This document shows positions 1 to 64,000 of a DNA stretch of 64,000 nucleotides, in pieces (the stretch's first letter is position 1; every line of letters starts with the position of its first letter). The position numbers were made by a program, and so were the translations under genes. Origin of the DNA: Daejeonella sp. (GTDB taxonomy: Bacteria; Bacteroidota; Bacteroidia; Sphingobacteriales; Sphingobacteriaceae). Location: the NCBI RefSeq assembly GCF_030695525.1, contig NZ_JAUYSS010000048.1, positions 17,296 through 81,295 of the forward strand. Reading direction: 5' to 3'. The notes below the pieces were generated by a model, which saw only the letters and a program-made list of their open reading frames with translations, was not told where the DNA came from and searched no databases.

Positions 1-237
1 ATTTTCATCCTTGTCTGAAATGATGCCATCTGAAAATGGAGAAAAGTATTTTTTGCGTGCCTCTATCAGTTTACTGTTCTTCTTGTTGAAATAATCTTTC
101 CAGGTGATGGGGTAGTCTATGTAATAAACAAAATTGTTTTTGGAAAGTTCTCTTGCAATATTAAAACTTGTTGACTGATCAGGACCATCAAATTTTGTCG
201 CACCCAGAATAAAAATGTGTTTACCTTTCAGAATCAT
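1..237 (-). CDS. glycosyltransferase, family-1-like (N-terminal part only)
   Basis: The reading frame runs off the left edge of the window, so only the first 79 residues are visible. The N-terminus begins MILKGKHIFILGATKFDGP and continues with a DQSTSFNIARELSK stretch and a YYIDYPITWKDYF stretch. This pattern resembles the start of Bacteroidota polysaccharide glycosyltransferases, where the first strand and glycine-rich loop sit just after the start. The ATG overlaps the stop of the upstream acetyltransferase gene by four bases (ATGA), so the two are translationally coupled and belong to the exopolysaccharide operon. Which sugar it transfers cannot be told from the fragment. Confidence 0.72.
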   Translation of the reverse strand, partial: MILKGKHIFILGATKFDGPDQSTSFNIARELSKNNFVYYIDYPITWKDYFNKKNSKLIEARKKYFSPFSDGIISDKDEN

Positions 238-854
238 GGTTTAACTTTTTCCCATACCCTCGTTTCAGGGTTGTACTGTTTCACGATTCTGGCGGGATTC
301 CCAACGGCAACACAATATGCCGGAAGATCCTTGGTTACAATACTTCCTGCACCAATAATGGTATGCCGGCCGATACTGACTCCGGCGGTGATCACAGAAT
401 TTGCACCTACCCACACATTTTCTGCAATGCTGATCTTAGAAGTACTAACCTTTTGCATAGTAGGAGGGGTCTCAATATCCTCATAGCTATGATTCATTCC
501 TGAAATGACTACATTTTGAGCCGTCATCACATGATCTTCGATCTCTACAGGTCCGATAATAACGTTTGAAACCCCAATAAATGACCTGCTACCAATCAAC
601 ACATCCCCAACACCGTTATTGATTGTTGTAAAATCCTCGATAACTGAATAAGCACCCAATTCAAAGTTTTTATATGGAAACAAATCCATTTTGGTCCTCC
701 AACGTATGATAGAGCCTTTACCCCTGGTATGTTTGAATGGGTTGAGAAACATTCTTACCCATAAACGAGGACGATATTGATTGGGTGAAATAAGTGCCCA
801 GCGGGCAACTTTCTTCAATGAATCATTAGATCTGATCAGGGATGTGAGCGACAT
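234..854 (-). CDS. hexapeptide-repeat O-acetyltransferase
   Basis: 206 residues forming a left-handed beta-helix of hexapeptide repeats, seen as short isoleucine/valine-glycine rungs from about residue 65 to 195. It contains the MNHSYED loop, whose histidine is at the usual catalytic position of the family, and the C-terminal GNPARIVK signature of the NodL/LacA/WcaF-type acetyltransferases. These enzymes move acetyl from acetyl-CoA to a sugar hydroxyl in the cytoplasm. Sitting between a methyltransferase and a glycosyltransferase in the polysaccharide operon, it most likely acetylates the repeat unit or its precursor. The acceptor sugar is not predictable. Confidence 0.88.
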   Translation of the reverse strand: MSLTSLIRSNDSLKKVARWALISPNQYRPRLWVRMFLNPFKHTRGKGSIIRWRTKMDLFPYKNFELGAYSVIEDFTTINNGVGDVLIGSRSFIGVSNVIIGPVEIEDHVMTAQNVVISGMNHSYEDIETPPTMQKVSTSKISIAENVWVGANSVITAGVSIGRHTIIGAGSIVTKDLPAYCVAVGNPARIVKQYNPETRVWEKVKP

Positions 855-865
855 TTTATGGATTT

Positions 866-1963
866 TTATTTCTCAAATATAAACATTGGATATTCCCCTT
901 TTCTACCGCAAAGTTCCGGCTCTTTTTCCTCTTTAGAATAAACCCAGTTTAAAATCTGCTTTCCATAAAGGGCTGGATGTATATAGTAACGCATGAAGGG
1001 TACACTCAGGGATCTCCAGACAGCAAGTTTAAAAGGAGGCAGATTGTCCCGGAAATAATTGTACGTATGAGCATAGAAATAAAGTCTTTTTGCAGGTTCA
1101 CCCTTTCCGAGAAGCTTACCGATCAGGCCTAATAAACGATTCTTTATAAAAACAAAGCCACGAAATGGAAGCAGAAAGAGGTTCATCCAGGCTGAATGTT
1201 TATACCAGTCGTAAACTACCACCCCTTTACCTCCCTTTGCCAGTAATCTGTATAATTCCCGGATTGCAAGTGACTGCTCATCTTTGGGGATATGATAAAT
1301 GGTATTCAGGGATACAAAACCATCCATTACATTATCCTTAAAAGGCATATTACACATATCGGCAAGAACATAGATTCCTTTTTCCCCTAATTTTTTTCTT
1401 GCTTCTGACAATGCCTGAAATGAAAAATCTACACATACCCTATACGTGTAATTTGCAGAATACTGCAGATAATCGGCATATTGCAATGCCCCGGAAGCGG
1501 CATCCAGCATAAAGGTTCCTGATGGATTCAGATAGCGGGAAACACGGTCATGGCATTTTTTTAAATATTCCTTAGAAACCTCCCTCAGGTCTTCGTAAAT
1601 AACCGCATCCTCATAATTGCCTTCTTCATTTACAAACCAACCCTTCTGGTTATAAAAATTTTGAACTAATTGTTTGTCCTTATCTTTTTCTTCCTTAATG
1701 AATTTATCAGCGGAACGAGTCAATGCAAGCTCTTTCAATAAAATCACAATGCCATTTATGATAGGATAGATGTAGGATTGATCAGTTGCAATCAGACCCT
1801 GTTCCAATTCCTTGTTCACCAATTCGCCATCAGCTTGCCAAAGCTTTTGGCTGGCTGCATCGGCCTTGAGCATCACAATTTCTTCGTCCGTCAATAATCG
1901 AAGGTCTTGTCCGCTAAGCGGACATTTTAAGATTTCAATCCAATCCATATTCATTTCTGTCAT
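866..1963 (-). CDS. SAM-dependent methyltransferase with Trm112-like N-terminus
   Basis: 365 residues. The first ~90 residues begin with a WIEILKCPLSGQDLRLL segment, like the Trm112/zinc-ribbon N-terminus of many bacterial methyltransferases, but only one cysteine is kept, so zinc binding is doubtful. A class I methyltransferase domain follows from about 145: a modified motif I (LDAASGALQYADY instead of the glycine-rich LDxGxG), the acidic CVDFS strand, the LADMCNMPFKDN motif and the GFVSLNTIYHIP strand. The C-terminal third is unlike standard domains. In a polysaccharide operon it probably methylates a sugar or lipid-linked intermediate. The gap to the upstream polymerase gene is only 6 bases. 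Confidence 0.8.
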   Translation of the reverse strand: MTEMNMDWIEILKCPLSGQDLRLLTDEEIVMLKADAASQKLWQADGELVNKELEQGLIATDQSYIYPIINGIVILLKELALTRSADKFIKEEKDKDKQLVQNFYNQKGWFVNEEGNYEDAVIYEDLREVSKEYLKKCHDRVSRYLNPSGTFMLDAASGALQYADYLQYSANYTYRVCVDFSFQALSEARKKLGEKGIYVLADMCNMPFKDNVMDGFVSLNTIYHIPKDEQSLAIRELYRLLAKGGKGVVVYDWYKHSAWMNLFLLPFRGFVFIKNRLLGLIGKLLGKGEPAKRLYFYAHTYNYFRDNLPPFKLAVWRSLSVPFMRYYIHPALYGKQILNWVYSKEEKEPELCGRKGEYPMFIFEK

Positions 1964-1969
1964 TTTTTT

Positions 1970-3439
1970 TTAGACATTCAATATCTTCTGATTTTCTTCT
2001 TTCTTTTCCTTATCCAGGTTATAGGTTGCATCAATCAATGCTGCTACAAGGAAAAAATAAACATTAAGAGGGTACTGTGTAATAGCTTCCTGTGGGTAAT
2101 TACCGATGGTAATAGCATACACCATCAATACCATCGCAAGGCAGTAGCTTTTGAGTTCCGGATCCTCCATTTTAAAGTAATTCGAGATACCCTTTTGCAG
2201 AATGATAAATAGCAGAGCACAGAAAATAAACAGGCCGATCCAGCCGGTTTCAACAGCTACCCTGACATAACCACTATCAGGTGGAAATGATGCCAAAAAA
2301 GAACCGGGGGAAAACTTTGCCCCCCACACTCCGGTGGAGCCAAGCCCCCCCCCAATAGGATGCGACCAGATATAAGGTTGGATCATCTTTTGATTCTGCG
2401 CCCTTACATTGAAGGATGCATCATTAGATGGTTTAAATGCCGATTGAAACCGGTATAAAACGGGATTACTTGTTGGCACGAAAATAATAAAGGCCATAAA
2501 AAGGGCTGCCCCGGTGGTAATCAGCATAATCTGCCGGTTGAAAACCAATATGGTCAGCATTACCATAGCCGCCGGTAATAAAACATAGGCACTTCGGGTC
2601 CCGGAAAAGAGCATGTTTGATATAAAAAACATTGCCAAGACCGACAAGAATATCTTTTTTCTCATTGATATCTTTCCGAACATCATACCGATACAAAGCA
2701 GACTGCTAAGGATCATGTTATAAGAGAATACTGTTGGGTCAGAGAAAATGGAGAATTTTCGCCAAACTCCATTAATAAATAGCAGATCTCTGATTAATGG
2801 GTCAGAATACAGGTAAGCCTCTTCATATCCCGCAAAACCTATAAATTGTTGTCTGTATCCATTGATTCCTGCAAAAATACTTAAGCCCAACCATAGCTTA
2901 ATTATGAATCTGATAAACTTTAAATCCCGGATATGATAACTGAATATAAAATAAGTCAGCATGACAATAGCCATACTTCTTATGGTATAGAGCCAGGCCA
3001 TTTTGGATTGAGCTACCGGATTTGCAACCAGTATGAAATTATAAATAATCCAAATAGATATCATCAGGCTGATCGGGCTACTTAGGAACGACCAGTCGGG
3101 ATGGTATTTAAGTTGAATAAACAGTCCAATAATTAATAAGGCCAGAAGGCCATCCATCAAAGTACCCATTGGGAACTTAACCAGATTAAGCCTTAGTATT
3201 AACATGATTAAATAAGCAGCGATTAATAGGGCCGTAATCCCAAATTTGGGTTTGGATATTACAGCAAAGGCTATGATCGGGCCTATTAAAAGAATTAATA
3301 TAATAGCCGCACCTTTGATTTGGGCAACATTTATGATATATGCAAACAATATAGAAATAGCAAGCAAGACGATAAAGCCCGCAGGTTTACCCAGGGTTTT
3401 TGCGAATGATGTTATGCTATTTAGTCCAGATCGTATCAA
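1970..3439 (-). CDS. O-antigen ligase / Wzy-type polysaccharide polymerase
   Basis: 489 residues with roughly ten to twelve hydrophobic helices, beginning around residues 19-40. The large periplasmic loop carries the typical ligase/polymerase signature: a SHPIGGGLGSTGVWG segment followed by DSGYVRVAVETGWIGL. In the family, such proteins join lipid-linked repeat units at the periplasmic face of the inner membrane, or ligate chains to an acceptor. Translation must begin at the TTG at 3437-3439, because an in-frame stop precedes it and the next ATG lies too far inside. Whether it is a Wzy polymerase or a WaaL-type ligase cannot be decided from sequence alone, but an operon with a Wzc-like protein favours polymerase. 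Confidence 0.85.
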   Translation of the reverse strand: MIRSGLNSITSFAKTLGKPAGFIVLLAISILFAYIINVAQIKGAAIILILLIGPIIAFAVISKPKFGITALLIAAYLIMLILRLNLVKFPMGTLMDGLLALLIIGLFIQLKYHPDWSFLSSPISLMISIWIIYNFILVANPVAQSKMAWLYTIRSMAIVMLTYFIFSYHIRDLKFIRFIIKLWLGLSIFAGINGYRQQFIGFAGYEEAYLYSDPLIRDLLFINGVWRKFSIFSDPTVFSYNMILSSLLCIGMMFGKISMRKKIFLSVLAMFFISNMLFSGTRSAYVLLPAAMVMLTILVFNRQIMLITTGAALFMAFIIFVPTSNPVLYRFQSAFKPSNDASFNVRAQNQKMIQPYIWSHPIGGGLGSTGVWGAKFSPGSFLASFPPDSGYVRVAVETGWIGLFIFCALLFIILQKGISNYFKMEDPELKSYCLAMVLMVYAITIGNYPQEAITQYPLNVYFFLVAALIDATYNLDKEKKEENQKILNV

Positions 3440-3461
3440 TTAAATCAGGTTTTTATTAAAA

Positions 3462-3590
3462 TTAGAGAAAAAGGATTTTTAAGAAAAAGAAAAACACAGT
3501 AATAAATGCCAGCGCCATGGAGCCATATTTACTGAAAAGAAGGAATATTTCTTTGCTTGTTTTTCTATCCTTTATGTGGTTATATCTCAT
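3462..3590 (-). CDS. small membrane peptide, 42 residues, unrecognised
   Basis: This short frame has an ATG at 3588-3590 and a TAA at 3462-3464. It gives a basic N-terminal stretch (MRYNHIKDRKTSKEIF) followed by one hydrophobic helix rich in phenylalanine and leucine (residues about 24-42). It sits in the 202-base space between the glycosyltransferase and polymerase genes on the operon strand. I see no Shine-Dalgarno sequence, but such sites are weak in Bacteroidota generally. Single-helix peptides of this kind can associate with larger membrane enzymes, so a partner role with the neighbouring polymerase is possible. That is inference, and the frame could be chance. Confidence 0.42.
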   Translation of the reverse strand: MRYNHIKDRKTSKEIFLLFSKYGSMALAFITVFFFFLKILFL

Positions 3591-3641
3591 ATTTAAAACG
3601 TTATGATCAATATTAACTAATTATATTAAAGTCATCAAATG

Positions 3642-4829
3642 CTAATCTTCAGGATATTTTTTTGGAAGATGTTTAGTAGCTACTGAAATTTTGTTTGCCG
3701 ACTTTATTTTAAGTAATGACAACACCTGAAGGAACATGAATTCAGGAATGTTTATTAAGGCTTTATAAATTCTCGGATCTGTATTTTTTTGGTATAATGC
3801 AATACCGAAACTGGCCAAGAAGCAAAAAAATGCCCCGAACCATGCAAAAGCTAAGATTGGATTCAGAAAGATATTGAATATCAAACAAATCAATGAGAGA
3901 ATAAGGAAGATAAAAAGGGGTGGTCTGATTAATATTAATCCAAACAGGAACTGATTAAGACTGAAATTCTGAAGGCCACTTGCCAGTAGCTTAAATCCAT
4001 TTGAAAAGTATTTAAACCAGGAATTTATCCATCTTGACCTTTGCTTGACCAGTTGATCTGATTCAGAGGTCTTTTCATCATAAACGATTGCTTTTTCTGC
4101 AAAGGCAATTCTTTGTCTGCGTTTTACAATGGCATATTGGAGAACTTTGTCAAATCCTGCACCCTGTATTTCCTTGTTTTCCAGACAGTCGCGAAAAAGC
4201 CCGATTGTAAATGCCATCCCCGATCCGGAAAGCGTTGCAGATGAGCCCAGACTAAATAAAACTTTTCCATCGTAAAAGTGATAGAAAAGATCTCTTGCAG
4301 CATCAAGAGCCGCTATATTGGTGTCCAGATTCTTGGCTTTTCTTTTTCCTTGTACTGCGTGAAAACCCATATTGAAATATTCATTGAGCTCAATTAAGTA
4401 ATTCCTGTCGACAATATTATCACTATCAATTATGGTTAGATGAGTGTGTTCCCTTCTAAAATTTCTGATCGCATAGAAATGTGAACTGGTATTACTTGCC
4501 AGGGTTTGCTCAGGCCTGAGCAGAATCACCCGATCATCGTTGAAATGCAGATTGGATATATCGCATTTATCTGCAACAACATAGACAAGAAATTTGCTGT
4601 AATTTAATTTCAGGATTGAATTTACGGCCGCCGGAATAAGATCAGTCTGTTCATATGCAGTGACTATTACGGCATAATCAATTTCATCCTCCGGCTTAAC
4701 TTCTAATGACTGTTTTTTAAGTAAGCTCGTAATTTTGTAAAAAAATAGAAAAATTAGTGGTAAAAGAAGATTATATCCTATTAATGCCTGGATTATTATC
4801 CAAAAATACAATGTGATATGATACAGCAT
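3642..4829 (-). CDS. family-2 glycosyltransferase, membrane-anchored
   Basis: 395 residues. An N-terminal helix (about 8-30) is followed by a GT-A fold: the AVIVTAYEQTDLIPAAVNSI strand-helix, a DSDNIVD motif where DxD metal binding is expected, and a QRSRW motif matching the QxxRW signature of processive enzymes. Two or more hydrophobic helices lie near residues 290-345. The acidic catalytic motif, usually ED, is represented by GAGFDKV, so the base may be the aspartate alone. This is the layout of cellulose-synthase-like and hyaluronan-synthase-like enzymes. It lies one base from the Wzc-like gene, so the two are coupled. It probably adds one of the repeat-unit sugars. Confidence 0.85.
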   Translation of the reverse strand: MLYHITLYFWIIIQALIGYNLLLPLIFLFFYKITSLLKKQSLEVKPEDEIDYAVIVTAYEQTDLIPAAVNSILKLNYSKFLVYVVADKCDISNLHFNDDRVILLRPEQTLASNTSSHFYAIRNFRREHTHLTIIDSDNIVDRNYLIELNEYFNMGFHAVQGKRKAKNLDTNIAALDAARDLFYHFYDGKVLFSLGSSATLSGSGMAFTIGLFRDCLENKEIQGAGFDKVLQYAIVKRRQRIAFAEKAIVYDEKTSESDQLVKQRSRWINSWFKYFSNGFKLLASGLQNFSLNQFLFGLILIRPPLFIFLILSLICLIFNIFLNPILAFAWFGAFFCFLASFGIALYQKNTDPRIYKALINIPEFMFLQVLSLLKIKSANKISVATKHLPKKYPED

Positions 4830-4830
4830 A

Positions 4831-7026
4831 TCATTCTAATACATTTGCATGGTCAATGTGTTCTTCAGGTTTTCCCTGTTGCTTGACTTTATTCAGTATC
4901 CAGCCAATAAACTGGCCATTGAGTGTAGTCAGGTAATTAATATGCTGATTTTTTACTTCATTTAAAGTTTGGTCGGCTTCAAATACGCTTAAAGTTTTGT
5001 CGGTCAATAAAATCCATTCTTTTGCTTTGTTTAGGGCTTCAAGTGGAGGGGTTTCAACAAGAATAACATCGAAGTGTGAACGCAATTGTTCCAGTCTTTC
5101 CAGAATAGTTTCTTCGTCGCTTACTTCCAGCAATGATTTATCACCACCCCGGTTTCCCATGACCATTATCCCGGAATTGAAATTAATCCCACCCAGATCA
5201 CCTGAGTGCAGAAAATCTTCGAGAAACAATTTAGTATTGGAGTTTTTGGTAATAGAAGGATTGTCGAAGTTTCCGTCAATAAGCAAAACTTTCTTATTCA
5301 CCATAACATAAGTATAGGCGATGCAGGCAGAAATTAGTGTTTTCCCTTCTCCTTCACTGATACTTGTAATACTTAAGACCTGGCCACGGTCTGATGTTCG
5401 GGCGAGTTCACGGTTCACTTCGAAGCGTGTAGAACGTAATTGCTTTTTGAACTCACGCATTTCTGCGGTTCCATGCAGATTTTTCCAGATACCCTTCAAA
5501 TCAAGTGTCGACTTGCCCACGAGGTTGAGGTACCCAAGTACCGGAGATTTGGTAAGTAATACAAGGTCTGCCGGGCGGCGGATGCGGTTATCCAGGAAGA
5601 ACATGATGAACAGGATAATTACACAAAACACCCCACTTAGTATGCCACTGATAATTACCAAGAGCATTTTTTTAGATGGGAGAGGTAGACCAGGCATAGC
5701 TACCTGCGCTTGTCTGAGTTTGACAGGAAACTCAGCTTCCATCGTTACTTTATTGTATTGTGCCAGTAAATCCTGGTACTCTTCACTTCCTGTTTGTATA
5801 TCCCGTTCATAGCTTTGAATAACAGCTTCATGAGGAACCAGTTGCTCGAATTTTTTACTCATGATGGCAAGCTGATTTTTCAGCGAATTCAAACCATAAA
5901 CAGTCCGGTCAAGTTCAATCTGAAGGTCAAGCTTCTTTTGGATAAGTGCGGTTTTTGAACTCAGGGGATTATCTGTGTATTTATCCGACATTGTATTGAT
6001 TTGGGCACTTACAATCTTTTGCAGCGAATCTATTGAAGTCTTGTATCGCTCATCAAAATCACTCTGAATATACTTATCCTGCAAGGCATTCATTTGAGCC
6101 TTTGTACCAATTATCCTTTGGTTAATATCCGTAAAGGTCGCTTCCATGTAGCGGCGGTCAACCGGATCGAAACGTTTATCAATGTTGGCAATGGTTCCTT
6201 TAATAGCCACAATATCTTTCTCAGCCTGCTGCATTCTCAACTCATAATCTGCAGTTTGGGTATAGATCTGTGATGATTGCTCATTCAGATTAAGTATTCT
6301 ATTCTGAATTTTATATTCACGCAAACCGTTGATTCGGGCTTGAAGAGTGTCAGATTTTATTTTCAAAAGGTTCTTTAGAAAGTTTACAGAAGAACGCTGA
6401 TTTTCTTTTACCAGAACGGTATAATAGTCGGTAAAAATGTTAGATAAGGTGTTGACCACAAAAGCAGATAATTCTGAATTTTCAGATTGAAAATCAATAA
6501 AAATAAAATCTGTCGTTCCGGCACGGTAAATCAGTAAATCATACAATAAAGATTGATAATCATAACCCATCGATCCCAGTATCCGATGCAATCCTTCTTC
6601 ATCCTGCTCCCTAAGGTTCAGACCCTCTTTTTTACTCAATTTTTCTTTGAACACACTTAATGCATGTTTTTTAGCCTCAAGATTCAATGTTTTCAGAAGT
6701 TCACTGGGTTCTCTGAAAGGCTTGGTAGTTAGGTCATGAATGATAAGCCTGTAAGAAACAAGGTCAATCATGCTTTTTGAATTCATGACCTGCACCATAT
6801 TGACGAATTTCTGATTGATTCTTGACTCCTGTAAAACACTGGCCTCCGAAAGTGCCATTTGCTGAGTTTCGTCAACAATCCCTGTTGCAATCTGGGCTTG
6901 GGCAGGATAAACATCAGGAAGATTTCTTACAATATAATAAGTTACCATTACCGTAATTAGCGGCACAGTAATTAAAACTATTTTATAGCGTAATAATAAA
7001 TCGATGAATTTTTTTAATTCTTCCAT
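4831..7026 (-). CDS. Wzc-like polysaccharide co-polymerase with P-loop domain
   Basis: 731 residues. One transmembrane helix lies at about 14-33 and a second at about 455-477. A long coiled-coil periplasmic domain lies between them (heptad-rich from about 210 to 420), and a proline-containing segment (MPGLPLPSKK) sits just before the second helix. This is the standard Wzz/Wzc layout. The cytoplasmic part is a bacterial tyrosine-kinase-like P-loop ATPase: Walker A-like SISEGEGKT near 555, a KVLLIDGNFDN strand, and a DVILVETPP Walker B strand. The tail lacks the usual cluster of tyrosines, so autophosphorylation on a tyrosine tail is unlikely. It probably sets chain length and couples polymerisation to export. 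Confidence 0.9.
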   Translation of the reverse strand: MEELKKFIDLLLRYKIVLITVPLITVMVTYYIVRNLPDVYPAQAQIATGIVDETQQMALSEASVLQESRINQKFVNMVQVMNSKSMIDLVSYRLIIHDLTTKPFREPSELLKTLNLEAKKHALSVFKEKLSKKEGLNLREQDEEGLHRILGSMGYDYQSLLYDLLIYRAGTTDFIFIDFQSENSELSAFVVNTLSNIFTDYYTVLVKENQRSSVNFLKNLLKIKSDTLQARINGLREYKIQNRILNLNEQSSQIYTQTADYELRMQQAEKDIVAIKGTIANIDKRFDPVDRRYMEATFTDINQRIIGTKAQMNALQDKYIQSDFDERYKTSIDSLQKIVSAQINTMSDKYTDNPLSSKTALIQKKLDLQIELDRTVYGLNSLKNQLAIMSKKFEQLVPHEAVIQSYERDIQTGSEEYQDLLAQYNKVTMEAEFPVKLRQAQVAMPGLPLPSKKMLLVIISGILSGVFCVIILFIMFFLDNRIRRPADLVLLTKSPVLGYLNLVGKSTLDLKGIWKNLHGTAEMREFKKQLRSTRFEVNRELARTSDRGQVLSITSISEGEGKTLISACIAYTYVMVNKKVLLIDGNFDNPSITKNSNTKLFLEDFLHSGDLGGINFNSGIMVMGNRGGDKSLLEVSDEETILERLEQLRSHFDVILVETPPLEALNKAKEWILLTDKTLSVFEADQTLNEVKNQHINYLTTLNGQFIGWILNKVKQQGKPEEHIDHANVLE

Positions 7027-7034
7027 AGTATCGG

Positions 7035-7712
7035 CTACTGAATTTCTTCGATCTTTTTAGTCAATAATTCTTCCAGAGATGCCTTGGCGATCAGAAAATT
7101 TGATTCCGCTGCAATTTTAGATTGTAATGCTCCTGAGTAGGACATTTGCATTAATGTATATTGTTCAAATGTGATCTCGCTTTTTTCAAATTTGGTTTTG
7201 ACATCATTACTGACATTTAGGGCATCTGAACTCAATTTTGTTTGGAGTCGCAAATTTGAAAGTGCCTGGACATAGGTAAAATATCGTCGTTTTACTTCAG
7301 TTTCGAGAGTTAAATGGTATTCGTCAAGATCATGTTGTGCGAGTTTTACACTTTCTCTAGCCTGTTTTACATTTCCTGGTTTCTGGAGTATTGAACTAAG
7401 GTTGAAATTGAAGGCAACCTGATATCCGTTAAAAAATCTGGGAACTGCAATGTCTAATGTATTGTTAGGATTATAAATATAAGAGAAGGAAAACGCGTCG
7501 AGCCAGGATAGTTGTTCCTGACCTACCGTTGTTTTAGCAACCTTGATACGACCCTCAAAACTATTCATCCTGGGATAATTTTCTTTGGCTGTAGCAATAA
7601 GTTTTTCAAGGAAAACATATGAAATGTCTGTCATCATAGTTTCCTGCGACTTAACAGAATTATTTATTAGAAGTAAAACAAACGTTGTTAAAAAAAAGAA
7701 TTTCCTGAACAT
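7035..7712 (-). CDS. short TolC-family outer membrane protein
   Basis: 225 residues, about half the usual TolC length. After a signal peptide (residues 1-22, ending near VKSQ) come two long amphipathic helical stretches around a NPNNTLDIAVPRFFNGYQVAFNFNL-type strand region (about 82-110), and a helical second half. A full TolC protomer contains two such repeats; here only one is present. It ends cleanly with a stop and the next gene starts 8 bases later, so there is no sign of a frameshift. The position between the initiating sugar transferase and the co-polymerase is where Wza usually sits, so this protein may supply or assist the outer-membrane step. That role is inference. Confidence 0.75.
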   Translation of the reverse strand: MFRKFFFLTTFVLLLINNSVKSQETMMTDISYVFLEKLIATAKENYPRMNSFEGRIKVAKTTVGQEQLSWLDAFSFSYIYNPNNTLDIAVPRFFNGYQVAFNFNLSSILQKPGNVKQARESVKLAQHDLDEYHLTLETEVKRRYFTYVQALSNLRLQTKLSSDALNVSNDVKTKFEKSEITFEQYTLMQMSYSGALQSKIAAESNFLIAKASLEELLTKKIEEIQ

Positions 7713-7715
7713 ATT

Positions 7716-8825
7716 TTAAAATTTTTCCTTGTGCAATATTACCGGCAATGTTTTAATTAATATTTCAAAATCGAACCAGAACGAATATTTTGACGCGTAG
7801 AAGTTATCAAATTTTTTTCGTTCCCGCTCGGAAATATCTTTTTTTCCTCTGCTTTTTATTTGCCACAATCCTGTAACACCTGCCGGACCCATAAAACGCT
7901 GTGACCAATCATTTGATGTCAGCATTTCAGCTTCATAAAGTGGTAATGGCCGGTTTCCAACCAATGACATATCTCCTTTTAATACATTGAAAAGCTGGGG
8001 CAGTTCATCTATACTGGTCCTTCTGATAAAGGATCCGAATCGGGTAATTCGTGGATCATTAATCAATTTTACAAAAGTTGTTCGTTTTTTTGAATCATCA
8101 ACCTCAACGTCTGACTGTTCATCGCTCTTATATAGATTACGGTCAGATAAATCTTCCAACTGGCTTTCGGCTCCTATATGCATAGATCTGAATTTGTAGA
8201 AATCAAAAATATTGTAACCCGTTCCTACTCTTTTGCTTTTATAGATAATTGGGCCCTTCGAATCCAAACGTATTATTATTGCAGTTAAAATTAGAACCGG
8301 AGAGAAAAGCAGGATGCATATTGCGGAAACAACTACATCAAAAATGCGCTTCATCTGAGGCAATTTGTAAATTACATCTGAGTTTGCCAGTACAGAAAGC
8401 TGTGGTTTTATAAGCTTGAATTTAACTAAAAAATGGAGTCTCTCGATCAGATGTTCTATAGGAAAGGGCATTACATAAAAGTCATGCACCTTTGATTTTA
8501 ATGCACTCGCTTTCCACGCTTTATCTTCCTGGGATGCAATCAGCACAATGATCAATTCACGGTAAAGTGGATTCTTTTTAATCTTTTCAATATATTTAAA
8601 ACATTTACCCTCTGAATCAGTTTCGATCAGTATTACATCTGGTAAAGTTAAAATAGACTGATTATCAAGAAAATCCTGAAGCTCTTCCAGATTCTGATGT
8701 TTATTTATATGAAATTCGCTTGGTAATTCCTTTAAAAGCCAGGCAGTAGAATCAGTGCCCATATAAGCAATGCTTAAATGATGCACGGAATAAATTGCGT
8801 CCCTGTGCCTAGTTAATTGCGACAT
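7716..8825 (-). CDS. receiver-like domain fused to polyprenyl-phosphate sugar transferase
   Basis: 369 residues with two parts. Residues 1-140 have the fold pattern of a response-regulator receiver, but the phospho-acceptor region reads ILIETDSEG and the conserved KPF motif reads MPF, so the phosphorylation lysine is gone. Residues 155-369 are a bacterial sugar transferase: a hydrophobic helix (about 160-183), the KRVGTG and FRSMH motifs, then RRTSIDELPQLFNVLKGDMS with the catalytic Asp-Glu pair, and GLWQIKSRG. Such enzymes start repeat-unit synthesis by putting a sugar phosphate on undecaprenyl phosphate. The start overlaps the end of the response regulator by 17 bases, suggesting tight coupling. 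Confidence 0.88.
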   Translation of the reverse strand: MSQLTRHRDAIYSVHHLSIAYMGTDSTAWLLKELPSEFHINKHQNLEELQDFLDNQSILTLPDVILIETDSEGKCFKYIEKIKKNPLYRELIIVLIASQEDKAWKASALKSKVHDFYVMPFPIEHLIERLHFLVKFKLIKPQLSVLANSDVIYKLPQMKRIFDVVVSAICILLFSPVLILTAIIIRLDSKGPIIYKSKRVGTGYNIFDFYKFRSMHIGAESQLEDLSDRNLYKSDEQSDVEVDDSKKRTTFVKLINDPRITRFGSFIRRTSIDELPQLFNVLKGDMSLVGNRPLPLYEAEMLTSNDWSQRFMGPAGVTGLWQIKSRGKKDISERERKKFDNFYASKYSFWFDFEILIKTLPVILHKEKF

Positions 8826-9195
8826 TATTCTTTAGTAGTATTTCAGTTATTGACAATTTTAATTCAGTAGGGTTGAATGGCTTTTTAAAATAACAATCGG
8901 CCCTGAATGGCATTTGCTCAACTCTCTTTTCAAGATTATCTGCACCTGATAAAAGAATCACCGGAGTGTCTCGGTAATATCCACTGATTTTCAGGTTTCT
9001 AATAAATGATCCTCCATCTATATAAGGCATCTCCAAATCCGATATAATCAGTGCAGGATCATTGCCATCTTCAAGCCAGCTTATAGCATCAGCACCATTT
9101 TGTTTAATCACAAGGTCGTAGTCTTTTGACAGTATGAAATTGAGCAGCTTGAGGATACTCAACTCATCATCCACAACCAGAATTTGTTTCTTCAT
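8809..9195 (-). CDS. single-domain response regulator
   Basis: 128 residues with only a receiver domain. All key residues are visible: the DD pair near the start (ILVVDDE), the phospho-acceptor aspartate in LIISDLEMP (about residue 53), the hydroxyl residue in LLSGAD and the lysine in FKKPF. No output domain is present, so signalling must go through protein contact. It is the first gene of the exopolysaccharide operon and overlaps the receiver-like sugar transferase gene. A natural inference is that it controls initiation of polysaccharide synthesis by contact with that degenerate receiver, or serves as a phospho-relay. No histidine kinase lies next to it. Confidence 0.9.
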   Translation of the reverse strand: MKKQILVVDDELSILKLLNFILSKDYDLVIKQNGADAISWLEDGNDPALIISDLEMPYIDGGSFIRNLKISGYYRDTPVILLSGADNLEKRVEQMPFRADCYFKKPFNPTELKLSITEILLKNNVAIN

Positions 9196-9239
9196 AGTTC
9201 AAATTGCCTGATTCAACCTGAATAGGTAAACAATCAATA

Positions 9240-9260
9240 ATTACCTGTTTAACAGGTAAT
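9240..9260. promoter_or_regulatory. perfect 10+1+10 dyad upstream of the exopolysaccharide operon
   Basis: ATTACCTGTT and AACAGGTAAT flank a single T, 45 bases upstream of the response-regulator start. Extra half-sites (AGGTAA at about 9223 and CAGGTA at about 9276) lie on both sides. The arrangement suggests an operator for a dimeric regulator, or an RNA hairpin in the leader. It is not a terminator for the operon strand. Confidence 0.55.
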
Positions 9261-9320
9261 TCAAGTTTTTATCTCAGGTATTAAAAGTACTTATTTATTG
9301 AAAATATATTGCCATTTAAG

Positions 9321-9328
9321 CAAAATTA
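9321..9328 (-). promoter_or_regulatory. possible -7 element for the exopolysaccharide operon
   Basis: On the minus strand the bases read TAATTTTG, which matches the Bacteroidota -7 consensus TAnnTTTG. No good -33 TTTG lies at the normal spacing; a TTG occurs about 24 bases upstream. If used, the dyad at 9240-9260 lies in the leader. A weak call. Confidence 0.3.
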
Positions 9329-9511
9329 ATAAATATCTAACCTCTAACTTTACAATGAAAGTGCCAATCGGGATAATCTGCTTATCAGTGGATAACAATG
9401 GTATTGGGGAAATTATTGCCAAAGTAGTGTAGAATAAATTCCACAATTATGGCAAAATTTTAACCGAAATTCCCATGAGGTGGCTTTGTGTAATCCTTTT
9501 AAGGATATTCG

Positions 9512-9546
9512 GGTAATTGGAATTGGAAGTTGAGAATTGGAAAATG
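9512..9546. repeat. degenerate 7-bp tandem array (GGAATTG type)
   Basis: Five units of seven bases ending mostly in TTG: GGTAATT, GGAATTG, GAAGTTG, AGAATTG, GAAAATG. It lies in the 442-base space between the response regulator and the rhodanese-like gene. The rest of that space is AT-rich without a gene. Confidence 0.5.
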
Positions 9547-9595
9547 ATTCATTAATAGTACATCAACTAAAAACAAAATTCCCCTTTTATCAGAA

Positions 9596-9632
9596 TCTGA
9601 AACAGGCAACCGATAACAGGCAACAGAATAAA
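9596..9632. repeat. degenerate 7-bp tandem array (CAGGCAA type)
   Basis: Units TCTGAAA, CAGGCAA, CCGATAA, CAGGCAA and CAGAATA in strict 7-base phase. It ends 5 bases from the stop codon of the rhodanese-like gene on the minus strand. It shares the TAACAG/CAACAG wording of the arrays at 31243 and 48927. Confidence 0.6.
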
Positions 9633-9637
9633 TAGAT

Positions 9638-10102
9638 TTATTTCGCTTCTAATGGATATCCCTTATCAATCCAGTTCTGCTTCAAATTAGTTGGCAGATT
9701 AAGCAGTTTGCCCTTAGTAAAGCCCATGGTTTTTAACATATTAACTGCAGGACGGATATTTGGGCATCTTTCAAATGGACAACATCCACAGTAAACGACC
9801 ACAAAGGTATTTTTAGGCAATTTTGATAAAGCACTCTTCAACTTCAGGAGATTCGCTTGTTCACTAACTCCACCAAGATTTATTGAACCTTTGATATTTT
9901 CAACTACTCCAATGTTAAATATTTTAGGTTGATTAGCTTTAGGATTGGCGATAATTGCTGCCAATTCGGAGGGGGCTATCAGGTCTTTTTGAGTCCAGTT
10001 ATCTTTTTTGTCTAATGCCTGATTGGCTTTGACTGTAGTTTGGGACAGACTAATGCTTGTACTTGATAGGGAAATAAGTATGATGTAAAGTAGGATTCTC
10101 AT
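9638..10102 (-). CDS. exported rhodanese-like protein
   Basis: 154 residues. A signal peptide covers residues 1-20 (MRILLYIILISLSSTSISLS). The mature part has the rhodanese fold pattern: IFNIG near the start, a GSINLGG segment, and a VVVYCGCCPFERCPNIRPA segment at the active-site loop, where rhodaneses carry one catalytic cysteine. Here there are three clustered cysteines plus a fourth in PNIRPA context. A KTMGFTKGKLLNLP strand closes the domain. The cysteine-rich loop suggests redox or metal chemistry rather than simple thiosulfate transfer. The adjacent minus-strand gene is a TlpA-like thioredoxin, so a shared periplasmic thiol role is reasonable. Confidence 0.75.
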   Translation of the reverse strand: MRILLYIILISLSSTSISLSQTTVKANQALDKKDNWTQKDLIAPSELAAIIANPKANQPKIFNIGVVENIKGSINLGGVSEQANLLKLKSALSKLPKNTFVVVYCGCCPFERCPNIRPAVNMLKTMGFTKGKLLNLPTNLKQNWIDKGYPLEAK

Positions 10103-10179
10103 GATTTTTCAGCTTATTATAATTGTAAAAATAGGTAATTCTTTACACCGGAGTTCTAAAAACTTAATTTAATGGTGTT

Positions 10180-10761
10180 TTATCGGCTAAGTTCATTTAA
10201 AAAGTTAAGCATTTCAGCATTATCATAATCTGCCATTCCGCTATGCTGAAAAACAATATTACCCTTTGGCCCTATGATCACTGTTGTGGGGAGGGTTCCG
10301 TTAAAAATATTTTCAGGAATGGCCGACTCACTCGAATAGACTTTTAGCTGGTAAGCGTGTTTTTTCATGTATTTGACAGAAGATGCAATTTTATTGTCAA
10401 CATCTACCATAATAAAATTGACTTTATCCTTATTCTTAATTTTTGAATATAATGAATTTATTGAAGGCATTTCAGCACGACAAGGTGGGCACCAGGTTGC
10501 CCAAAAATTTATAAAGTAAACTTCGCCTTTATTATCTGACAGTGTAAGCAGTTCTCCATCCTCTGATCTGAAAGTCAAATCAGCTGGAATTGTTTTACTG
10601 ATTTCAAGGCCTGAACTTGGAGCATCGGCATTATAAAGCCCGGTCTTCATAAGCCCCTGAATCAATAGTGTTCTCGCATCTGCACTAAAGAACATAATAC
10701 CCGCTAAAAGCACAAATAGAATATTGCTGATATTTGATTTGACAGATTTTAACAATTCCAT
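10180..10761 (-). CDS. TlpA/ResA-like thioredoxin-fold protein, membrane-anchored
   Basis: 193 residues when started at the ATG at 10759-10761. A longer frame begins 11 codons earlier, but a purine-rich AAAAGAGAAAC stretch before the inner ATG favours it. A hydrophobic anchor (about residues 8-28) is followed by a thioredoxin domain with FINFWATWCPPCRAEMP: the CPPC motif is the redox centre. The LPTTVIIGPKGNIVF segment supplies the cis-proline. Proteins of this family reduce disulfides in exported proteins or cytochrome c apoproteins. It is likely regulated by the region upstream, where a Crp-like site is visible. Confidence 0.9.
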   Translation of the reverse strand: MELLKSVKSNISNILFVLLAGIMFFSADARTLLIQGLMKTGLYNADAPSSGLEISKTIPADLTFRSEDGELLTLSDNKGEVYFINFWATWCPPCRAEMPSINSLYSKIKNKDKVNFIMVDVDNKIASSVKYMKKHAYQLKVYSSESAIPENIFNGTLPTTVIIGPKGNIVFQHSGMADYDNAEMLNFLNELSR

Positions 10762-10794
10762 TGTTTCTCTTTTATGATTTCTGCAAGTTAGCAT

Positions 10795-11100
10795 GCCTAG
10801 CGATGGGTATTTGTAACATTAGTCACAAACCTTTTAGGGAAATAGTTTGCTTTAATGAATATTGTGCAAAATAGTACACTTGTATGTCCTTTATTTTCTA
10901 CATTCTTTCTAAGGAAATTCATGCTAAGATCTTATGGTTTAAGTTATTAGCTTGAAATAAACTGAGATTATGCTCCTGCCTAATGCTTTTTAGAGCCATT
11001 TTAATAAGCAAAGCTCCCTATGTTATTAAGCTCAATTTGATTAAGAACATTTGGTCTGATTTTCGAGTATAAGTAATGAATCTGTTTTAATTATAGCAAA
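10795..11100. other. divergent intergenic space without a gene
   Basis: 306 AT-rich bases between the minus-strand thioredoxin gene and the plus-strand 97-residue gene. Apart from the Crp-like dyad I see no convincing gene, RNA or repeat. Confidence 0.5.
10812..10827. promoter_or_regulatory. Crp-like dyad TGTAA-N6-TCACA
   Basis: The spacing and arms match the Crp/Fnr-family palindrome TGTGA-N6-TCACA with one mismatch. It lies about 50 bases upstream of the TlpA-like gene start. The match is short, so it may be chance. Confidence 0.3.
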
Positions 11101-11394
11101 ATGGTAAAAAGTAAAATAGCCGCGATAAAGGACTGGATCAAAACCATGGGATTTGAATTAGTAAAATCACATAATTTGAGTGGCGAAGAAGTTAAGATTA
11201 ACTACTACAGTTTAGGTAATTTTGGTATTTATGAGGAAATATCAATTAAAAAATTGGCTGGAAGCACAAAGGAGCCTAAACTGCGATTTATTTCCTGGAA
11301 TCCCTGGGGAGTTGATTTTGAAGTAAGCTCCCTTAAAGATTTGATAGATGCTTATCAGGATTCTAAATCCTTCAGCCCCGAAATGCCGATTTAG
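11101..11394 (+). CDS. hypothetical protein, 97 residues
   Basis: A compact, soluble-looking protein with alternating short helices and strands, for example IAAIKDWIKTMGFELVK and a tryptophan-rich LRFISWNPWGVDFEV centre. There is no signal peptide, membrane helix or metal motif. It is convergent with the kinase gene that follows on the other strand, leaving a 30-base gap, and no partner gene is next to it. I do not recognise the family. A real protein is supported by even composition and a proper start and stop. Confidence 0.6.
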   Translation: MVKSKIAAIKDWIKTMGFELVKSHNLSGEEVKINYYSLGNFGIYEEISIKKLAGSTKEPKLRFISWNPWGVDFEVSSLKDLIDAYQDSKSFSPEMPI

Positions 11395-11424
11395 GTATTG
11401 AACTATCCGGTCATTGTACAAATT

Positions 11425-12273
11425 TTAAATGCCGTTCTTTAAGATAAATCTGGATAGTTCTTCGATGGGATGTTTCAGAATTTTACCTATTCTAATACCA
11501 TTTACAATACATAGTTCCTTCAGTATGTCAGAGAAGTGATATGCAATTGAGCCAACAAAATGACAGGTTTGCTCCCTGAAATCAGGGTACGATTTGATAT
11601 TTGTCTCTATAAATTCACTGAAGCTTTTTTTTATGATTTCAATGATAAACGGATGACTGATATGTTCGCTTAGAAAAGGAGCGAATGAGGCCAGATAGAA
11701 ATTCGGCGAAGGTTCCTGATAGACATGTTTTATAACCGACTCTTTATCGATTTTGTACTTTGCATAAAATCTTTCTGAAAGGTCCGGGGGCATGGTCCCA
11801 TATAAAAAACTGGTTATTAATTGTTTACCAAGCCATGACCCCGAGCCTTCGTCTCCGAGAATATAGCCCAGACCATGTTTACTTTGATGAATTTTTGTTC
11901 CGTCAAAATAAGTGATGTTAGAACCTGTACCTATAATACAACAGATTCCCTTAGAATTGCCTGAAGTGGCATAAATGGATGCAATGATATCTATATCAAC
12001 ACTGACAAATGCATTTTTAAATATTTTAGATAATGCATTGGATATGTGCTCACGTCGATCGGGACTTGAACAGCCTGCTCCGAAAAAGTATATCTCCGTT
12101 ACCAGATCTTTGTAGGGCTGTATTTCCGGGGTATTCTGGAATATTTTGACAATATCTTTTTCGGATAGGAAAAATGGGTTGATACCACTGGTTCTGAATG
12201 ATATATTTTCAGTATCTGAGAGTGTTAATATCCAGTCGGCTTTGCTTGAGCCGCTGTCTGCTACTAATAACAT
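11425..12273 (-). CDS. BadF/BadG-type ATPase, N-acetylglucosamine-kinase-like
   Basis: 282 residues of the actin-like ATPase fold. The phosphate-1 loop reads LLVADSGSSKADWIL, the CCIIGTGSNITYFDG segment is phosphate-2, and GLGYILGDEGSGSWLGKQ is the adenosine/hinge region seen in N-acetylglucosamine kinases of this family. It would phosphorylate an amino sugar in the cytoplasm, for example during recycling of cell-wall sugars. The C-terminal helices complete the fold at normal length. It follows the response-regulator gene with a gap of only two bases on the same strand, so they are probably co-transcribed. Confidence 0.82.
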   Translation of the reverse strand: MLLVADSGSSKADWILTLSDTENISFRTSGINPFFLSEKDIVKIFQNTPEIQPYKDLVTEIYFFGAGCSSPDRREHISNALSKIFKNAFVSVDIDIIASIYATSGNSKGICCIIGTGSNITYFDGTKIHQSKHGLGYILGDEGSGSWLGKQLITSFLYGTMPPDLSERFYAKYKIDKESVIKHVYQEPSPNFYLASFAPFLSEHISHPFIIEIIKKSFSEFIETNIKSYPDFREQTCHFVGSIAYHFSDILKELCIVNGIRIGKILKHPIEELSRFILKNGI

Positions 12274-12275
12274 AA

Positions 12276-12668
12276 TTAAAGTTCCTGAAGAATTTGACTT
12301 GTAAGTGGTTTACCAATAAACTTGGATACCAGGTGATTTTCTTTTACCCTTCTGATGTCCTTTGGATCCAAAGATGAGGTGAGGACATAAATTTTAACTT
12401 TATCGGGTCCCAGATCAGGCAGTTCCATTAATGCTTTAAGAAATTCAAATCCATTCATTATGGGCATTCTCAGATCCAAAAATATTACTTCGGGAAGTTC
12501 TTTTCCTTCAAGGTATAAATCCCTTATATAGTTAAATGCTTCTTTTGGAGATTCTATTACGGTAATAGACTCTGCGAAATCGCTATTATCTAATATCTTT
12601 CGATTGATCAGATTGTCTATGTAGCTATCATCTACCAGTAATACACTTTTGTATTTGAAGGAAATCAT
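12276..12668 (-). CDS. single-domain response regulator
   Basis: 130 residues, receiver domain only. Visible features are the acidic pair in LLVDDSYIDN, the phospho-acceptor aspartate in VIFLDLRMPIMNGFEFL, the threonine in VLTSSLD and the lysine in IGKPL. The TTG one codon upstream is an alternative start, but the ATG at 12666-12668 is preferred. This is the long form with an extended loop before strand 3 that is common among Bacteroidota receivers working with phytochrome-like or PAS histidine kinases. No kinase lies nearby. It is followed closely by the sugar-kinase-like gene. Confidence 0.88.
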   Translation of the reverse strand: MISFKYKSVLLVDDSYIDNLINRKILDNSDFAESITVIESPKEAFNYIRDLYLEGKELPEVIFLDLRMPIMNGFEFLKALMELPDLGPDKVKIYVLTSSLDPKDIRRVKENHLVSKFIGKPLTSQILQEL

Positions 12669-12725
12669 CAAATCAAAATTACTAATTCTTTACACTTAAG
12701 CAAGCGAATTAGAATTATAGGAATT

Positions 12726-14048
12726 TTATTGCAGATTAAGTCTGCCGGAAAGCTGCATTAATGCTACTTCTCCCAGTTTGGCTTCAAATTGTGCATTGGT
12801 ATAACGAGCATTTGCGTCAATATAGTTTCGCTGGGCTTCCCTGAACTCAAGTGGCGCAACACTTCCCAGCCTGAATTTTTCGAGTGTGATATTCATATTT
12901 TGCCTTGCTACTTCCAGGTTCTGACGTTCAAGCTTAACCAACTGCAGATTAGTCTGAAAGGTTTGGTACAAAGAGCTTAATTGTGAAGTGATTGACTGAT
13001 TCAGCCTTTCATATTGTAATTGATTGTTCTCTATTTGAAGACTTGCGTTCTTCTCTGCCCTTTTCTGCAAATGTCCATTAAAAATATTTACTGAGGCTGT
13101 TAGGCCATAATTGAGACCTCTGCCTACCGAGTTTCTGGCAAAACCAAGTTCAGATGTTGATTTATTGAAGTTGTAGCCAGTATTCAGGTTAATTCCGGGA
13201 TATCGGTTTGCCTTAACTTCCCTGAGATTGATTTCTGAAATTCGTTTATTGATCAGGGCCGTTTGTAGGGCTGGATTTAGTTGAGCGGCAGAGCTTAGCA
13301 ATTCGGGAAGCATCAGACTGTTGCCTATAATAATGGTATCCGAGACGGAGAAATCGGTATTAATATCTCTCGCCAGAATTTCATTTAGCTTAATTTTTGT
13401 GTTGCGATAAAGGTCAATTTGCCTCAAAAGATTGGTGGTATCCGTATTCAGGTCTACTGAAGCGGCAAGCACTTCAAGTTTCGCAGCTTTGCCAATGGTA
13501 TATCTGCTTTCAGAATTCCGTAGTCTGATTCTGGATATCTCCAGTGCACCACTAAGTGCTTCGATTTGTTGCTGTTGTTGCACCAGATCATAATAATTAT
13601 TAATGACATCAGCCAGGGTGGTCTGAATTGACAGTTTAAAGTTGGCTTCACCAAGGTTTTCGAGTTCCTTAAGTCTGTCATATCGGGCGAACATTTGAAA
13701 ACCGTCAAACACCTGCCAATTAAGTACCGGGCCATAAACAAGGTTGGTGTTTTTAGCTCCGTTTCGTTCCTGTGATACTCCGCTCGACAATGTTTGTTTC
13801 GTATTTGAAACTGTATTGTTCGTGCTCAAATTTCCCGTAATTATAGGAAGCATTCCCGCATTAGCCCTGTTTACATTGTTTTTTGCCTGTTCAACTTCGT
13901 TTTTATTCAACTTGATATCATAGTTGTTTTCCAATGCAGTCTGTACTGCCTGTTCTAGACTAAGTCGTTCCTGAGCTTGGATACTTGAGATATGCACCAG
14001 GCAGGCAAAAAAGAGAAGAATACTGAATTTAACTTTTTTTCTGTTCAT
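12726..14048 (-). CDS. TolC-family outer membrane channel of the efflux operon
   Basis: 440 residues: signal peptide (1-25, ending SIQAQ), then two repeats of the outer-membrane efflux protein domain (about 30-225 and 240-435), each with long amphipathic helices. Typical family wording includes LSLEQAVQTALENNYDIKL at the start and PLEFREAQRNYIDANARYT near the end. The length is normal for TolC. It is the last gene of the MarR-adaptor-pump-TolC operon, 57 bases after the pump gene. It forms the outer-membrane exit duct for the tripartite pump. Confidence 0.94.
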   Translation of the reverse strand: MNRKKVKFSILLFFACLVHISSIQAQERLSLEQAVQTALENNYDIKLNKNEVEQAKNNVNRANAGMLPIITGNLSTNNTVSNTKQTLSSGVSQERNGAKNTNLVYGPVLNWQVFDGFQMFARYDRLKELENLGEANFKLSIQTTLADVINNYYDLVQQQQQIEALSGALEISRIRLRNSESRYTIGKAAKLEVLAASVDLNTDTTNLLRQIDLYRNTKIKLNEILARDINTDFSVSDTIIIGNSLMLPELLSSAAQLNPALQTALINKRISEINLREVKANRYPGINLNTGYNFNKSTSELGFARNSVGRGLNYGLTASVNIFNGHLQKRAEKNASLQIENNQLQYERLNQSITSQLSSLYQTFQTNLQLVKLERQNLEVARQNMNITLEKFRLGSVAPLEFREAQRNYIDANARYTNAQFEAKLGEVALMQLSGRLNLQ

Positions 14049-14105
14049 ATATATTAATAACCTAATGATAGAGCCTCTTTATCCGGCCTGATCTTAGTGT
14101 ATTTA

Positions 14106-17100
14106 TTAGCCGTTAATCAATTCTGCTTCAAGAACCGGTTCTGCTTTTCCTGTTATCTCCGGAAGCGGCTTGTGTTTCTTCGACCACATGGAATAAACAG
14201 CAGGAATTACGTAAAGTGTAAGAATCAATGAGAAGAGTGTTCCTCCAATAATTACAATCCCCATGCTCATCCGGCTTTTTGCAGCCGCACCCAGTGCCAT
14301 AGCAATTGGTAATGCACCTAAAGCAATCGCCAGACTTGTCATCAGGATTGGTCTTAGTCGTGCTACCGATGCTTCGATTATTGCATCACCTAAGGGCATT
14401 CCCTGCTCTTTCAATTGGTTTGCGAATTCTACAATTAATATACCGTTCTTCGTGACTAGCCCAATGAGCATGATTGTTCCGATCTGGCTAAAGATATTCC
14501 ATGTTTGTCCGAAAAGCCAGAGTGAAAGGAAGGCACCTGCCACCGCCATTGGCACCGTTAGAATAATAATAAATGGATCGATGAAACTCTCGAACTGCGC
14601 TGCCAGGATTAGGTAGACCAGTAACAAAGCGAGAGCAAATGCAAAAAGTGTATTTGCAGAACTTTCCCGGTAATCACGTGATTCTCCTCCCAGATCAGTA
14701 GAAAATGTATCATCCAGAATTTTTGCCGCAGCCTGATCCATAACCTCGATTCCGTCACCAATACTTTTTCCGGGGGCTAAACCAGCAGATACAGTAGCTG
14801 ACATAAAACGATTATTATGGTACAACTGTGGAGGAGTACTTGTTTCCTGTACTGCAACCAGGTTGTCGAGCTGAATGAGCTCACCCTTGTTATTTCGTAC
14901 AAAAATTGAGGTTAAATCCAGCGGATCATTTCGATCGGGACGGTCATATTGACCAATGACCTGATATTGCCTGCCGTTCATCTGGAAGTACGCAAAGCGT
15001 TGTCCACTGAGTGCAAATTGTAAGGTTTGTGCGACATCCAATACCGAAACGCCCAGATTTCTGGATTTTTCCCTGTCAATAGTGACATTTATTTCAGGCT
15101 TATTGAATTTCAGGTTTGCATCGACAGCTGTAAAGGTTGGATCCTGACTGATTTCATCAATGAACAACGGAAGCTTTTCACGGAGTTTTTCAAAGTTAGG
15201 AGCCTGAATGATATAATTTACCGGTAAGCCTCCTCGTCTGGTAACTGAAATTGTAGGCTGTTGAATAACAAATACCCTGCCTTCTGTATAAGGTTTGGTA
15301 ATTCTTGTTAACTTCTCAGCAACCTGTGCCTGTGAAGTCTCCCTTTTCGATGGGTCACTTAAACGTAATCTTAAAAAGCCGGTATTTGCCGCTCCTGAAC
15401 CACTAAAGCCCGGAGAAGTAACTGTCAGGAGAAATTCTTTTTCAGGAATAGAATCCTCTACCAGTTTGGTAAGTTCAAGTATGAAGTTATCTGTATAATC
15501 GAATGAGGAGCCCTCAGGAGCTGTGACTTGCATGTTTACTGCAGCACGGTCATCATATGGAGCAGTTTCTTTTTGAAGAATAGCCCAGAATAGCGCGATA
15601 AGGCCGATACAGATAAAGATGATCGGAAAAGCGATCCAGCGTTTTTTCATAAAACTGGTCAGGGATTCTGAATAACCGGAAGTCATTTTCTCAAAATAAG
15701 GTTCAGACCAATTATAGAATCGGGTTTTCTTTTTATTTGCCTTCATCATGTAGGCATTCAGCATCGGTGTTAATGAAAGAGAGACAAATGCTGAGATTAA
15801 AACAGCCGCACCAATAACTACCCCGAATTCCCTGAATAGCCGGCCAACAAATCCCTCCAGAAAGATCACAGGAAGGAATACTGCAGCAAGGGTTACTGAT
15901 ATTGAAATTACAGCAAAAAATATTTCATTCGACCCTTTTATGGCGGCCTCAATCGGACTGTAACCCTCTTCGAGCTTCTTGAAAATATTTTCCGTTACAA
16001 CAATCCCGTCATCCACAACCAAACCGGTAGCCAGTACAATTGCGAGAAGGGTAAGTACATTAATAGAAAATCCAAAAAGGTACATAATGAAAAATGTGGA
16101 TATCAGTGATACCGGTATATCGATTAATGGTCTGAATGCAATACTCCAGTCGCGGAAGAAAAGAAATATGATCAGAATTACCAGAATTAGAGCGATTAAA
16201 ATCGTTTCAGCAACCTCTGTTACTGATCTTTGGATGAATACTGTAGTGTCGAGCGCAATATCAAGCTTTAAGTCCTCCGGAAGCTCTTTCTTTAATTGTT
16301 CATAGCGTTTGTAGAACTCATTGGATATTTCCAGGTAATTGGCCCCCGGTTGTGGGATTAAGCCCATTCCTATCATAGGTTTTCCTGATGAACGAAGCAT
16401 AGTTTCTTCATTTTCAGGCCCAAGCATCGCAGTACCAATATCCCTCAGCCGAACAATATTGTCTCCTGAACTTTGAATAATCAGATTGTTAAATTGTTCT
16501 TCATTGGTAAGATTACCAAGAGTTTTCACCGACAATTCGGTTGAATTTCCGGTAATCTTTCCCGAAGGAAGTTCCACATTTTCCCTGTCGAGGGCATTCT
16601 TTACATCCAGTGCAGTAAGCTTGTATGCGGCCAACTTAGCCGGGTCAATCCAGATACGCATGGCATAGCGTTTTTGTCCCCAGATCTGTATACCGCTTAC
16701 TCCGGGAATGGTCTGAAGGCGCTGTGAAATTACGTTTTCTGCATAATCACTAAGTTCAAGCTGGTTTCTGCTTTCACTCTGTATAGTCATTGATAAAATT
16801 GCTTCCGAATTTGCATCTGCTTTTGATACTACCGGCAGGCCATCAATATCTTTTGGCAATGATCTTACTGCCTGAGAAACCTTGTCTCTGACATCATTGG
16901 CAGCTTCTTCAAGCTCTTTGTCAAGGTTGAATTCAATATTTATATTACTCGTGCCCTGATTACTCGAAGAAGACATGTTTTTAATCCCCTCTATACTATT
17001 TATTGCCTTCTCAAGAGGTTCAGTTATCTGAGACTCAATGATGTCTGAGTTTGCACCAGGATAACTTGTTCGTACCGAAACTATCGGTGGGTCAATAGAG

Positions 17101-17213
17101 GGGAATTCCCTAACCCCTAAAAAACTAAAGCCAATGACACCGAAAAGAACCAAAAGCAGATTCATTACGATTGCAAGTACTGGCCTTTTTATGCTGGTGG
17201 TTGATAAACTCAT
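14106..17213 (-). CDS. RND-family inner membrane efflux pump (HAE1-like)
   Basis: 1035 residues, the normal size of an AcrB/MexB-type pump. Hydrophobic helices cluster at the N-terminus (about 12-30), at about 330-480 and at 860-1010. The proton-relay helix reads TGLVVDDGIVVTENIF with the conserved paired aspartates, and the FREFGVVIGAAVLISAFVSLSLTPML segment is the matching second hallmark. Substrates are not predictable, although a MarR-controlled pump of this type often exports hydrophobic compounds. It sits between the adaptor and TolC genes with 51- and 57-base gaps, forming one operon. Confidence 0.96.
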   Translation of the reverse strand: MSLSTTSIKRPVLAIVMNLLLVLFGVIGFSFLGVREFPSIDPPIVSVRTSYPGANSDIIESQITEPLEKAINSIEGIKNMSSSSNQGTSNINIEFNLDKELEEAANDVRDKVSQAVRSLPKDIDGLPVVSKADANSEAILSMTIQSESRNQLELSDYAENVISQRLQTIPGVSGIQIWGQKRYAMRIWIDPAKLAAYKLTALDVKNALDRENVELPSGKITGNSTELSVKTLGNLTNEEQFNNLIIQSSGDNIVRLRDIGTAMLGPENEETMLRSSGKPMIGMGLIPQPGANYLEISNEFYKRYEQLKKELPEDLKLDIALDTTVFIQRSVTEVAETILIALILVILIIFLFFRDWSIAFRPLIDIPVSLISTFFIMYLFGFSINVLTLLAIVLATGLVVDDGIVVTENIFKKLEEGYSPIEAAIKGSNEIFFAVISISVTLAAVFLPVIFLEGFVGRLFREFGVVIGAAVLISAFVSLSLTPMLNAYMMKANKKKTRFYNWSEPYFEKMTSGYSESLTSFMKKRWIAFPIIFICIGLIALFWAILQKETAPYDDRAAVNMQVTAPEGSSFDYTDNFILELTKLVEDSIPEKEFLLTVTSPGFSGSGAANTGFLRLRLSDPSKRETSQAQVAEKLTRITKPYTEGRVFVIQQPTISVTRRGGLPVNYIIQAPNFEKLREKLPLFIDEISQDPTFTAVDANLKFNKPEINVTIDREKSRNLGVSVLDVAQTLQFALSGQRFAYFQMNGRQYQVIGQYDRPDRNDPLDLTSIFVRNNKGELIQLDNLVAVQETSTPPQLYHNNRFMSATVSAGLAPGKSIGDGIEVMDQAAAKILDDTFSTDLGGESRDYRESSANTLFAFALALLLVYLILAAQFESFIDPFIIILTVPMAVAGAFLSLWLFGQTWNIFSQIGTIMLIGLVTKNGILIVEFANQLKEQGMPLGDAIIEASVARLRPILMTSLAIALGALPIAMALGAAAKSRMSMGIVIIGGTLFSLILTLYVIPAVYSMWSKKHKPLPEITGKAEPVLEAELING

Positions 17214-17264
17214 AGGACAATTTTTTGATTATTTAATCGGGTAAATTATTCGAATAATCTTGAA

Positions 17265-18335
17265 TTAATTTGTAATCGTCACCTTAACAGGCATATCATC
17301 TTTTAATGACATAATGCCGGTAGTTAATACAGTATCTCCAATACTTAATCCGGAAAGAATTAAAACTGATTTCTCAGTTCGGGTCCCTGTCTCAACCATA
17401 ACCTCCCTGGCTTTTCCATTTGAACTGACATATACTTTTTTACCCTGAAGTACCGGGACTATCGATTCTGTTGGTATCAAAATCGCATCATTTATATTGC
17501 TTAGAGGCAGGTCAATCTTAGCGAAAGATCCCGGAAGCAGTATCCCATTTGAATTGGAAGCTTTGGCTTTTAATTGTAATGTTCTGGTGGACATATCTAT
17601 TCCTGGTTCAATTGCATAAATTGAACCGGTGTAGGAGTTATTTGATCCGGCTACTGTAAATGAGATTTTCGTATTTAGTTTTATAGTGCCTGAATACTTT
17701 TCAGGTATTGAAAATAAAATCTTAACAGGGTCAGTACTGACTAATCGTGCAATATTACTTGAAGGGGTAATATATTCTCCGGCAGAAATAGTTCTTAAAC
17801 CAATTTTACCACTAAATGGCGCGCGGATCAGGGTTTTGGCCAATTGAGCACGTATAAGTTGTGTTTGAGATTCTAATGATCGCAGTTCAGACAAGGCCAC
17901 ATCATACTCTTCTTTACTGATTGCCTCTTTTTCAAGCAACTTACCGGCACGAAATTCCGTTTCCTGTGCTAATTTTTGTTTGGTTAAAGCTTGAGAAAGC
18001 TGAGCCTGTAATTCAAGATCATTGATTTTTAATAATACCTTTCCCTTGGGCACTGTAGTTCCTTCGTTGAACAGGATCTGAGTAACAAGACCGGAAACCT
18101 CACTGCGTATATCAACCTGTTCGTTCGCCTCTATCGTCCCGGCGATGGCCAGGGAGTTCGAAAAATTCTCAGCCTTTGTTACTATACCGTTAACAGTTAA
18201 CACAGAAGCCGGGCCTCCGGGTCCACGACCTGCAGCAGCACCTGCCTTTTGAACCTTATTCTTGTTGATACGGTAAGCCACAAATACAGCCAGCAGGATT
18301 ACAAGAATTGTGTAAACGATATATTTTGTTTTCAT
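17265..18335 (-). CDS. periplasmic adaptor subunit of RND efflux pump
   Basis: 356 residues. A membrane-anchor helix (about 5-22), then the membrane-fusion-protein layout: a lipoyl-like half (EVSGLVTQILFNEGTTVPKG), a coiled-coil hairpin (about 110-160, glutamine- and alanine-rich), the second lipoyl half (LIRAPFSGKIGLRTISAGEY), a beta-barrel domain and a C-terminal membrane-proximal domain. The adaptor bridges the pump and the TolC channel. It starts 4 bases after the MarR gene ends, so it is co-transcribed with it. Confidence 0.94.
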   Translation of the reverse strand: MKTKYIVYTILVILLAVFVAYRINKNKVQKAGAAAGRGPGGPASVLTVNGIVTKAENFSNSLAIAGTIEANEQVDIRSEVSGLVTQILFNEGTTVPKGKVLLKINDLELQAQLSQALTKQKLAQETEFRAGKLLEKEAISKEEYDVALSELRSLESQTQLIRAQLAKTLIRAPFSGKIGLRTISAGEYITPSSNIARLVSTDPVKILFSIPEKYSGTIKLNTKISFTVAGSNNSYTGSIYAIEPGIDMSTRTLQLKAKASNSNGILLPGSFAKIDLPLSNINDAILIPTESIVPVLQGKKVYVSSNGKAREVMVETGTRTEKSVLILSGLSIGDTVLTTGIMSLKDDMPVKVTITN

Positions 18336-18339
18336 GTAA

Positions 18340-18807
18340 TTAATTATAATTTTTTAATATGGGATGTGTTTTTTCCAGCGAATCAGCTGAAATATCTAAT
18401 AGATTCTGTTGAATGGTAGTCAGTAATTCCGTAAATAAAAGCTTGTTTGAATCACAAATATTCTGAAATGCTATCGCATTGAGTTCTTTTATGGCCGCTC
18501 TAATGATTGGAAGACTGCTTTTAGCAGAGGAGGTTAATCTGATTAGCTGCTCCCTGCGGTCCTGTGGATTTTTTTCTCGCTTCACATAGCCTTTTTCTTC
18601 CAGATAATCCAAAATAGTGACCATATAGGATTTGTCGATATGCAAAATTTCTGAAAGTGCCTTTTGTGTTAAAATGCGATCATGTGAATCGATTAATAGC
18701 AGAACATAATGATACCTATCAATTGGTAACTGAGGGACCATTTTTGAAAGGGCGCTCAGATATTTCTTAGAAACAGCAATAAATGGATTAGCAAGTGGTT
18801 CAATCAT
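18340..18807 (-). CDS. MarR-family regulator of the efflux operon
   Basis: 155 residues with a winged helix: DRILTQKALSEILHIDKS is the helix-turn-helix with recognition helix, and GYVKREKNPQDRREQLIRLT is the wing, with the Asp-Arg pair typical of MarR. Flanking helices make the dimer interface. It is the first gene of the operon, 4 bases before the adaptor gene, so it very likely represses its own operon until a ligand binds. The effector cannot be told. The recognition site is probably in the 134-base space upstream. Confidence 0.93.
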   Translation of the reverse strand: MIEPLANPFIAVSKKYLSALSKMVPQLPIDRYHYVLLLIDSHDRILTQKALSEILHIDKSYMVTILDYLEEKGYVKREKNPQDRREQLIRLTSSAKSSLPIIRAAIKELNAIAFQNICDSNKLLFTELLTTIQQNLLDISADSLEKTHPILKNYN

Positions 18808-18817
18808 ATTAGTAGTA

Positions 18818-18825
18818 CAAATCTA
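18818..18825 (-). promoter_or_regulatory. -7 element for the efflux operon
   Basis: The minus strand reads TAGATTTG, an exact TAnnTTTG match ending 11 bases before the MarR start. No clear -33 TTTG lies at the standard spacing. Confidence 0.42.
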
Positions 18826-18909
18826 TTTTTAAACTTTGAAATTAGTTTGATGTAGCAACTATTTTACCGGACATTGACTGCAAGCCCTAATTAAATTGAA
18901 TCGAAAACT

Positions 18910-18917
18910 TACTTTTG
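18910..18917 (+). promoter_or_regulatory. -7 element for the M61 peptidase gene
   Basis: TACTTTTG matches TAnnTTTG and lies 24 bases before the ATG, which gives a short leader. The upstream -33 motif is not clear. Confidence 0.42.
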
Positions 18918-18941
18918 CAGTGAACGATTATATATAGGAAA

Positions 18942-20747
18942 ATGAAATATTTGATCTCTTTAATTATTGTTGTCTTTATGTCCAGCTCTCTTCTTGCCCA
19001 AAATAAAATCGCCTTTGAGCTTTCTTTTACTGAGCCTCAGGCTCATTATGCAGAGGTGCAGATGAATATTTCCGGAGTTAAATCGGCTCATATTGATTTA
19101 AAAATGCCTGTTTGGACACCTGGATCTTATCTGATCAGGGAATTTTCCAAAAATGTGGAAGGATTTAAAGCATTTGACCAGGGAGGCAAAGAACTTCCAT
19201 TTGAAAAGATCAGTAAAAATACCTGGAGAATTAGTACTGCAAATTCTGGGAAAGTAAAAGTAAGTTATAGGATATATTCATTCGAAATATCTGTCAGGAC
19301 AAGTTTTGTAGACGAATCACATGCTTTTTTATCTCCAACTGGAATTTTTATGTACCCCGATGGCCAGCTAAATGAAGCATCCGAGATAACAATTAACCCT
19401 CATGAAACATGGTCTAAAATTTCAACTGGTCTTGAGAAAGTCAGTTCAAAGCCCAACACTTTTTATGCTCCGAACTTCGATGTGCTTTATGATTCGCCTT
19501 TTGAAGTTGGGAATCAGGATATTTTTGAATTTGTTGCTGAGGGAGTACAGCATGAAGTTGCGATGTATGGAGGAGGAAATTATGATAAAGAAATCCTTAA
19601 GCGGGATATGTCAAAGATCGTCATAGAGCAAACCAAAACTTTTGGCATTAATCCCAACAAGCGATATGTTTTTATAGTTCATAATTTTAATTCAGGTGGT
19701 GGCGGACTTGAGCACTTGAATTCAACTGTTTTAGGAGCCAGCCGCAATTCATACAATACAGAAGCAGGCCTTTTGAGGTTCCTTGGACTTGTTTCTCATG
19801 AGTATTTTCACCTGTGGAACGTAAAGCGTTTACGTCCGATAGCATTAGGGCCATTTAATTATGAACAGGAAAACTATTCCAGAAACCTATGGATTGCTGA
19901 AGGCTTCACTGCATATTATCAGGATATCTATACTAAGAGGGCTGGTTTACAAAGCCCTGAACGTTATCTGATGACCCTTGCTGCTTCAATTAGCTCTGTG
20001 GAAAATCAGCCCGGGAACCGGGTTGAGGCACTGAGCGATGCAAGTTTTGATGCCTGGATTAAGCAATATCGTCCAAATGAAAACTCTGCTAATTCTACTA
20101 TTTCATATTACAGTAAGGGCGCTTTGCTGGCTCTGATCATTGATCTTGAAATTATTCATTCAACTCAGTCCAAAGCAGGATTGGATGAGCTTATGAAGGC
20201 AATGTATGATGAGTATTATACAAAAAAGGACCGTGGGTTTACTGATGCCGAGTTCAAGTCAATGCTGGAAAAGGTGGCAGGAAAATCTTTTGATGATGTT
20301 TACAGGGATTATGTCAACGGGGTAAAGACCATAGATTACAATAAATATTTTGGGTATGCCGGTTTTACACTGATTGATGATGCGGCTAAAGGTAATGACG
20401 CATATCTGGGTGCAGTAACTGCGCTAAAAGATGGTAAGATTATAGTGACAAATGTAAGTCGGCAAAGCCCTGCCTGGAAGAGTGGCTTAAATGTAAACGA
20501 TGAGATAATAGCTATAGATGGATCTCGGATAAATAATGTATCAGATCCCAGACTATCAGAAGTTGAGAAATTTATTTCAAGTAAAAAGCCAGGTGAAAAA
20601 ATTGAAATCTCATTCAGTCGTGATGGTATTTTCCGAAAAACTGAGTTAACACTGGTCAGGAATCCGAATCATAGATTTAGAATCGCCTCTGTTCCAAATC
20701 TTACCCAAGAACAGCTTGCGGTAAGGAAGAGGTGGTTGAAACTTTGA
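18942..20747 (+). CDS. M61 family metallopeptidase with C-terminal PDZ domain
   Basis: 601 residues. A signal peptide (1-19, ending SLLAQ) leads into the M61 N-terminal domain (about 25-170) and a thermolysin-like catalytic domain: SHEYFHLWNVKRLRP contains the HExxH zinc motif near residue 285, and WIAEGFTAYYQ supplies the third zinc ligand glutamate. A PDZ domain lies at about 480-575 (SGLNVNDEIIAIDG). The family includes glycyl aminopeptidases of the periplasm. It is divergent from the efflux operon. The stop codon falls on the first unit of a 7-base tandem array. Confidence 0.93.
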   Translation: MKYLISLIIVVFMSSSLLAQNKIAFELSFTEPQAHYAEVQMNISGVKSAHIDLKMPVWTPGSYLIREFSKNVEGFKAFDQGGKELPFEKISKNTWRISTANSGKVKVSYRIYSFEISVRTSFVDESHAFLSPTGIFMYPDGQLNEASEITINPHETWSKISTGLEKVSSKPNTFYAPNFDVLYDSPFEVGNQDIFEFVAEGVQHEVAMYGGGNYDKEILKRDMSKIVIEQTKTFGINPNKRYVFIVHNFNSGGGGLEHLNSTVLGASRNSYNTEAGLLRFLGLVSHEYFHLWNVKRLRPIALGPFNYEQENYSRNLWIAEGFTAYYQDIYTKRAGLQSPERYLMTLAASISSVENQPGNRVEALSDASFDAWIKQYRPNENSANSTISYYSKGALLALIIDLEIIHSTQSKAGLDELMKAMYDEYYTKKDRGFTDAEFKSMLEKVAGKSFDDVYRDYVNGVKTIDYNKYFGYAGFTLIDDAAKGNDAYLGAVTALKDGKIIVTNVSRQSPAWKSGLNVNDEIIAIDGSRINNVSDPRLSEVEKFISSKKPGEKIEISFSRDGIFRKTELTLVRNPNHRFRIASVPNLTQEQLAVRKRWLKL

Positions 20748-20799
20748 CAATTGAGATATGAGATATGAGATATGAGAATTGAGATATGAGATTTGAGAA
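20744..20799. repeat. degenerate 7-bp tandem array (ATGAGAT type), eight units
   Basis: Exactly eight units: TTGACAA, TTGAGAT, ATGAGAT twice, ATGAGAA, TTGAGAT, ATGAGAT, TTGAGAA. The array begins at the stop codon of the M61 gene. Six units carry TGA, and because 7 is not a multiple of 3 these fall in all three frames. Confidence 0.85.
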
Positions 20800-21100
20800 G
20801 GCCGGTACCCAAGTTCTCAATTTCGTCACCTAAAACCTCCATTCTAATACTACTGAACGTAAAATACTATACAACTAGCTGTCCTAAAGCCTGGCTAAGT
20901 CCCCTGTCTAAGTCTTATAATTTTCATTTTTAAGCTGTTAAAAAACAGAATGTTTTGTCTTAAGTTCAATACATTAAGTTTAAAGCAATAGAAGCAGAAG
21001 CTCAGGTTCTTGTTAAAGTACCCCGACAGAGAAGCAAAAGCAGGGTTATTGCAAAATGCCGACGGGACAGCAACAGATTATTACTGGGAAATCTTTATGT
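20800..21100. other. convergent intergenic space without a gene
   Basis: About 300 bases between the 7-bp array and the end of the outer-membrane protein gene. A weak CTGTT/AACAG hairpin lies near 20934. I see no gene or clear RNA. Confidence 0.45.
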
Positions 21101-21580
21101 TTAGAAAGTAAGTCTTATTGCCAGACCAACATCACCTGTACGTAAATTTGTGTTCGGAGTTAATTCGAAGCGGGGCCTCCAATCGAGGGCAAGGTTTAGG
21201 GGGGCACCTTCGATTTTATAATCTAGACCCAGTACACCATCGGCGCTTAACCAAAGATCACCATCAAAATCTTTTCTTTTATAAGAACCGATACTACCGC
21301 CACCACCATAATACCATAACAGGCCGGATGCTCCTTCAATTGGATGGTGGACTTCATAAAGTCCGGTGAACAGAAACCGTTGAAGATCATTATTATTTCT
21401 GAATGATAAATTAAGGTCTAAGGCCTTGTTTGAGTTCAAAAATGTTTTGTAGTTTAAGCCATTATAAGACCCAAGTCTTACCCCGACGGCATTCTCATAA
21501 GTCTGTGCTTGTGAGTTCGAATTGGCAAGAAAAACAAATCCTGCAGTTAAACAAAGTAGTAATAGCTTTTTCATAATCAT
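21101..21580 (-). CDS. small outer-membrane beta-barrel protein, uncharacterised
   Basis: 159 residues: signal peptide (1-25, ending SNSQAQ) and a mature part of alternating beta strands, glycine-rich turns (LLWYYGGGGSIGSYKR) and a terminal phenylalanine, the usual end of an outer-membrane barrel. About eight strands fit its size. The inner ATG two codons on is an equally good start. Function is unknown; such small barrels act as structural or surface proteins. A strong 12-base dyad lies just upstream, hinting at specific regulation. Confidence 0.72.
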   Translation of the reverse strand: MIMKKLLLLCLTAGFVFLANSNSQAQTYENAVGVRLGSYNGLNYKTFLNSNKALDLNLSFRNNNDLQRFLFTGLYEVHHPIEGASGLLWYYGGGGSIGSYKRKDFDGDLWLSADGVLGLDYKIEGAPLNLALDWRPRFELTPNTNLRTGDVGLAIRLTF

Positions 21581-21602
21581 AATATTTATCAGGTGGACAT
21601 TT

Positions 21603-21610
21603 CAAATATA
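21603..21610 (-). promoter_or_regulatory. -7 element for the small outer-membrane protein gene
   Basis: The minus strand reads TATATTTG, an exact TAnnTTTG match 22 bases before the start codon. Confidence 0.45.
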
Positions 21611-21624
21611 ATGCCATAGAAACG

Positions 21625-21658
21625 TTTATCTGACAGAAATTCAATACTGTCAGATAAA
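21625..21658. promoter_or_regulatory. perfect 12-bp inverted repeat with 10-base spacer
   Basis: TTTATCTGACAG and CTGTCAGATAAA flank ten bases. It lies directly upstream of the -7 element of the outer-membrane protein gene, where an activator or repressor would bind. The spacing between arm centres is about two helical turns, which fits a dimeric regulator. Confidence 0.6.
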
Positions 21659-21741
21659 TTTCAACTACAACATTGGAAATTTCATGAAGTTGACATTTTT
21701 TACATGACAATGTATTTATTCTTAATCATACCCTTTTTATA

Positions 21742-21759
21742 TTTAGCTATTTTGCTAAA
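21742..21759. promoter_or_regulatory. small dyad upstream of the acyl-CoA ligase gene
   Basis: TTTAGC and GCTAAA flank TATTTT, about 25 bases before the ATG. It overlaps the place where the promoter should be and may be an operator. Confidence 0.35.
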
Positions 21760-21783
21760 TTACAGTTTTAATGAAAAGAAGAT

Positions 21784-23550
21784 ATGGCAGCAATTACTCG
21801 TGTATTTGATCTTTTAGAGCACTCCCTTGAAAAACACCGGAAAGAAGATATGGTGGCAGCAAAGCAGAATGGTATCTGGAATAAATATTCTACAGAAAAA
21901 TTTGTAGCCCAGGTAAATTCAGTAAGTCAGGGCTTGATCGCTTCGGGAATAATTAAGGATAACAAGGTTGCAATTATGTCGCCGAACCGTCCTGAATGGA
22001 ATATTTGTGATTTTGGAATCATGCAAATCGGGGCTACACAGGTGCCTATGTATCCAACTCTCTCCGAAAATGATATCAAGTTTATACTTCGGGATGCAGA
22101 AGTAAAAATTGTTTTTGTCTCTGATCTGGCACTTTATGAAAAACTTAACAATGTCAGAAAAACAGAGGGAATTGACTTTAAGATATTCAGTTTTGACACT
22201 ATTGAAGGGGTACCACACTGGCAGGAACTGATTGAGATTGGAGAAAGGGCCGAACCTGTTAATCTGCAGGTTTATCGTGATCGGATCCTCCCGGATGACC
22301 TGCTAACCCTGATATATACTTCAGGTACTACCGGAACACCAAAAGGGGTTATGCTGACTCATAGTAATCTGGTCAGTAATGTAATGTCCTCTTCTGGATT
22401 GTACCCGGTTGGTTTCAAAAAAGCACTGAGTTTTCTTCCTCTCTCACATATTTTTGAGCGCATGGTGCTCTATATGTATTTCTACCTCGGAGTATCAGTG
22501 TATTATGCCCAAAGTATGGAAACCATTGCTGCTGATCTGGTAGAAGTAAAACCACATGGATTTACCACAGTTCCACGCCTACTGGAAAAAGTATATGACA
22601 GGATAGTGGCTAAAGGCTCTGAGTTGACAGGGGTAAAAAAATCTTTATTCTTTTGGGCATTGAACCTCGGACTTAGATATGAAATGAATGGAGCGAATGG
22701 ATTATGGTATGAAATTCAGCTTAAACTAGCTAATAAGCTCATTTTCAATAAATGGCGTGATGCTTTGGGTGGTAATATTTTGGCTGTGGTTTCGGGTGGT
22801 GCTGCTTTGCAATCGCGACTTGCAAGGGTATTTTGGGCTGCTGGCATGCCTGTTCTGGAGGGATATGGACTTACAGAAACTTCGCCTGTAATTGCAGTAA
22901 ACGGACTTGATTTAGGTGCAGCAAAATTTACGACTGTTGGTAAAGCTATCCGGGATGTGGAAGTAAAAATTGCAGAAGATGGAGAAATTTTATGTAAAGG
23001 CCCAAATGTAATGAAAGGCTATTATAATCGCCCCGATCTAAGTGATGAGGTAATTGATAAGGATGGTTTCTTCCATACCGGCGATATCGGTGAATGGGTA
23101 GATGGTCAGTACCTCAGAATAACCGACCGTAAAAAGGAGATATTTAAAACAGCCGGCGGAAAATATATTGCCCCGCAGATTCTTGAAAATAAATTCAAGG
23201 AATCGCCATATATCGAGCAAATGATAGTAATCGGGGAAAATGAGCGATTCCCGGCAGCATTGATCCTGCCCAACTATCCGGCACTATCAGCCTGGTGTAC
23301 ACGATCTGGAATAGCTTATACTAATAATCCGGAAATGATTTTGGATCAAAGGGTAATAGATAAAATACAGTCAGTAATTGATCATTTCAACAAAGATTTC
23401 GGGCATTGGGAGCAAATTAAAAAATTTGAACTGCTGACAGAAGATTGGAGTATTGACGGTGGGGAACTTACGCCAAAACTGAGTTTGAGAAGGAAGGCAA
23501 TTTTGCAGAAATACAAAGAGAAGGTTGAAAATATATATAAAAATGCATAG
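21784..23550 (+). CDS. long-chain fatty acid--CoA ligase
   Basis: 588 residues of the AMP-dependent synthetase superfamily. The P-loop reads YTSGTTGTPKGVML at about 178-191, followed by the adenine motif EGYGLTETSP, the YYNRP and HTGDIGEW motifs, and the hinge RITDRKKEIFKTAGGKYIAP. These are the hallmarks of long-chain acyl-CoA synthetases. It activates fatty acids to acyl-CoA with ATP, feeding the beta-oxidation operon 3 kb downstream. The stop overlaps the start of the gamma-glutamyltransferase gene by 8 bases, so the two are coupled. Confidence 0.94.
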   Translation: MAAITRVFDLLEHSLEKHRKEDMVAAKQNGIWNKYSTEKFVAQVNSVSQGLIASGIIKDNKVAIMSPNRPEWNICDFGIMQIGATQVPMYPTLSENDIKFILRDAEVKIVFVSDLALYEKLNNVRKTEGIDFKIFSFDTIEGVPHWQELIEIGERAEPVNLQVYRDRILPDDLLTLIYTSGTTGTPKGVMLTHSNLVSNVMSSSGLYPVGFKKALSFLPLSHIFERMVLYMYFYLGVSVYYAQSMETIAADLVEVKPHGFTTVPRLLEKVYDRIVAKGSELTGVKKSLFFWALNLGLRYEMNGANGLWYEIQLKLANKLIFNKWRDALGGNILAVVSGGAALQSRLARVFWAAGMPVLEGYGLTETSPVIAVNGLDLGAAKFTTVGKAIRDVEVKIAEDGEILCKGPNVMKGYYNRPDLSDEVIDKDGFFHTGDIGEWVDGQYLRITDRKKEIFKTAGGKYIAPQILENKFKESPYIEQMIVIGENERFPAALILPNYPALSAWCTRSGIAYTNNPEMILDQRVIDKIQSVIDHFNKDFGHWEQIKKFELLTEDWSIDGGELTPKLSLRRKAILQKYKEKVENIYKNA

Positions 23551-25252
23551 TATCACAGCCACGGGTTTTATCAAAGGCAAAGTAGTTTTAATTGTTTTAA
23601 GTGTCCTGTTTTCAGGATGTCTTCGCGGAAGTCTTTCCAAAAATAATTCCGGTGAGTATAAAAAAGGGATGGTTGTTTCTGCACATCCATCCTCATCAAA
23701 AGTAGGTTTGGATATTCTCAAAAAGGGCGGAAATGCAGTTGATGCTGCAGTCGCGGTTCAATTTGCACTGGCGGTGGTTTATCCCGGTGCAGGCAATTTA
23801 GGAGGAGGAGGATTTATGGTTTACCGTTCTGCAAGCGGAGAACTCGCGACACTCGATTTTCGTGAAAAGGCGCCCGGAAAGGCAAGTCGTGATATGTATT
23901 TGGACTCTTCCGGCAATGCCGTTACGGAAATGAGTTTATTCGGGCATCTCGCGGCCGGTGTACCCGGAAGTGTTGACGGTATGGTTAAGGCTCATGAAAA
24001 GTTTGGTAAACTGAGTTGGGCTGAAGTAGTACAGCCAGCACTGGATCTTGCCAGAAAGGGATTTCCCATTACAGATAGTCAGGTAGAAGAATTTACAGAA
24101 TTACAGGAAAATATTAAAAAATATAATCCCGGAAAATCTTATTTTATTAAAGAGAAATGGGCGAAAGGTGATTCCTGGATTCAGGAGGATCTCGCTAAAA
24201 CCTTGGAATTGATCAGGGATAAAGGCCGGGATGGATTTTACGCCGGTGAAGTGGCTGATCATATAGAAGCGGAGATGATTAGTGGAGGTGGTTTGATCAG
24301 CAAGGAGGACCTGAAAAATTATCAGTCACAATGGCGCGAACCCCTAATTGGTAATTATAAGGATTACAAGGTAATCACTATGCCGCCAACTTCCAGCGGT
24401 GGAATTGCATTACTACAACTTTTGAATTCTGTTGAAGAGTTTCCGCTCAGTAAGTGGGGGCATAACTCCGACTCAACAGTCCAGGTGGTAGTTGAAGCTG
24501 AGCGAAGGGTATATGCCGACCGGGCAAGCCATCTTGGCGATCCGGATTTTTATAAAGTTCCGCAGAAATACCTGGTTAATCCGATTTATTCAAAGTACAG
24601 AATGAAAGACTTTAACTGGGAGAAAGCAACACTCAGTACTGATATTAAAGCAGGTGAAGTGCCAAAAGAAAATGAAGAAACTACGCATTTTTCAATCGTT
24701 GATCGTGAGGGAAATGCTGTTTCAGTGACTACAACCCTGAATGGGGGTTATGGCTCAATGGTATTTGTGAAAGGTGCGGGATTCCTCTTGAACAATGAGA
24801 TGGATGATTTTTCAGTTAAGCCGGGCACTCCTAATATGTACGGACTGCTTGGAGGCGAAGCTAATTCCATTGTTCCAGGAAAGCGAATGCTCAGTTCAAT
24901 GACTCCAACCATCCTTGAAAAAGGCGGAGAACTGTTTATGGTTGTTGGAACCCCCGGTGGCTCAACCATAATTACCTCTGTCTTTCAAACTATATTAAAT
25001 GTGATTGAATTTGATATGGGAATGCAGGCCGCTGTAAATGCGAAGAAATTCCATCATCAATGGTATCCGGATGTTGTTACTGTTGAACAGGGTGGATTGG
25101 ATACCCTGGTCAGGAATAAGCTGGAGAAGAAGGGATACATTTTTAAAGAACGTAAAGCAATTGGTCGTGTTGATGCAATCCTTAAAACCCAATGGGGTTA
25201 TTATGAGGGGGGTGCCGACCCCCGTGGAGATGATACGAAGATGGGATGGTGA
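23543..25252 (+). CDS. ggt: gamma-glutamyltransferase
   Basis: About 569 residues from the inner ATG, which overlaps the ligase stop; a frame start 6 codons earlier also exists. The N-terminus has a lipobox-like LSVLFSGCLRG, so it is likely a lipoprotein. Family signatures are VVSAHPSSSKVGLDILKKGG near the start, GNLGGGGFMVY, and the autoprocessing site ETTHFSIVD, whose threonine becomes the N-terminal nucleophile of the small subunit. The substrate-binding segment LSSMTPTI and GTPGGSTIITSVFQ follow. It hydrolyses or transfers gamma-glutamyl groups of glutathione-like peptides in the periplasm. Confidence 0.94.
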   Translation: MHSITATGFIKGKVVLIVLSVLFSGCLRGSLSKNNSGEYKKGMVVSAHPSSSKVGLDILKKGGNAVDAAVAVQFALAVVYPGAGNLGGGGFMVYRSASGELATLDFREKAPGKASRDMYLDSSGNAVTEMSLFGHLAAGVPGSVDGMVKAHEKFGKLSWAEVVQPALDLARKGFPITDSQVEEFTELQENIKKYNPGKSYFIKEKWAKGDSWIQEDLAKTLELIRDKGRDGFYAGEVADHIEAEMISGGGLISKEDLKNYQSQWREPLIGNYKDYKVITMPPTSSGGIALLQLLNSVEEFPLSKWGHNSDSTVQVVVEAERRVYADRASHLGDPDFYKVPQKYLVNPIYSKYRMKDFNWEKATLSTDIKAGEVPKENEETTHFSIVDREGNAVSVTTTLNGGYGSMVFVKGAGFLLNNEMDDFSVKPGTPNMYGLLGGEANSIVPGKRMLSSMTPTILEKGGELFMVVGTPGGSTIITSVFQTILNVIEFDMGMQAAVNAKKFHHQWYPDVVTVEQGGLDTLVRNKLEKKGYIFKERKAIGRVDAILKTQWGYYEGGADPRGDDTKMGW

Positions 25253-25276
25253 TGTTCTGAAATGAAATACCCGTGT

Positions 25277-25798
25277 TTAAAGCTCAGGTTCAGCTTTTTG
25301 CTTCTCTTTAGCCGTAATAATAACTGTGACCAGAAAGTGGAGCAATATTATTGTTAACAGTAAAAATTTTATTCCTGCAAAGATGAAAGCTGCCCCGGCA
25401 TAGGTGTCGTCTGGACCTGAATTGATTAGTTGAAGCAAGGCAAGGTTTTCCAGAAAATCACAGGCAACTGCAATCACAGCCATGTTACTCAAAATTCTGA
25501 ACTTGTTTAAAGGATGATCATTAGCCAGCCTTCCACAAGCCCATGCACTGCCATAAAAGAAGGCGGCTCCATACAGAAGCGGGAAAATGAAATCAAGGTA
25601 GATACTGAGTTTCATCAATTCTGTATGGCCTAATGTTTCCAGGTTATTAAGAAATATTTCTGCATTTGCGGCTGTTCCAATAAATTCAAATGAGAGAATG
25701 CTGCTTTGATTTAGGGGTGTAGTCATATTACGCATCAGGATAATCCATCCCAAAGCGATCAGTAATAGAATAGTGAATCTTAATCCTTTATTTTTCAT
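25277..25798 (-). CDS. integral membrane protein, uncharacterised
   Basis: 173 residues with about four hydrophobic helices: 7-25, 67-88, 104-124 and 140-162, with charged ends. A longer polar loop (28-65) follows the first helix. No motif identifies a transporter or enzyme. It lies 19 bases after the 133-residue gene on the same strand, so the two are probably one transcript. I do not recognise the family. Confidence 0.65.
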   Translation of the reverse strand: MKNKGLRFTILLLIALGWIILMRNMTTPLNQSSILSFEFIGTAANAEIFLNNLETLGHTELMKLSIYLDFIFPLLYGAAFFYGSAWACGRLANDHPLNKFRILSNMAVIAVACDFLENLALLQLINSGPDDTYAGAAFIFAGIKFLLLTIILLHFLVTVIITAKEKQKAEPEL

Positions 25799-25817
25799 CG
25801 GTTTATATATTTTTGAT

Positions 25818-26219
25818 TCAATTTTTAAAGGGATACTTACGGATTGAGCTCTGACTCATTCCGTCTTTTTCATATATTGCTATACAATGTTCCTTGTATT
25901 GCTCTGCAATATTTACTTCGCCGAAATTCAATTCTTTAGGAAGTTCAGCCTTGTTCAGAAAAAAGTAAATTTTCGTTGTGCCGTATTTGGTATGAGGCAT
26001 GTAACGACCATATTGTTCCATTTCCTCCCAATTTTCAGTATTAACGCTTACCGCATAAATTCTGATTACCGGACCTGTGTTCTGTTCATTGCGAATAAAT
26101 GCCACTTCTTTAAAGTCACTTTTCAGGTCTTTTATTCCCGTTTCTGCAATCGTGTTCCATATTATCGCAGTGATTATCAAAACAGATAAAATAAGGATGT
26201 AGACTTTATATTTTTTCAT
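25818..26219 (-). CDS. hypothetical exported or anchored protein
   Basis: 133 residues. A hydrophobic N-terminal helix (5-24) is a signal peptide or anchor, then a compact mixed domain with KTKIYFFLN-like strands and a charged C-terminus ending SSIRKYPFKN. No known motif is visible. It heads a two-gene unit with the four-helix membrane protein. A -7 element candidate (minus strand TAGATTTG at 26228-26235) lies 9 bases before the start. Confidence 0.6.
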   Translation of the reverse strand: MKKYKVYILILSVLIITAIIWNTIAETGIKDLKSDFKEVAFIRNEQNTGPVIRIYAVSVNTENWEEMEQYGRYMPHTKYGTTKIYFFLNKAELPKELNFGEVNIAEQYKEHCIAIYEKDGMSQSSIRKYPFKN

Positions 26220-26291
26220 TTTCTTACCAAATCTAAGCTTTAATATGCAAATGATGGTTTATGACTCATCAAAATAAAAGCAAAATTACTC

Positions 26292-26322
26292 TTGTTTTAT
26301 ATTTATCTATTTTATACATTTG
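26292..26322 (+). promoter_or_regulatory. promoter of the MarR-fad operon
   Basis: TTG at 26292-26294 and TACATTTG at 26315-26322, with 20 bases between, fit the Bacteroidota -33/-7 pattern well. The start point would fall near 26329, inside the dyad that follows. Confidence 0.6.
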
Positions 26323-26336
26323 CTATGCAAGCATAG
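26323..26336. promoter_or_regulatory. operator-like dyad at the start of the MarR-fad operon
   Basis: CTATGC and GCATAG flank AA, right next to the -7 element and over the predicted transcription start. This is the usual place for a MarR autorepression site, so binding by the MarR-family product downstream is the simplest reading. Confidence 0.6.
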
Positions 26337-26345
26337 TAAATTTGA

Positions 26346-26810
26346 ATGAAGCCAGAAGAAACAGTAGATTATTTTTTAAAAATCGTTTGGCAAACAGTAG
26401 CAAATAAATATAATCAGATTGCTGCAGATTATGGTATAACACAGGCTCTGGGCTATATGCTTATTAATATACATGAGGAGGGTACTGCGGTTTCACAAAT
26501 TGCGTCATTGTCAGGTGTGAAATCCACAAGTCTGTCCAGAATGCTTAAGAATATGGAAGAACTTGGTCTCATTTACAGGGAGACAGATCCGAATGATAAG
26601 CGTTCTGTAAAGATATTTTTAACTCCATCAGGTATTGAAAAGCGTCAGATTGCAAAAGATGTAGTGAGGAAATTTAATGAGTATCTCAATGCACATATTT
26701 CTGACAAGGATCGGCTTAAGCTGATTAATACGTTAAACAAAATAAATCAACTAACCACTGATTATAAACCTCAGTTTTGCTACCCGGAAATTCCGGGTAG
26801 TAAAACTTGA
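26346..26810 (+). CDS. MarR-family regulator of the beta-oxidation operon
   Basis: 154 residues. The winged helix is clear: VSQIASLSGVKSTSLSRMLKNME is the helix-turn-helix and GLIYRETDPNDKRSVKIFLT the wing, with the conserved Asp-Lys-Arg turn. The flanking helices dimerise. It lies upstream of fadN on the same strand with an 84-base gap, behind its own promoter and dyad. By analogy with regulators of fatty-acid degradation, it likely responds to acyl-CoA or fatty acid; that is inference. The last codons lie inside a near-perfect RNA hairpin. Confidence 0.92.
   Translation: MKPEETVDYFLKIVWQTVANKYNQIAADYGITQALGYMLINIHEEGTAVSQIASLSGVKSTSLSRMLKNMEELGLIYRETDPNDKRSVKIFLTPSGIEKRQIAKDVVRKFNEYLNAHISDKDRLKLINTLNKINQLTTDYKPQFCYPEIPGSKT
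26774..26806 (+). promoter_or_regulatory. 33-base near-perfect hairpin at the end of the MarR gene
   Basis: Arms of 15 bases (GTTTTGCTACCCGGA against TCCGGGTAGTAAAAC, one mismatch) close a 3-base loop. It lies within the last codons and ends 4 bases before the stop is complete. There is no U-tract after it, so it is not a standard intrinsic terminator; it may tune readthrough into fadN or protect transcript ends. Confidence 0.55.
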
Positions 26811-26894
26811 AAAAATTAGTACAAATCCGATTTCGGTATTTAATCATCTTAGCTTACATCCGGCAACTGCGGGATAATAAATAAAAATAAACAG

Positions 26895-29300
26895 ATGAAA
26901 CGAGTCATCAGAAAAGTAGCGGTATTGGGTTCGGGCATCATGGGTTCCCGTATTGCATGCCATTTTGCCAATGTTGGAGTTGAAGTGCTGCTGCTGGATA
27001 TCGTTCCAAAGGAACTGACCGCTGAGGAGCAGTCAAAAGGTGCTGATCTTAATTCTAAAGCAGTTAGAAATAGAATTGTAAATCTTGCACTTGAAAGTGC
27101 TTTAAAGGCCAATCCCTCCCCGGTTTACTCCAAAAAAGTTATAGGCAATATAAGTACAGGCAATTTCGATGACAATTTGAAAGATATTGCAGCCTGCGAT
27201 TGGGTGATTGAGGTTGTTGTTGAAAGGCTGGAAATTAAAAAGCTGATCTTTGATCAGGTTGAATTATACAGAACTCCGGGAACTCTGATTAGTTCAAATA
27301 CTTCCGGAATTCCGATTCATTTGATGGCTGAAGGACGTTCAGAAGATTTTCGATCCCATTTTTGCGGTACCCACTTCTTTAATCCACCGCGATACCTTCG
27401 TTTACTTGAAATCATCCCCACTACTCAGACAAAACCTGAGATTGTTGATTTCCTGATGTACTACGGTGATAAATTTCTTGGAAAAACCACTGTATTATGT
27501 AAAGATACCCCCGCCTTTATCGCAAATCGTGTTGGTGTTTATTCCATCATGGCACTCCTTCATCTGGTTGAGAAGATGGATCTCTCGGTTGAAGAGGTTG
27601 ATAAATATACCGGGCCCGCTTTGGGCAGACCTAAGTCGGCGACCTTCCGTACTACGGATGTTGTCGGACTGGACACAATGATCAATGTTGCGGGAGGCTT
27701 GTATAGCAATCTTCCTGAAGATAAAGCGCATGATCTGTTTGAACTCCCTGCATATGTCAAGAAAATGCAGGAGAATAAGTGGCTTGGGGATAAAACACAG
27801 CAGGGCTTTTATAAAAAGGTAAAAGGTGCTGATGGGAATTCAGAAATCCTTGCTCTTGATCTCAAAACATTAGAATATAAACCTCAGCAGAAAATAAAAT
27901 CTTCAACACTTGAGGCGACTAAACTAATCGAAAATTTACCTGAGCGGATGAAAGTATTCGCTAATGGGACTGATAAGGCCGGTGATTTCTTCCGCCATTC
28001 TTTTTTCGGGCTTTTTGAATATGTTTCAGACCGTATTCCTGAAATTTCTGATGAACTATACCGTATTGATGATGCAATGAGGGCTGGTTTTGGATGGGAA
28101 CTGGGTCCTTTTGAGGTATGGGATGCTGTCGGACTGAAAAACGCGCTCGAAGGAATGAAGAAATATGGTAATGAGGCATCAGCATGGGTTCATGAGATGG
28201 TTCAGGCCGGAAATGAGTCATTCTATAAGGTAGAAAACGGGGTTAAGAAGTATTACGATATTCCATCAAAGTCGTATAAAGCGGTTCCAGGAACCGAATC
28301 TTTCATTATTCTGGACAATATTCGTTCAACAAATACAGTTTGGAAAAATTCAGGAACTACAATTACCGATCTGGGCGATGGAATACTGAATCTTGAATTT
28401 CACACCAAAATGAACACCATTGGTGGTGAAGTGATTCAGGGATTAAATAAAGCGATTGATCTGGCTGAAAAAGATTACCGGGGTCTGGTTGTTGGGAATG
28501 ATGGAGCCAACTTTTCGGCGGGCGCAAATATCGGAATGATATTTATGGCTGCCGTTGAACAGGATTGGGATGAGATCAACATAGCCATTAAGATGTTTCA
28601 GAATACAATGATGCGGATGCGTTATTCAAGTATTCCGGTTGTGGCCGCTCCGCATAATCTTACCCTTGGAGGCGGCTGTGAATTGTGTCTTCATGCTGAT
28701 TTTGTTCAGGCTAATGCCGAAACCTATATGGGATTGGTTGAATTTGGCGTGGGATTGATTCCGGGAGGAGGAGGTTCAAAAGAATTTGCCCTTCGTTTAT
28801 CAGATGAGTTTAAAGAGGGTCAAATAGAGCAGGCAGCACTCCGGGAGCGTTTTTTAACTATCGGGCAGGCTAAAGTTTCGACCTCGGCTGTTGAAGCAGT
28901 TGAACTAGGCTACCTGCAAAAGGAGAAGTTCGGTATGAGCATGAACCGTAACAGATTAATCATTGACGCAAAAGAAAAAGCAATTGAACTTGCAGATGGA
29001 GGATATACAAAGCCGGTTCAACGCAAGGATATCAGGGTATTAGGTAAGCAGGGGATGGGTATTGTTTATGCAGGAGCAAATTCCATGTTCGCCGGGAACT
29101 TTATCTCAGAACACGATAAAAAGATATCCGAAAAATTGGGCTATGTGCTCTGCGGTGGTAATCTTTCAGCTCCAACATTAGTTTCTGAACAATATCTGCT
29201 TGACCTGGAGCGTGAAGTGTTCCTTTCGCTTTGCGCAGAGAAGAAAACACTTGAACGAATACAGAGTATACTGACTAAGGGTAAGCCGTTGAGGAATTAG
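26895..29300 (+). CDS. fadN: 3-hydroxyacyl-CoA dehydrogenase / enoyl-CoA hydratase (FadN type)
   Basis: 801 residues with the dehydrogenase first and hydratase second, the FadN domain order. The Rossmann loop reads VAVLGSGIMGSRIACHFA at the start, the catalytic region includes FCGTHFFNPPRYLRLLEI with the histidine-containing signature, and the hydratase part from about 500 shows ANFSAGANI and LTLGGGCELCLHADF, followed by GLVEFGVGLIPGGGG with the catalytic glutamate. It carries out two beta-oxidation steps. The stop codon lies inside the first unit of a 7-base array. The order MarR-fadN-fadA-fadE resembles the fadNAE operon of other bacteria. Confidence 0.94.
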   Translation: MKRVIRKVAVLGSGIMGSRIACHFANVGVEVLLLDIVPKELTAEEQSKGADLNSKAVRNRIVNLALESALKANPSPVYSKKVIGNISTGNFDDNLKDIAACDWVIEVVVERLEIKKLIFDQVELYRTPGTLISSNTSGIPIHLMAEGRSEDFRSHFCGTHFFNPPRYLRLLEIIPTTQTKPEIVDFLMYYGDKFLGKTTVLCKDTPAFIANRVGVYSIMALLHLVEKMDLSVEEVDKYTGPALGRPKSATFRTTDVVGLDTMINVAGGLYSNLPEDKAHDLFELPAYVKKMQENKWLGDKTQQGFYKKVKGADGNSEILALDLKTLEYKPQQKIKSSTLEATKLIENLPERMKVFANGTDKAGDFFRHSFFGLFEYVSDRIPEISDELYRIDDAMRAGFGWELGPFEVWDAVGLKNALEGMKKYGNEASAWVHEMVQAGNESFYKVENGVKKYYDIPSKSYKAVPGTESFIILDNIRSTNTVWKNSGTTITDLGDGILNLEFHTKMNTIGGEVIQGLNKAIDLAEKDYRGLVVGNDGANFSAGANIGMIFMAAVEQDWDEINIAIKMFQNTMMRMRYSSIPVVAAPHNLTLGGGCELCLHADFVQANAETYMGLVEFGVGLIPGGGGSKEFALRLSDEFKEGQIEQAALRERFLTIGQAKVSTSAVEAVELGYLQKEKFGMSMNRNRLIIDAKEKAIELADGGYTKPVQRKDIRVLGKQGMGIVYAGANSMFAGNFISEHDKKISEKLGYVLCGGNLSAPTLVSEQYLLDLEREVFLSLCAEKKTLERIQSILTKGKPLRN

Positions 29301-29336
29301 TATTGAGTATTGAGTATTGAGTATTGAGTATTGAGA
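29295..29336. repeat. degenerate 7-bp tandem array (ATTGAGT type), six units
   Basis: Six 7-base units: AATTAGT, ATTGAGT four times, ATTGAGA. The fadN stop codon TAG lies inside the first unit. It is the inverse complement of the array at 29720-29754, so the two frame the S23-like gene. Confidence 0.88.
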
Positions 29337-29349
29337 TATCAAGGCGGAA

Positions 29350-29709
29350 ATGCATAATATTAAAGATCTGAAAATATGGAATAAGAGTATAGACCTGGCA
29401 ATAAAGGTTTATGATGTTTCCGCAAAATTTCCGGCAGATGAGCGTTATGGTTTGATATCTCAAATTCGCCGGTGTGCAGTATCTATACCATCCAATATTT
29501 CGGAGGGAGCCGGAAGAAACTCCAATAAAGAATTTTTGCAATTCTTGGGTATTGCGAATGGATCATCATATGAACTGCAAACTCAATTGGTGATAACAGA
29601 ACGTCTTGGATTTGTTGATACTAAAATATGTAATGAATTACTCGAATGCATAGATGAACTTCAAAAAATGAATTTTAATCTTCAAAAATCAATAAGACTT
29701 AAATTGTAG
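29350..29709 (+). CDS. four-helix-bundle (S23/Avd-like) protein
   Basis: 119 residues, all helical. Family wording is strong: IKDLKIWNKSIDLAIKVYD at the start, FPADERYGLISQIRRCAVSIPSNISEGAGR in the middle, and ELQTQLVITERLGF near the end. This family is known from intervening sequences of 23S rRNA genes and as the Avd accessory protein of diversity-generating retroelements, but here there is neither rRNA nor reverse transcriptase. It sits between fadN and fadA, framed by inverted 7-base arrays, so it looks like an insertion in the operon. Its function in this setting is unknown. Confidence 0.9.
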   Translation: MHNIKDLKIWNKSIDLAIKVYDVSAKFPADERYGLISQIRRCAVSIPSNISEGAGRNSNKEFLQFLGIANGSSYELQTQLVITERLGFVDTKICNELLECIDELQKMNFNLQKSIRLKL

Positions 29710-29719
29710 TTGGGTTGGG

Positions 29720-29754
29720 TCTCAATACTCAATACTCTCTACTCAATACTATAG
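29720..29754. repeat. degenerate 7-bp tandem array (ACTCAAT type), five units
   Basis: Units TCTCAAT, ACTCAAT, ACTCTCT, ACTCAAT, ACTATAG. It is the reverse complement of the array at 29295 and ends 2 bases before the fadA start codon. Translating it gives the spurious N-terminal extension of the longer fadA frame. Confidence 0.85.
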
Positions 29755-29756
29755 GA

Positions 29757-30935
29757 ATGGAAGAAGCATATATCATAGCCGCATACAGAACCGCAATTGG
29801 AAAGGCACCCCGTGGTGTATTTCGTTTTACCAGGGCTGATGATCTGGCAGCTGAAGTGGTCAGACATCTGGTGGCCTCGGTACCTGATCTGGACAAGAAT
29901 CAAATTGATGATGTGATTGTCGGTAATGCTACCCCTGAGGCAGAACAGGGACTGAATATTGCCCGTATGATCTCTTTGATGGGACTGGATACGGATAAAG
30001 TTCCGGGTGTTACAGTAAATCGTTACTGTGCTTCAGGATTGGAGACCATAGCCATCGCGACTGCCAAAATCAGGTCGGGTATGGCCGATTGTATCGTAGC
30101 CGGCGGTGTTGAGGTGATGTCGGGCATGCCATTCGGAGGTTGGAAACTGGTTCCTAATGCAGATGTGGCGAAAAATAATCCTGAATGGTATTGGGGTATG
30201 GGTCTTACAGCCGAAGCCGTTGCAAAAGAATTTAAGGTAAGCAGGGAAGATCAGGATGAGTTTTCATTCAACTCGCATCAAAAAGCTATTGCGGCAATTA
30301 AGAATGGTCACCTCAAAGACGGGCTGATTCCGATTACCATTAAAGAGACTTATCTGGATGAAAATTTAAAGCAGAAAACAAGGGAATTTGTTGTGGATAC
30401 AGATGAAGGTCCGCGTGCCGACACCGCCCTTGACAAGCTCGCAAAACTTAAGCCGGTGTTTGCCGCCGGAGGCTCGGTAACTGCCGGAAATTCATCTCAA
30501 ACATCTGATGGAGCGGCATTTGTATTGGTGGTCTCTGAAAAAATGTTGAAAAAATTAAATGTACAACCCATTGCCCGACTGGTAAGTTACGGTGTTGCCG
30601 GAGTTCCACCAAGAATCATGGGCATCGGTCCGATAGAAGCTATTCCCTTGGCATTAAAAAAAGCAGGGATGAAGCAGCAGGATCTTGATCTTATTGAGCT
30701 GAACGAAGCCTTTGCATCTCAATCTCTTGCTGTAATCAGAGCACTTGACTTAGATCAGGGAAAAGTAAATGTTAACGGAGGGGCAATAGCACTTGGCCAT
30801 CCTCTTGGTTGTACAGGATCAAAACTATCCGTTCAGCTTTTCAATGAACTGAAAAGAAGGGATAAGAAATTTGGAATGGTGACCATGTGTGTTGGAACAG
30901 GTCAGGGAGCAGCGGGGATATTTGAGTTGATGTAG
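29757..30935 (+). CDS. fadA: acetyl-CoA C-acyltransferase (3-ketoacyl-CoA thiolase)
   Basis: 392 residues from the ATG at 29757, which has AGG just before it. A frame start 14 codons upstream is only repeat sequence. The thiolase nucleophile is in VNRYCASGLETIAIA (cysteine about 90), and the catalytic histidine and second cysteine are in NGGAIALGHPLGCTG and MCVGTGQGAA. Length is normal. It cleaves 3-ketoacyl-CoA to acetyl-CoA and a shortened acyl-CoA. It is the third metabolic gene of the fad operon, and a 7-base array begins 3 bases after its stop. Confidence 0.95.
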   Translation: MEEAYIIAAYRTAIGKAPRGVFRFTRADDLAAEVVRHLVASVPDLDKNQIDDVIVGNATPEAEQGLNIARMISLMGLDTDKVPGVTVNRYCASGLETIAIATAKIRSGMADCIVAGGVEVMSGMPFGGWKLVPNADVAKNNPEWYWGMGLTAEAVAKEFKVSREDQDEFSFNSHQKAIAAIKNGHLKDGLIPITIKETYLDENLKQKTREFVVDTDEGPRADTALDKLAKLKPVFAAGGSVTAGNSSQTSDGAAFVLVVSEKMLKKLNVQPIARLVSYGVAGVPPRIMGIGPIEAIPLALKKAGMKQQDLDLIELNEAFASQSLAVIRALDLDQGKVNVNGGAIALGHPLGCTGSKLSVQLFNELKRRDKKFGMVTMCVGTGQGAAGIFELM

Positions 30936-30937
30936 CT

Positions 30938-30986
30938 ATGGAGAGTGGAGTGTGGAGAGTGGAGAATTTAGAATTGAGAATGGAAT
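30938..30986. repeat. degenerate 7-bp tandem array (GTGGAGA type), seven units
   Basis: Units ATGGAGA, GTGGAGT, GTGGAGA twice, ATTTAGA, ATTGAGA, ATGGAAT. It begins 3 bases after the fadA stop codon. Confidence 0.8.
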
Positions 30987-31026
30987 AGGGATAATGGATA
31001 CTACTAGTATTTAAATTTTAGCAGGA

Positions 31027-31153
31027 TGTCATCCTGAGTGTAACGAAGGAACTTAGCGAAAGGGAATGAGGAGTTTGATATTGAGAATAGAGGTCAATAT
31101 GTTCTAAGGTCCCTCCTGCGTCGGCCTTGCCTGCCGGCAGGCAGGGATGACAG
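31027..31153. repeat. palindromic intergenic element ending in GTCAT/ATGAC
   Basis: Outer arms GTCATCCTGAG and CAGGGATGAC frame about 100 bases, and the inner GCCTGCCGGCAGGC is a 14-base palindrome (31129-31142). Elements of this GTCATCCTGAG wording are common dispersed repeats in many bacterial genomes. It lies in the 401-base space between fadA and fadE. Confidence 0.65.
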
Positions 31154-31242
31154 CCAGAATGGAATTGAAAGTGGAGAAAGTTGATAGGCAGCAAAAACAG
31201 CTAAATAATTACTACTAATTTTAAAATGTAGGTATAAATTAC

Positions 31243-31284
31243 CGGCAGACAACAGACAGCAGACAACACATAACTGATAACAGA
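31243..31284. repeat. degenerate 7-bp tandem array (CAACAGA type), six units
   Basis: Units CGGCAGA, CAACAGA, CAGCAGA, CAACACA, TAACTGA, TAACAGA. It lies 52 bases before the fadE start. The wording matches the arrays at 9596 and 48927. Confidence 0.75.
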
Positions 31285-31336
31285 ATAAAAGATAAAGAGC
31301 AATTCTTTGCTCCTTATTCCTTAATCAATTAATAAC

Positions 31337-33127
31337 ATGAGCACAGCAAAAACCAAATCAATCAAAGGCGGAGAATTTATTATCCGCGAAACGGCATGTG
31401 AGGATATTTTTATCCCGGAGGAGTTTGATGAAGAGCAGTTGATGATCAAAAAAACCTGTGAGGATTTTTTGGTGGCAGAAGTTTTTCCTAATCTCGACAG
31501 GATCGATAACCAGGAAGAAGGATTAATGGTAAACCTGATGGATAAGGCAGGTGAACTGGGTTTATTGGCTGTTTCTATCCCTGAAGAGTATGGGGGCTTT
31601 GGAAAAAACTTCAATACCTCCATGCTGGTGGCAGATTCAGTAGGGGCAGGATGTTCATTCGCTGTTGCACTTTCGGCACATACTGGAATCGGTACCTTGC
31701 CTATACTTTATTATGGTAATAAAGAGCAAAAGGATAAATACATCCCCAAACTGGCTACCGGCGAGTGGAAAGCATCTTATTGCCTTACCGAACCCAATTC
31801 AGGTTCTGATGCTAATTCAGGAAGAACAAAAGCGGTACTGAATGCAGAGGGTACTCACTACCTGATCACTGGTCAGAAAATGTGGATCACCAATGGTGGT
31901 TTTGCAGATATATTTATTGTTTTTGCAAAAATCGATGACGATAAAAACCTATCTGCATTTATTGTTGAAAAGGATTTTGGCGGAATTACGATGAACCCTG
32001 AGGAACATAAACTGGGTATTAAAGGATCTTCAACAAGACAGGTGTTCTTTAACGACTGTCCGGTTCCTGTCGAAAATCTGCTTTCAGAGCGTGAAAATGG
32101 CTTTAAAATAGCCGTAAATATTCTGAATATCGGCCGGATTAAACTTGGTGTTGCGGCTATCGGTTCTTCACGTATGGTCTTGAACCAGGCGATAAATTAT
32201 TCAAATGAACGTATACAGTTCAATTTGCCAATTTCAAAGTTCGGTGCTATTCGCTATAAACTTGCCGAAATGGCTACCCGTAATTTTGCTCTTGAAAGTG
32301 CATCTTACCGTGCCGGACAGAATATCGATGATGCATATGATGCTTTGGTAGCAGAAGGTATGGACCCTTCACAGGCTAAATTGAAATCTACAGAGCAATT
32401 CGCTGTGGAATGTGCAATTATCAAGGTTTGGGGATCTGAAGTTTTGGATTATATCGTAGACGAAGGTCTGCAAATCTATGGTGGTATGGGTTATTCTGCA
32501 GAAGCACCCATGGAGCGCGCTTATCGCGATAGCAGGATCAACAGGATATTCGAGGGTACTAATGAGATCAACAGGATGCTTATCCTTGACATGCTCCTGA
32601 AACGTGCCATGAAGGGTGAACTCGATCTGATGACTCCGGCACAGGCCGTTGCGGCTGAATTAATGTCAATCCCTGACTTTGGGGAGGAAGATAATTCACT
32701 CTTCGCGGCAGAAAAGCGACTTTTAGCTAACCTGAAAAAGGCCGGTTTGATGATAGCTGGTGCCGCAGTTCAGAAATTGATGATGACCCTGTCAAAAGAG
32801 CAGGAGATTCTGATGAATATTGCAGACATCATCGGTTATATCTATGTAGCCGAATCAACTATTCTTAGAGTTGAAAAACTGGTGAAATTAAGAGGTGAAG
32901 AAGCATGTTCAGGACAGCTTGATATGATGCGGATCTACCTCTATCAGACTGTTGATAAGGTCTCTGTAGCAGGTAAAGAAGCACTTTATTCATTCGCTGA
33001 AGGTGATGAACTAAGAATGATGCTGGTTGGGCTGAGACGTTTTACAAAATCAGAGCCTTTCAATATTAAAGAAACCAGACAACGTGTCGCTAAGCAATTG
33101 ATTGAAGCAAATAAGTATTGTTATTAG
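31337..33127 (+). CDS. fadE: acyl-CoA dehydrogenase, FadE type
   Basis: 596 residues, matching the ~594-residue FadE of the fadNAE system rather than the ~380-residue short enzymes. FAD-binding wording CLTEPNSGSDANSGRTKA and WITNGGFADIFIVFAK is followed by the core IYGGMGYSAEAPMERAYRDS and RIFEGTNEINR, the last containing the catalytic glutamate. A C-terminal helical domain of about 170 residues is extra. It introduces the first double bond of beta-oxidation. Two repeats and a 401-base gap separate it from fadA, so it may have its own promoter. Confidence 0.94.
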   Translation: MSTAKTKSIKGGEFIIRETACEDIFIPEEFDEEQLMIKKTCEDFLVAEVFPNLDRIDNQEEGLMVNLMDKAGELGLLAVSIPEEYGGFGKNFNTSMLVADSVGAGCSFAVALSAHTGIGTLPILYYGNKEQKDKYIPKLATGEWKASYCLTEPNSGSDANSGRTKAVLNAEGTHYLITGQKMWITNGGFADIFIVFAKIDDDKNLSAFIVEKDFGGITMNPEEHKLGIKGSSTRQVFFNDCPVPVENLLSERENGFKIAVNILNIGRIKLGVAAIGSSRMVLNQAINYSNERIQFNLPISKFGAIRYKLAEMATRNFALESASYRAGQNIDDAYDALVAEGMDPSQAKLKSTEQFAVECAIIKVWGSEVLDYIVDEGLQIYGGMGYSAEAPMERAYRDSRINRIFEGTNEINRMLILDMLLKRAMKGELDLMTPAQAVAAELMSIPDFGEEDNSLFAAEKRLLANLKKAGLMIAGAAVQKLMMTLSKEQEILMNIADIIGYIYVAESTILRVEKLVKLRGEEACSGQLDMMRIYLYQTVDKVSVAGKEALYSFAEGDELRMMLVGLRRFTKSEPFNIKETRQRVAKQLIEANKYCY

Positions 33128-33268
33128 AAAATATGACAAAATGTAAACTATTCGGAAGATTTCTGGCAAACTCTTTGAATGGAAATATCGTATATTCTAG
33201 TTAGAAAAAGGTTATTAATGTTAAAGTGTATGAACTTAGTTAATGTAATCACCATAGCAATCCTTGAA

Positions 33269-33418
33269 ATGTCCGGACTGATGGACAAATTAAAGGCCCT
33301 GAAGGAGAAGCTACAGGATTTTCTTCCTGATCTTAATCCTCAGGAATCAAATAAAAAGCAATTGATCTATATTCCTCTGCGTGTTTCTGACCAGGACAAG
33401 ACCAGGAAAAAGTCTTAA
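33269..33418 (+). CDS. hypothetical small protein, 49 residues
   Basis: Using the ATG at 33269, the product starts MSGLMDKLKALKEKLQDF, a helical stretch, and ends with a basic tail DQDKTRKKS. A longer frame with an upstream start would give 79 residues with a hydrophobic N-terminus, which looks less likely. It lies 19 bases before the TetR-like gene on the same strand. No family is recognised. Confidence 0.45.
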   Translation: MSGLMDKLKALKEKLQDFLPDLNPQESNKKQLIYIPLRVSDQDKTRKKS

Positions 33419-33437
33419 TGACAATTAAAATTCCAAA

Positions 33438-34103
33438 ATGAACAATGTTATGTATACTGCCGAAGAAATTCAAAATGCTTATATAGATTATGTCCTGACA
33501 AAGGGCATTAAACCTGCGTCTGTTTATGTATTTGCAAAAGAGAATAATCTAACGGAAGAGGAGTTCTATAATTTCTACGCTTCTTTTGAAGGGATTGAAG
33601 ATTCTATCTGGACTGAGCTATTCAATAAAGCATTGACTGAAGTACAAAATCAGGAAATCTGGCAGCAATACTCATCAAGGGAGAAAACTCTTGCATTTTT
33701 TTATGCCTTTATTGAGTTGTTGAAAAGTAAAAGAAGTTTTGTCTTATATAGTTTAAAGCAATCGGGGCAAAGCATCGGGACACCTGCAATACTAAAAGGA
33801 GTAAAAGTGCTTTTTGAAGGATTTGCTTCAGGGCTGGTGGAACAGGGAGTGGAGTCGGGTGAACTGGCAAACAGGCGCTTTCTAACCTCGAAATATAAGG
33901 ACGCACTTTGGATTCAGTTTGGTGTCATTTTGAATTTTTGGGCTAAGGATAACAGCCCAGGGTTTGAAAAAACTGATGAAGCAATTGAAAAAGGAATTAA
34001 TGTTACTTTCGATCTTTTTGGTAAATCACCTTTAGATAGCTTGTTTGATTATGGGAAGTTCATGATGAATAATGGCGGCATGAAACCAAATGTCAAGTTT
34101 TAA
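33438..34103 (+). CDS. TetR-like regulator paired with ABC1 kinase
   Basis: 221 residues. The N-terminal ~60 residues have the helical pattern of a TetR DNA-binding domain (AEEIQNAYIDYVLTKGIKPA then VYVFAKENNLTEEEFYNF), although the recognition helix is atypical. The remaining helical part is the TetR-type ligand/dimerisation domain. In Bacteroidota, such proteins are often next to UbiB/AarF-like kinases, as here, where the next gene starts 35 bases downstream. It probably regulates that gene or interacts with it; the ligand is not known. Confidence 0.75.
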   Translation: MNNVMYTAEEIQNAYIDYVLTKGIKPASVYVFAKENNLTEEEFYNFYASFEGIEDSIWTELFNKALTEVQNQEIWQQYSSREKTLAFFYAFIELLKSKRSFVLYSLKQSGQSIGTPAILKGVKVLFEGFASGLVEQGVESGELANRRFLTSKYKDALWIQFGVILNFWAKDNSPGFEKTDEAIEKGINVTFDLFGKSPLDSLFDYGKFMMNNGGMKPNVKF

Positions 34104-34138
34104 ATAGCCATTCATACAAATAGAACTTCGATTGCTAA

Positions 34139-35449
34139 ATGAAAGAACAAGACAGTATTCCCACATCAAAAACAGAACGCTCTGCAAAATTTGTAAAAAC
34201 TGGTCTTAAGGTTGGCGGCAACTATATAAAGCATTACTCTAAAAAGTTATTCAATCCCTCACTTAACAATGATGAGTTAAATCTCGATAATGCAACAGAT
34301 ATCTATGCATCATTGAGTGAGTTGAAGGGTAGTGCCCTCAAGGTAGCCCAGATGCTTAGTATGGATAAGAACATATTACCTAAAGCATATGTCGATCAGT
34401 TTTCACTCTCTCAGTATAATGCCCCACCATTATCGGGGCCGCTCATAGTAAGAACCTTCAGTAAATATTTTGGTAAAACCCCCTCCGAGATTTACGATGA
34501 ATTTAACATCAGGTCAACCAATGCCGCTTCTATCGGACAGGTACATCAGGCGAGCTTAAATGGCAAAAAGTTAGCAGTTAAAATTCAATATCCTGGGGTT
34601 GGCGACAGTATATCTTCAGACCTAAAAATGGTAAAGCCATTTGCATTCCGCTTGTTGGGAATGAGTCAGAAAGAACTGGAAGTTTACATGACGGAAGTAG
34701 AAGAACGGCTTCTTGAAGAAACAGATTATGATCTCGAAATTAAGCGATCCATTGAGTTTTCGGATGCTTGTAAAAACATACCGAATGTGGTTTTCCCTGC
34801 CTATTATCCTGAACTTTCCTCAAAAAGAATTATCACCATGGATTGGCTTGAAGGCCAGCACATGAAGGAATTTATGAAGACGAATCCTTCACAGGAACTC
34901 AGGAATAAAATTGGCCAGGCTCTGTGGGATTTTTATAATTTCCAGCAGCATGAATTAAGAGCAGTACATGCAGATCCACATCCCGGAAATTTTCTGATCA
35001 CCTCAGAAGGAAAACTGGGGATTATTGATTTTGGATGTATTAAAGAAATGCCAGACGACTTCTACTATCCTTTCTTTTCGCTTACTTCTACAGATATGCT
35101 AAAGGATAAGGCCCGGACTATCAAGGCATTTCGTCAACTGGAAATGATTCGAGAGAATGATGATGCGACGCAAATCGAATTTTATTACCGTATTTATAAG
35201 GAAATGATTGAATTGTTTGCACAACCATACATGTCGAATACCTTTGATTTTAGCAAATCTGAATTTTTTGATAAGCTTTATTCCTATGGTGAGAAGATTT
35301 CCCGAATGCCTGAATTCAAACAGGCCCGGGGTGTTAAGCATTTTATTTATGTAAACCGGACAAACTTTGGCCTATATAACATGCTTCATGATCTGGGTGC
35401 AATTGTGAGAACTGATACCTGGTATCCGCATTTAGAGATTGCTGTTTAA
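34139..35449 (+). CDS. ABC1/AarF/UbiB-family atypical kinase
   Basis: 436 residues of the ABC1 fold. The family core motifs are visible: NAASIGQVHQA (the alanine-rich loop), KLAVKIQYPGV with the ATP-binding lysine, EETDYDLE, VHADPHPGNFL with the catalytic aspartate and asparagine, and LGIIDFGCIKEM with the metal-binding aspartate. The signature KxGQ motif reads KVAQ (residues 68-71), so its glycine is replaced by alanine. Such proteins act in ubiquinone or menaquinone-related lipid chemistry. It is coupled to the TetR-like gene. Confidence 0.9.
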   Translation: MKEQDSIPTSKTERSAKFVKTGLKVGGNYIKHYSKKLFNPSLNNDELNLDNATDIYASLSELKGSALKVAQMLSMDKNILPKAYVDQFSLSQYNAPPLSGPLIVRTFSKYFGKTPSEIYDEFNIRSTNAASIGQVHQASLNGKKLAVKIQYPGVGDSISSDLKMVKPFAFRLLGMSQKELEVYMTEVEERLLEETDYDLEIKRSIEFSDACKNIPNVVFPAYYPELSSKRIITMDWLEGQHMKEFMKTNPSQELRNKIGQALWDFYNFQQHELRAVHADPHPGNFLITSEGKLGIIDFGCIKEMPDDFYYPFFSLTSTDMLKDKARTIKAFRQLEMIRENDDATQIEFYYRIYKEMIELFAQPYMSNTFDFSKSEFFDKLYSYGEKISRMPEFKQARGVKHFIYVNRTNFGLYNMLHDLGAIVRTDTWYPHLEIAV

Positions 35450-35512
35450 ATCAAATTAATCAAAGCCTTGTGTCTTCATCGCCTTCAATAAAAGCTTTAT
35501 AAATTAAAATAT

Positions 35513-35530
35513 TTTGTTAAAAAATGTTAA
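35513..35530 (+). promoter_or_regulatory. 18-base motif shared with the NEW3 operon leader
   Basis: TTTGTTAAAAAATGTTAA at 35513-35530 recurs exactly at 59607-59624, upstream of an unrelated operon. The TTTG may be a -33 element. See the findings. Confidence 0.45.
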
Positions 35531-35556
35531 TCCTTACTTTTTAACGTTTAAAAGGA

Positions 35557-35564
35557 TAAATTTG
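35557..35564 (+). promoter_or_regulatory. -7 element for the FKBP gene pair
   Basis: TAAATTTG matches TAnnTTTG and ends 8 bases before the ATG, which would give a very short or no leader. Confidence 0.38.
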
Positions 35565-35571
35565 CTGCAAT

Positions 35572-36042
35572 ATGAAAATTCACCTATTACTGTTCTCTAT
35601 TGTCATGGTGCTTGGATTAAGCTCGTGCCTTAAAGATGACTATGTTGACCCAACTGTTCAGTCACAAAAAGATGATGCAATCATTGTCAAATTTTTGACT
35701 GACAATAATATATCTGCAATAAAACATTCCAGTGGCTTGTATTATCAGATTATTCAATCAGGTTCCGGCAATATCACTTATACTGTTAATACAACCGTCA
35801 CCTCTAATTATACCGGAAGATTATTATCGGGCCAGGTTTTTGATAAATCAACCACTCAACCACTCGCTTTTAAGCTGGGTCAGGTTATTGTAGGCTGGCA
35901 GATCGGTGTTCCCCTGATCCAAAAGGGAGGTAAGATCAGATTATTCATTCCTTCTGGTTATGGATATGGACCTCAGGGTTCAGGCCCGATTCCCCCAAAT
36001 TCGGTACTCGATTTTGATATCGAATTGGTGGATGTTCAATAA
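35572..36042 (+). CDS. FKBP-type peptidyl-prolyl isomerase, lipoprotein
   Basis: 156 residues. The N-terminal signal ends in LGLSSCLKDD, a lipobox whose cysteine becomes the lipidated residue, so it sits in a membrane facing the periplasm. The FKBP domain (about 65-155) contains the VTSNYTGRLLSGQVFDKS strand-turn, VIVGWQIGVPLIQKGGKIRL and IPPNSVLDFDIELVDV, the classic active-site core. It speeds proline isomerisation in exported proteins. The next FKBP gene starts 12 bases later, so they form a pair. Confidence 0.92.
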   Translation: MKIHLLLFSIVMVLGLSSCLKDDYVDPTVQSQKDDAIIVKFLTDNNISAIKHSSGLYYQIIQSGSGNITYTVNTTVTSNYTGRLLSGQVFDKSTTQPLAFKLGQVIVGWQIGVPLIQKGGKIRLFIPSGYGYGPQGSGPIPPNSVLDFDIELVDVQ

Positions 36043-36054
36043 TAAAAACACAAA

Positions 36055-36927
36055 ATGAAACAATTTTTTAAATACACTTTAGCGGTTATATTTTTGGCAG
36101 GTATCCTTGTTTCTTGTGTAAAGGAATACGAGTCAATCGAAGTAATTGATGACCGTAATGTTAAGGAATACATACAGAAAAATAATTTATCTGTTCAGGA
36201 GTACAATGGTACAGGTGTTTATTATCAGGTAGTGAGTCCGGGTCTTGGAGCAGAAGTACAGTACTCAGAACTTACTCCCGCAATAATTACGATCCGCTCA
36301 TTGGATGGTAAATATGTAGCTGTTGATACGTTCAGCAGTGTGAGCAGATATTATAACTACCTTGGATATTTCAGTCCGGAAGCAGTTCGTGTTGGAATTA
36401 AGGAGGTGCTGAAAAAATCAAATGGAACGCTCAGGATAATTGTACCTTCACGCCTGGCATTTGGAAGGAATGGTACTGCACAAATACCCGGAAATTCTTC
36501 GCTCGATATTGTTGTGAAGGTTATGGAAAAGGATAAAATTCCACAATATGATGATTATACCATAACCAAATATCTGGAAAAGAATGCCTTGACAGGATTT
36601 TCTAAAACTCCCAGCGGTATTTATTATAAAATTGGTCAGCCGGGCACAGGAAGCCCGATTACAATTGATTCCACGGTGGTTGCAAATTATACGGGAAAAT
36701 TGCTAAATGGCACCTTGTTTGATCGGGTATTACCCGGAAGTGAGGCTACTTTTAGTCTGACTTCAGTTATAAAAGGCTGGCAGCAGGCAATACCCCTGAT
36801 TAATCAGGGCGGAAATATTCGTATGATCATTCCTTCAACACTCGGCTATGGTATGGAGGGCAGTTCGCCATCTATTCCACCATTTTCCTGTCTTGATTTT
36901 GAGGTCAATGTTACTGATGTCAAGTAG
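36055..36927 (+). CDS. two-domain FKBP lipoprotein
   Basis: 290 residues with a lipobox (LAGILVSCVKEY). Two FKBP-like modules follow. The first (about 60-160) is divergent: its GKYVAVDTFSSVSRYY loop lacks the normal VFD core, so its isomerase activity is doubtful. The second (about 190-288) is canonical with NYTGKLLNGTLFDRV, VIKGWQQAIPLINQGGNIRM and IPPFSCLDFEVNV. It therefore looks like a fusion of one structural and one active module. It is the second gene of the FKBP pair. Confidence 0.9.
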   Translation: MKQFFKYTLAVIFLAGILVSCVKEYESIEVIDDRNVKEYIQKNNLSVQEYNGTGVYYQVVSPGLGAEVQYSELTPAIITIRSLDGKYVAVDTFSSVSRYYNYLGYFSPEAVRVGIKEVLKKSNGTLRIIVPSRLAFGRNGTAQIPGNSSLDIVVKVMEKDKIPQYDDYTITKYLEKNALTGFSKTPSGIYYKIGQPGTGSPITIDSTVVANYTGKLLNGTLFDRVLPGSEATFSLTSVIKGWQQAIPLINQGGNIRMIIPSTLGYGMEGSSPSIPPFSCLDFEVNVTDVK

Positions 36928-36985
36928 TTTTCTTGCAATTTCCTGAGAAGCTGATACTCTTCAGAAATCAAATCTTTCCATTAGG

Positions 36986-37297
36986 ATGATTTATAAGAAG
37001 CATATTTTCATTTGCACAAATCAGCGCCCATCCGGTGCAAGAATTTGTTGCGGAGAGGAGCATGGTTCAGCGCTTGTCGCAGAATTTAAAAAATTGATAA
37101 AGAACAAGGGACTTGATGTTGAGATGAGAGCACAGCGGACAGGCTGTTTTGATATTTGTGAGCAAGGACCAACTGTTGCAATTTATCCTGAAGGAGTGTT
37201 CTACGGTAAAGTACAGCTAAGCGATGTCGAAGAAATCGTTTTCGAACACCTGGAAAATGACAGAATTGTCAGCCGCTTACAAATAATTGAAAAGTAA
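36986..37297 (+). CDS. thioredoxin-like [2Fe-2S] ferredoxin
   Basis: 103 residues of the thioredoxin-like ferredoxin family. The cysteine pattern, IFICTNQRPSGARICCG at the start and RTGCFDICEQGPTVAIYPEG in the middle, supplies four cluster ligands in the expected spacing: one N-terminal, one or two at the CC pair, and the CxxxC pair later. Family members hold a [2Fe-2S] cluster and pass single electrons. There is no redox partner next door. It is placed 58 bases after the FKBP pair, on the same strand. Confidence 0.9.
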   Translation: MIYKKHIFICTNQRPSGARICCGEEHGSALVAEFKKLIKNKGLDVEMRAQRTGCFDICEQGPTVAIYPEGVFYGKVQLSDVEEIVFEHLENDRIVSRLQIIEK

Positions 37298-37377
37298 ACA
37301 TCTAACCTCTACATTTCCTGCCTTATGAGTCCGGGCTTGAGCCCAATGTTATTAGCTTTATTTACGTTGGCAATCTG

Positions 37378-37445
37378 TCATGCCGAAGGATTGAGGCAAC
37401 TATTTTGAAGTGTAAATTAGATTTTTCGCTACGCTCTGAATGACA
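37378..37445. repeat. palindromic intergenic element ending in GTCAT/TGACA
   Basis: GTCATGCCGAAGG and a closing GAATGACA frame a 60-base stretch that also holds CTACGCTC wording seen in other copies of this repeat class. Related to the element at 31027. The 669-base space 37298-37966 holds this element and the dispersed repeat that follows; I see no gene in it. Confidence 0.5.
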
Positions 37446-37508
37446 AAATTCCTTAATTTAACCTGAGTTCGGTATAAGTAAGGGCACAAAATACTTTATA
37501 TTTGATCT

Positions 37509-37703
37509 GATAAAGCTCTGGAGCCACAATAATTGATTTTGGAAAGCAATACCTGTGTGTTATAGGTTAATTCAGCCCTTTCCTTCGGAGTATTTCCGGC
37601 AAGAAATCGCGTTCTACTTCAAATTAGGAATAGCCGGAAGATACCTCCTACGGCAAGGTTTATTTTACCCGGTTCTGTATTTCATTGGGACGGGCAGCCC
37701 GGC
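37509..37703. repeat. dispersed intergenic repeat, copy A (about 195 bp)
   Basis: This stretch is about 80-90% identical, outside an interior gap, to 52646-52896. Shared words include CCTGTGTGTTATAGG, GGAGTATTTCCGGCAAGAA and GGCAAGGTTTATTTTAC. It contains two conserved ends and a short variable middle. On the minus strand both copies keep a short frame containing RFLAGNTP and ERAE, so it may be a decayed gene end. Confidence 0.8.
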
Positions 37704-37946
37704 AGAAGGACCATTTGCCTTTTGAAATAAACCCGGGTGGCAGCTGTACCTTTTTGCCCAGGCAGATTGTTATACTTCAGAGGAATTTCCAGGCAAAAAC
37801 TATGGCAGAACACGGGTAAGCAGGACCGAAGAGAATCTGACCCTGCTTTCTAAAACAATAAAAAATCTTCAATCTAAATTTACCCTCAGAATGATTTTCT
37901 ATCGAACTCACTTTAATTAATGACATTGGGATTGACCTGACCTGTC

Positions 37947-37967
37947 AGTCCGGGCTTGACCCGGACT
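37947..37967. repeat. hairpin just after the CBS protein gene
   Basis: AGTCCGGG and CCCGGACT (8 bp) flank CTTGA. It follows directly on the CBS-gene stop on the minus strand but has no T-tract, so it is more like a repeat hairpin than a standard terminator. A related GGGCTTGAGCCC hairpin lies at about 37332. Confidence 0.45.
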
Positions 37968-38395
37968 CAACCACTAATATAATTCTGCAACTGCTCAATC
38001 GTCTGTTTTTGATCTTCAATTACAAATTTAACCAGATCGCCAATAGAAATCATTCCTGTAACCTTTCCGTTATCTATTACCGGTAAGTGGCGGATGTGCT
38101 TATCAGTCATAATCTGCATACATTGATCAATACTGGAATTCAGATTGATAACTTCCAGTTTGGCCGTCATTACATCTTTGATTTTTGTTTCTTTTGATGA
38201 TTTACCCTGCAAAATAATCTTCCGGGCATAATCCCGTTCTGTAAAAATCCCTTTTAATTCAGGCCCCTCCATTACCAGCAAAGCGCTGATATTTTTATCC
38301 ATCATAATTTGCAGCGCATCCAGTACAGAGGCATCCGGGTTAACAAAATAAATTGAATTGGATTTAGTCTGGAAAATATTACTTACTCTTTTCAT
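37967..38395 (-). CDS. CBS-domain pair protein
   Basis: 142 residues consisting of two CBS domains (about 15-70 and 80-140). The first has DALQIMMDKNISALLVMEGPELKGIFTERDYARKI and the second QIMTDKHIRHLPVIDNGKVTGMISIGDLVK, each with the usual strand-helix repeat and a final TERD/GDLV motif. Such pairs bind adenine nucleotides and act as sensors for partner enzymes or channels. No partner domain is attached, and it is alone on the minus strand, so its partner is unknown. Confidence 0.88.
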   Translation of the reverse strand: MKRVSNIFQTKSNSIYFVNPDASVLDALQIMMDKNISALLVMEGPELKGIFTERDYARKIILQGKSSKETKIKDVMTAKLEVINLNSSIDQCMQIMTDKHIRHLPVIDNGKVTGMISIGDLVKFVIEDQKQTIEQLQNYISG

Positions 38396-38624
38396 TACAG
38401 ATGGTTTATCTATTAAATATAGTTAATTATTCAATTGATATTATCCTGGAATTTTGATCATTGAAAATGATTAGGATTTTTTCGGAAGACCTGATTGATT
38501 AAGGGCTATATATAAGAATGTTTGAATTAAAAATTCTCATTGTTCCTGTAAAAATCCTTATCTATTTAAAATCTTACATGAAAATGATCAATAAAGTCAA
38601 TCTTATGCCCGTAATTTGCCTCAA

Positions 38625-38654
38625 TTTGCTAGTTATAATTAATATTTACTAGTG
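38625..38654 (+). promoter_or_regulatory. possible promoter of the DASH cryptochrome gene
   Basis: TTTG at 38625-38628 and TACTAGTG at 38647-38654 with an 18-base spacer approximate the -33/-7 pattern. The -7 element departs from TTTG in one base. A weak call. Confidence 0.3.
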
Positions 38655-38685
38655 TGAAGGTATTATGGGGGAGCCTTAAATAAAT

Positions 38686-40128
38686 ATGAGCGGTAAAACC
38701 ATTTTAGTTTGGTTTAGAAAAGATTTACGGATTCACGATAATGAGATTTTAGCGGAAGCGGTTCGAAAAGGTGGCAGGATTGTTCCTGTATATTGTTTTG
38801 ATCCGCGACAGTTTGAAATGACCTCATTTCAAACCCGGAAAACCGGTCTGATTCGTACCCGTTTTTTATTGGAAAGTGTGGCTGATCTACGCGACTCCTT
38901 TAAAAAGGCAGGAGGAGATCTTGTTATTAAATTTGGGCGGCCTGAAATTGTCATTCCTGAGCTTGTTGCAAAGTACCAGATAACTGAAGTTTATCACCAC
39001 CGTGAAGTAGCATCTGAAGAAACAAGGGTCTCAGCGGATGTAGAGAATGCACTTTGGAAGCTGAAAATTAATCTGAAGCATTTTATTGGGCATACACTCT
39101 ATCACAAAGAGGACTTGCCTTTTCCAATTAATAGTATCCCCGACATCTTTACCAGTTTTAGAAAGAAAGTTGAGCGTGACGGTTCGGTTAGAACTTGTCA
39201 TGAAACTCCGCATAGTATGAGTTTTCCTGAGAATCTGGAAACAAGTATTCTTCCGGATCTTTCTGACTTCGGGTTTGATGAGAATGAACCTGCTGATGTG
39301 AGATCCGTGATGAATTTCCATGGTGGAGAGACCGAGGCCTTGAAGCGGATTCAGGATTATTTCTGGGAGAAAAATGCCATTCAGAATTATAAGCAAACAC
39401 GTAATGGTCTTTTAGGTTCTGATTATTCATCCAAGTTTTCTGCCTGGATAGCTTTGGGATGTCTCTCACCAAGGGAGGTTTACTGGGAAATAAAAAAGTA
39501 TGAGCAGGTACATGGTACAGGTGATTCGACTTACAGTTTTTTTCTGGAGCTGTTATGGCGTGATTATTTCCGCTTCATGTTCAAAAAATACGGGAATAAA
39601 TTTTTTCAGAAAATTGGATTCAAGGGGGTGGCTCCTGAAGAAGGCGAAAATCAGCAAGAGCTTTTCGAACTATGGAAAAATGCCCAAACGGGTATTCCTT
39701 TTATCGATGCTAATATGACTGAATTGAATACAACCGGATTCATGAGTAACAGGGGGCGTCAGAACGTGGCTAGTTTCCTGGTGAAGGATTTGAAGGTTAA
39801 CTGGATGTGGGGAGCCTCCTATTTTGAAGAAAAATTAATTGACTATTGTCCTGCCAATAATTGGGGAAATTGGGCTTATGTTGCCGGTGTCGGAAATGAT
39901 CCAAAAGAATACAGGTATTTTAATGTACTCAAACAGGCGATGGAATATGATCCGCATGGAGAATATGTGAGGTTATGGATCCCCGAACTTTCCAAGGTAT
40001 ATGGATTGAATGTTCATCAGCCCTGGAATTTGTCGCAAACTGAACGTGCTGAATATCAATTGATAAACTATCTTGCTGCACCTCCATATGCACCTGAATT
40101 GGAAATTGTGAAAAAATCAAATAAATAA
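38686..40128 (+). CDS. DASH-type cryptochrome / photolyase
   Basis: 480 residues. The N-terminal MSGKTILVWFRKDLRIHDNE and YCFDPRQF wording is typical of the DASH cryptochrome antenna domain. The FAD-binding helical domain shows YSSKFSAWIALGCLSPREVY, WRDYFRFM, GRQNVASFLVKDLKVNWMWG, and a DYCPANNWGNWAYVAGVGND stretch with the family's NNWGNW core. DASH proteins repair pyrimidine dimers in single-stranded DNA under light. It stands alone, consistent with a single-gene unit. Confidence 0.92.
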   Translation: MSGKTILVWFRKDLRIHDNEILAEAVRKGGRIVPVYCFDPRQFEMTSFQTRKTGLIRTRFLLESVADLRDSFKKAGGDLVIKFGRPEIVIPELVAKYQITEVYHHREVASEETRVSADVENALWKLKINLKHFIGHTLYHKEDLPFPINSIPDIFTSFRKKVERDGSVRTCHETPHSMSFPENLETSILPDLSDFGFDENEPADVRSVMNFHGGETEALKRIQDYFWEKNAIQNYKQTRNGLLGSDYSSKFSAWIALGCLSPREVYWEIKKYEQVHGTGDSTYSFFLELLWRDYFRFMFKKYGNKFFQKIGFKGVAPEEGENQQELFELWKNAQTGIPFIDANMTELNTTGFMSNRGRQNVASFLVKDLKVNWMWGASYFEEKLIDYCPANNWGNWAYVAGVGNDPKEYRYFNVLKQAMEYDPHGEYVRLWIPELSKVYGLNVHQPWNLSQTERAEYQLINYLAAPPYAPELEIVKKSNK

Positions 40129-40275
40129 AAACGTTAATTAATGGCTTTTAAAGCATATTTCGACAGTTTTACTGAATATTTTTTTTAATTTTCCGGCGTG
40201 GATATTACGTGCGTTCCTGTATGCCCCAAAAATCAATTTAGCATACACTTTTACACGATTCTATCCTTAAAATCT

Positions 40276-40283
40276 TATTTTTG
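40276..40283 (+). promoter_or_regulatory. -7 element of the sucA operon
   Basis: TATTTTTG matches TAnnTTTG. The start point would fall near 40290, giving a leader of about 105 bases that holds the hairpin. Confidence 0.5.
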
Positions 40284-40306
40284 TGTCGCAAACACTTAGT
40301 TTTAAA

Positions 40307-40368
40307 TGAAACCTGCATGAGCTTACCGCTCACATAAATATAAAGAATTTAAGCTCATGCAAGCTTCA
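40307..40368 (+). promoter_or_regulatory. long hairpin in the sucA leader
   Basis: TGAAACCTGCATGAGCTTA (40307-40325) pairs with TAAGCTCATGCAAGCTTCA (40350-40368) with only two mismatches, closing a 24-base loop. It ends 27 bases before the sucA start codon. Its position suggests control of translation or transcript stability; no known riboswitch is recognised. Confidence 0.62.
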
Positions 40369-40395
40369 TGGCCATTATAGAGCAATAATATACTA

Positions 40396-43191
40396 ATGAA
40401 AAATTTATCATACCTCAATAACGCTAATTCTGCTTATATCGATTCTCTATATCAGCTATATAAAGAAGATCCGGCTTCGGTTGAGTTTGGCTGGCAGAAA
40501 TTCTTTGAAGGATTCGATTTTGGCCGAAGCTCTGATGCAGGAGTTGTTAGCACTGAAACTCCTGATCATTTCTTTAAAGAGATTAAAGTATTAAATCTTA
40601 TCAACGGTTACAGACAGCGGGGTCATTTATTTACTAAAACCAATCCTGTTCAGGAACGAAGGGCATATTTTCCCGGTAAGGAACTTTCAACCTTCGGTTT
40701 GGATAATGGGGATCTGGAAACAGTATTCAATGCAGGTGTTGAAGTAGGTATCGGCCCTGCCAAATTAAAAGATATCGTGGCTCTTGTTGAGCAAACCTAT
40801 TGTCAATCGATAGGGGTTGAATATAAATACGTAAGGAATCCTGAAAAACTGAAATGGTTTGAGTTAAGAATGGAATCTGAGCGTAATACGCCAAATTTCA
40901 GCATTGAGACCAAAAAAGGAATTCTGAAGAAACTGAATGAAGCCGTTGTTTTCGAGAACTTTCTGGGAACTAAATTCTTAGGCCAGAAACGATTTTCACT
41001 TGAAGGGGCAGAAACAGTTATTCCGGCTTTGGATTTTGTCATCGGTAAAGGAGCTGATCTTGGTATCGATGAGTTTGTGATCGGTATGGCACATCGTGGA
41101 CGTTTGAACGTTCTTGCCAATATTATGCAGAAAACCTATAAAGATATCTTTTCCGAGTTTGAGGGTAAAGGTTTTGATGCAAATACACCCTATGGCGGGG
41201 ATGTAAAATATCATTTGGGATATTCAACTGATGTTGAAACCGGATCGGGTAAAAAGGTTCATCTAAGCTTATGTCCTAATCCATCACACCTCGAAACAGT
41301 AGATTCAGTTGTTCAGGGCATGGTTCGCTCCAAGATTGATTTCAAATATGATGGTGATTATAAGCGTATTGCCCCAATTCTGATTCATGGTGATGCATCA
41401 CTTGCCGGGCAAGGTATAGCCTATGAAGTCCTGCAAATGGCGAAACTTGATGGGTATAAAACAGGTGGAAGTATTCACCTTGTGATCAATAACCAGGTAG
41501 GTTTTACAACGAATTATAAGGATGCAAGGTCTTCCACCTATTGTACCGATCTGGCTAAGGTGACACTATCTCCGGTATTTCATGTGAATGGAGATGATGT
41601 GGAGGCCATTATCTATGCGATCAATATGGCAGTAGAATACCGTCAGAAATATCATAATGATGTATTTATTGATATTTTATGTTATCGCCGTTACGGTCAT
41701 AACGAAGCGGATGAACCAAAATTCACACAACCACTTTTATATAAAGCGATTGAGAAACACCCGAATCCACGCGAGATCTATAATAAGAAATTAATGGAGC
41801 AGGGTAGCGTTGACGCCAATCTCGCGAAGGAGATGGAAAAGAACTTCCGTGCCTTGCTTCAGGAAAGGTTGAATGAGGCTAAAGAAGATCAAAGTTATTC
41901 GGCTGTTCATCAAATATTCGGTGGTTCATGGAAAGGTTTGCGGCTTGCAAAGGCAGGTGCCTTATATGAGCCGGTTAATACAGCCCTGCCAGCAGAGAAT
42001 ATTCTGTCCATTGCAAAGGAAATAAGCACTCTGCCGGGAGATAAGAAGTTTTTCAAGAAAATTGAAAAGCTTTTTGAAGAGCGTAGTAAGATGTCTGAGA
42101 CCAAAATATTCGACTGGGCTATGGCTGAGTTGATTGCCTATGGAACCTTGCTTCAGGAGGGTTTCAGAGTACGTGTGAGCGGACAGGACGTAGAGCGCGG
42201 TACCTTCTCTCACAGACATGCCGTAATTACCCTGGAGGATTCGGCAGAGGAATATATCCCATTGGCAATGCTTGACAATGGAGCAGCCAAATTCGAAATT
42301 TATAATTCACACTTATCTGAGTATGGAGTTTTGGGTTTTGAATATGGTTACGCATTGGCAAATCCAATGGCACTTACGATATGGGAAGCTCAGTTTGGTG
42401 ATTTTGTGAATGGCGCTCAGATTGTAATTGATCAATTTATAACCAGTGCTGAAACGAAATGGCAGCGATCCAATGGTTTGGTGATGCTTCTTCCTCATGG
42501 TTTTGAGGGACAGGGTCCTGAGCATTCTTCGGGAAGGATTGAGCGGTTCCTGGAAGCCTGTGCTGAAGACAATATACAAGTTGCCAATTGTACCACACCT
42601 GCAAACTTCTTCCATGTTTTGCGCAGGCAAATGAAACGGGATTTCCGCAAGCCTCTGGTTGTATTTACACCAAAGAGCCTGTTGAGAAGCGCACAATGTG
42701 TAAGCAAGCTGGATGAATTTACTGATGGACGGTTCAGGGAACTGATTGATGATACCTATGTTAAGGCTGCTGATGTAAAAAGGGTGTTATTCTGTAGTGG
42801 TAAGATTTATTATGATCTTCTTGAAAAGCAACAGACCGACAAAATAAAGGATACAGCGATTGTTCGTCTGGAACAATTATATCCATTACCTTTTGACCAG
42901 ATTGAAGCCATCAGAAGCAAATACAAACATGCCAAAGAGCATGTATGGGTACAGGAAGAACCTGAAAATATGGGTCCATGGCCATACATTTCCAGAAAAT
43001 ACCGGAATTCATCAATTAATTTTGATTTGGTTTCACGTAAAGAAAGCAGTAGTACAGCAACAGGTTATGCTAAGCAGCATATTGCCCAACAATTATATGT
43101 TATTGCCACTGCATTTGAAGCGAAAGCTGCAGGTTCTGAGGTAAAAAAACGGATAGAAAGAACAACGAAGAAAGTTGTTGATATTGACTAA
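40396..43191 (+). CDS. sucA: 2-oxoglutarate dehydrogenase E1 component
   Basis: 931 residues, the normal size. The N-terminal [20 protein letters not shown] segment and the E1 core show the thiamine-diphosphate region ([14 protein letters not shown], and [20 protein letters not shown] with the GDxx metal motif), then the C-terminal transketolase-like part with [19 protein letters not shown]. It decarboxylates 2-oxoglutarate in the citric acid cycle. The sucB gene follows 20 bases on, so they are coupled; the E3 gene lpdA is about 3 kb further. Confidence 0.97.
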
Positions 43192-43211
43192 TAGAATTAA
43201 GAAAAACCATT

Positions 43212-44435
43212 ATGAGTTTAGTGATCAAAGTTCCGCCTGTAGGCGAATCTATTTCCGAAGTTACATTGTCCCAGTGGATCAAAAAAGACGGCGATTATGT
43301 TGAAATGGATGAAATTATTGCGGAGTTAGAATCTGATAAAGCAACATTTGAACTTACAGCAGAGAAAGCCGGAACTTTAAAAACCATTGCAAAGGAAGGT
43401 GATACACTTGAGATCGGCGCAGCTGTATGCAGCATTGAGGAAGGCGGTAGTCCCGCCGCCGCAAAACCTGCTGCAGAGGCTCCAAATGAACAACAAAGTC
43501 CTGCTGTAAAAGTAGAAGCTGCCAAAGCAAGTACTTATGCTTCAGGAGCTCCATCACCATCTGCCGCTAAGATTTTAGCCGAAAAGGGTGTTAACCCCGC
43601 TGATGTGAATGGCAGCGGAGTGGGAGGTAGATTGACCAAGGAAGATGCTTTGAAGGCAGCACCAGCCGCTAAAACTGAAAGTACTGCTTCAAAACCTGCC
43701 AGCAGCGCTCCTGTAGTAAAAGCAGCCGCAGGTTCAAGGGATGAAAGACGTGAAAAGATGTCTTCATTACGTAAAACAGTTGCTAAAAGATTGGTTACTG
43801 TTAAGAACGAGACAGCAATGCTTACTACTTTTAATGAAGTAGATATGCAGCCAATTATGGAACTGCGTTCCAAATACAAAGATAAGTTTAAAGAAAAATT
43901 TGGTGTGGGTTTAGGCTTCATGTCATTCTTTACCAAAGCTGTATGTGAAGCCCTGAAAGATTTCCCATCAGTGAATGCCCGAATTGAAGGGGAAGAGGTC
44001 GTATTTAATAATTTTGCAGATATTTCCATTGCTGTTTCAGCGCCCAAGGGATTAGTGGTCCCGGTAATCCGAAATGCTGAATCAAAATCTCTTGCAGAAA
44101 TTGAAGCTTCTGTAATGGAATTAGCTGTTAAGGCCCGCGACAGTAAATTAACTATCGAAGAGATGACCGGTGGAACATTTACCATCACCAATGGTGGTGT
44201 ATTTGGCTCCATGATGTCAACTCCGATCATAAATGCACCTCAATCGGCAATTTTGGGTATGCATAATATTGTGGAACGACCAGTTGCCCTGAATGGTCAG
44301 GTAGTGATCAGACCAATTATGTATGTTGCATTGTCATACGATCACAGAATTATTGACGGACGTGAGTCGGTAGGCTTCCTGGTAAGGGTAAAACAATTGC
44401 TGGAGGATCCGGCGAGGTTGTTGCTGGGGGTTTAG
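43212..44435 (+). CDS. sucB: dihydrolipoyllysine-residue succinyltransferase (E2)
   Basis: 407 residues. The lipoyl domain (1-75) has [14 protein letters not shown] around the modified lysine. A proline/alanine-rich linker follows, then a subunit-binding domain ([20 protein letters not shown]), then the catalytic domain with [18 protein letters not shown], where histidine and aspartate are the active site. It transfers succinyl to CoA. The operon with sucA has no E3 gene attached; lpdA lies downstream beyond two minus-strand genes. Confidence 0.96.
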
Positions 44436-44437
44436 CT

Positions 44438-44472
44438 TTGGAGTTATAAGTTGTAAGTTATACGTTGTAAGT
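44438..44472. repeat. degenerate 7-bp tandem array (TGTAAGT type), five units
   Basis: Units TTGGAGT, TATAAGT, TGTAAGT, TATACGT, TGTAAGT. It begins 3 bases after the sucB stop and ends directly against the terminator. The inverse-complement wording recurs at 55138. Confidence 0.82.
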
Positions 44473-44509
44473 AAAAAGGGTAGTTCATTTTAAATGAAGT
44501 ACCCTTTTT
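44473..44509 (+). terminator. rho-independent terminator of the sucAB operon
   Basis: AAAAAGGGTAGTTCAT pairs with ATGAAGTACCCTTTTT around a short loop with one mismatch and ends in a T-rich tail. The A-rich start makes it bidirectional, so it may also serve the minus-strand gene that ends at 44541. Confidence 0.85.
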
Positions 44510-44540
44510 AATGTTTAAAATATAGTGTTGGCTGCTGTAA

Positions 44541-45281
44541 TTACAGTCCTTTTGAGATATTGCCTGAACCACTTTTCTTGCTGTTCACCGTGGCGTTACC
44601 ACCGTATCTGATATCTCCTGAGCCACTCATCACGGCTTCCAGTTCTTTATCTGCAATAATTGAAATTTCTCCTGAGCCGCTTACTTTTGCACTGGTATTG
44701 GTAGTTTTCAAATTTCGGCCATCAAAATCACCTGAACCTGCAACAGTGATTCTGGCATTTTTTGCATAGCCTTTTGAACTGATTTTTCCTGAACCGCTGA
44801 TAACAGCAATGTAATTCTCCACCTCAATATTCACTGTCATACTACCTGAACCGCTGATGGTATTATTTAGGTTAGCCGACTTCACTTTGCCCTTCAACTC
44901 TACATTTCCTGAACCGCTAAGCACAAGATTGTTGAGGCTTTTGGCTTGTATATAAATATTAACTTTTCCACTATTATTCCAGCTGCGCTTGTTGAGTTGC
45001 TTTTTGTCGCGTATTTTTAAAATACCATTCTCCACTTTGGTTTCGATCTCATTAATCACATCGGAATCGCCTTCCAAACGTAAACTCTCGGTATTACTCA
45101 TCGTGATGTAGACATGGTGTCTTCCGGAAACAGTAATCCCCGAGAATCCTGATACCTGACGTTCATCGTCTCTCAGGTGCATTTTACTGTTTACTGCTGT
45201 TGTTGGGATCTTAGCTGTTGTGTATTCTGATCCAATGGCAATAAATAATGCCATTATGAGATATATTCTAAGGTGCTTCAT
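44541..45281 (-). CDS. head-GIN (DUF2807) exported protein
   Basis: 246 residues. A signal peptide (1-24) precedes a beta-solenoid built from repeated strands with SGSG turns, for example VVLSGSGNVEL-type, TISGSGSMTVN, VAGSGDFDG and VSGSGEISI. This regular turn spacing is the signature of the DUF2807 family, thought to form a right-handed beta-helix. Its role is unknown. In Bacteroidota such proteins are common at the surface or in the periplasm. Two ACCGGT palindromes lie upstream, near the start. Confidence 0.88.
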   Translation of the reverse strand: MKHLRIYLIMALFIAIGSEYTTAKIPTTAVNSKMHLRDDERQVSGFSGITVSGRHHVYITMSNTESLRLEGDSDVINEIETKVENGILKIRDKKQLNKRSWNNSGKVNIYIQAKSLNNLVLSGSGNVELKGKVKSANLNNTISGSGSMTVNIEVENYIAVISGSGKISSKGYAKNARITVAGSGDFDGRNLKTTNTSAKVSGSGEISIIADKELEAVMSGSGDIRYGGNATVNSKKSGSGNISKGL

Positions 45282-45398
45282 CTTAAATATTTTTTAATTA
45301 TTTACCGGTAAGGTGTACCGGTCTTTTAATTTTTATTTATTAAGATGAGACGCAGGTTTACAAATAAAGTTGCATGGTTATAAATATATTTTCAGATT

Positions 45399-47060
45399 TT
45401 ATTCTGATTGGCTGATTTCTGTTTCAATTTGCTTAAGCCTGATATAGAAATTCAGGGTGTCAGGGCTAAAGGCAGCATTCATTTTTATCTTTTTCCATTC
45501 AGTTTCCGGGTTTATCCATTCCATTTTATTTCCGCGTTTAATCCGGATTGGCATGTCAAAATCTTTCACATCAGCCTGCCAGCGATATGAAACCTGATTT
45601 CCTTGCTGTTTATACTCAAGAATAGGAATTTGGGCAAACCGGAGGTACTGATCATAAATTTTGCTCATATTTTTTCCTGTAATCCGGTTGATATAATTCA
45701 CAATTTCCTCTGTATTAGTGGTTTTAAGGCCAAATTCCTTATTCATCCCTCTCAATAATTCCCGCCATTTTTTATCATCATCCAGCAATACCCGGGTCAT
45801 ATGAATCAGGTTGGCACCTTTATAATACATATCCCCTGATCCCTCCTTATTGACATTGTAGGGGCCGATCAAAGGTTTGTTGTTCATGATATTTGACCTG
45901 ATACCGGCAATGTACTTCGCACCGGCAGCCTTTCCTTCTCTGCTTTCAACATATAAGGCTTCTGAGTACATCGTAAACCCTTCATGAATCCACATATCTG
46001 CAATATCCTGAGCGGTAATATTATTCCCAAACCATTCATGGCCTGTCTCATGTATGATGATATAATCCCACTTTAAACCTAGCCCGGTACCCGAAAGATC
46101 CCGCCCCCTGTATCCGTTAAGGTATTTATTGCCATAGGCAATTGCACTCTGGTGCTCCATGCCCAAATAGGGGGTTTCAATCAGTTTATAGCCATCGCGG
46201 TAAAATGGGTAGGGGCCAAACCAGTTTTCAAAGACACTGAGCATGGGCTTTACATTGGCGTTAAATTGCTTTTTTGCTTTCTCAAGATTCTCCCTCAAAA
46301 CATAATAATCAAGGCTTAATTTCCCATTTTCTCCCTCGTAAATATCATCAAAGTGGACATAATCGGCCACGTTGAGGCTTACATTGTAATTGTTTATCGG
46401 ATAAGAAACGAACCAGTTGTATTGGGTATAACTATCTTTAAGGTCTTTTACAGAGAGAAGTCGGCCATTGCTTACATTCATTAATCCTTTGGGGACTGCA
46501 ATACTGATAAGGATGCTGTCTACCTCATCCGATTGATGATCTTTATTAGGCCACCAGGAACTTGCTCCAAAGCCCTGGCAGGCTACGCTAACCCATGGTT
46601 TACCGTTTTGGTCAGCAGAGAAAGTGAATCCTCCATCCCAGGGTGCATTTATCGCAATCGTTGGATTTCCATTGTAATGAACGGTGAATTCAGCCTTGCT
46701 CCCTTTTTTTATACTTTCTGGGAAATCAATGAAAACTGCATTGAATTCCCTGCTAAATGGTATTTCTTTTCCCCTATAGCTCACTTTTTCGACGTTCATA
46801 TTTTCAAAAAGATCAAACTGAAGTCGGTTAAGATCCTGTACCGCCGTGAATCTGAATAGATTTGATCCGCTGATTTTCTTGTTTTCGATATCGAGTTTGA
46901 TATTCAGATGATAGTAATTGATATCATATGAGCTTCTTAAAGGGCTTAATGTTCCTCTTAGCGTATCTGCCCTTGTAAAGGTATTGCTTTGGCCCTGGCT
47001 GCCTGTAATGAAGATAGTCAGGGATAGAATTAGGAGGATCAGAGTCTTTAATTTGAACAT
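45399..47060 (-). CDS. M1 family zinc aminopeptidase
   Basis: About 553 residues from the ATG at 47058-47060; an upstream in-frame start would add 13 residues before a good signal peptide. The signal (ending SQGQ) leads to the M1 N-terminal beta-domain and the catalytic centre: GMEHQSAIAYG (the GAMEN-like motif), then HETGHEWFGNNITA with HExxH and WIHEGFTMYSEALY with the third zinc ligand. It trims N-terminal residues from peptides outside the cytoplasm. It is alone on the minus strand. Confidence 0.93.
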   Translation of the reverse strand: MFKLKTLILLILSLTIFITGSQGQSNTFTRADTLRGTLSPLRSSYDINYYHLNIKLDIENKKISGSNLFRFTAVQDLNRLQFDLFENMNVEKVSYRGKEIPFSREFNAVFIDFPESIKKGSKAEFTVHYNGNPTIAINAPWDGGFTFSADQNGKPWVSVACQGFGASSWWPNKDHQSDEVDSILISIAVPKGLMNVSNGRLLSVKDLKDSYTQYNWFVSYPINNYNVSLNVADYVHFDDIYEGENGKLSLDYYVLRENLEKAKKQFNANVKPMLSVFENWFGPYPFYRDGYKLIETPYLGMEHQSAIAYGNKYLNGYRGRDLSGTGLGLKWDYIIIHETGHEWFGNNITAQDIADMWIHEGFTMYSEALYVESREGKAAGAKYIAGIRSNIMNNKPLIGPYNVNKEGSGDMYYKGANLIHMTRVLLDDDKKWRELLRGMNKEFGLKTTNTEEIVNYINRITGKNMSKIYDQYLRFAQIPILEYKQQGNQVSYRWQADVKDFDMPIRIKRGNKMEWINPETEWKKIKMNAAFSPDTLNFYIRLKQIETEISQSE

Positions 47061-47113
47061 GCTGCTTAATCTTGAATATAGCTTGTAATAATTGGGCAAA
47101 GAATATCAAATGT

Positions 47114-47168
47114 AATTAATTAGGATTAATTAGGATTAATAGGATGAAAGGATTAATAGGATTAGGAT
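47114..47168. repeat. ATTAGGATTAAT repeat cluster
   Basis: Six or so copies of ATTAATTAGG/ATTAATAGG-like words with 6-10 base spacing. Inverse-complement clusters follow at 47237-47283 and 47335-47403. Confidence 0.6.
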
Positions 47169-47175
47169 GGTTGTT

Positions 47176-47283
47176 TGATTCATATTTGATGCTATTGATT
47201 TATAATTCGTGTTAGTTTTTCTTAAAGCAGCCTTTCTAATCCTATCATCCTATCATTCCTATCAATCCTATCAATCCTATTCT
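47176..47283. repeat. GATTCATA...AATCCTATC repeat, first copy
   Basis: A GATTCATA-containing stretch followed by a run of ATCCTATC-like words. A second, diverged copy follows at 47288-47404. Confidence 0.5.
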
Positions 47284-47287
47284 ATGA

Positions 47288-47404
47288 TTAGCGTGATTCA
47301 TACTGCATAATAGATTTCGTTATAGCAGCTTTCCAAATCCTAAAATCCTTTCATCCTATCATCCTATCATCCTATTAATCCTAATAATCCTAATAATCCT
47401 AATA
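47288..47404. repeat. GATTCATA...AATCCTAAT repeat, second copy
   Basis: Same order as the first copy: GATTCATA, a GCAGC word, then eight or nine ATCCTAT/ATCCTAA words. The run ends just before the lpdA promoter. Confidence 0.5.
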
Positions 47405-47409
47405 TTTAT

Positions 47410-47417
47410 TAACTTTG
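47410..47417 (+). promoter_or_regulatory. -7 element of lpdA
   Basis: TAACTTTG matches TAnnTTTG and ends 23 bases before the start codon. It directly follows the AATCCTAAT repeat, whose bases take the place of a -33 region. Confidence 0.45.
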
Positions 47418-47440
47418 ATTGAAATTTAAAAATATCCAAA

Positions 47441-48844
47441 ATGCAATTCGACGTAATAGTTATAGGTAGTGGTCCGGGTGGTTATGTTGCCGCCATTCGT
47501 TGTTCCCAGCTGGGTTTAAAAACAGCAGTTGTTGAGAAATATAGTACTTATGGTGGCACCTGCCTAAATGTGGGTTGTATTCCATCAAAGGCTTTGTTAG
47601 ATTCTTCAGAACACTATCATAATGCCCTTCATACATTTAAGGAACATGGTATCAATCTGAAGGACCTTAAGCCCGACCTGAAGCAAATGGTTAAGCGTAA
47701 GAATGAGGTGGTAGCACATACTACCGGTGGCATTGCATTTCTTTTTAAGAAAAATAAGATCACTGCCTATCAGGGTATGGGATCAATGGTTGATAAAAAT
47801 ACAGTAAAGGTTAGTAAGGCTGATGGAACATCAGAAACCCTGACAGGTAAAAATGTGATCATCGCAACAGGCTCAAAGCCAACTCAGCTTCCTTTCCTTA
47901 AAACTGATGGTAAACGGATCATTACTTCAACAGAGGCATTGAATTTAACCGAAATTCCAAAACACCTCATCCTGATCGGTGGTGGCGTTATCGGACTCGA
48001 GCTGGGTTCTGTATATGCCCGTCTGGGATCGAAAGTTACGGTTGTAGAATTTATGGATTCTATTATCGGCACAATGGACAAGAGTCTGGGTAAAGAGCTG
48101 CACAAAGTTTTGGCTAAACAGGGAATGGAATTCTTATTGAGCCATAAAGTTACCGGAGCAAGTGTAAAAGGAAACAAGGTAACTGTGACGGCGGATAATC
48201 CGAAAGGTGAAAAAGTTACCCTGGAAGGTGATTATTGCCTCGTAGCTGTAGGTCGTGTAGCTTATACTGAGAACCTGGGTCTTGAAAACATTGGAATCAC
48301 TTTGGATGAGCGTGGTAAAAAGATTCCGGTTAATGAGCAGCTTGAAACATCCGTTCCGGGAGTTTATGCGATTGGTGACGTGATCAAAGGTGCTATGCTG
48401 GCTCATAAGGCCGAAGATGAAGGAACTTTTGTGGCCGAAGTTATAGCCGGACAAAAACCTCATATCAATTATAATTTAATTCCAGGAGTAGTTTATACCT
48501 GGCCTGAAGTGGCAAGTGTAGGCTATACCGAAGAGCAGTTGAAAGAAAGCGGCACTAAATACAAGAGTGGGTCCTTCCCCTTCAAAGCCAGCGGAAGAGC
48601 CCGTGCGAGTAATGATTCAGATGGATTTGTGAAAGTGCTTGCAGATGAAGCTACTGACGAAATTTTGGGAGTACACATGATCGGGCCAAGAGCTGCTGAT
48701 ATGATTGCAGAAGCAGTTGTGGCGATGGAATTCAGGGCATCTGCAGAAGATATTGCAAGAATATCTCACGCACATCCAACCTATACTGAGGCATTTAAGG
48801 AGGCAAGTATGGCGGCTACGGAGAATAGGGCAATACATATTTGA
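47441..48844 (+). CDS. lpdA: dihydrolipoyl dehydrogenase (E3)
   Basis: 467 residues. FAD-binding IVIGSGPGGYVAAIRC at the start, the redox disulfide in GGTCLNVGCIPSKALLDSS, the NAD-binding LILIGGGVIGLELGSVYARLG, and the C-terminal HAHPTYTEAFKEAS with the active-site histidine-glutamate pair. It re-oxidises the lipoyl group of 2-oxoglutarate dehydrogenase and related complexes. Its gene is separate from sucAB but nearby. A 7-base array begins at its stop codon. Confidence 0.97.
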   Translation: MQFDVIVIGSGPGGYVAAIRCSQLGLKTAVVEKYSTYGGTCLNVGCIPSKALLDSSEHYHNALHTFKEHGINLKDLKPDLKQMVKRKNEVVAHTTGGIAFLFKKNKITAYQGMGSMVDKNTVKVSKADGTSETLTGKNVIIATGSKPTQLPFLKTDGKRIITSTEALNLTEIPKHLILIGGGVIGLELGSVYARLGSKVTVVEFMDSIIGTMDKSLGKELHKVLAKQGMEFLLSHKVTGASVKGNKVTVTADNPKGEKVTLEGDYCLVAVGRVAYTENLGLENIGITLDERGKKIPVNEQLETSVPGVYAIGDVIKGAMLAHKAEDEGTFVAEVIAGQKPHINYNLIPGVVYTWPEVASVGYTEEQLKESGTKYKSGSFPFKASGRARASNDSDGFVKVLADEATDEILGVHMIGPRAADMIAEAVVAMEFRASAEDIARISHAHPTYTEAFKEASMAATENRAIHI

Positions 48845-48898
48845 GCTGAAAGCTCAAAGCTCAAAGCAGAAAGCTCAAAGCTCAAAGCCAAAAGCCCA
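48843..48898. repeat. degenerate 7-bp tandem array (AAGCTCA type), eight units
   Basis: Units GAGCTGA, AAGCTCA twice, AAGCAGA, AAGCTCA twice, AAGCCAA, AAGCCCA. It starts at the lpdA stop codon. Each AAGCTCA gives TGA on the opposite strand. Confidence 0.87.
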
Positions 48899-48926
48899 AT
48901 GAAGAGATCTTTTTCTTAATTAGTTA

Positions 48927-48961
48927 TTACTGACAACAGGTAACTGACAACTGACAACAGA
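48927..48961. repeat. degenerate 7-bp tandem array (CAACTGA type), five units
   Basis: Units TTACTGA, CAACAGG, TAACTGA, CAACTGA, CAACAGA. It ends one base before the crtZ start codon. The wording matches the arrays at 9596 and 31243. Confidence 0.85.
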
Positions 48962-48962
48962 A

Positions 48963-49406
48963 ATGCAAATTCTGCTCCATATTGCAATAATCCTACTCAC
49001 CATTGCAGCTATGGAGGCTTTTTCATGGTTTATTCATAAGTATCTGTTTCACGGTCCCTTATGGTTTATTCATAAAAGCCATCACACTGAGCGGCATGGT
49101 TGGTTTGAATTTAATGATGTGTTTAGTCTGTTTTTTGCAATAATTTCCCTTTATCTGATGTGGGAGGGAAGGCTGGATTTAAATTATAGCTTTTGGATCG
49201 GGCTTGGAATTTCGGTCTATGGAATGATCTATTTCATTTTTCATGATTGGTTCATACACAACCGTTTGAAGAGTTTTAAATCAGGCAACCGATACCTTTT
49301 AGGGATCAGAAGGGCGCATAAGATCCATCACAAATCAACCGAAAAGAATCCTTCCGAAGAATTTGGTCTGCTGCTTGCATCCAAAAAGTATTTCAGACAG
49401 AAATAA
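48963..49406 (+). CDS. crtZ: beta-carotene hydroxylase
   Basis: 147 residues. The histidine clusters of the fatty-acid-hydroxylase superfamily are clear: HKYLFHGPLWFIHKSHHTERHG near residues 26-45, and FHDWFIHNRLKSF with HKIHHKSTEK near 94-124, all in the CrtZ positions. Hydrophobic helices precede and separate them, so it is membrane-bound. It adds the 3-hydroxyl to beta-ionone rings, giving zeaxanthin. The gene lies 28 bases upstream of murB, and the lycopene cyclase gene is 2.3 kb on. Confidence 0.92.
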   Translation: MQILLHIAIILLTIAAMEAFSWFIHKYLFHGPLWFIHKSHHTERHGWFEFNDVFSLFFAIISLYLMWEGRLDLNYSFWIGLGISVYGMIYFIFHDWFIHNRLKSFKSGNRYLLGIRRAHKIHHKSTEKNPSEEFGLLLASKKYFRQK

Positions 49407-49434
49407 ATGCTATTTTCCCTATAAATTATTGCAA

Positions 49435-50454
49435 ATGCAGGTAATCGAAAACTTCCCTCTTAAGAACCTGAATACTTTTGGAGTTGCAGCCCATGCATCC
49501 TGGTATGTTGAAATAAAACATGAGGATGATTTGAAGGCTCTTTTTGAACAGGATCGATGGAAAAATAGCCCGCGTTTGGTTTTGGGAGGAGGCAGCAATA
49601 TGCTTTTTACTTCCGATTTTACCGGCCTTGTTATTCATGTCAAAATTCAGGGTATCAGATATGAGGTAATAGAGGATGATATTTTAGTGACCGCCGGTGG
49701 AGGTGTTGTGTGGAATGATCTGGTTAATTATTGTGTAGATAATGGATTTGCAGGCATCGAAAACCTGAGTCTGATTCCCGGTTCGGTAGGTGCAGCACCG
49801 GTACAGAATATCGGTGCCTATGGGGTTGAACTGCAGGACTTTTTCCATTCATGCAGGGCTTTTGAGATTGCAAGTGGCAAAATCAGGGTGTTTGATAAGG
49901 AAGATTGCGGATTTAGTTATCGCGACAGCGTATTTAAGTCGGCCCTGAAGGGACTTTATATCATCACGGAAGTAAGTTTTAAACTTTCAAAAATATTTAA
50001 GCCTGAGCTTACCTACGGGGCTATCAGCGATGAACTTCTTAAAAGGGGGATCAGTAATCCCGGAATTAAAGATCTTTCTACTGTAGTTTCTCATATCCGA
50101 GTAAGCAAATTACCCGATCCTGCAACAATCGGCAATGCCGGTAGTTTTTTTAAAAATCCGGTAATCCCGCAAGATCAGTTTCTAAAATTGAAAGCTGATT
50201 TCCCTGAACTGGTTCACTTCCCGGCACAAACGGGTCATATCAAGATTTCAGCAGGGTGGCTGATTGAGCATTGTGGTTGGAAAGGCAAAGTTGTTGGCAA
50301 TACCGGAACATGGAAAAATCAGGCTCTGGTATTGGTAAACCATGGCAATGCGACAGGAAAAGAGATTTTTGAATTCTCAGAATCAATTATTGAAAGTGTG
50401 AATGCCAAATTCGGTATCCAACTGGAACGGGAGGTTAATATTATCTCAGGTTAA
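49435..50454 (+). CDS. murB: UDP-N-acetylenolpyruvoylglucosamine reductase
   Basis: 339 residues when started at the ATG at 49435, just after the crtZ stop; a longer frame start would overlap crtZ by 44 bases and give no homology. FAD-binding wording includes LVLGGGSNMLFTSDF, the central NLSLIPGSVGAAPVQNIGAYG, the SYRDSVFK segment and the C-terminal GWKGKVVGNTGTWKNQALV. This is the type I MurB layout. It makes UDP-N-acetylmuramate for peptidoglycan. The gene sits inside a carotenoid neighbourhood for no obvious reason. Confidence 0.95.
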   Translation: MQVIENFPLKNLNTFGVAAHASWYVEIKHEDDLKALFEQDRWKNSPRLVLGGGSNMLFTSDFTGLVIHVKIQGIRYEVIEDDILVTAGGGVVWNDLVNYCVDNGFAGIENLSLIPGSVGAAPVQNIGAYGVELQDFFHSCRAFEIASGKIRVFDKEDCGFSYRDSVFKSALKGLYIITEVSFKLSKIFKPELTYGAISDELLKRGISNPGIKDLSTVVSHIRVSKLPDPATIGNAGSFFKNPVIPQDQFLKLKADFPELVHFPAQTGHIKISAGWLIEHCGWKGKVVGNTGTWKNQALVLVNHGNATGKEIFEFSESIIESVNAKFGIQLEREVNIISG

Positions 50455-50462
50455 TCACTCAA

Positions 50463-50990
50463 TTATTTTTCTGAAAGTTCTTTCAACGATTGCAGCCCGT
50501 TGTTGAAATCCTTATCCATCATCATATCCATGAATAATCCCATCCAGCGGTCACCCATATTTTTGGCTTCTCCCTGTAATCCCCAGGTTACCTTCGTTCC
50601 CTCGTTAGTTTGTTCAAAGTTAAAAAAGGAGATGGCTGAACTTTCAAATGGTTCAAAAAATTTGAGTTCAAATTCAAGTAAAGAATAAGGTTTTGCCGTG
50701 ATTAGCTCCATTTGACCCTGTCCTGTTTCTTTACCCAACCATTCCCATAAATGCCCCGGTTGTGCTGTAGTTCCGCTGATTGTGACTTTTGCAGAAGGTT
50801 CCATTTTAGTCCATGGGTTCCATTTCAGAAAATTATTCAAATCGGCCACATTCATATAAACCACACTGTCTGTAGCATTGATAAGAGTCGATCGGTGTAT
50901 AGTATAGGTTTTGGGGAGTAAAGTGCCCCCGATAAAGAAAATGGCCAGCAGTATGAGCAGAATACCACCAATAATTCGTAATGCTTTCAT
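50463..50990 (-). CDS. SRPBCC-family protein
   Basis: 175 residues. A hydrophobic N-terminal helix (about 5-25) is a membrane anchor or signal. The rest matches the SRPBCC/polyketide-cyclase fold: YTIHRSTLINATDSVVYMNVADLNNF at the start, WNPWTKMEPSAKVTISG, GQGQMELITAKPYSLLEF and a final TKVTWGLQGEA strand with a long terminal helix. Members bind a hydrophobic ligand. The function here is unknown. It is transcribed away from murB, converging at their stops. Confidence 0.78.
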   Translation of the reverse strand: MKALRIIGGILLILLAIFFIGGTLLPKTYTIHRSTLINATDSVVYMNVADLNNFLKWNPWTKMEPSAKVTISGTTAQPGHLWEWLGKETGQGQMELITAKPYSLLEFELKFFEPFESSAISFFNFEQTNEGTKVTWGLQGEAKNMGDRWMGLFMDMMMDKDFNNGLQSLKELSEK

Positions 50991-51119
50991 AGTTAGTGCT
51001 TTATATTATATTAAGTTATGATTATTTATGCTAATTGCAATATCTTTTTCTATTTCATGTTTAAAGCTTAGAGCAGCTTTGTTATATGAAAATTATAGCT
51101 CTACCCCGCTCATTTTTCT

Positions 51120-51127
51120 TAATTTTG
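51120..51127 (+). promoter_or_regulatory. -7 element for the lycopene-cyclase operon
   Basis: TAATTTTG matches TAnnTTTG and ends 17 bases before the chosen start at 51145. No well-placed -33 element is visible. Confidence 0.38.
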
Positions 51128-51144
51128 CAAACCATATTAAACAG

Positions 51145-51672
51145 ATGAAATTCAGATTTTTATTATTATTCATATTCTTATTTGTTCAGTCCCGGGCAGA
51201 ACCTGTTGTGAAGGAAGATGTCAAAAATATCAAAATAGCCGTCTACCGGGCAATTGAAAGTTCATCTGTAACCGATTCATTGTATCGTGCCCTTAAGTCG
51301 GGTAAAACCGAAAGTCCACTCATTGTAGCATATATAGGCACTCTGGAAGCTTTGAAAGCAAAACATAGCTGGAATCCATACAATAAGATCAGGTATGTAT
51401 CCTTATCCCAAAAGACGATGAAGAAAGCTGTAGAACAGGAACCTTCTAATCTGGAAATCCGCTTCATGCGCTTTTCTATACAGCATCATACACCATCCTT
51501 TTTGGGCTTTAGCAAGGATCTTGAGGAAGACCGGAAAGCAATTGTCAGACAATTCAAGAACAGGAAGTTTGGCCTGGCCGATGCCGCCTTGATCAGGAAT
51601 ATGGCCGCCTTTATGATCGATTCTGACAGATGTTTGAAAGAGGAGCTGATCTTATTTAAAAAGTATATCTGA
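51145..51672 (+). CDS. hypothetical exported protein beside the lycopene cyclase gene
   Basis: 175 residues from the ATG at 51145, which gives a good signal peptide (MKFRFLLLFIFLFVQSRA); a longer frame starts 39 codons earlier but is not needed. The mature part is helical and rich in lysine and arginine, with VAYIGTLEALKAKHSWNPYNK and LEIRFMRFSIQHHTPSFLGFSKD. I do not recognise the family. Ten bases separate it from the lycopene cyclase gene on the same strand, so it is probably expressed with carotenoid synthesis. Its role is unknown. Confidence 0.62.
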   Translation: MKFRFLLLFIFLFVQSRAEPVVKEDVKNIKIAVYRAIESSSVTDSLYRALKSGKTESPLIVAYIGTLEALKAKHSWNPYNKIRYVSLSQKTMKKAVEQEPSNLEIRFMRFSIQHHTPSFLGFSKDLEEDRKAIVRQFKNRKFGLADAALIRNMAAFMIDSDRCLKEELILFKKYI

Positions 51673-51681
51673 TATTTGTTT

Positions 51682-52368
51682 ATGGAGAACACCTATCTGC
51701 TGATCAATTTCCTGACTGTCTTGTTTCCGGTCATACTTTCCTTTGATAAGCGTGTTAGATTTTACCAGAACTGGAAGTATATATTTCCGGGTCTTTTTCT
51801 CAGTGGTTTACTGTTCCTGTTTTGGGATTATCTGTTTACCATTTACGGGGTATGGTCTTTCAATCCTGATTATGTAAGAGGCATCTATTTTCTGAATCTG
51901 CCGCTTGAGGAAATACTCTTTTTTATAACAGTTCCATTCGCTTGTATTTTTATATATGAATGCCTTAATTATTATATAAAGCGCGATCTGTTAAAACAGA
52001 TATCTATTTATATCACATACTTCCTGATGGGTTTATGTGCAGTTTTATTAATTCTGTTTTACGATAAAGTTTATTCTTTGATCACTTTCGGCTTGCTGCT
52101 CGTGATTTTAATGCTTGCTCAATTTGTATTCAAATCATCCTATTTAAGCAGGTTTTACCTTGCTTACCTGGTTTCTTTAATTCCATTTTATATCGTTAAC
52201 GGACTACTGACTTCAATTCCGGTGGTGATGTATAATAATGAAGAGAATATGTCATTCAGGGTAGGGACGATTCCATTTGAGGATCATTTTTATTCAATGG
52301 CGATGCTCCTGCTTAATATCATGTTCTTCGAGTACTTCCGCAATCGGGCAAAGAAAGTCCATGGATAA
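51682..52368 (+). CDS. lycopene cyclase-domain protein
   Basis: About 229 residues from the ATG at 51682. A TTG two codons earlier is an alternative start. About six hydrophobic helices carry the CrtYcd-type wording WDYLFTIYGVWSFNPDYVRG and LPLEEILFFITVPFACIFIYECLN, the latter with the conserved acidic pair. The short repeat is duplicated, as in the fused heterodimer-type cyclases of Bacteroidota. It cyclises the ends of lycopene to beta-carotene. Upstream is the unknown exported protein, downstream the cytochrome-b5-like gene, overlapping by 8 bases. Confidence 0.88.
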   Translation: MENTYLLINFLTVLFPVILSFDKRVRFYQNWKYIFPGLFLSGLLFLFWDYLFTIYGVWSFNPDYVRGIYFLNLPLEEILFFITVPFACIFIYECLNYYIKRDLLKQISIYITYFLMGLCAVLLILFYDKVYSLITFGLLLVILMLAQFVFKSSYLSRFYLAYLVSLIPFYIVNGLLTSIPVVMYNNEENMSFRVGTIPFEDHFYSMAMLLLNIMFFEYFRNRAKKVHG

Positions 52369-52597
52369 GCTTCCGGAATACAGTAAATCTTACCTCGCCC
52401 TGAGAAACGGACAGGATAAGCCTCAGATATGGATCGCATTCAAAGGCATTATTTATGATGTCACTGATAGCCGCCTATGGAAAAACGGGAAGCATTATGA
52501 ACATTGGGCCGGGCAGGATTTGACGGATGAATTGAAGGATGCACCACACGCTGAAGGAGTATTTTTGAAATTTAATGCTATTGGAAAGCTTAAATAA
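52361..52597 (+). CDS. cytochrome-b5-like heme-binding domain protein
   Basis: 78 residues. It starts at the ATG at 52361, overlapping the cyclase stop by 8 bases. The YLALRNGQDKPQIWIAFKG segment, YDVTDSRLWKNGKHYEHWAGQDL and the closing HAEGVF match the cytochrome b5 fold, in which two histidines hold heme; HYEHWAG and the DAPHAEGV region supply them here. The protein is soluble and short. Next to carotenoid genes it could act in electron supply to a hydroxylase or in steroid/sterol-like binding. The function is inferred. Confidence 0.82.
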   Translation: MDKLPEYSKSYLALRNGQDKPQIWIAFKGIIYDVTDSRLWKNGKHYEHWAGQDLTDELKDAPHAEGVFLKFNAIGKLK

Positions 52598-52645
52598 CCT
52601 GATTTGGATATAAGAAAGGTTAAATTATAGGGATATAATTATCCA

Positions 52646-52896
52646 GATAAGGCTTTGGGGCCAAGTGATTTGATTTTGGAAACCAATTCCTGTGTGTTAT
52701 AGGCTGGTTCAGCCCTTTCCTCCGGAGTATTTCCGGCAAGAAATCGCATTCCCCTCTGGTCGGTGTTCTCAACGTACCAAGCACGATCATATCAAGTGGT
52801 GATAACACCAAACACAGGGAAACTGCCGGAAGATACCTCCTCCGGCAAGGTTTATTTTACTCTCAGCTGTTTTTCATTGGGACTGGCAGCCCCGGC
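52646..52896. repeat. dispersed intergenic repeat, copy B (about 250 bp)
   Basis: The partner of the repeat at 37509. The two conserved ends are at 52646-52750 and 52824-52896, and the interior is about 56 bases longer than in copy A. It lies in the gene-free space 52598-53298 and carries GCCGGAAGA and TCCTCCGGC arms that form a hairpin. Confidence 0.8.
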
Positions 52897-52996
52897 GCTG
52901 CTGCTGCGCGCGCAATGTCATTATTTAAGCATTCAAGATTTCTGTTTGGCACCGCTTTGCCCATTTGCGCTGTAGAGTCCACATGTCATAGGTTAG

Positions 52997-53060
52997 CCGA
53001 CCCCGGTGGTCGTATGTGCTAATTGTAGACATACCCCCAATTTCGGGGTCGGGATTTTTT
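52997..53060 (+). terminator. nested hairpin with T-tract
   Basis: CCGACCCCG (52997) pairs with CGGGGTCGG (53044), and an inner GTATGT/ACATAC stem sits inside, followed by a run of Ts. It may terminate the carotenoid-side transcript or be a structured element. It lies 400 bases after the cytochrome-b5-like gene. Confidence 0.55.
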
Positions 53061-53085
53061 CGTTGAAAATTGTTCTATAAACATG

Positions 53086-53102
53086 TGACCCATTCTGGGT
53101 CA
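53086..53102. promoter_or_regulatory. dyad TGACCCA-TTC-TGGGTCA
   Basis: A perfect 7-base inverted repeat with a 3-base centre, about 200 bases before the symporter gene. It may be an operator; nothing else identifies it. Confidence 0.35.
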
Positions 53103-53298
53103 TCTCTAAATATGCGGCCTTCTTCGGGGGGCGGCAGAGAAAATTTCGAATCTAAAAAGCAATCGGCAGGGTTGAACTCAACTTAAATAATCAGATCTTT
53201 TTTAAGCTTCATTAGTGATTAGCGTTTTTTTTACTGATTTTGCATTCTTCAAAAGGCTAATATTTAACAAAAGAAAAGAGTAGAAATTCACCTTGTTT

Positions 53299-54720
53299 AT
53301 GGAAAGTGTTATCAGTTACGTTAATGATTTAGTTTGGAGTAATGCACTCATCGTATTATGTATGGGTGCAGGAATTTATTTTTCAGTGGTTACCCGCTTT
53401 GTACAGCTCAGGTATTTTAAGCATATGATCCAGCTGCTTTTTCAGGGTAAATCATCAGATAAAGGAGTCAGTTCATTCCAGGCTTTTTCAATAGCTATAT
53501 CTGGGCGGGTAGGTACCGGAAATATTGCCGGAGTAGCTACCGCAATAGCTATGGGAGGCCCCGGGGCCATATTCTGGATGTGGTTAATCGCCTTTCTGGG
53601 AAGTGCATCCGCCTTTATTGAAGCTACCCTTGGCCAAATTTACAAGCAGGTAAATAATGGGCAGTACCGCGGTGGACCGGCTTTTTATATTGAAAAGGGT
53701 TTGGGCATCAGATGGTATGCTATTGTTTTTTCAGTGGCTACAATATTAAGTACGGCTTTCTTTTTGCCGGGAGTTCAGAGTAATAGTATAGCCTTAAGTA
53801 TGCAAAATGCATTTAATGTGCCCGTTGCTTATACCGGCATAGTTATAGTTGTTCTGCTTGCCATGATTATTTTTGGGGGTGTTAGGCGTATTGGGAAGGT
53901 TGCTGAGATCGTAGTTCCCTTTATGGCCGGGGCTTATATTCTTGTTGCTATTAGCATTATTGCCCTGAATATTGAGCAAGTGCCTGCTATGTTCAGCCTG
54001 ATTTTTAGTTCAGCTTTTGATTTGGAGCCGCTCTTTGGCGGTGTATTTGGATTGGCAATCGCATGGGGCGTTAAACGAGGGATTTATTCCAATGAGGCGG
54101 GCCAGGGTACAGCACCACATGCTGCAGCAGCTGCAGAGGTAAAGCATCCGGTTAGTCAGGGCCTTGTGCAGGCTTTTTCTGTTTATGTAGATACACTTTT
54201 TGTATGTAGCGCTACTGCATTTATGATATTGATTACCGGACAATACAATGTCATAAATCCGGAAGGTGGCTTCCTGATGGAGAATATTCCGGGAGCACAA
54301 ATTGGTGCAGAATATACGCAGAATGCAGTAAACTCCGAATTTCCGACCTTAGGAGCAGGTTTCGTAGCTTTTTCGCTTTTGTTCTTTGCCTTCACCACCA
54401 TTATGGCCTATTATTATATTGCCGAAACCAATTTAAGCTACCTGGATAAAAAAGGCAGTAAGTGGGCTTTATGGGCACTTCGTTTTTTACTGCTTTTTGC
54501 GGCTTTCTATGGAACAATAAAAACTGCAGAATCTGCCTGGACACTCGGAGATATCGGGGTAGGTATTATGGCATGGTTAAATGTGATTGCCATAATTCTA
54601 TTGCGCAAGCCTGCACTGTTAGCATTGAAAGATTACCAGGCACAGCGAAAACAAGGCAGCAAAGAGCCGGTTTTTGACGCCAAAGCTTTGGGGATTAAGA
54701 ATTCTGAGGTATGGGAATAG
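53299..54720 (+). CDS. sodium:alanine symporter family (AGCS) transporter
   Basis: About 473 residues from the ATG at 53299; the frame's TTG two codons earlier is an alternative start. Roughly ten to eleven hydrophobic helices. Family signatures are GVSSFQAFSIAISGRVGTGNIAGVA near the start and the longer GIYSNEAGQGTAPHAAA segment in the middle, both characteristic of AGCS proteins. It imports alanine or glycine with sodium ions across the inner membrane. It stands alone, with repeats upstream and a long space downstream. Confidence 0.94.
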   Translation: MESVISYVNDLVWSNALIVLCMGAGIYFSVVTRFVQLRYFKHMIQLLFQGKSSDKGVSSFQAFSIAISGRVGTGNIAGVATAIAMGGPGAIFWMWLIAFLGSASAFIEATLGQIYKQVNNGQYRGGPAFYIEKGLGIRWYAIVFSVATILSTAFFLPGVQSNSIALSMQNAFNVPVAYTGIVIVVLLAMIIFGGVRRIGKVAEIVVPFMAGAYILVAISIIALNIEQVPAMFSLIFSSAFDLEPLFGGVFGLAIAWGVKRGIYSNEAGQGTAPHAAAAAEVKHPVSQGLVQAFSVYVDTLFVCSATAFMILITGQYNVINPEGGFLMENIPGAQIGAEYTQNAVNSEFPTLGAGFVAFSLLFFAFTTIMAYYYIAETNLSYLDKKGSKWALWALRFLLLFAAFYGTIKTAESAWTLGDIGVGIMAWLNVIAIILLRKPALLALKDYQAQRKQGSKEPVFDAKALGIKNSEVWE

Positions 54721-55102
54721 CTTGGGCTTGTGGAATTTTTAGAATAGAACGGCTGCCCAGAAGGTTAATAGGAATTTAATTATACACATCAGTACTTTCA
54801 AACTGTTTACTGAGTTCTATATAATAGTTTAATTAGGTTTTGGAAATATGCTGTTGTGTATATTTTATTGTAAGTCCTGCTTTTCGCTCATACTCCACAG
54901 GCCTTATGCACAGGCCGGTATCCGCTCCAATCAGGTTTAAGTCCAGCTGACAGTGCAATTAAAAATGGGCCTGTTCCTTTTAGATCAAAATATTTTTAAG
55001 CAGAATGTTAGGCTTAATCTTTTCTCATTTAATTTTAGAGCAGAGTAGAATCATTCCCAAAGACAGGCTTTCCCGGGTAATAGCAGATCAATTCCCCCAA
55101 AC
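54721..55102. other. intergenic space without a gene
   Basis: About 380 AT-rich bases between the symporter gene and the terminator of the PfkB gene. A CACAGGCC word occurs twice near 54896. I see no gene. Confidence 0.5.
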
Positions 55103-55135
55103 AAAAAGGGCACCCCATTCATCTGGAGCACCCTT
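55103..55135 (-). terminator. rho-independent terminator of the PfkB gene
   Basis: On the minus strand, AAGGGTGCTCC pairs with GGGGTGCCCTT (with G-U pairs) around an 8-base loop and is followed by a T-tract. It lies about 30 bases after the PfkB stop. Confidence 0.8.
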
Positions 55136-55137
55136 AA

Positions 55138-55165
55138 AACTTATAACCTACAACTTATAACTTAC
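55138..55165. repeat. degenerate 7-bp tandem array (AACTTAT type), four units
   Basis: Units AACTTAT, AACCTAC, AACTTAT, AACTTAC, in 7-base phase. On the minus strand they follow the PfkB stop codon and contain TAA (ATAAGTT). The inverse wording occurs at 44438 after sucB. The terminator is next. Confidence 0.75.
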
Positions 55166-56085
55166 TACTTCTCAATAACAAAACTACTCAACCTCACAAA
55201 TTGCTGTACTCTCGCCTTAATTTCTTCCTGACTTAAGTTTTTGATACGCTCGATACCAAATTTCTCAACGCAGAAGGAGGCTAGCGCAGAACCGAAGATA
55301 ATTGCATTCTTCATATTATTGAAATTGATCGTTCCTACCTGGGCAAGATACCCGATGAAACCACCGGCAAAGGTATCACCGGCACCGGTTGGATCGAATA
55401 CATCGGCAAGCGGTAAAGCAGGGGCAGAGAAGATCAGATCTTCATGGAATAATAAAGCACCATGTTCACCTTTTTTAATGATCAGGTATTTCGGTCCCAT
55501 GGCCAGAATTTTATTTGCGGCTTTAACCAATGAATACTCACCCGACAATTGTCTTGCTTCAGCATCGTTAATGGTTAAAACATCCACATTTTTGATTACC
55601 GCTAAAAGATCTTCCAGGGCGATATCCATCCAGAAGTTCATCGTATCCAAAACAATCAGTGCTGGACGCTTATTTAAACGGTTGATCACAGTCTGCTGAA
55701 CCTGCGGAGTAAGGTTACCCAGCATCAGGAACTGACAGTCCTGATAGCTTTCCGGAATAATCGGATCAAAATCACCAAGAACATTCAGTTCAGTGATTAA
55801 AGTATCGCGACTATTCATGTCATTATGATATTTTCCCGACCAGAAAAAGGATTTTTCTCCCTTTTTTATCTGAAGTCCTTCGGTATCGATGCCATGATCA
55901 TTGAAATTTTGGATATCTTCCTGGTGAAAGTCTTCACCAACCACACCAACGATTTTTACATTCTTATAGAAATAGGATGCGGCTAAACTTGCGTAGGTGG
56001 CTGCTCCGCCCACTATTTTATCTGTTTTCCCGAAAGGAGTTTCAATTGCATCGAAGGCAACGGAACCAATAATAACTAGACTCAT
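55165..56085 (-). CDS. PfkB-family carbohydrate or nucleoside kinase
   Basis: 306 residues of the ribokinase fold. The N-terminal LVIIGSVAFDAIETPFGKTDKIVGGAATYASLAA segment is the substrate lid region, and the C-terminal DPTGAGDTFAGGFIGYL motif holds the catalytic aspartate and anion hole. Length and order match the PfkB family, which phosphorylates sugars or nucleosides. Similar enzymes in Bacteroidota are annotated as adenosine or sugar kinases; the substrate cannot be read from sequence. It is a single-gene unit with its own terminator. Confidence 0.9.
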   Translation of the reverse strand: MSLVIIGSVAFDAIETPFGKTDKIVGGAATYASLAASYFYKNVKIVGVVGEDFHQEDIQNFNDHGIDTEGLQIKKGEKSFFWSGKYHNDMNSRDTLITELNVLGDFDPIIPESYQDCQFLMLGNLTPQVQQTVINRLNKRPALIVLDTMNFWMDIALEDLLAVIKNVDVLTINDAEARQLSGEYSLVKAANKILAMGPKYLIIKKGEHGALLFHEDLIFSAPALPLADVFDPTGAGDTFAGGFIGYLAQVGTINFNNMKNAIIFGSALASFCVEKFGIERIKNLSQEEIKARVQQFVRLSSFVIEK

Positions 56086-56191
56086 ATTTATTTTAAAAAA
56101 TTTTGATACAAATATTGCATTAATAATTTAAAATCCCGAATATTGCACTCCCGAAAGGGGGGAACTTTAAACAAGTTTTATAACCAGAAAT

Positions 56192-56265
56192 TCCCGAATA
56201 GCTCAGCTGGTTAGAGCATCTGACTGTTAATCAGAGGGTCGCTGGTTCGAGCCCAGCTTCGGGAG
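56192..56265 (+). tRNA. tRNA-Asn (anticodon GTT)
   Basis: A 74-base cloverleaf: acceptor stem TCCCGAA with TTCGGGA, D-arm GCTC-AGCTGGTTA-GAGC, anticodon arm TCTGA-CTGTTAA-TCAGA with GTT, variable loop GGGTC and T-arm GCTGG-TTCGAGC-CCAGC, ending with a discriminator G. All stems are complementary. CCA is not encoded. An integrase fragment lies just downstream, as expected for a used integration site. Confidence 0.97.
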
Positions 56266-56285
56266 CTAGTTGAATGACTAGTAAT

Positions 56286-56316
56286 GCCCCACCAATGTCC
56301 TGGTGGGGCTTTTTTA
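56286..56316 (+). terminator. terminator after tRNA-Asn
   Basis: GCCCCACCA pairs with TGGTGGGGC around a 6-base loop and is followed by a T-tract. Intrinsic terminator of the tRNA transcript. Confidence 0.9.
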
Positions 56317-56398
56317 TTTTAGAGATTTTTCTTCTTCAATAGAATTCCTTCCTTTTTAAGCTATTTGGTTTGAGCATAGTTTGAGCAAAAACCACAGC

Positions 56399-56580
56399 AT
56401 GACCATAATTTCCAAATTATTGTTTAATTAAAAATCATTTTAGACACCAGATGGAAAAAATCTGATGGAACCTATCCCATAATGTTCAGAGTTACCAAAA
56501 CAAAGGAATTAAATTATTTGTCTTTTGGATTATCAATTACTGAAGGAGACTGGGATGAGAGTAATAGGTGCGGACCTTAG
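56399..56580 (+). pseudogene. tyrosine-recombinase (integrase) N-terminal fragment
   Basis: From the ATG at 56399 the frame starts M-T-I-I-S-K-L-L-F-N, then hits a stop; with a one-base shift it continues as LDTRWKKSDGTYPIMFRVTK with NYLSFGLSITEGDWDES, ending at TAG 56578. This is the start of the arm-type DNA-binding domain of Bacteroidota tyrosine recombinases. The catalytic domain is missing. It lies 134 bases after tRNA-Asn, so it is the remnant of an integrated element. Confidence 0.82.
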
Positions 56581-56603
56581 CAGGCAAAGGTTAGCCTTGA
56601 TTA

Positions 56604-56807
56604 TTAAATCAAAAAAACGGGTATAAGCACAGCTAAAAGAGGAAACAAGATTACGAATAACATAAGGTACCAGGACGAGCGATGAGCGAAATTCATAGTT
56701 TGCCCATATCCGAACTGTTTGTCCACAAATAATGAAGGGTCATCAGGATTATAGTAAATCAATCCCCAGCATCTATAGTGTCTTCGATCTTTTGCAGGTC
56801 TTTTCAT
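56604..56807 (-). CDS. small membrane protein with DUF5808-like segment
   Basis: 67 residues. The segment GLIYYNPDDPSLFVDKQFGYGQTMNFAH matches the conserved core of the DUF5808 proteins (YNPDDPRLF and related), followed by one hydrophobic helix (about 47-66). These are short membrane-associated proteins of unknown function. The start is at 56805-56807. It lies next to the integrase remnant and could be part of the same inserted region. Confidence 0.7.
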   Translation of the reverse strand: MKRPAKDRRHYRCWGLIYYNPDDPSLFVDKQFGYGQTMNFAHRSSWYLMLFVILFPLLAVLIPVFLI

Positions 56808-56861
56808 AATTAAAATTACAAATATTTATCATTACAAGCCCTCAGCCTACAAAGGATCTTG

Positions 56862-56943
56862 CTAAGACGCAGAGACGCGAAATATACCTAATTGAATGAT
56901 TATATAATCTGTATCCCTTGCGTCTTGGCGTCTCTGCGAGAGT
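56862..56943. repeat. inverted 8-bp-period repeat
   Basis: CTAAGACG-CAGAGACG-CG on the left and TTGCGTCT-TGGCGTCT-CTGCGAGAG on the right are inverse complements, each with period 8. The unit is unlike the 7-bp arrays in period but similar in style. It lies 34 bases upstream of the DUF5808 start. Confidence 0.55.
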
Positions 56944-57061
56944 AAAAATTTTGAGAAGTTCTAGAGGAGAGAATTAATAAACCTCTATAACATGTCATGG
57001 GTAAAAAAAGGACACCAAATCACATTGAATATGTTCTAAGCTCAGGCAGTTAATAATAAGT

Positions 57062-57418
57062 TTACCGATGTTTTGGATCAAGATGTTCTGATAACTCCCC
57101 TTTAAGCCTATGGTACATTTTTAATTTATATTCAACAGATAGTTCTTCCCGGTGCGATTTAGTAGTCTGCGGTGCATCCGAATCTTTCGTGTCCACGACT
57201 TCTAAGAGTATCCTGTCTCCAATTTTCAAATCTTCCTGTACCCATTTCATACTTTCACTACTTGCGGAATTTAAACCGCTTACGGAAATGCTGATTGTGT
57301 CCGGTTGATTATCCAGGCCCTCAATCAAATTAATGATTGTACTCAGTACTCCTTTTCCGGATTTCAGTCCGGCTGTGCAGACTTTAATATCGTTTAAATG
57401 TATTTCAAATGCTTTCAT
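57062..57418 (-). CDS. hypothetical protein, 118 residues
   Basis: A compact soluble protein. The first half has strands such as AFEIHLNDIKVCTAGLKSGKG and DTISISVSGLNSASSE, the middle has a DRILLEVVDTKD segment, and the end is helical and basic (VEYKLKMYHRLKGELSEHLD). No signal peptide or membrane helix. It lies alone, with 71 bases to the next minus-strand gene. I do not recognise the family. Confidence 0.55.
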   Translation of the reverse strand: MKAFEIHLNDIKVCTAGLKSGKGVLSTIINLIEGLDNQPDTISISVSGLNSASSESMKWVQEDLKIGDRILLEVVDTKDSDAPQTTKSHREELSVEYKLKMYHRLKGELSEHLDPKHR

Positions 57419-57489
57419 AAATATGTTTTTTGACCTTCATTGCTTGAGAAAAGATACAGAGAGTAAATCAGTTGATTAAATTATATCAA

Positions 57490-58509
57490 TTAGTAAAGTT
57501 TCCCCTCCTTGTCAAATTCCCTTTTTCGAATTAAGGTTCCTGACTCATTGTATTGAAGATCTGTCGTTCCCCGATCATGATAATTTACACTAAACTTTAC
57601 TTTTCCATTGTCGTGGAAATAGGTGCTAGAGATTCTTTCGCCTTTTTTATAAACAGATTCGCTGTACAGATAACTGAAAGTTCTGCTGGCTATATTACTC
57701 TGGTATTCCTGAAATTTTTGCATGATCCCTTTTTTTGAGCGGATACTCACAAACATAGGCGCATTCGGATACATATAAGATATCATCGAGTCGACAGGAA
57801 CTCCCATGCGATAATTAGCTTTTGTCTGGATTTGCCCCTTTTTATCATACCAAATACTTTTGCCATTGAGACTATCCTTCTTATATTCTATACGTCCATA
57901 GATCGTACCATCCGGATAATAATACATTGAAATGCCATGCTTTTTATTATTCTTGTAGGATACAGTACGTTCGATTTGACCGTTGGCGTAATATATAACA
58001 GGCTTCTCAGTATCTAATACCTGAGCTAATGGAGCATTGCCTAAGTTCTCATTAACCCAAATAAGCCTTTTTGTCGCCGAAGCATATTGCAAGTTTCTAA
58101 ACCCATCCTTATTACGGTAAAGCATGCTGTACCCACACATGCCGATACCCACTGTGCCCTCAGATCCTGCATTCGCAATTATCAGCCACTCCTGACCGGC
58201 AGAAACGTCAATATCACAGGATGTATGGACTGTAGTGGACTTTGGAGGTGCACCACTTACTGTAATTTTTTGTAAGGAAGTGCCTTTTAAAAGGACGATT
58301 TCATCAACCAATACTTCATATTGAATTGGGAAATTTGGATCCCCACTTCTATAGTTCGCTTCATTAAAGGGCAATTGCTCCTTTATCCTGACAAGAGCTA
58401 CATAAGCCTGATTTCTCAGACCATCTGCAGTTAAGGGAGATGTCGCGCAGGAACAAGCGAAGGAAGATAATGGGCCAAAAACGAAGAGTAATATCAGTAG
58501 TCGTTTCAT
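57490..58509 (-). CDS. exported protein with TIMP-like N-terminus and YwqK/MORN repeats
   Basis: 339 residues from the ATG at 58507-58509; an upstream in-frame start would place 20 extra residues before a good signal peptide. The signal (1-18) is followed directly by cysteines (CSCATSP), as in TIMP/netrin-like domains, with a SCDIDVSAGQEWLIIA strand and a MCGYSML near 140-150. From about 180 the sequence has YwqK/MORN-like repeats (GQIERTVSYKNNKKHGISMYY, KDSLNGKSIWYDKKGQIQT, HDNGKVKFSVNYHDRGTTDL). The combination is unusual. Function unknown. Confidence 0.82.
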   Translation of the reverse strand: MKRLLILLFVFGPLSSFACSCATSPLTADGLRNQAYVALVRIKEQLPFNEANYRSGDPNFPIQYEVLVDEIVLLKGTSLQKITVSGAPPKSTTVHTSCDIDVSAGQEWLIIANAGSEGTVGIGMCGYSMLYRNKDGFRNLQYASATKRLIWVNENLGNAPLAQVLDTEKPVIYYANGQIERTVSYKNNKKHGISMYYYPDGTIYGRIEYKKDSLNGKSIWYDKKGQIQTKANYRMGVPVDSMISYMYPNAPMFVSIRSKKGIMQKFQEYQSNIASRTFSYLYSESVYKKGERISSTYFHDNGKVKFSVNYHDRGTTDLQYNESGTLIRKREFDKEGKLY

Positions 58510-58602
58510 AATAAGTGTAACACTAAGATACTTATAAAGGGTGCATATTCCATTATGGGGGCCAATCAATGGAAACGTCTTAGAGAGAGTTTAGTATTTT
58601 AA

Positions 58603-58812
58603 CTAACCTTTGTTCAGATCAATATAATTTCTGCTGCTTTCTTTGTTCTTATCCTCCAGGCAAAGCAAAATAATCAGGGAAATCATAGGGATCAGAAAAG
58701 AAATCCAAAACCAGAATTTTGGCTTGCGGCCCATCTGTTTAGCCAGCACGGCTGCTGCAATTTGGGGCAGGAAAACAATTGGCGCGAGGACAAGGATAAT
58801 TAATTCGGGCAT
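58603..58812 (-). CDS. small membrane protein, 69 residues
   Basis: Two hydrophobic helices (about 5-25 and 34-53) joined by a basic loop (KQMGRKPKFW), ending in a charged tail. It resembles the many tiny two-helix membrane proteins of Bacteroidota that are unnamed. It stands alone, 93 bases from the preceding gene on the same strand. No family is recognised. Confidence 0.55.
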   Translation of the reverse strand: MPELIILVLAPIVFLPQIAAAVLAKQMGRKPKFWFWISFLIPMISLIILLCLEDKNKESSRNYIDLNKG

Positions 58813-58868
58813 CTTTAATTAATTCAGGGCAAATATACCAAATAGACCCTGAATTCAGCGATAGGTGG

Positions 58869-58910
58869 ATTAAGTTTAAAGCTTAAAGCCGAAAGCTCAA
58901 AGCCTGTAGC
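58869..58910. repeat. degenerate 7-bp tandem array (AAAGC type), six units
   Basis: Units TTAAAGC twice, CGAAAGC, TCAAAGC, CTGTAGC, in 7-base phase, preceded by ATTAAGT. The first bases overlap the start of the ~60-bp element cluster. Wording is close to the array at 48843. Confidence 0.72.
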
Positions 58911-58920
58911 TATTGCTCAA

Positions 58921-58982
58921 CTGTCCGTAGAGTTAGCGCAGCGTTCTACGGATTAATAAATGGCCAAGAGTCTTAAGACTCG
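58921..58982 (+). repeat. ~60-bp element, copy 1
   Basis: CTGTCCGTAGAGTTAGCG..., TTCTACGGATT, then a GAGTCTTAAGACTC palindrome. It is the reference copy of a four-copy family within 600 bases. The space 58813-59776 has no other gene. Confidence 0.75.
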
Positions 58983-59010
58983 TTTACAAAAAAACTGGCA
59001 TTATCCCACA

Positions 59011-59070
59011 TCGTCCGTAATTTAGTGTTGTGCCTTGTGGATTATTACAATATCAGGAGTCTTTAAATTC
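59011..59070 (+). repeat. ~60-bp element, copy 2 (diverged)
   Basis: CGTCCGTAATTTAGTG..., GGATTATTACAATATC, AGGAGTCTTTAAATTC. Same order of words as copy 1 with several changes, so weaker. Confidence 0.55.
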
Positions 59071-59213
59071 ATTGAAAATTAAATAATCATGTTGAGACAT
59101 TATTTCTAATCTGTGTGATTTTTTTAGTATCAAAAAGTACGAATTGTGAGATTCTAATAGTACTTATACAATTATGTTTTATTAACTGATTTAGTTTTAT
59201 GATTTGATATTTT

Positions 59214-59279
59214 GAGGAGTCAGAAGACTCCTAATCATTGGACAATCCGTAGAGGCGCTTCGCTAAACTCTACGGACAG
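59214..59279 (-). repeat. ~60-bp element, copy 3 (inverted)
   Basis: On the minus strand: CTGTCCGTAGAGTTTAGCG, CCTCTACGGATT, then GAGTCTTCTGACTC. It faces copy 1 across about 230 bases. Confidence 0.75.
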
Positions 59280-59436
59280 TGCGGAAAACCCAATTTCTGT
59301 CATTAAAAAGCTACTAATCACAAAAAAGAATATGCCCAGTTTATTGACCCACATATTGAACTGTTTGATGCATAAAAATGGCTAAAAAATTTGATTCTAT
59401 TATAATATTTAGCTCATCTGCCTTTACGGTTACTGC

Positions 59437-59494
59437 AGCGTCTCTGCGGATTATTAAATGTTCTCCCGTACATACGGGACAGACTCGTTTATAA
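59437..59494 (+). repeat. ~60-bp element, copy 4 (5' end missing)
   Basis: GCAGCGTCTCTGCGGATTA, TTAAATG, a CCCGTACATACGGG hairpin and GACTCGTTTATA, matching the second half of copy 1. The first part is replaced. Confidence 0.6.
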
Positions 59495-59606
59495 TTAATA
59501 AGCTAAAAACTTTATTTCTAATAACCTCCTCCAGTCCCATACAAATAATCCCCACCCCCACCTTCCCAATCCCTGCAAACCCATCTCATCATACCCAACA
59601 GTTTAA

Positions 59607-59624
59607 TTTGTTAAAAAATGTTAA
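59607..59624 (+). promoter_or_regulatory. 18-base motif shared with the FKBP leader
   Basis: TTTGTTAAAAAATGTTAA, identical to 35513-35530. It lies about 150 bases upstream of the NEW3 gene start. Confidence 0.45.
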
Positions 59625-59776
59625 AATTTTTTGAAATTTTTATCCAACTTTTTTTATTTGAACCATCATTTTAGAAACTTAAAAACATTTAATTCAGACA
59701 TTTTTTGAAAGCTATTATTTAAAATTTTAGTGGTTAGATTATGTTGTCTCAAGTATTAGCTCCCCGTTTTAGCGCA

Positions 59777-60598
59777 ATGCGCAAATTGACAATTCTTTTA
59801 TTATGCCTGCTGGCTTCGAACCAGATCTTACATGCCCAACCGGCGGCGACCAGGAAAGGTGCTAAATCAAGTTTTACGGCCAAGCTCATGAATATTGAAG
59901 CAGCGGCAAACGAAACCTTCAGGTACACCACCAGCCTTTATAACGCTTCGGCAGAGAATCGTGTCTACGAATTGAAGGCAGATTTACCGGCAGGCTGGAT
60001 AATCACTTACCGGGTAGAGGGCAGTCAGGTTGGTTCACTTAGCCTGGATGCCGGTAAAGTGCAGGACATTGCCATCGAAATTAATACAACCGCAACTGCA
60101 GCTCCCAAAAAATACATCATCCCTCTAAAGGCCATCTCCGCTTCCGAAACCTTATCAACAACTATTGAAGCGGTCGTAAAAGGCTCTTATGGCTTAAGCT
60201 TAAGTACCCCTAGCGGAAGGTTAAGTGATGAAGTAACTTCAGGCAGCCAGAAGAAATTGAATTTTATCCTGAAAAACACCGGGACACTTCCCTTAAACGA
60301 TGTGGAGATGACCTCCCAAATGCCTTCCGGCTGGGAAGCATCTTATGAACCGGCAAAGATCAAGCAACTGGAACCCGGAAAATCGATCGAAGTGAGCGCT
60401 GCATTAAAGGTTCCCGACAAGACCATAGCCGGAGATTATGCAGCTACATTTACAGCAGCAAATACGAATACAAATTCTGCTGCCGCTTTCCGGCTTGTTG
60501 TAAAAACTTCCTTGCTTGCGGGTTGGATAGGGGTTTTGGTCATCCTGCTTTCCATAGGCTTAGTTTATTATCTGATTCGAAAATACGGCAGAAGATAA
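59777..60598 (+). CDS. NEW3-domain exported protein, ABC-transporter partner
   Basis: 273 residues from the ATG at 59777; a frame start 12 codons earlier lacks a good signal. The signal peptide (1-20, ending LHAQ) is followed by two NEW3-type beta-sandwich modules (about 45-130 and 140-235), with wording NETFRYTTSLYNASAENRVYEL and LKNTGTLPLNDVEMTSQMP. A C-terminal hydrophobic helix (about 247-268) anchors it. Such proteins occur next to ABC transporters of copper- and nitrous-oxide-type systems. It likely acts outside the membrane with the pair of genes that follows. Confidence 0.85.
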   Translation: MRKLTILLLCLLASNQILHAQPAATRKGAKSSFTAKLMNIEAAANETFRYTTSLYNASAENRVYELKADLPAGWIITYRVEGSQVGSLSLDAGKVQDIAIEINTTATAAPKKYIIPLKAISASETLSTTIEAVVKGSYGLSLSTPSGRLSDEVTSGSQKKLNFILKNTGTLPLNDVEMTSQMPSGWEASYEPAKIKQLEPGKSIEVSAALKVPDKTIAGDYAATFTAANTNTNSAAAFRLVVKTSLLAGWIGVLVILLSIGLVYYLIRKYGRR

Positions 60599-60606
60599 GT
60601 ATCGGT

Positions 60607-61572
60607 ATGAGCAGTCCTATCATAAGCCTCAAGGGTTTAACCAAACACTATGGTTCCCTTAAAGCGGTCGATGATCTGAATCTTGATGTCCAAAAAGCTG
60701 AGATCTTCGGCTTGCTCGGTCCGAACGGGGCCGGGAAAACCACCAGTATTTTAATGATGCTGGGACTTACCGAGCCAAGCAGTGGAACAGCCTGGGTTTG
60801 TGGATATATCGCAACGAATAACCCGATTGCGGTTAAGAGAAAAGTGGGGTACATGCCGGATAACCTTGGCTTCTACGACCAGATGTCGGCACTCGAAAAC
60901 CTGGTTTACATAGGCCGGCTGAATGGCCTGGCCGAGACTAAAGTTAAAGCACGTGCCATCGAACTTCTGGAGCTGCTTGGTCTGGCGGATGCGATGCATA
61001 AAAAAACCGGCACCTTCTCCAGGGGGATGAAGCAACGCCTTGGCCTGGCCGATGTGCTGATTAAAGAACCGGAAGTGATTATTCTGGATGAGCCTACCCT
61101 GGGTATTGATCCTGCCGGGGTAAGGGATTTTCTCGCATTAATCAAACAGTTAAGTAAACAACATGGACTTACTGTACTCCTTTCATCGCATCATCTGCAT
61201 CAGGTACAGCAGGTTTGTGATCGGGTGGGGATTTTCGTCAATGGGAAATTGCTCGCGCAAGGGAATATTAATACACTTTCGGAGAGTTTATTTGGTAGTG
61301 ATGCTTTCATCACCACTGTCAATTTAGCACAGACTGTTCCGCAACCATGGCCGCTTGAAGCCGAATTAAAGCAATTCGATGCCATAAAGGATATCATGAT
61401 CAACGATAAAGAATTAGAATTTACATGCAGTTCTGAGTTTACCGCCCCTTTAGTTCGCTTTTTAGTTCAAAAGGGCTATGACATTCTGGGGGTACAACAG
61501 AAAAGCTACGGACTGGATGATATCTATCAAAAGTATTTTGAATCCAATAGCATAAACCACAAAAAACCATGA
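60607..61572 (+). CDS. ABC transporter ATP-binding protein
   Basis: 321 residues from the ATG at 60607, 8 bases after the NEW3 gene; the frame's earlier start overlaps that gene. Walker A is GPNGAGKTT at about 40-48, the signature is FSRGMKQRLGLADVL near 137, and Walker B is VIILDEPTLGIDP near 157. A C-terminal domain (about 230-320) follows. It is an ABC-2-type exporter ATPase of the DRA-like subfamily. The stop overlaps the permease start by 4 bases (ATGA), so the pair is coupled. Confidence 0.93.
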   Translation: MSSPIISLKGLTKHYGSLKAVDDLNLDVQKAEIFGLLGPNGAGKTTSILMMLGLTEPSSGTAWVCGYIATNNPIAVKRKVGYMPDNLGFYDQMSALENLVYIGRLNGLAETKVKARAIELLELLGLADAMHKKTGTFSRGMKQRLGLADVLIKEPEVIILDEPTLGIDPAGVRDFLALIKQLSKQHGLTVLLSSHHLHQVQQVCDRVGIFVNGKLLAQGNINTLSESLFGSDAFITTVNLAQTVPQPWPLEAELKQFDAIKDIMINDKELEFTCSSEFTAPLVRFLVQKGYDILGVQQKSYGLDDIYQKYFESNSINHKKP

Positions 61573-62537
61573 AAAGTCAACCTGCTTTACGGAAGCCTTT
61601 TGGCGTGATGGTACACAAGGAAATTGCTGATCATATCCGCAGCTGGCGCTTTGCTGTTCTTATTGCCCTGATTGTACTGACTTTTATTGCCTCCATGTAT
61701 GTGTCGCTTTCAAATATCAAACCGGCAACAGGCAATACGAATGACCCGGACCATATATTTTTATACCTTAAGCTGCTTACAACCACCGATAATTCTATTC
61801 CTCCATTCCATGTATTTCTGAGCTTTCTGGCGCCATTGCTGGGCATCAGTTTAGGATTTGATGCGATTAATTCTGAGCAGAATAACGGCACCTTAATCCG
61901 CTTAATGGCTCAGCCCGTATATCGGGATAACCTCTTGCTGGCAAAATTTACAAGTGCTATGGTTATTGTCAGCAGCTTGTTTGTCGCCCTGGCCCTGCTA
62001 ATGATAGGGGGCGGACTGATTTTAACAGGTGTCCGCATTGAACCACAGGAGGTCCTCCGGATCTTAGGCTTTATTGCCTTAAGTATCGCCTATGTCGCCT
62101 TCTGGTTAAGCCTATCTATTACTTTGTCCGTTCGTTTTAAGCAAGCCGCAACTTCTGCCCTTGTAGCAATTGGTATATGGCTATTCTTCACCATATTCTA
62201 CCAGATTGTGATCAATCTGTTCATAAAATCCATTTTGCCTGATCCGAATTTTCTCTCTCAGGCCCAGGTGATTTATTACAATGAACTTATTTTAAACCTG
62301 TCGCGCATTGCTCCTAACCAGTTGTTTACAGATGGAATAACCACCTTGCTGATGCCATCTGTGCGCAGCCTTGGCCCGATCACCATGGAACAAATGGCAG
62401 GAGCTATTCCTTCGCCGCTCCCTTTTAAAGAGAGTTTAATGATTGTCTGGCCCCAGATAAGTGGTTTACTGGCATCAACTATAGCCTGCTTTGCCCTGGC
62501 TTATTACCTGTTTATGAGGCGGGAGATACGGGGGTAA
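61569..62537 (+). CDS. ABC-2 type transporter permease
   Basis: 322 residues with six to seven hydrophobic helices: about 30-50, 80-100, 132-160, 165-185, 195-220, and 285-315. The FGVMVHKEIADHIRSWRFAVL start and LGISLGFDAINSEQNNGTLIRLMAQPVYRDNLLLAKF segment are typical of ABC-2 permeases (NosY-like). It forms the membrane channel of the exporter whose ATPase is the preceding gene. The start overlaps the ATPase stop by 4 bases. The substrate is unknown. Confidence 0.9.
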   Translation: MKSQPALRKPFGVMVHKEIADHIRSWRFAVLIALIVLTFIASMYVSLSNIKPATGNTNDPDHIFLYLKLLTTTDNSIPPFHVFLSFLAPLLGISLGFDAINSEQNNGTLIRLMAQPVYRDNLLLAKFTSAMVIVSSLFVALALLMIGGGLILTGVRIEPQEVLRILGFIALSIAYVAFWLSLSITLSVRFKQAATSALVAIGIWLFFTIFYQIVINLFIKSILPDPNFLSQAQVIYYNELILNLSRIAPNQLFTDGITTLLMPSVRSLGPITMEQMAGAIPSPLPFKESLMIVWPQISGLLASTIACFALAYYLFMRREIRG

Positions 62538-62637
62538 TTAATGGACAGCGTGTACAACAGTTAATTGATGTTGTGTTATAATATTAATTTAGGTAAACGC
62601 TGGAAACTCTAAGGACAGTTGAGAAGTTCCAATTATC

Positions 62638-63046
62638 GGGCTAAAGCCCCATGTAATTTTCCTCCTAGCTTTCTAAATGTTGGGCTGAAGCCCCAGAACG
62701 AGCAAAATCTTAGCTCCAGCTAAAGCTGGAGCCTATTGACCGACCGCACTAGTGTGATGTCTTAAACTGTACAATAGCGGTTTAAGTTGTACAGGAAAAA
62801 TTAATTTTGGTAATTGAAGGAAACTGTACGGGCAGAGATTTGGTAGGTGGCGGTTCAAGCCCGCCATGACAGCCGATTGGTGGGCGAAAGCAGATTCCGG
62901 CTCAAGGCCGGAATCTGACAACACTGCTGAATTGATTTAGTAAACCATTTTTTCTGTTAGCATTTATTACAATCCGATTCCGGCCTCCGAGCCGTATTCT
63001 CCTGTTTTCTTAAAATCGATAGGTCATCGTGGCGTAGGCCACGACC
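62638..63046. repeat. cluster of different small hairpins
   Basis: Seven or more unrelated inverted repeats: GGGCTAAAGCCCC (62638), GGGCTGAAGCCCC (62682), GCTCCAGCTAAAGCTGGAGC (62713), CTGTACAA...TTGTACAG (62767-62794), GGCGG...CCGCC (62849), CAGATTCCGGC...GCCGGAATCTG (62891-62917), GATTCCGGC...GCCGTATTC (62976) and CGTGGCGTAGGCCACG (63027). No gene is found among them. Confidence 0.7.
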
Positions 63047-63321
63047 TCCTTTTTAATATACCATTTGTCATGATGAGATGTTAAAAAGTCAATTTTGGTA
63101 AACGCAGCTTTCAGCATTTTGTCTGAACTCTGATTTTTTTGATTAGCATGATTTATTGATTCAAAATAATCAAATAAATCATTTTAATCATAGTTCAGAC
63201 AACAGCATATGTTGGACTCTTCATTATCCATAATTTAACTAAAACGAAAATTTCCGCGCAATTTTGCCTGAATTAGGGTCTCCTGCCACTCTGCTGGATA
63301 ACAGAAAGGAGACAGAGTCCT

Positions 63322-63508
63322 ACCTGATTCGGCAGTACTTCGGCAGTTCTTCGGGAGCTGTTCGCTTGCCGCCGAAGCCCTGTCAAACAGTTTCCGAACA
63401 AGTCCCGAATCTGTCAGGAATCTGTCCCGATTCTGTCCGGAATCTGTCTCGAATCCGAGTCGAAGGCCAGTCGAACAACAGTCGAAGGCTAGTCGAATCG
63501 GACTCGAA
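63322..63508. repeat. degenerate 11-bp tandem array, 17 units
   Basis: Exactly 17 units of 11 bases with no slip: for example CAGTACTTCGG, CAGTTCTTCGG, CAGTTTCCGAA, TCTGTCTCGAA, GGCCAGTCGAA, CAACAGTCGAA, TCGGACTCGAA. The last five bases are kept (TTCGG at the start, then CGAA), the first six vary. It lies in a gene-free tail. See the findings. Confidence 0.88.
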
Positions 63509-64000
63509 GGAATTGAATATTTTTCCGAAGAAAATGAAGAAAAAATGTGTTTTTAAGTAGACTGCATGAACAAATACTAAAGTTTCTCGAAGAAACTCGC
63601 TGGAAACGCAATGTTTTGATTTAAGACTTGAATAAAGGATTCTATTGAATTTTCGGGCTCTAACTGAACAGATTGACGTAGGCGCTGAGATCTTGTTTCT
63701 GGCGGCCTTATTTTAGCCTGAAATCGTAAAATAGCTCCCTGTTTTTGATCTTCGGAACACCAGGATTAAATTTACAAAAAAGCAGAATTTTTTTCTAAAT
63801 TTTTCTGCTAAAAGTTGTCGGGATGGAAGGTCAGGGCCGGCAGGTTTTATACCACCGAAATTTTAATAGTAGCGATGTAGGATAGGAGGGTTTTGATGAA
63901 TTTTCTCCAACACCAGAGTCCGGTGGGAAGAACCCTCCTCTTCAAATGGTCCTTTGAAATTTTCTTTTCAGTTAAGTCCCCCCCCCCCTCAAGCTTAAAG
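63509..64000. other. gene-poor right end of the window
   Basis: About 490 bases without a convincing gene. It holds an AGTTTCT-CGA-AGAAACT hairpin at 63581-63597, an AGGAGGGTT/AACCCTCCT stem at 63884-63939 and a run of ten Cs near 63978. Functions are unknown. Confidence 0.5.

Follow-up and report, generated by a model that had tools for sequence, protein, structure and literature searches.

Many period-7 intergenic arrays in a Daejeonella genome resemble the arms of intercistronic elements that carry S23-family genes

We propose, with a probability of roughly 0.6, that many of the 7-base-period intergenic arrays of this Daejeonella genome share their repeat words, strand polarity, and stop-codon placement with the arms of intercistronic elements bearing S23-family genes, and that the other arrays are derived forms of these elements that lack the gene or have a single arm. 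The window is a 64,000-nucleotide stretch of contig NZ_JAUYSS010000048.1, and the coordinates given below refer to its + strand unless stated otherwise.

The first-pass annotation had postulated a genome-wide layer of period-7 arrays, and this was borne out: at a threshold of at least 15/18 matches, 864 kb contained 68 intergenic and 9 coding arrays, compared with a single array when the entire 864 kb was shuffled once. The comparison with dinucleotide-preserving shuffles that it had recommended also revealed an excess, since at 16/18 or more matches a sample of 464 kb (the window plus 20 stretches) yielded 17 intergenic arrays and 1 coding array, versus a mean of 0.0 when the intergenic sequence was dinucleotide-shuffled 10 times. 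At all other periods between 4 and 24, 0-5 arrays were counted in the same 464 kb, except for the harmonics 14 and 21. Tandem 7-mers occurring above chance in intergenic DNA, as seen here, are what characterizes heptamer LSSR and STRR, the latter presumably being the name for the cyanobacterial heptanucleotide repeats. Ten of the twelve arrays named in that annotation are firm, both in TRF and on direct reading, and those at 9512 and 9596 are not: TRF assigns the former a period of 6 and 16% indels, and the latter, a weak period-7 array CAGGCAA/CGATAAC (9597-9625, no strand assigned) with a word match of 0.59, is absent from the TRF output for the window.

The best complementary array pair of the window surrounds an S23 gene between fadN and fadA. 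The 5' arm, (TATTGAG)5 at 29299-29339, was found by TRF and by reading and starts at the fadN stop codon (29298-29300); it pairs with the 3' arm, (CTCAATA)4 at 29720-29750 (29721-29750 in TRF), which stops 6 nt short of the ATG of fadA (29757). The gene between the arms (29350-29709) encodes a 119-residue four-helix-bundle protein of the S23/IVP family, matching TIGR02436 (E 2.6e-36), PF05635 (E 1.8e-38), and PDB 2gsc (XCC0516, E 4.4e-21), the last of which is an S23 protein from Xanthomonas campestris (title cited in PMC3936711). Eight matches to this family (PF05635, TIGR02436) were found in the genome, seven of them above the curated cut-off.

In Bacteroidota loci, 58 of 94 distinct S23 genes had complementary flanks with a score of at least 18, versus 12 of 469 size-matched genes; these counts are not independent because many of the loci are orthologues of one fad operon, and the control genes may include duplicates. 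On cyanobacterial plasmids, such flanks were present at 8/14 S23 genes and 1/61 control genes. The median pair score was 22 for an element's own arms and 8 for swapped pairs, and the arms have period 7, except in two of this genome's elements, where it is 8. The elements occupy operon gaps such as fadN-fadA, argC-argD, metH-metF, and scoA-scoB; at the operon sites examined the neighbouring genes look metabolic, and co-directional neighbours on both sides are found for 80/91 S23 genes versus 168/280 controls. It is also conceivable, but quite improbable, that these are selected RNA hairpins: the two arms would base-pair within the transcript to form a signal for mRNA stability, RNase III, or termination, compensatory changes would maintain the stem, and S23 would be a regulator that binds to it. 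The fadN-S23-fadA spacer RNA does fold with both arms paired (z -5.38; 0/100 shuffles equally stable), and RNase III cuts the stems of 23S rRNA intervening sequences (IVS), as described in PMC4990558. Selection on a sense stem, however, predicts an excess of sense-strand G.U, and the mismatches in arm pairs had none (sense versus antisense 50 versus 64, 32 versus 35, and 11 versus 24); most arrays, moreover, have no partner with which to pair.

The 23S rRNA IVS of Leptospira and Coxiella, in the description of PMC4990558 (family PF05635, TIGR02436), likewise consist of an S23p/IVP gene within complementary ends that form a long stem, and the same source terms the IVS a selfish element. The S23 elements share the closing of the gene in one stem, but the sites examined lie between protein genes of operons and not in rRNA genes, their arms consist of 7-mers in tandem (8-mers in two elements) with words that differ among elements, and gene-less and one-armed forms are likely abundant. 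Terminal inverted repeats, as in transposons and MITEs, are present in S23 elements and missing from most lone arrays. At the own-genome loci L010, L012, L014, L015, and L016, no other open frame of at least 80 aa and no transposase of a known family was found between the arms. Empty sites occur in relatives, with scoA-scoB gaps of 1 nt (G005) and 2 nt (G013) and a metH-metF gap of 5 nt (G015); by eye, no target-site duplication was seen in occupied/empty pairs, whose spacers are too diverged for one to be recognised reliably, and neither an excision product nor transposition was observed for S23 elements. We infer that the element could be mobile, related to the rRNA intervening sequence, and tolerated nowhere but in the gaps between cistrons. 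Slippage by 7 nt would make its arms longer or shorter, and they may stay complementary because one arm is copied from the other at the level of DNA, in keeping with the lack of a sense-strand G.U excess. The S23 protein might recognise the word of its own element and also act on gene-less copies in trans.

The tie of the arrays to stop codons claimed in the first-pass annotation was confirmed, with 23 of 62 stop-facing edges within 3 nt and 28 of 62 within 5 nt of the stop, compared with 4.0 and 5.9 expected when arrays are slid randomly inside their own spacer and arrays overlapping a stop are scored as distance 0. At S23 elements, the 5' arm begins within 10 nt of the upstream stop in 49/58 cases. 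Anchoring to starts showed no excess across arrays (3/70 edges within 5 nt versus 4.9 expected), with starts called crudely and a few arrays falling within over-long open frames. In S23-bearing elements, the median distance from 3' arm to ATG is 6 nt, and 42/56 lie at 0-20 nt, the start being taken as the first in-frame ATG past the arm, a choice that biases toward short distances. G-type arrays follow stops and C-type arrays precede starts in 54/64 cases. That the arrays act mainly as all-frame translation stops was not supported: three-frame stops are present in 34/58 5' arms and 14/58 3' arms of S23 elements, and this role leaves unexplained the arm complementarity, the S23 gene between the arms, and the array number that follows S23 number. 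Neither all-frame stop nor ruler roles are favoured.

The earlier statement that the arrays match no standard feature type is partly incorrect: PMC4692102 describes heptamers near stops and starts with the same strand pattern for Xanthomonas and Nostoc, and PMC4679880 describes TAACTGA arrays close to starts. The Xanthomonas/Nostoc heptamers likewise have period 7, lie near stops on the coding strand and near starts on the non-coding strand, and are mostly located between aligned genes, with 70 and 75 inverted pairs in two xanthomonads (PMC4692102); stop proximity and polarity of this type are in excess across our arrays, and start proximity is seen only at S23 elements. The TAACTGA direct repeats, heptamers reported from Beggiatoaceae, Cyanobacteria, and five Bacteroidetes, lie mostly just before starts in the Beggiatoaceae genome and share their polarity with the C-type 3' arms found here (CAACTGA/TAACTGA); a translational regulator has been proposed for them, and the terms 'four helix' and '23S' do not occur in the text (PMC4679880). 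An extension of those proposals, in which the arrays would be G-quadruplex (G4) or protein-binding regulatory repeats like the GGGAATC-type repeats of Xanthomonas/Nostoc and TAACTGA of Beggiatoaceae, agrees with the identical placement and strand rule in PMC4692102 and the start-proximal repeats in PMC4679880, but appears highly improbable. PMC4692102 centres on G-rich words and G4, whereas the arrays here use many different words in one genome, contain few G-runs, and are linked to S23 genes; GGG is present in only 6/58 S23 arms, so that G4 cannot be general in Bacteroidota, and GG at period 7 is under expectation (9 versus 29.3). Furthermore, sister species carry different words at the same gene, which is hard to reconcile with a conserved site of one regulator.

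The word differs from element to element and, at a given site, from one sister species to another, yet the two arms of the same element match. In the orthologous fadN-fadA and fadA-fadE spacers, an arm fits its partner from the same species better than the arm of another species (0/2000 permutations each), and at the argC-argD and metH-metF sites sister species carry a different word together with a different S23 subfamily; the pattern that the first-pass annotation had suggested looking for, a unit that changes while period and position persist, was recovered at several sites. Between different sites, the word tracks S23 identity (0/500 permutations), a link that is small beyond site effects (rho 0.271 versus a largest permuted value of 0.258). 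The nearest relative of 67/79 S23 genes at named sites is at the same site, and therefore much S23 inheritance is vertical.

Among 67 arrays not beside S23 genes, 38 match an S23-arm word at 0.6 or more, compared with 6 for reversed words, 3 for reverse complements, and a mean of 1 for ten unit scrambles. Most arrays are lone or opposite a different word: a strongly complementary partner lies within 450 nt for only 7/69 arrays of this genome, and own flanks beat the flanks of all 25 other arrays in 6 cases versus 2.7 expected. The density of 68 arrays per 864 kb would scale to more than 300 per genome, against 8 S23 matches. S23 remnants at E 1e-3 were found in 0/47 array-bearing spacers versus 1/332 other spacers, and lone arrays are therefore not simply decayed S23-bearing copies. 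One relic was identified in the argC-argD gap of the S23-less genome G015, where a fragment of 24 S23 residues (75% identity, E 2e-6) precedes sequence of the ACTTAAAACTTAC type.

S23 genes are present in 75 of 99 sampled Bacteroidota genomes, in which pattern counts correlate with S23 copy number (rho 0.54; within-family permutations 0/1000); within the genus the correlation is weak (rho 0.44, p 0.05). No arrays were found in 560 kb of four S23-less Bacteroidota genomes or in 114 kb of two S23-less genomes of the same genus. There are exceptions on both sides, as G104 (11 S23 genes) and G098 and G083 (1 each) show 0 arrays in 100-120 kb, and the S23-less G048 and G133 carry 78 and 113 pattern hits. 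Neutral slippage, in which 7 nt is the length at which DNA polymerase slips most readily, arrays persist only in tolerant spacers, and S23 genes merely settle nearby, would be consistent with the heptamer excess known across many genomes (Mrazek 2007, as summarised in PMC4679880), with the fadN-site arms of the window and locus L024 differing by one whole heptad, and with most arrays being lone and without S23 remnants. As an overall explanation it is unlikely, for it fails to predict the complementary arms of S23 genes, the polarity around stops and starts, the words common to lone arrays and S23 arms, and the S23 copy-number link; as a sole cause it is already largely contradicted by the S23 link and the arm matching.

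Heptamer tandem repeats have remained puzzling ever since a 1990 report from a cyanobacterium (Mazel, cited in PMC4692102), and S23/four-helix-bundle proteins, a common family, are described as functionally uncharacterised in PMC11270868. The placement rules were already published for Xanthomonas, Nostoc, and Beggiatoaceae; our literature search found no paper linking heptamer arrays to S23. The LSSR5-11 (Mrazek 2007) and the cyanobacterial heptanucleotide repeats (Mazel 1990), as cited in PMC4679880 and PMC4692102, are likewise intergenic heptanucleotide tandem arrays and are treated in those citations as simple repeats, whereas some arrays here are paired arms around a gene family. Joining the two subjects gives one testable question, whether the S23 protein binds, copies, or moves the arm word. 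If lone runs are gene-less or one-armed S23 inserts, similar cyanobacterial repeats, and possibly those of Xanthomonas too, would have a common origin. More tentatively, S23/IVP proteins might drive a pan-bacterial family of 7-base-word hairpins in which the proteins of each lineage would recognise a word specific to it, place and rewrite matching arms between cistrons, and spread gene-less arms through the genome, so that cyanobacterial heptamers, Beggiatoaceae TAACTGA, and xanthomonad GGGAATC arrays would be footprints and S23 genes in cas operons passengers. S23 genes do occur in cas operons (PMC3936711), and cas6-S23-cas4 and cas10-S23-cmr3 arrangements were seen in this analysis; a plain reason may be that they are tolerated intercistronic inserts rather than defence genes. 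Avd of diversity-generating retroelements resembles PF05635 proteins in sequence and structure, as stated in PMC10053308.

The remaining arrays of the window show varying likeness to S23 arms. The 5'-type array (TGAGATA)7 (20745-20798), at the stop of the 18942-20747 gene, has an S23-arm word match of 0.75 and no partner (best partner score 10); at this place L022 and L023 have different heptad units, and L025 and L026 none. After the fadA stop, a 5'-type array of GGAGAGT then GAGAATT (30939-30981) matches the L014 S23 arm at 0.66, and the far end of its spacer bears a different word (arm pair score only 12), the 3'-type array CAACAGA/TAACAGA (31246-31284) upstream of the acyl-CoA dehydrogenase start at 31337 matching a metF-site S23 arm at 0.64. 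The 5'-type array AAGTTGT/AAGTTAT (44442-44472), 6 nt past the sucB stop, matches an S23 arm of G003 (L148) at 0.84. Overlapping the lpdA stop, the array AAGCTCA (48844-48899; TRF end 48892/48899) looks by eye like the argD-site arms of L304, with a best S23-arm score of only 0.34, for which the reverse complement was used since C exceeds G in the array. The 3'-type array CAACTGA (48929-48958), by eye the word of the metF-site 3' arms in L322, L328, and L330, ends 4 nt before the start at 48963; this array and the 3' arm before fadA had been placed 1-2 bases from their starts. On the - strand, the stop of a kinase gene (55165-56085) bears a 5'-type array (55133-55170; AAGTTAT/AAGTTGT when read with the gene) that matches an argD-site S23 arm at 0.55, and the array AAGCTTA/AAAGCCG (58872-58904, no strand assigned), 302 nt from the nearest called gene, matches the L304 argD-site S23 arm at 0.68. 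Upstream of lpdA, a gene-less hairpin has period-9 arms, ATTAATAGG at 47119-47162 and the complementary AATCCTATC at 47353-47394, the latter 46 nt before the lpdA start at 47441; its likeness to S23 elements is one of shape only, and its pair score is 32 versus a maximum of 24 in 200 shuffles, with a DNA fold z of -4.93.

The genome from which this stretch derives comprises 4.2 Mb in 73 contigs and, judging from the identity of its fadN product to those of a Sphingobacteriales MAG (95%) and two Daejeonella MAGs (94 and 93%), is Daejeonella-like. TRF and direct reading of the window gave clear period-7 arrays at ten of the twelve positions named in the first-pass annotation; the remaining two, at 9512 and 9596, are weak. 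The window and 40 stretches, 864 kb in total, contain 68 intergenic and 9 coding arrays, against 1 after this DNA had been shuffled, which bears out the proposed excess over shuffled sequence. Under stricter settings, the first 464 kb yielded 17 intergenic arrays vs 0.0 in shuffles, and in the range of 4 to 24, every period but 7 and its harmonics 14 and 21 gave 0-5 intergenic arrays in 464 kb. The autocorrelation peak at 7, 14, and 21 over all intergenic DNA is small (0.298 vs 0.283 shuffled). Because contigs of relatives (C32 and C42 of genome G014, C79 of genome G019) begin inside long heptad arrays, such arrays probably break assemblies.

The arrays had been proposed to be anchored to both stop and start codons, and the stop half of this claim was confirmed. 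Of the array edges that face a stop codon, 23 of 62 are no more than 3 nt away from it, where 4.0 are expected when arrays are slid within their own spacers (an array overlapping the stop counts as distance 0, and spacers below 25 nt were skipped). With start codons crudely called, 3 of 70 lie within 5 nt of a start, no excess over the 4.9 expected. Among arrays that lie closest to a stop, at a distance of up to 25 nt, G exceeds C on the gene's strand in 30 of 34, and among those closest to a start, C exceeds G in 10 of 14; scored by spacer halves, the rule is kept in 54 of 64 untied cases, two ties being left out. The dinucleotide AG recurs at period 7 more often than expected (145 vs 75.7), and a TRAP-like NAG code would be one candidate reading of this. 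G-quadruplexes were rejected as a general basis, GGG being present in only 6 of 58 arms, and an all-frame stop signal, one of the meanings first suggested for the arrays, is a weaker explanation than arm pairing.

Pairing is best seen between fadN and fadA, where the array at 29299-29339 is the reverse complement of that at 29720-29750 and the two enclose a 119-aa gene (29350-29709, plus strand) of the S23 / 23S rRNA intervening-sequence family. In the RNA fold of this spacer the arms pair with a z of -5.38. The same spacers in related genomes carry arm pairs in many species, with differing words (AGTATCG vs CGATACT in locus L048, AACAAAG vs CTTTGTT in locus L042), so that the expectation of a changing unit at a persisting position held for the fad spacers. 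Among 77 fadN-fadA spacers, 15 are shorter than 100 nt; across the other 62, the own-arm score averages 18.7 vs 9.5 for cross-species swaps, and across 67 fadA-fadE spacers 11.5 vs 7.8; none of 2000 permutations reached either own-arm mean. Between the window and locus L024, the fadN-site arms differ by one whole heptad. Some Hymenobacter spacers in the fad set hold other, non-heptad palindromes; at fadN-fadA, five of them (L073, L094, L096, L099, and L100) have a different palindrome, TGTCATGCTGACGAAGGAAGCATC or close to it, in the same place. A stretch containing GATGTCATCCTGAGTGTA, 3' of the fadA array, is shared by the window (about 31000-31060) and loci L023 and L025 and is perhaps a second repeat family.

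This arrangement extends to S23 genes in general. A profile search of Bacteroidota loci, with a profile built from the S23 proteins of a preliminary scan that missed minus-strand loci, gave 107 matches, of which 94 distinct genes with readable flanks were used, the rest being duplicates or having short flanks. Complementary flanks with a score of at least 18 were found for 58 of the 94, many of them fad-operon orthologues and hence not independent, vs 12 of 469 size-matched genes from the same loci; 63 of 94 exceed all of 50 shuffles. Counting elements with an arm score of at least 16 and a neighbour within 400 nt on the stop side or 200 nt on the start side, the 5' arm begins at the stop codon of the upstream gene (median -1 nt, 49/58 within 10 nt) and the 3' arm ends shortly before a downstream ATG (median 6 nt, 42/56 at 0-20 nt), the start being taken as the nearest in-frame ATG that follows the arm. 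The genes on either side run in the same direction as the S23 gene in 80 of 91 cases, vs 168 of 280 for control genes. The window's own genome has further S23 elements in the metH/metF, argC/argD, and scoA/scoB gaps and upstream of a transaldolase-like gene, names that come from reading the translated neighbours as look-alikes. A search of phage records for S23 gave no match.

Three of these gaps, compared across up to 20 genomes of the genus, are variously empty, occupied by an S23 element, or filled by a spacer lacking S23. Empty sites measure 1, 2, or 5 nt (genomes G005, G013, and G015), and S23 is present in 7/18 scoA-scoB, 14/18 argC-argD, and 13/20 metH-metF rows, one genome contributing two metF rows; 4 of the 56 rows were unreadable, with the upstream gene missing, and 1 was an overlap. 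At argC-argD, the S23 of genome G000 is accompanied by TTATACG-type arms; in genomes G019 and G011 the arms are of the AAAGC type and the S23 proteins are only 48 and 47% identical to that of G000. At metH-metF, two S23 groups (54-58%) differ in their arms, which are GTTGGTTAG in one and of the GTTATCAG type in the other. Arm similarity rises with S23 identity over 2417 different-site element pairs (rho 0.271, 0/500 within-site permutations), from a mean of 0.196 below 40% identity to 0.505 at 70-80% (12 pairs). This comparison used 79 of 111 S23 genes, those with an arm score below 15 or short flanks being left out. For 67 of 79 S23 genes at named sites, the closest relative belongs to that site as well. 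Since the largest permuted value is 0.258, the word-protein effect beyond site structure is modest.

Selection for an RNA stem would predict a sense excess of G.U pairs, and none was seen (sense vs antisense 50 vs 64, 32 vs 35, and 11 vs 24), so complementarity is more likely kept at the DNA level. Template switching between the arms is one possible DNA-level route to matched arms; the S23 protein would be a putative trans factor, and the element may be mobile.

Most arrays lack a partner. Only 7 of 69 arrays of this genome have a partner score of at least 18 within 450 nt, which rules out pairing of every array, and own flanks beat all 25 foreign flanks for 6 arrays vs 2.7 expected. Decayed S23 genes beside lone arrays were also considered, and at E 1e-3 a remnant was found in 0 of 47 array-bearing spacers and 1 of 332 others. 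Most arrays therefore neither belong to an intact hairpin nor represent S23 copies that have decayed. Their words nevertheless resemble S23 arms: for 67 arrays, those flanking S23 genes being left out, similarity to S23-arm words averages 0.629 and falls to 0.447 when the unit is scrambled, to 0.461 when the array is reversed, and to 0.336 for the reverse complement. A similarity of at least 0.6 is reached by 38 of the 67, vs 1 for scrambled units (averaged over ten), 6 for reversed arrays, and 3 for reverse complements. In genome G015, which has no full S23 gene, the argC-argD gap (locus L319) keeps a 24-residue S23 tail piece, followed by arm-like ACTTAAAACTTAC-type sequence and then argD, a single relic that supports decay. 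From the word matches and this relic, we infer that lone arrays are gene-less or one-armed derivatives of S23 elements.

Composite spacers, in which the 5' array word differs from the 3' one (window 30939-31284 and 48844-48958; loci L105, L122, L128, and L131), look like nested elements or one replaced arm. Upstream of lpdA, window 47119-47404 holds inverted period-9 arrays (ATTAATAGG / AATCCTATC) forming a gene-less hairpin, and the S23 elements L015 and L016 of this genome repeat every 8 bases, so the period is not always 7. A repeat block of 11 and 22 bases (TTCGGCAGTAC, GTCCCGAATCT) occupies 63328-63510 within a 98-aa open frame at 63264-63560. Inverse pairing at score 14 occurs in 10 of 54 convergent gaps (0.4 expected by swapping), probably as terminators, in 15 of 274 co-directional gaps (1.7 expected), and, with little excess, in 4 of 84 divergent gaps (2.8 expected).

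Array number also follows S23 copy number. The more S23 copies a genome has, the more four-unit heptads of the TNAG type it tends to contain (rho 0.54 over 99 Bacteroidota genomes, computed without GC-content control; 0/1000 within-family permutations). The backward control of this pattern is unclean in that it also matches other heptads, and overlapping matches count long arrays several times. At least five matches were found in 4/24 genomes without S23, 12/29 with 1-3, and 35/46 with at least four; exceptions are G048 and G133, with no S23 and 78 and 113 matches. Within the genus, rho is 0.44 (p 0.05), and G013 and G015, without S23, have 0 and 9 matches and 0 arrays in 114 kb. Four S23-less genomes gave 0 arrays in 560 kb sampled. 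Other sampled genomes had, per 120 kb, 5 (G073), 3 (G069), 1 (G070), 10 (G134), 6 (G042), and 2 (G096) arrays; G104, G098, and G083 had none in the sampled sequence despite 11, 1, and 1 S23 genes.

Published work describes heptamers in Xanthomonas and Nostoc on the coding strand near stops and the non-coding strand near starts, with inverted pairs, few in Nostoc (PMC4692102), and TAACTGA arrays that are start-proximal in Beggiatoaceae and also occur in Cyanobacteria and five Bacteroidetes (PMC4679880). Other papers place S23 genes within hairpin intervening sequences of 23S rRNA, regarded there as selfish elements (PMC4990558), as well as within cas loci (PMC3936711) and CPR rRNA inserts (PMC11270868). 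In open-licence PMC articles, a link between S23 and heptamers was not found.

Plasmid S23 matches are mostly cyanobacterial (44 records), and 14 of the 44 were read, all cyanobacterial (H1-H7, H9-H13, H22, and H28), four Riemerella records and the rest being left out. Complementary flanks above all of 200 shuffles were found for 8 of these 14 S23 genes vs 1 of 61 size-matched genes drawn from four of the plasmids, and a period-7 array in a flank for 12/14 vs 9/61. Some of the words are G-rich heptamers, TAGGGAG and ACAGGGA among them. In three cyanobacterial loci (L344, L345, and L352), an S23 gene lies within a cas operon (cas6-S23-cas4, cas10-S23-cmr3), likely as a passenger and not as a cas gene. 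Heptad arrays flank the S23 gene in L344 and L345; those of L344 (AAAGCTA/AAAGCCA) have the same orientation in both flanks and are not inverted.
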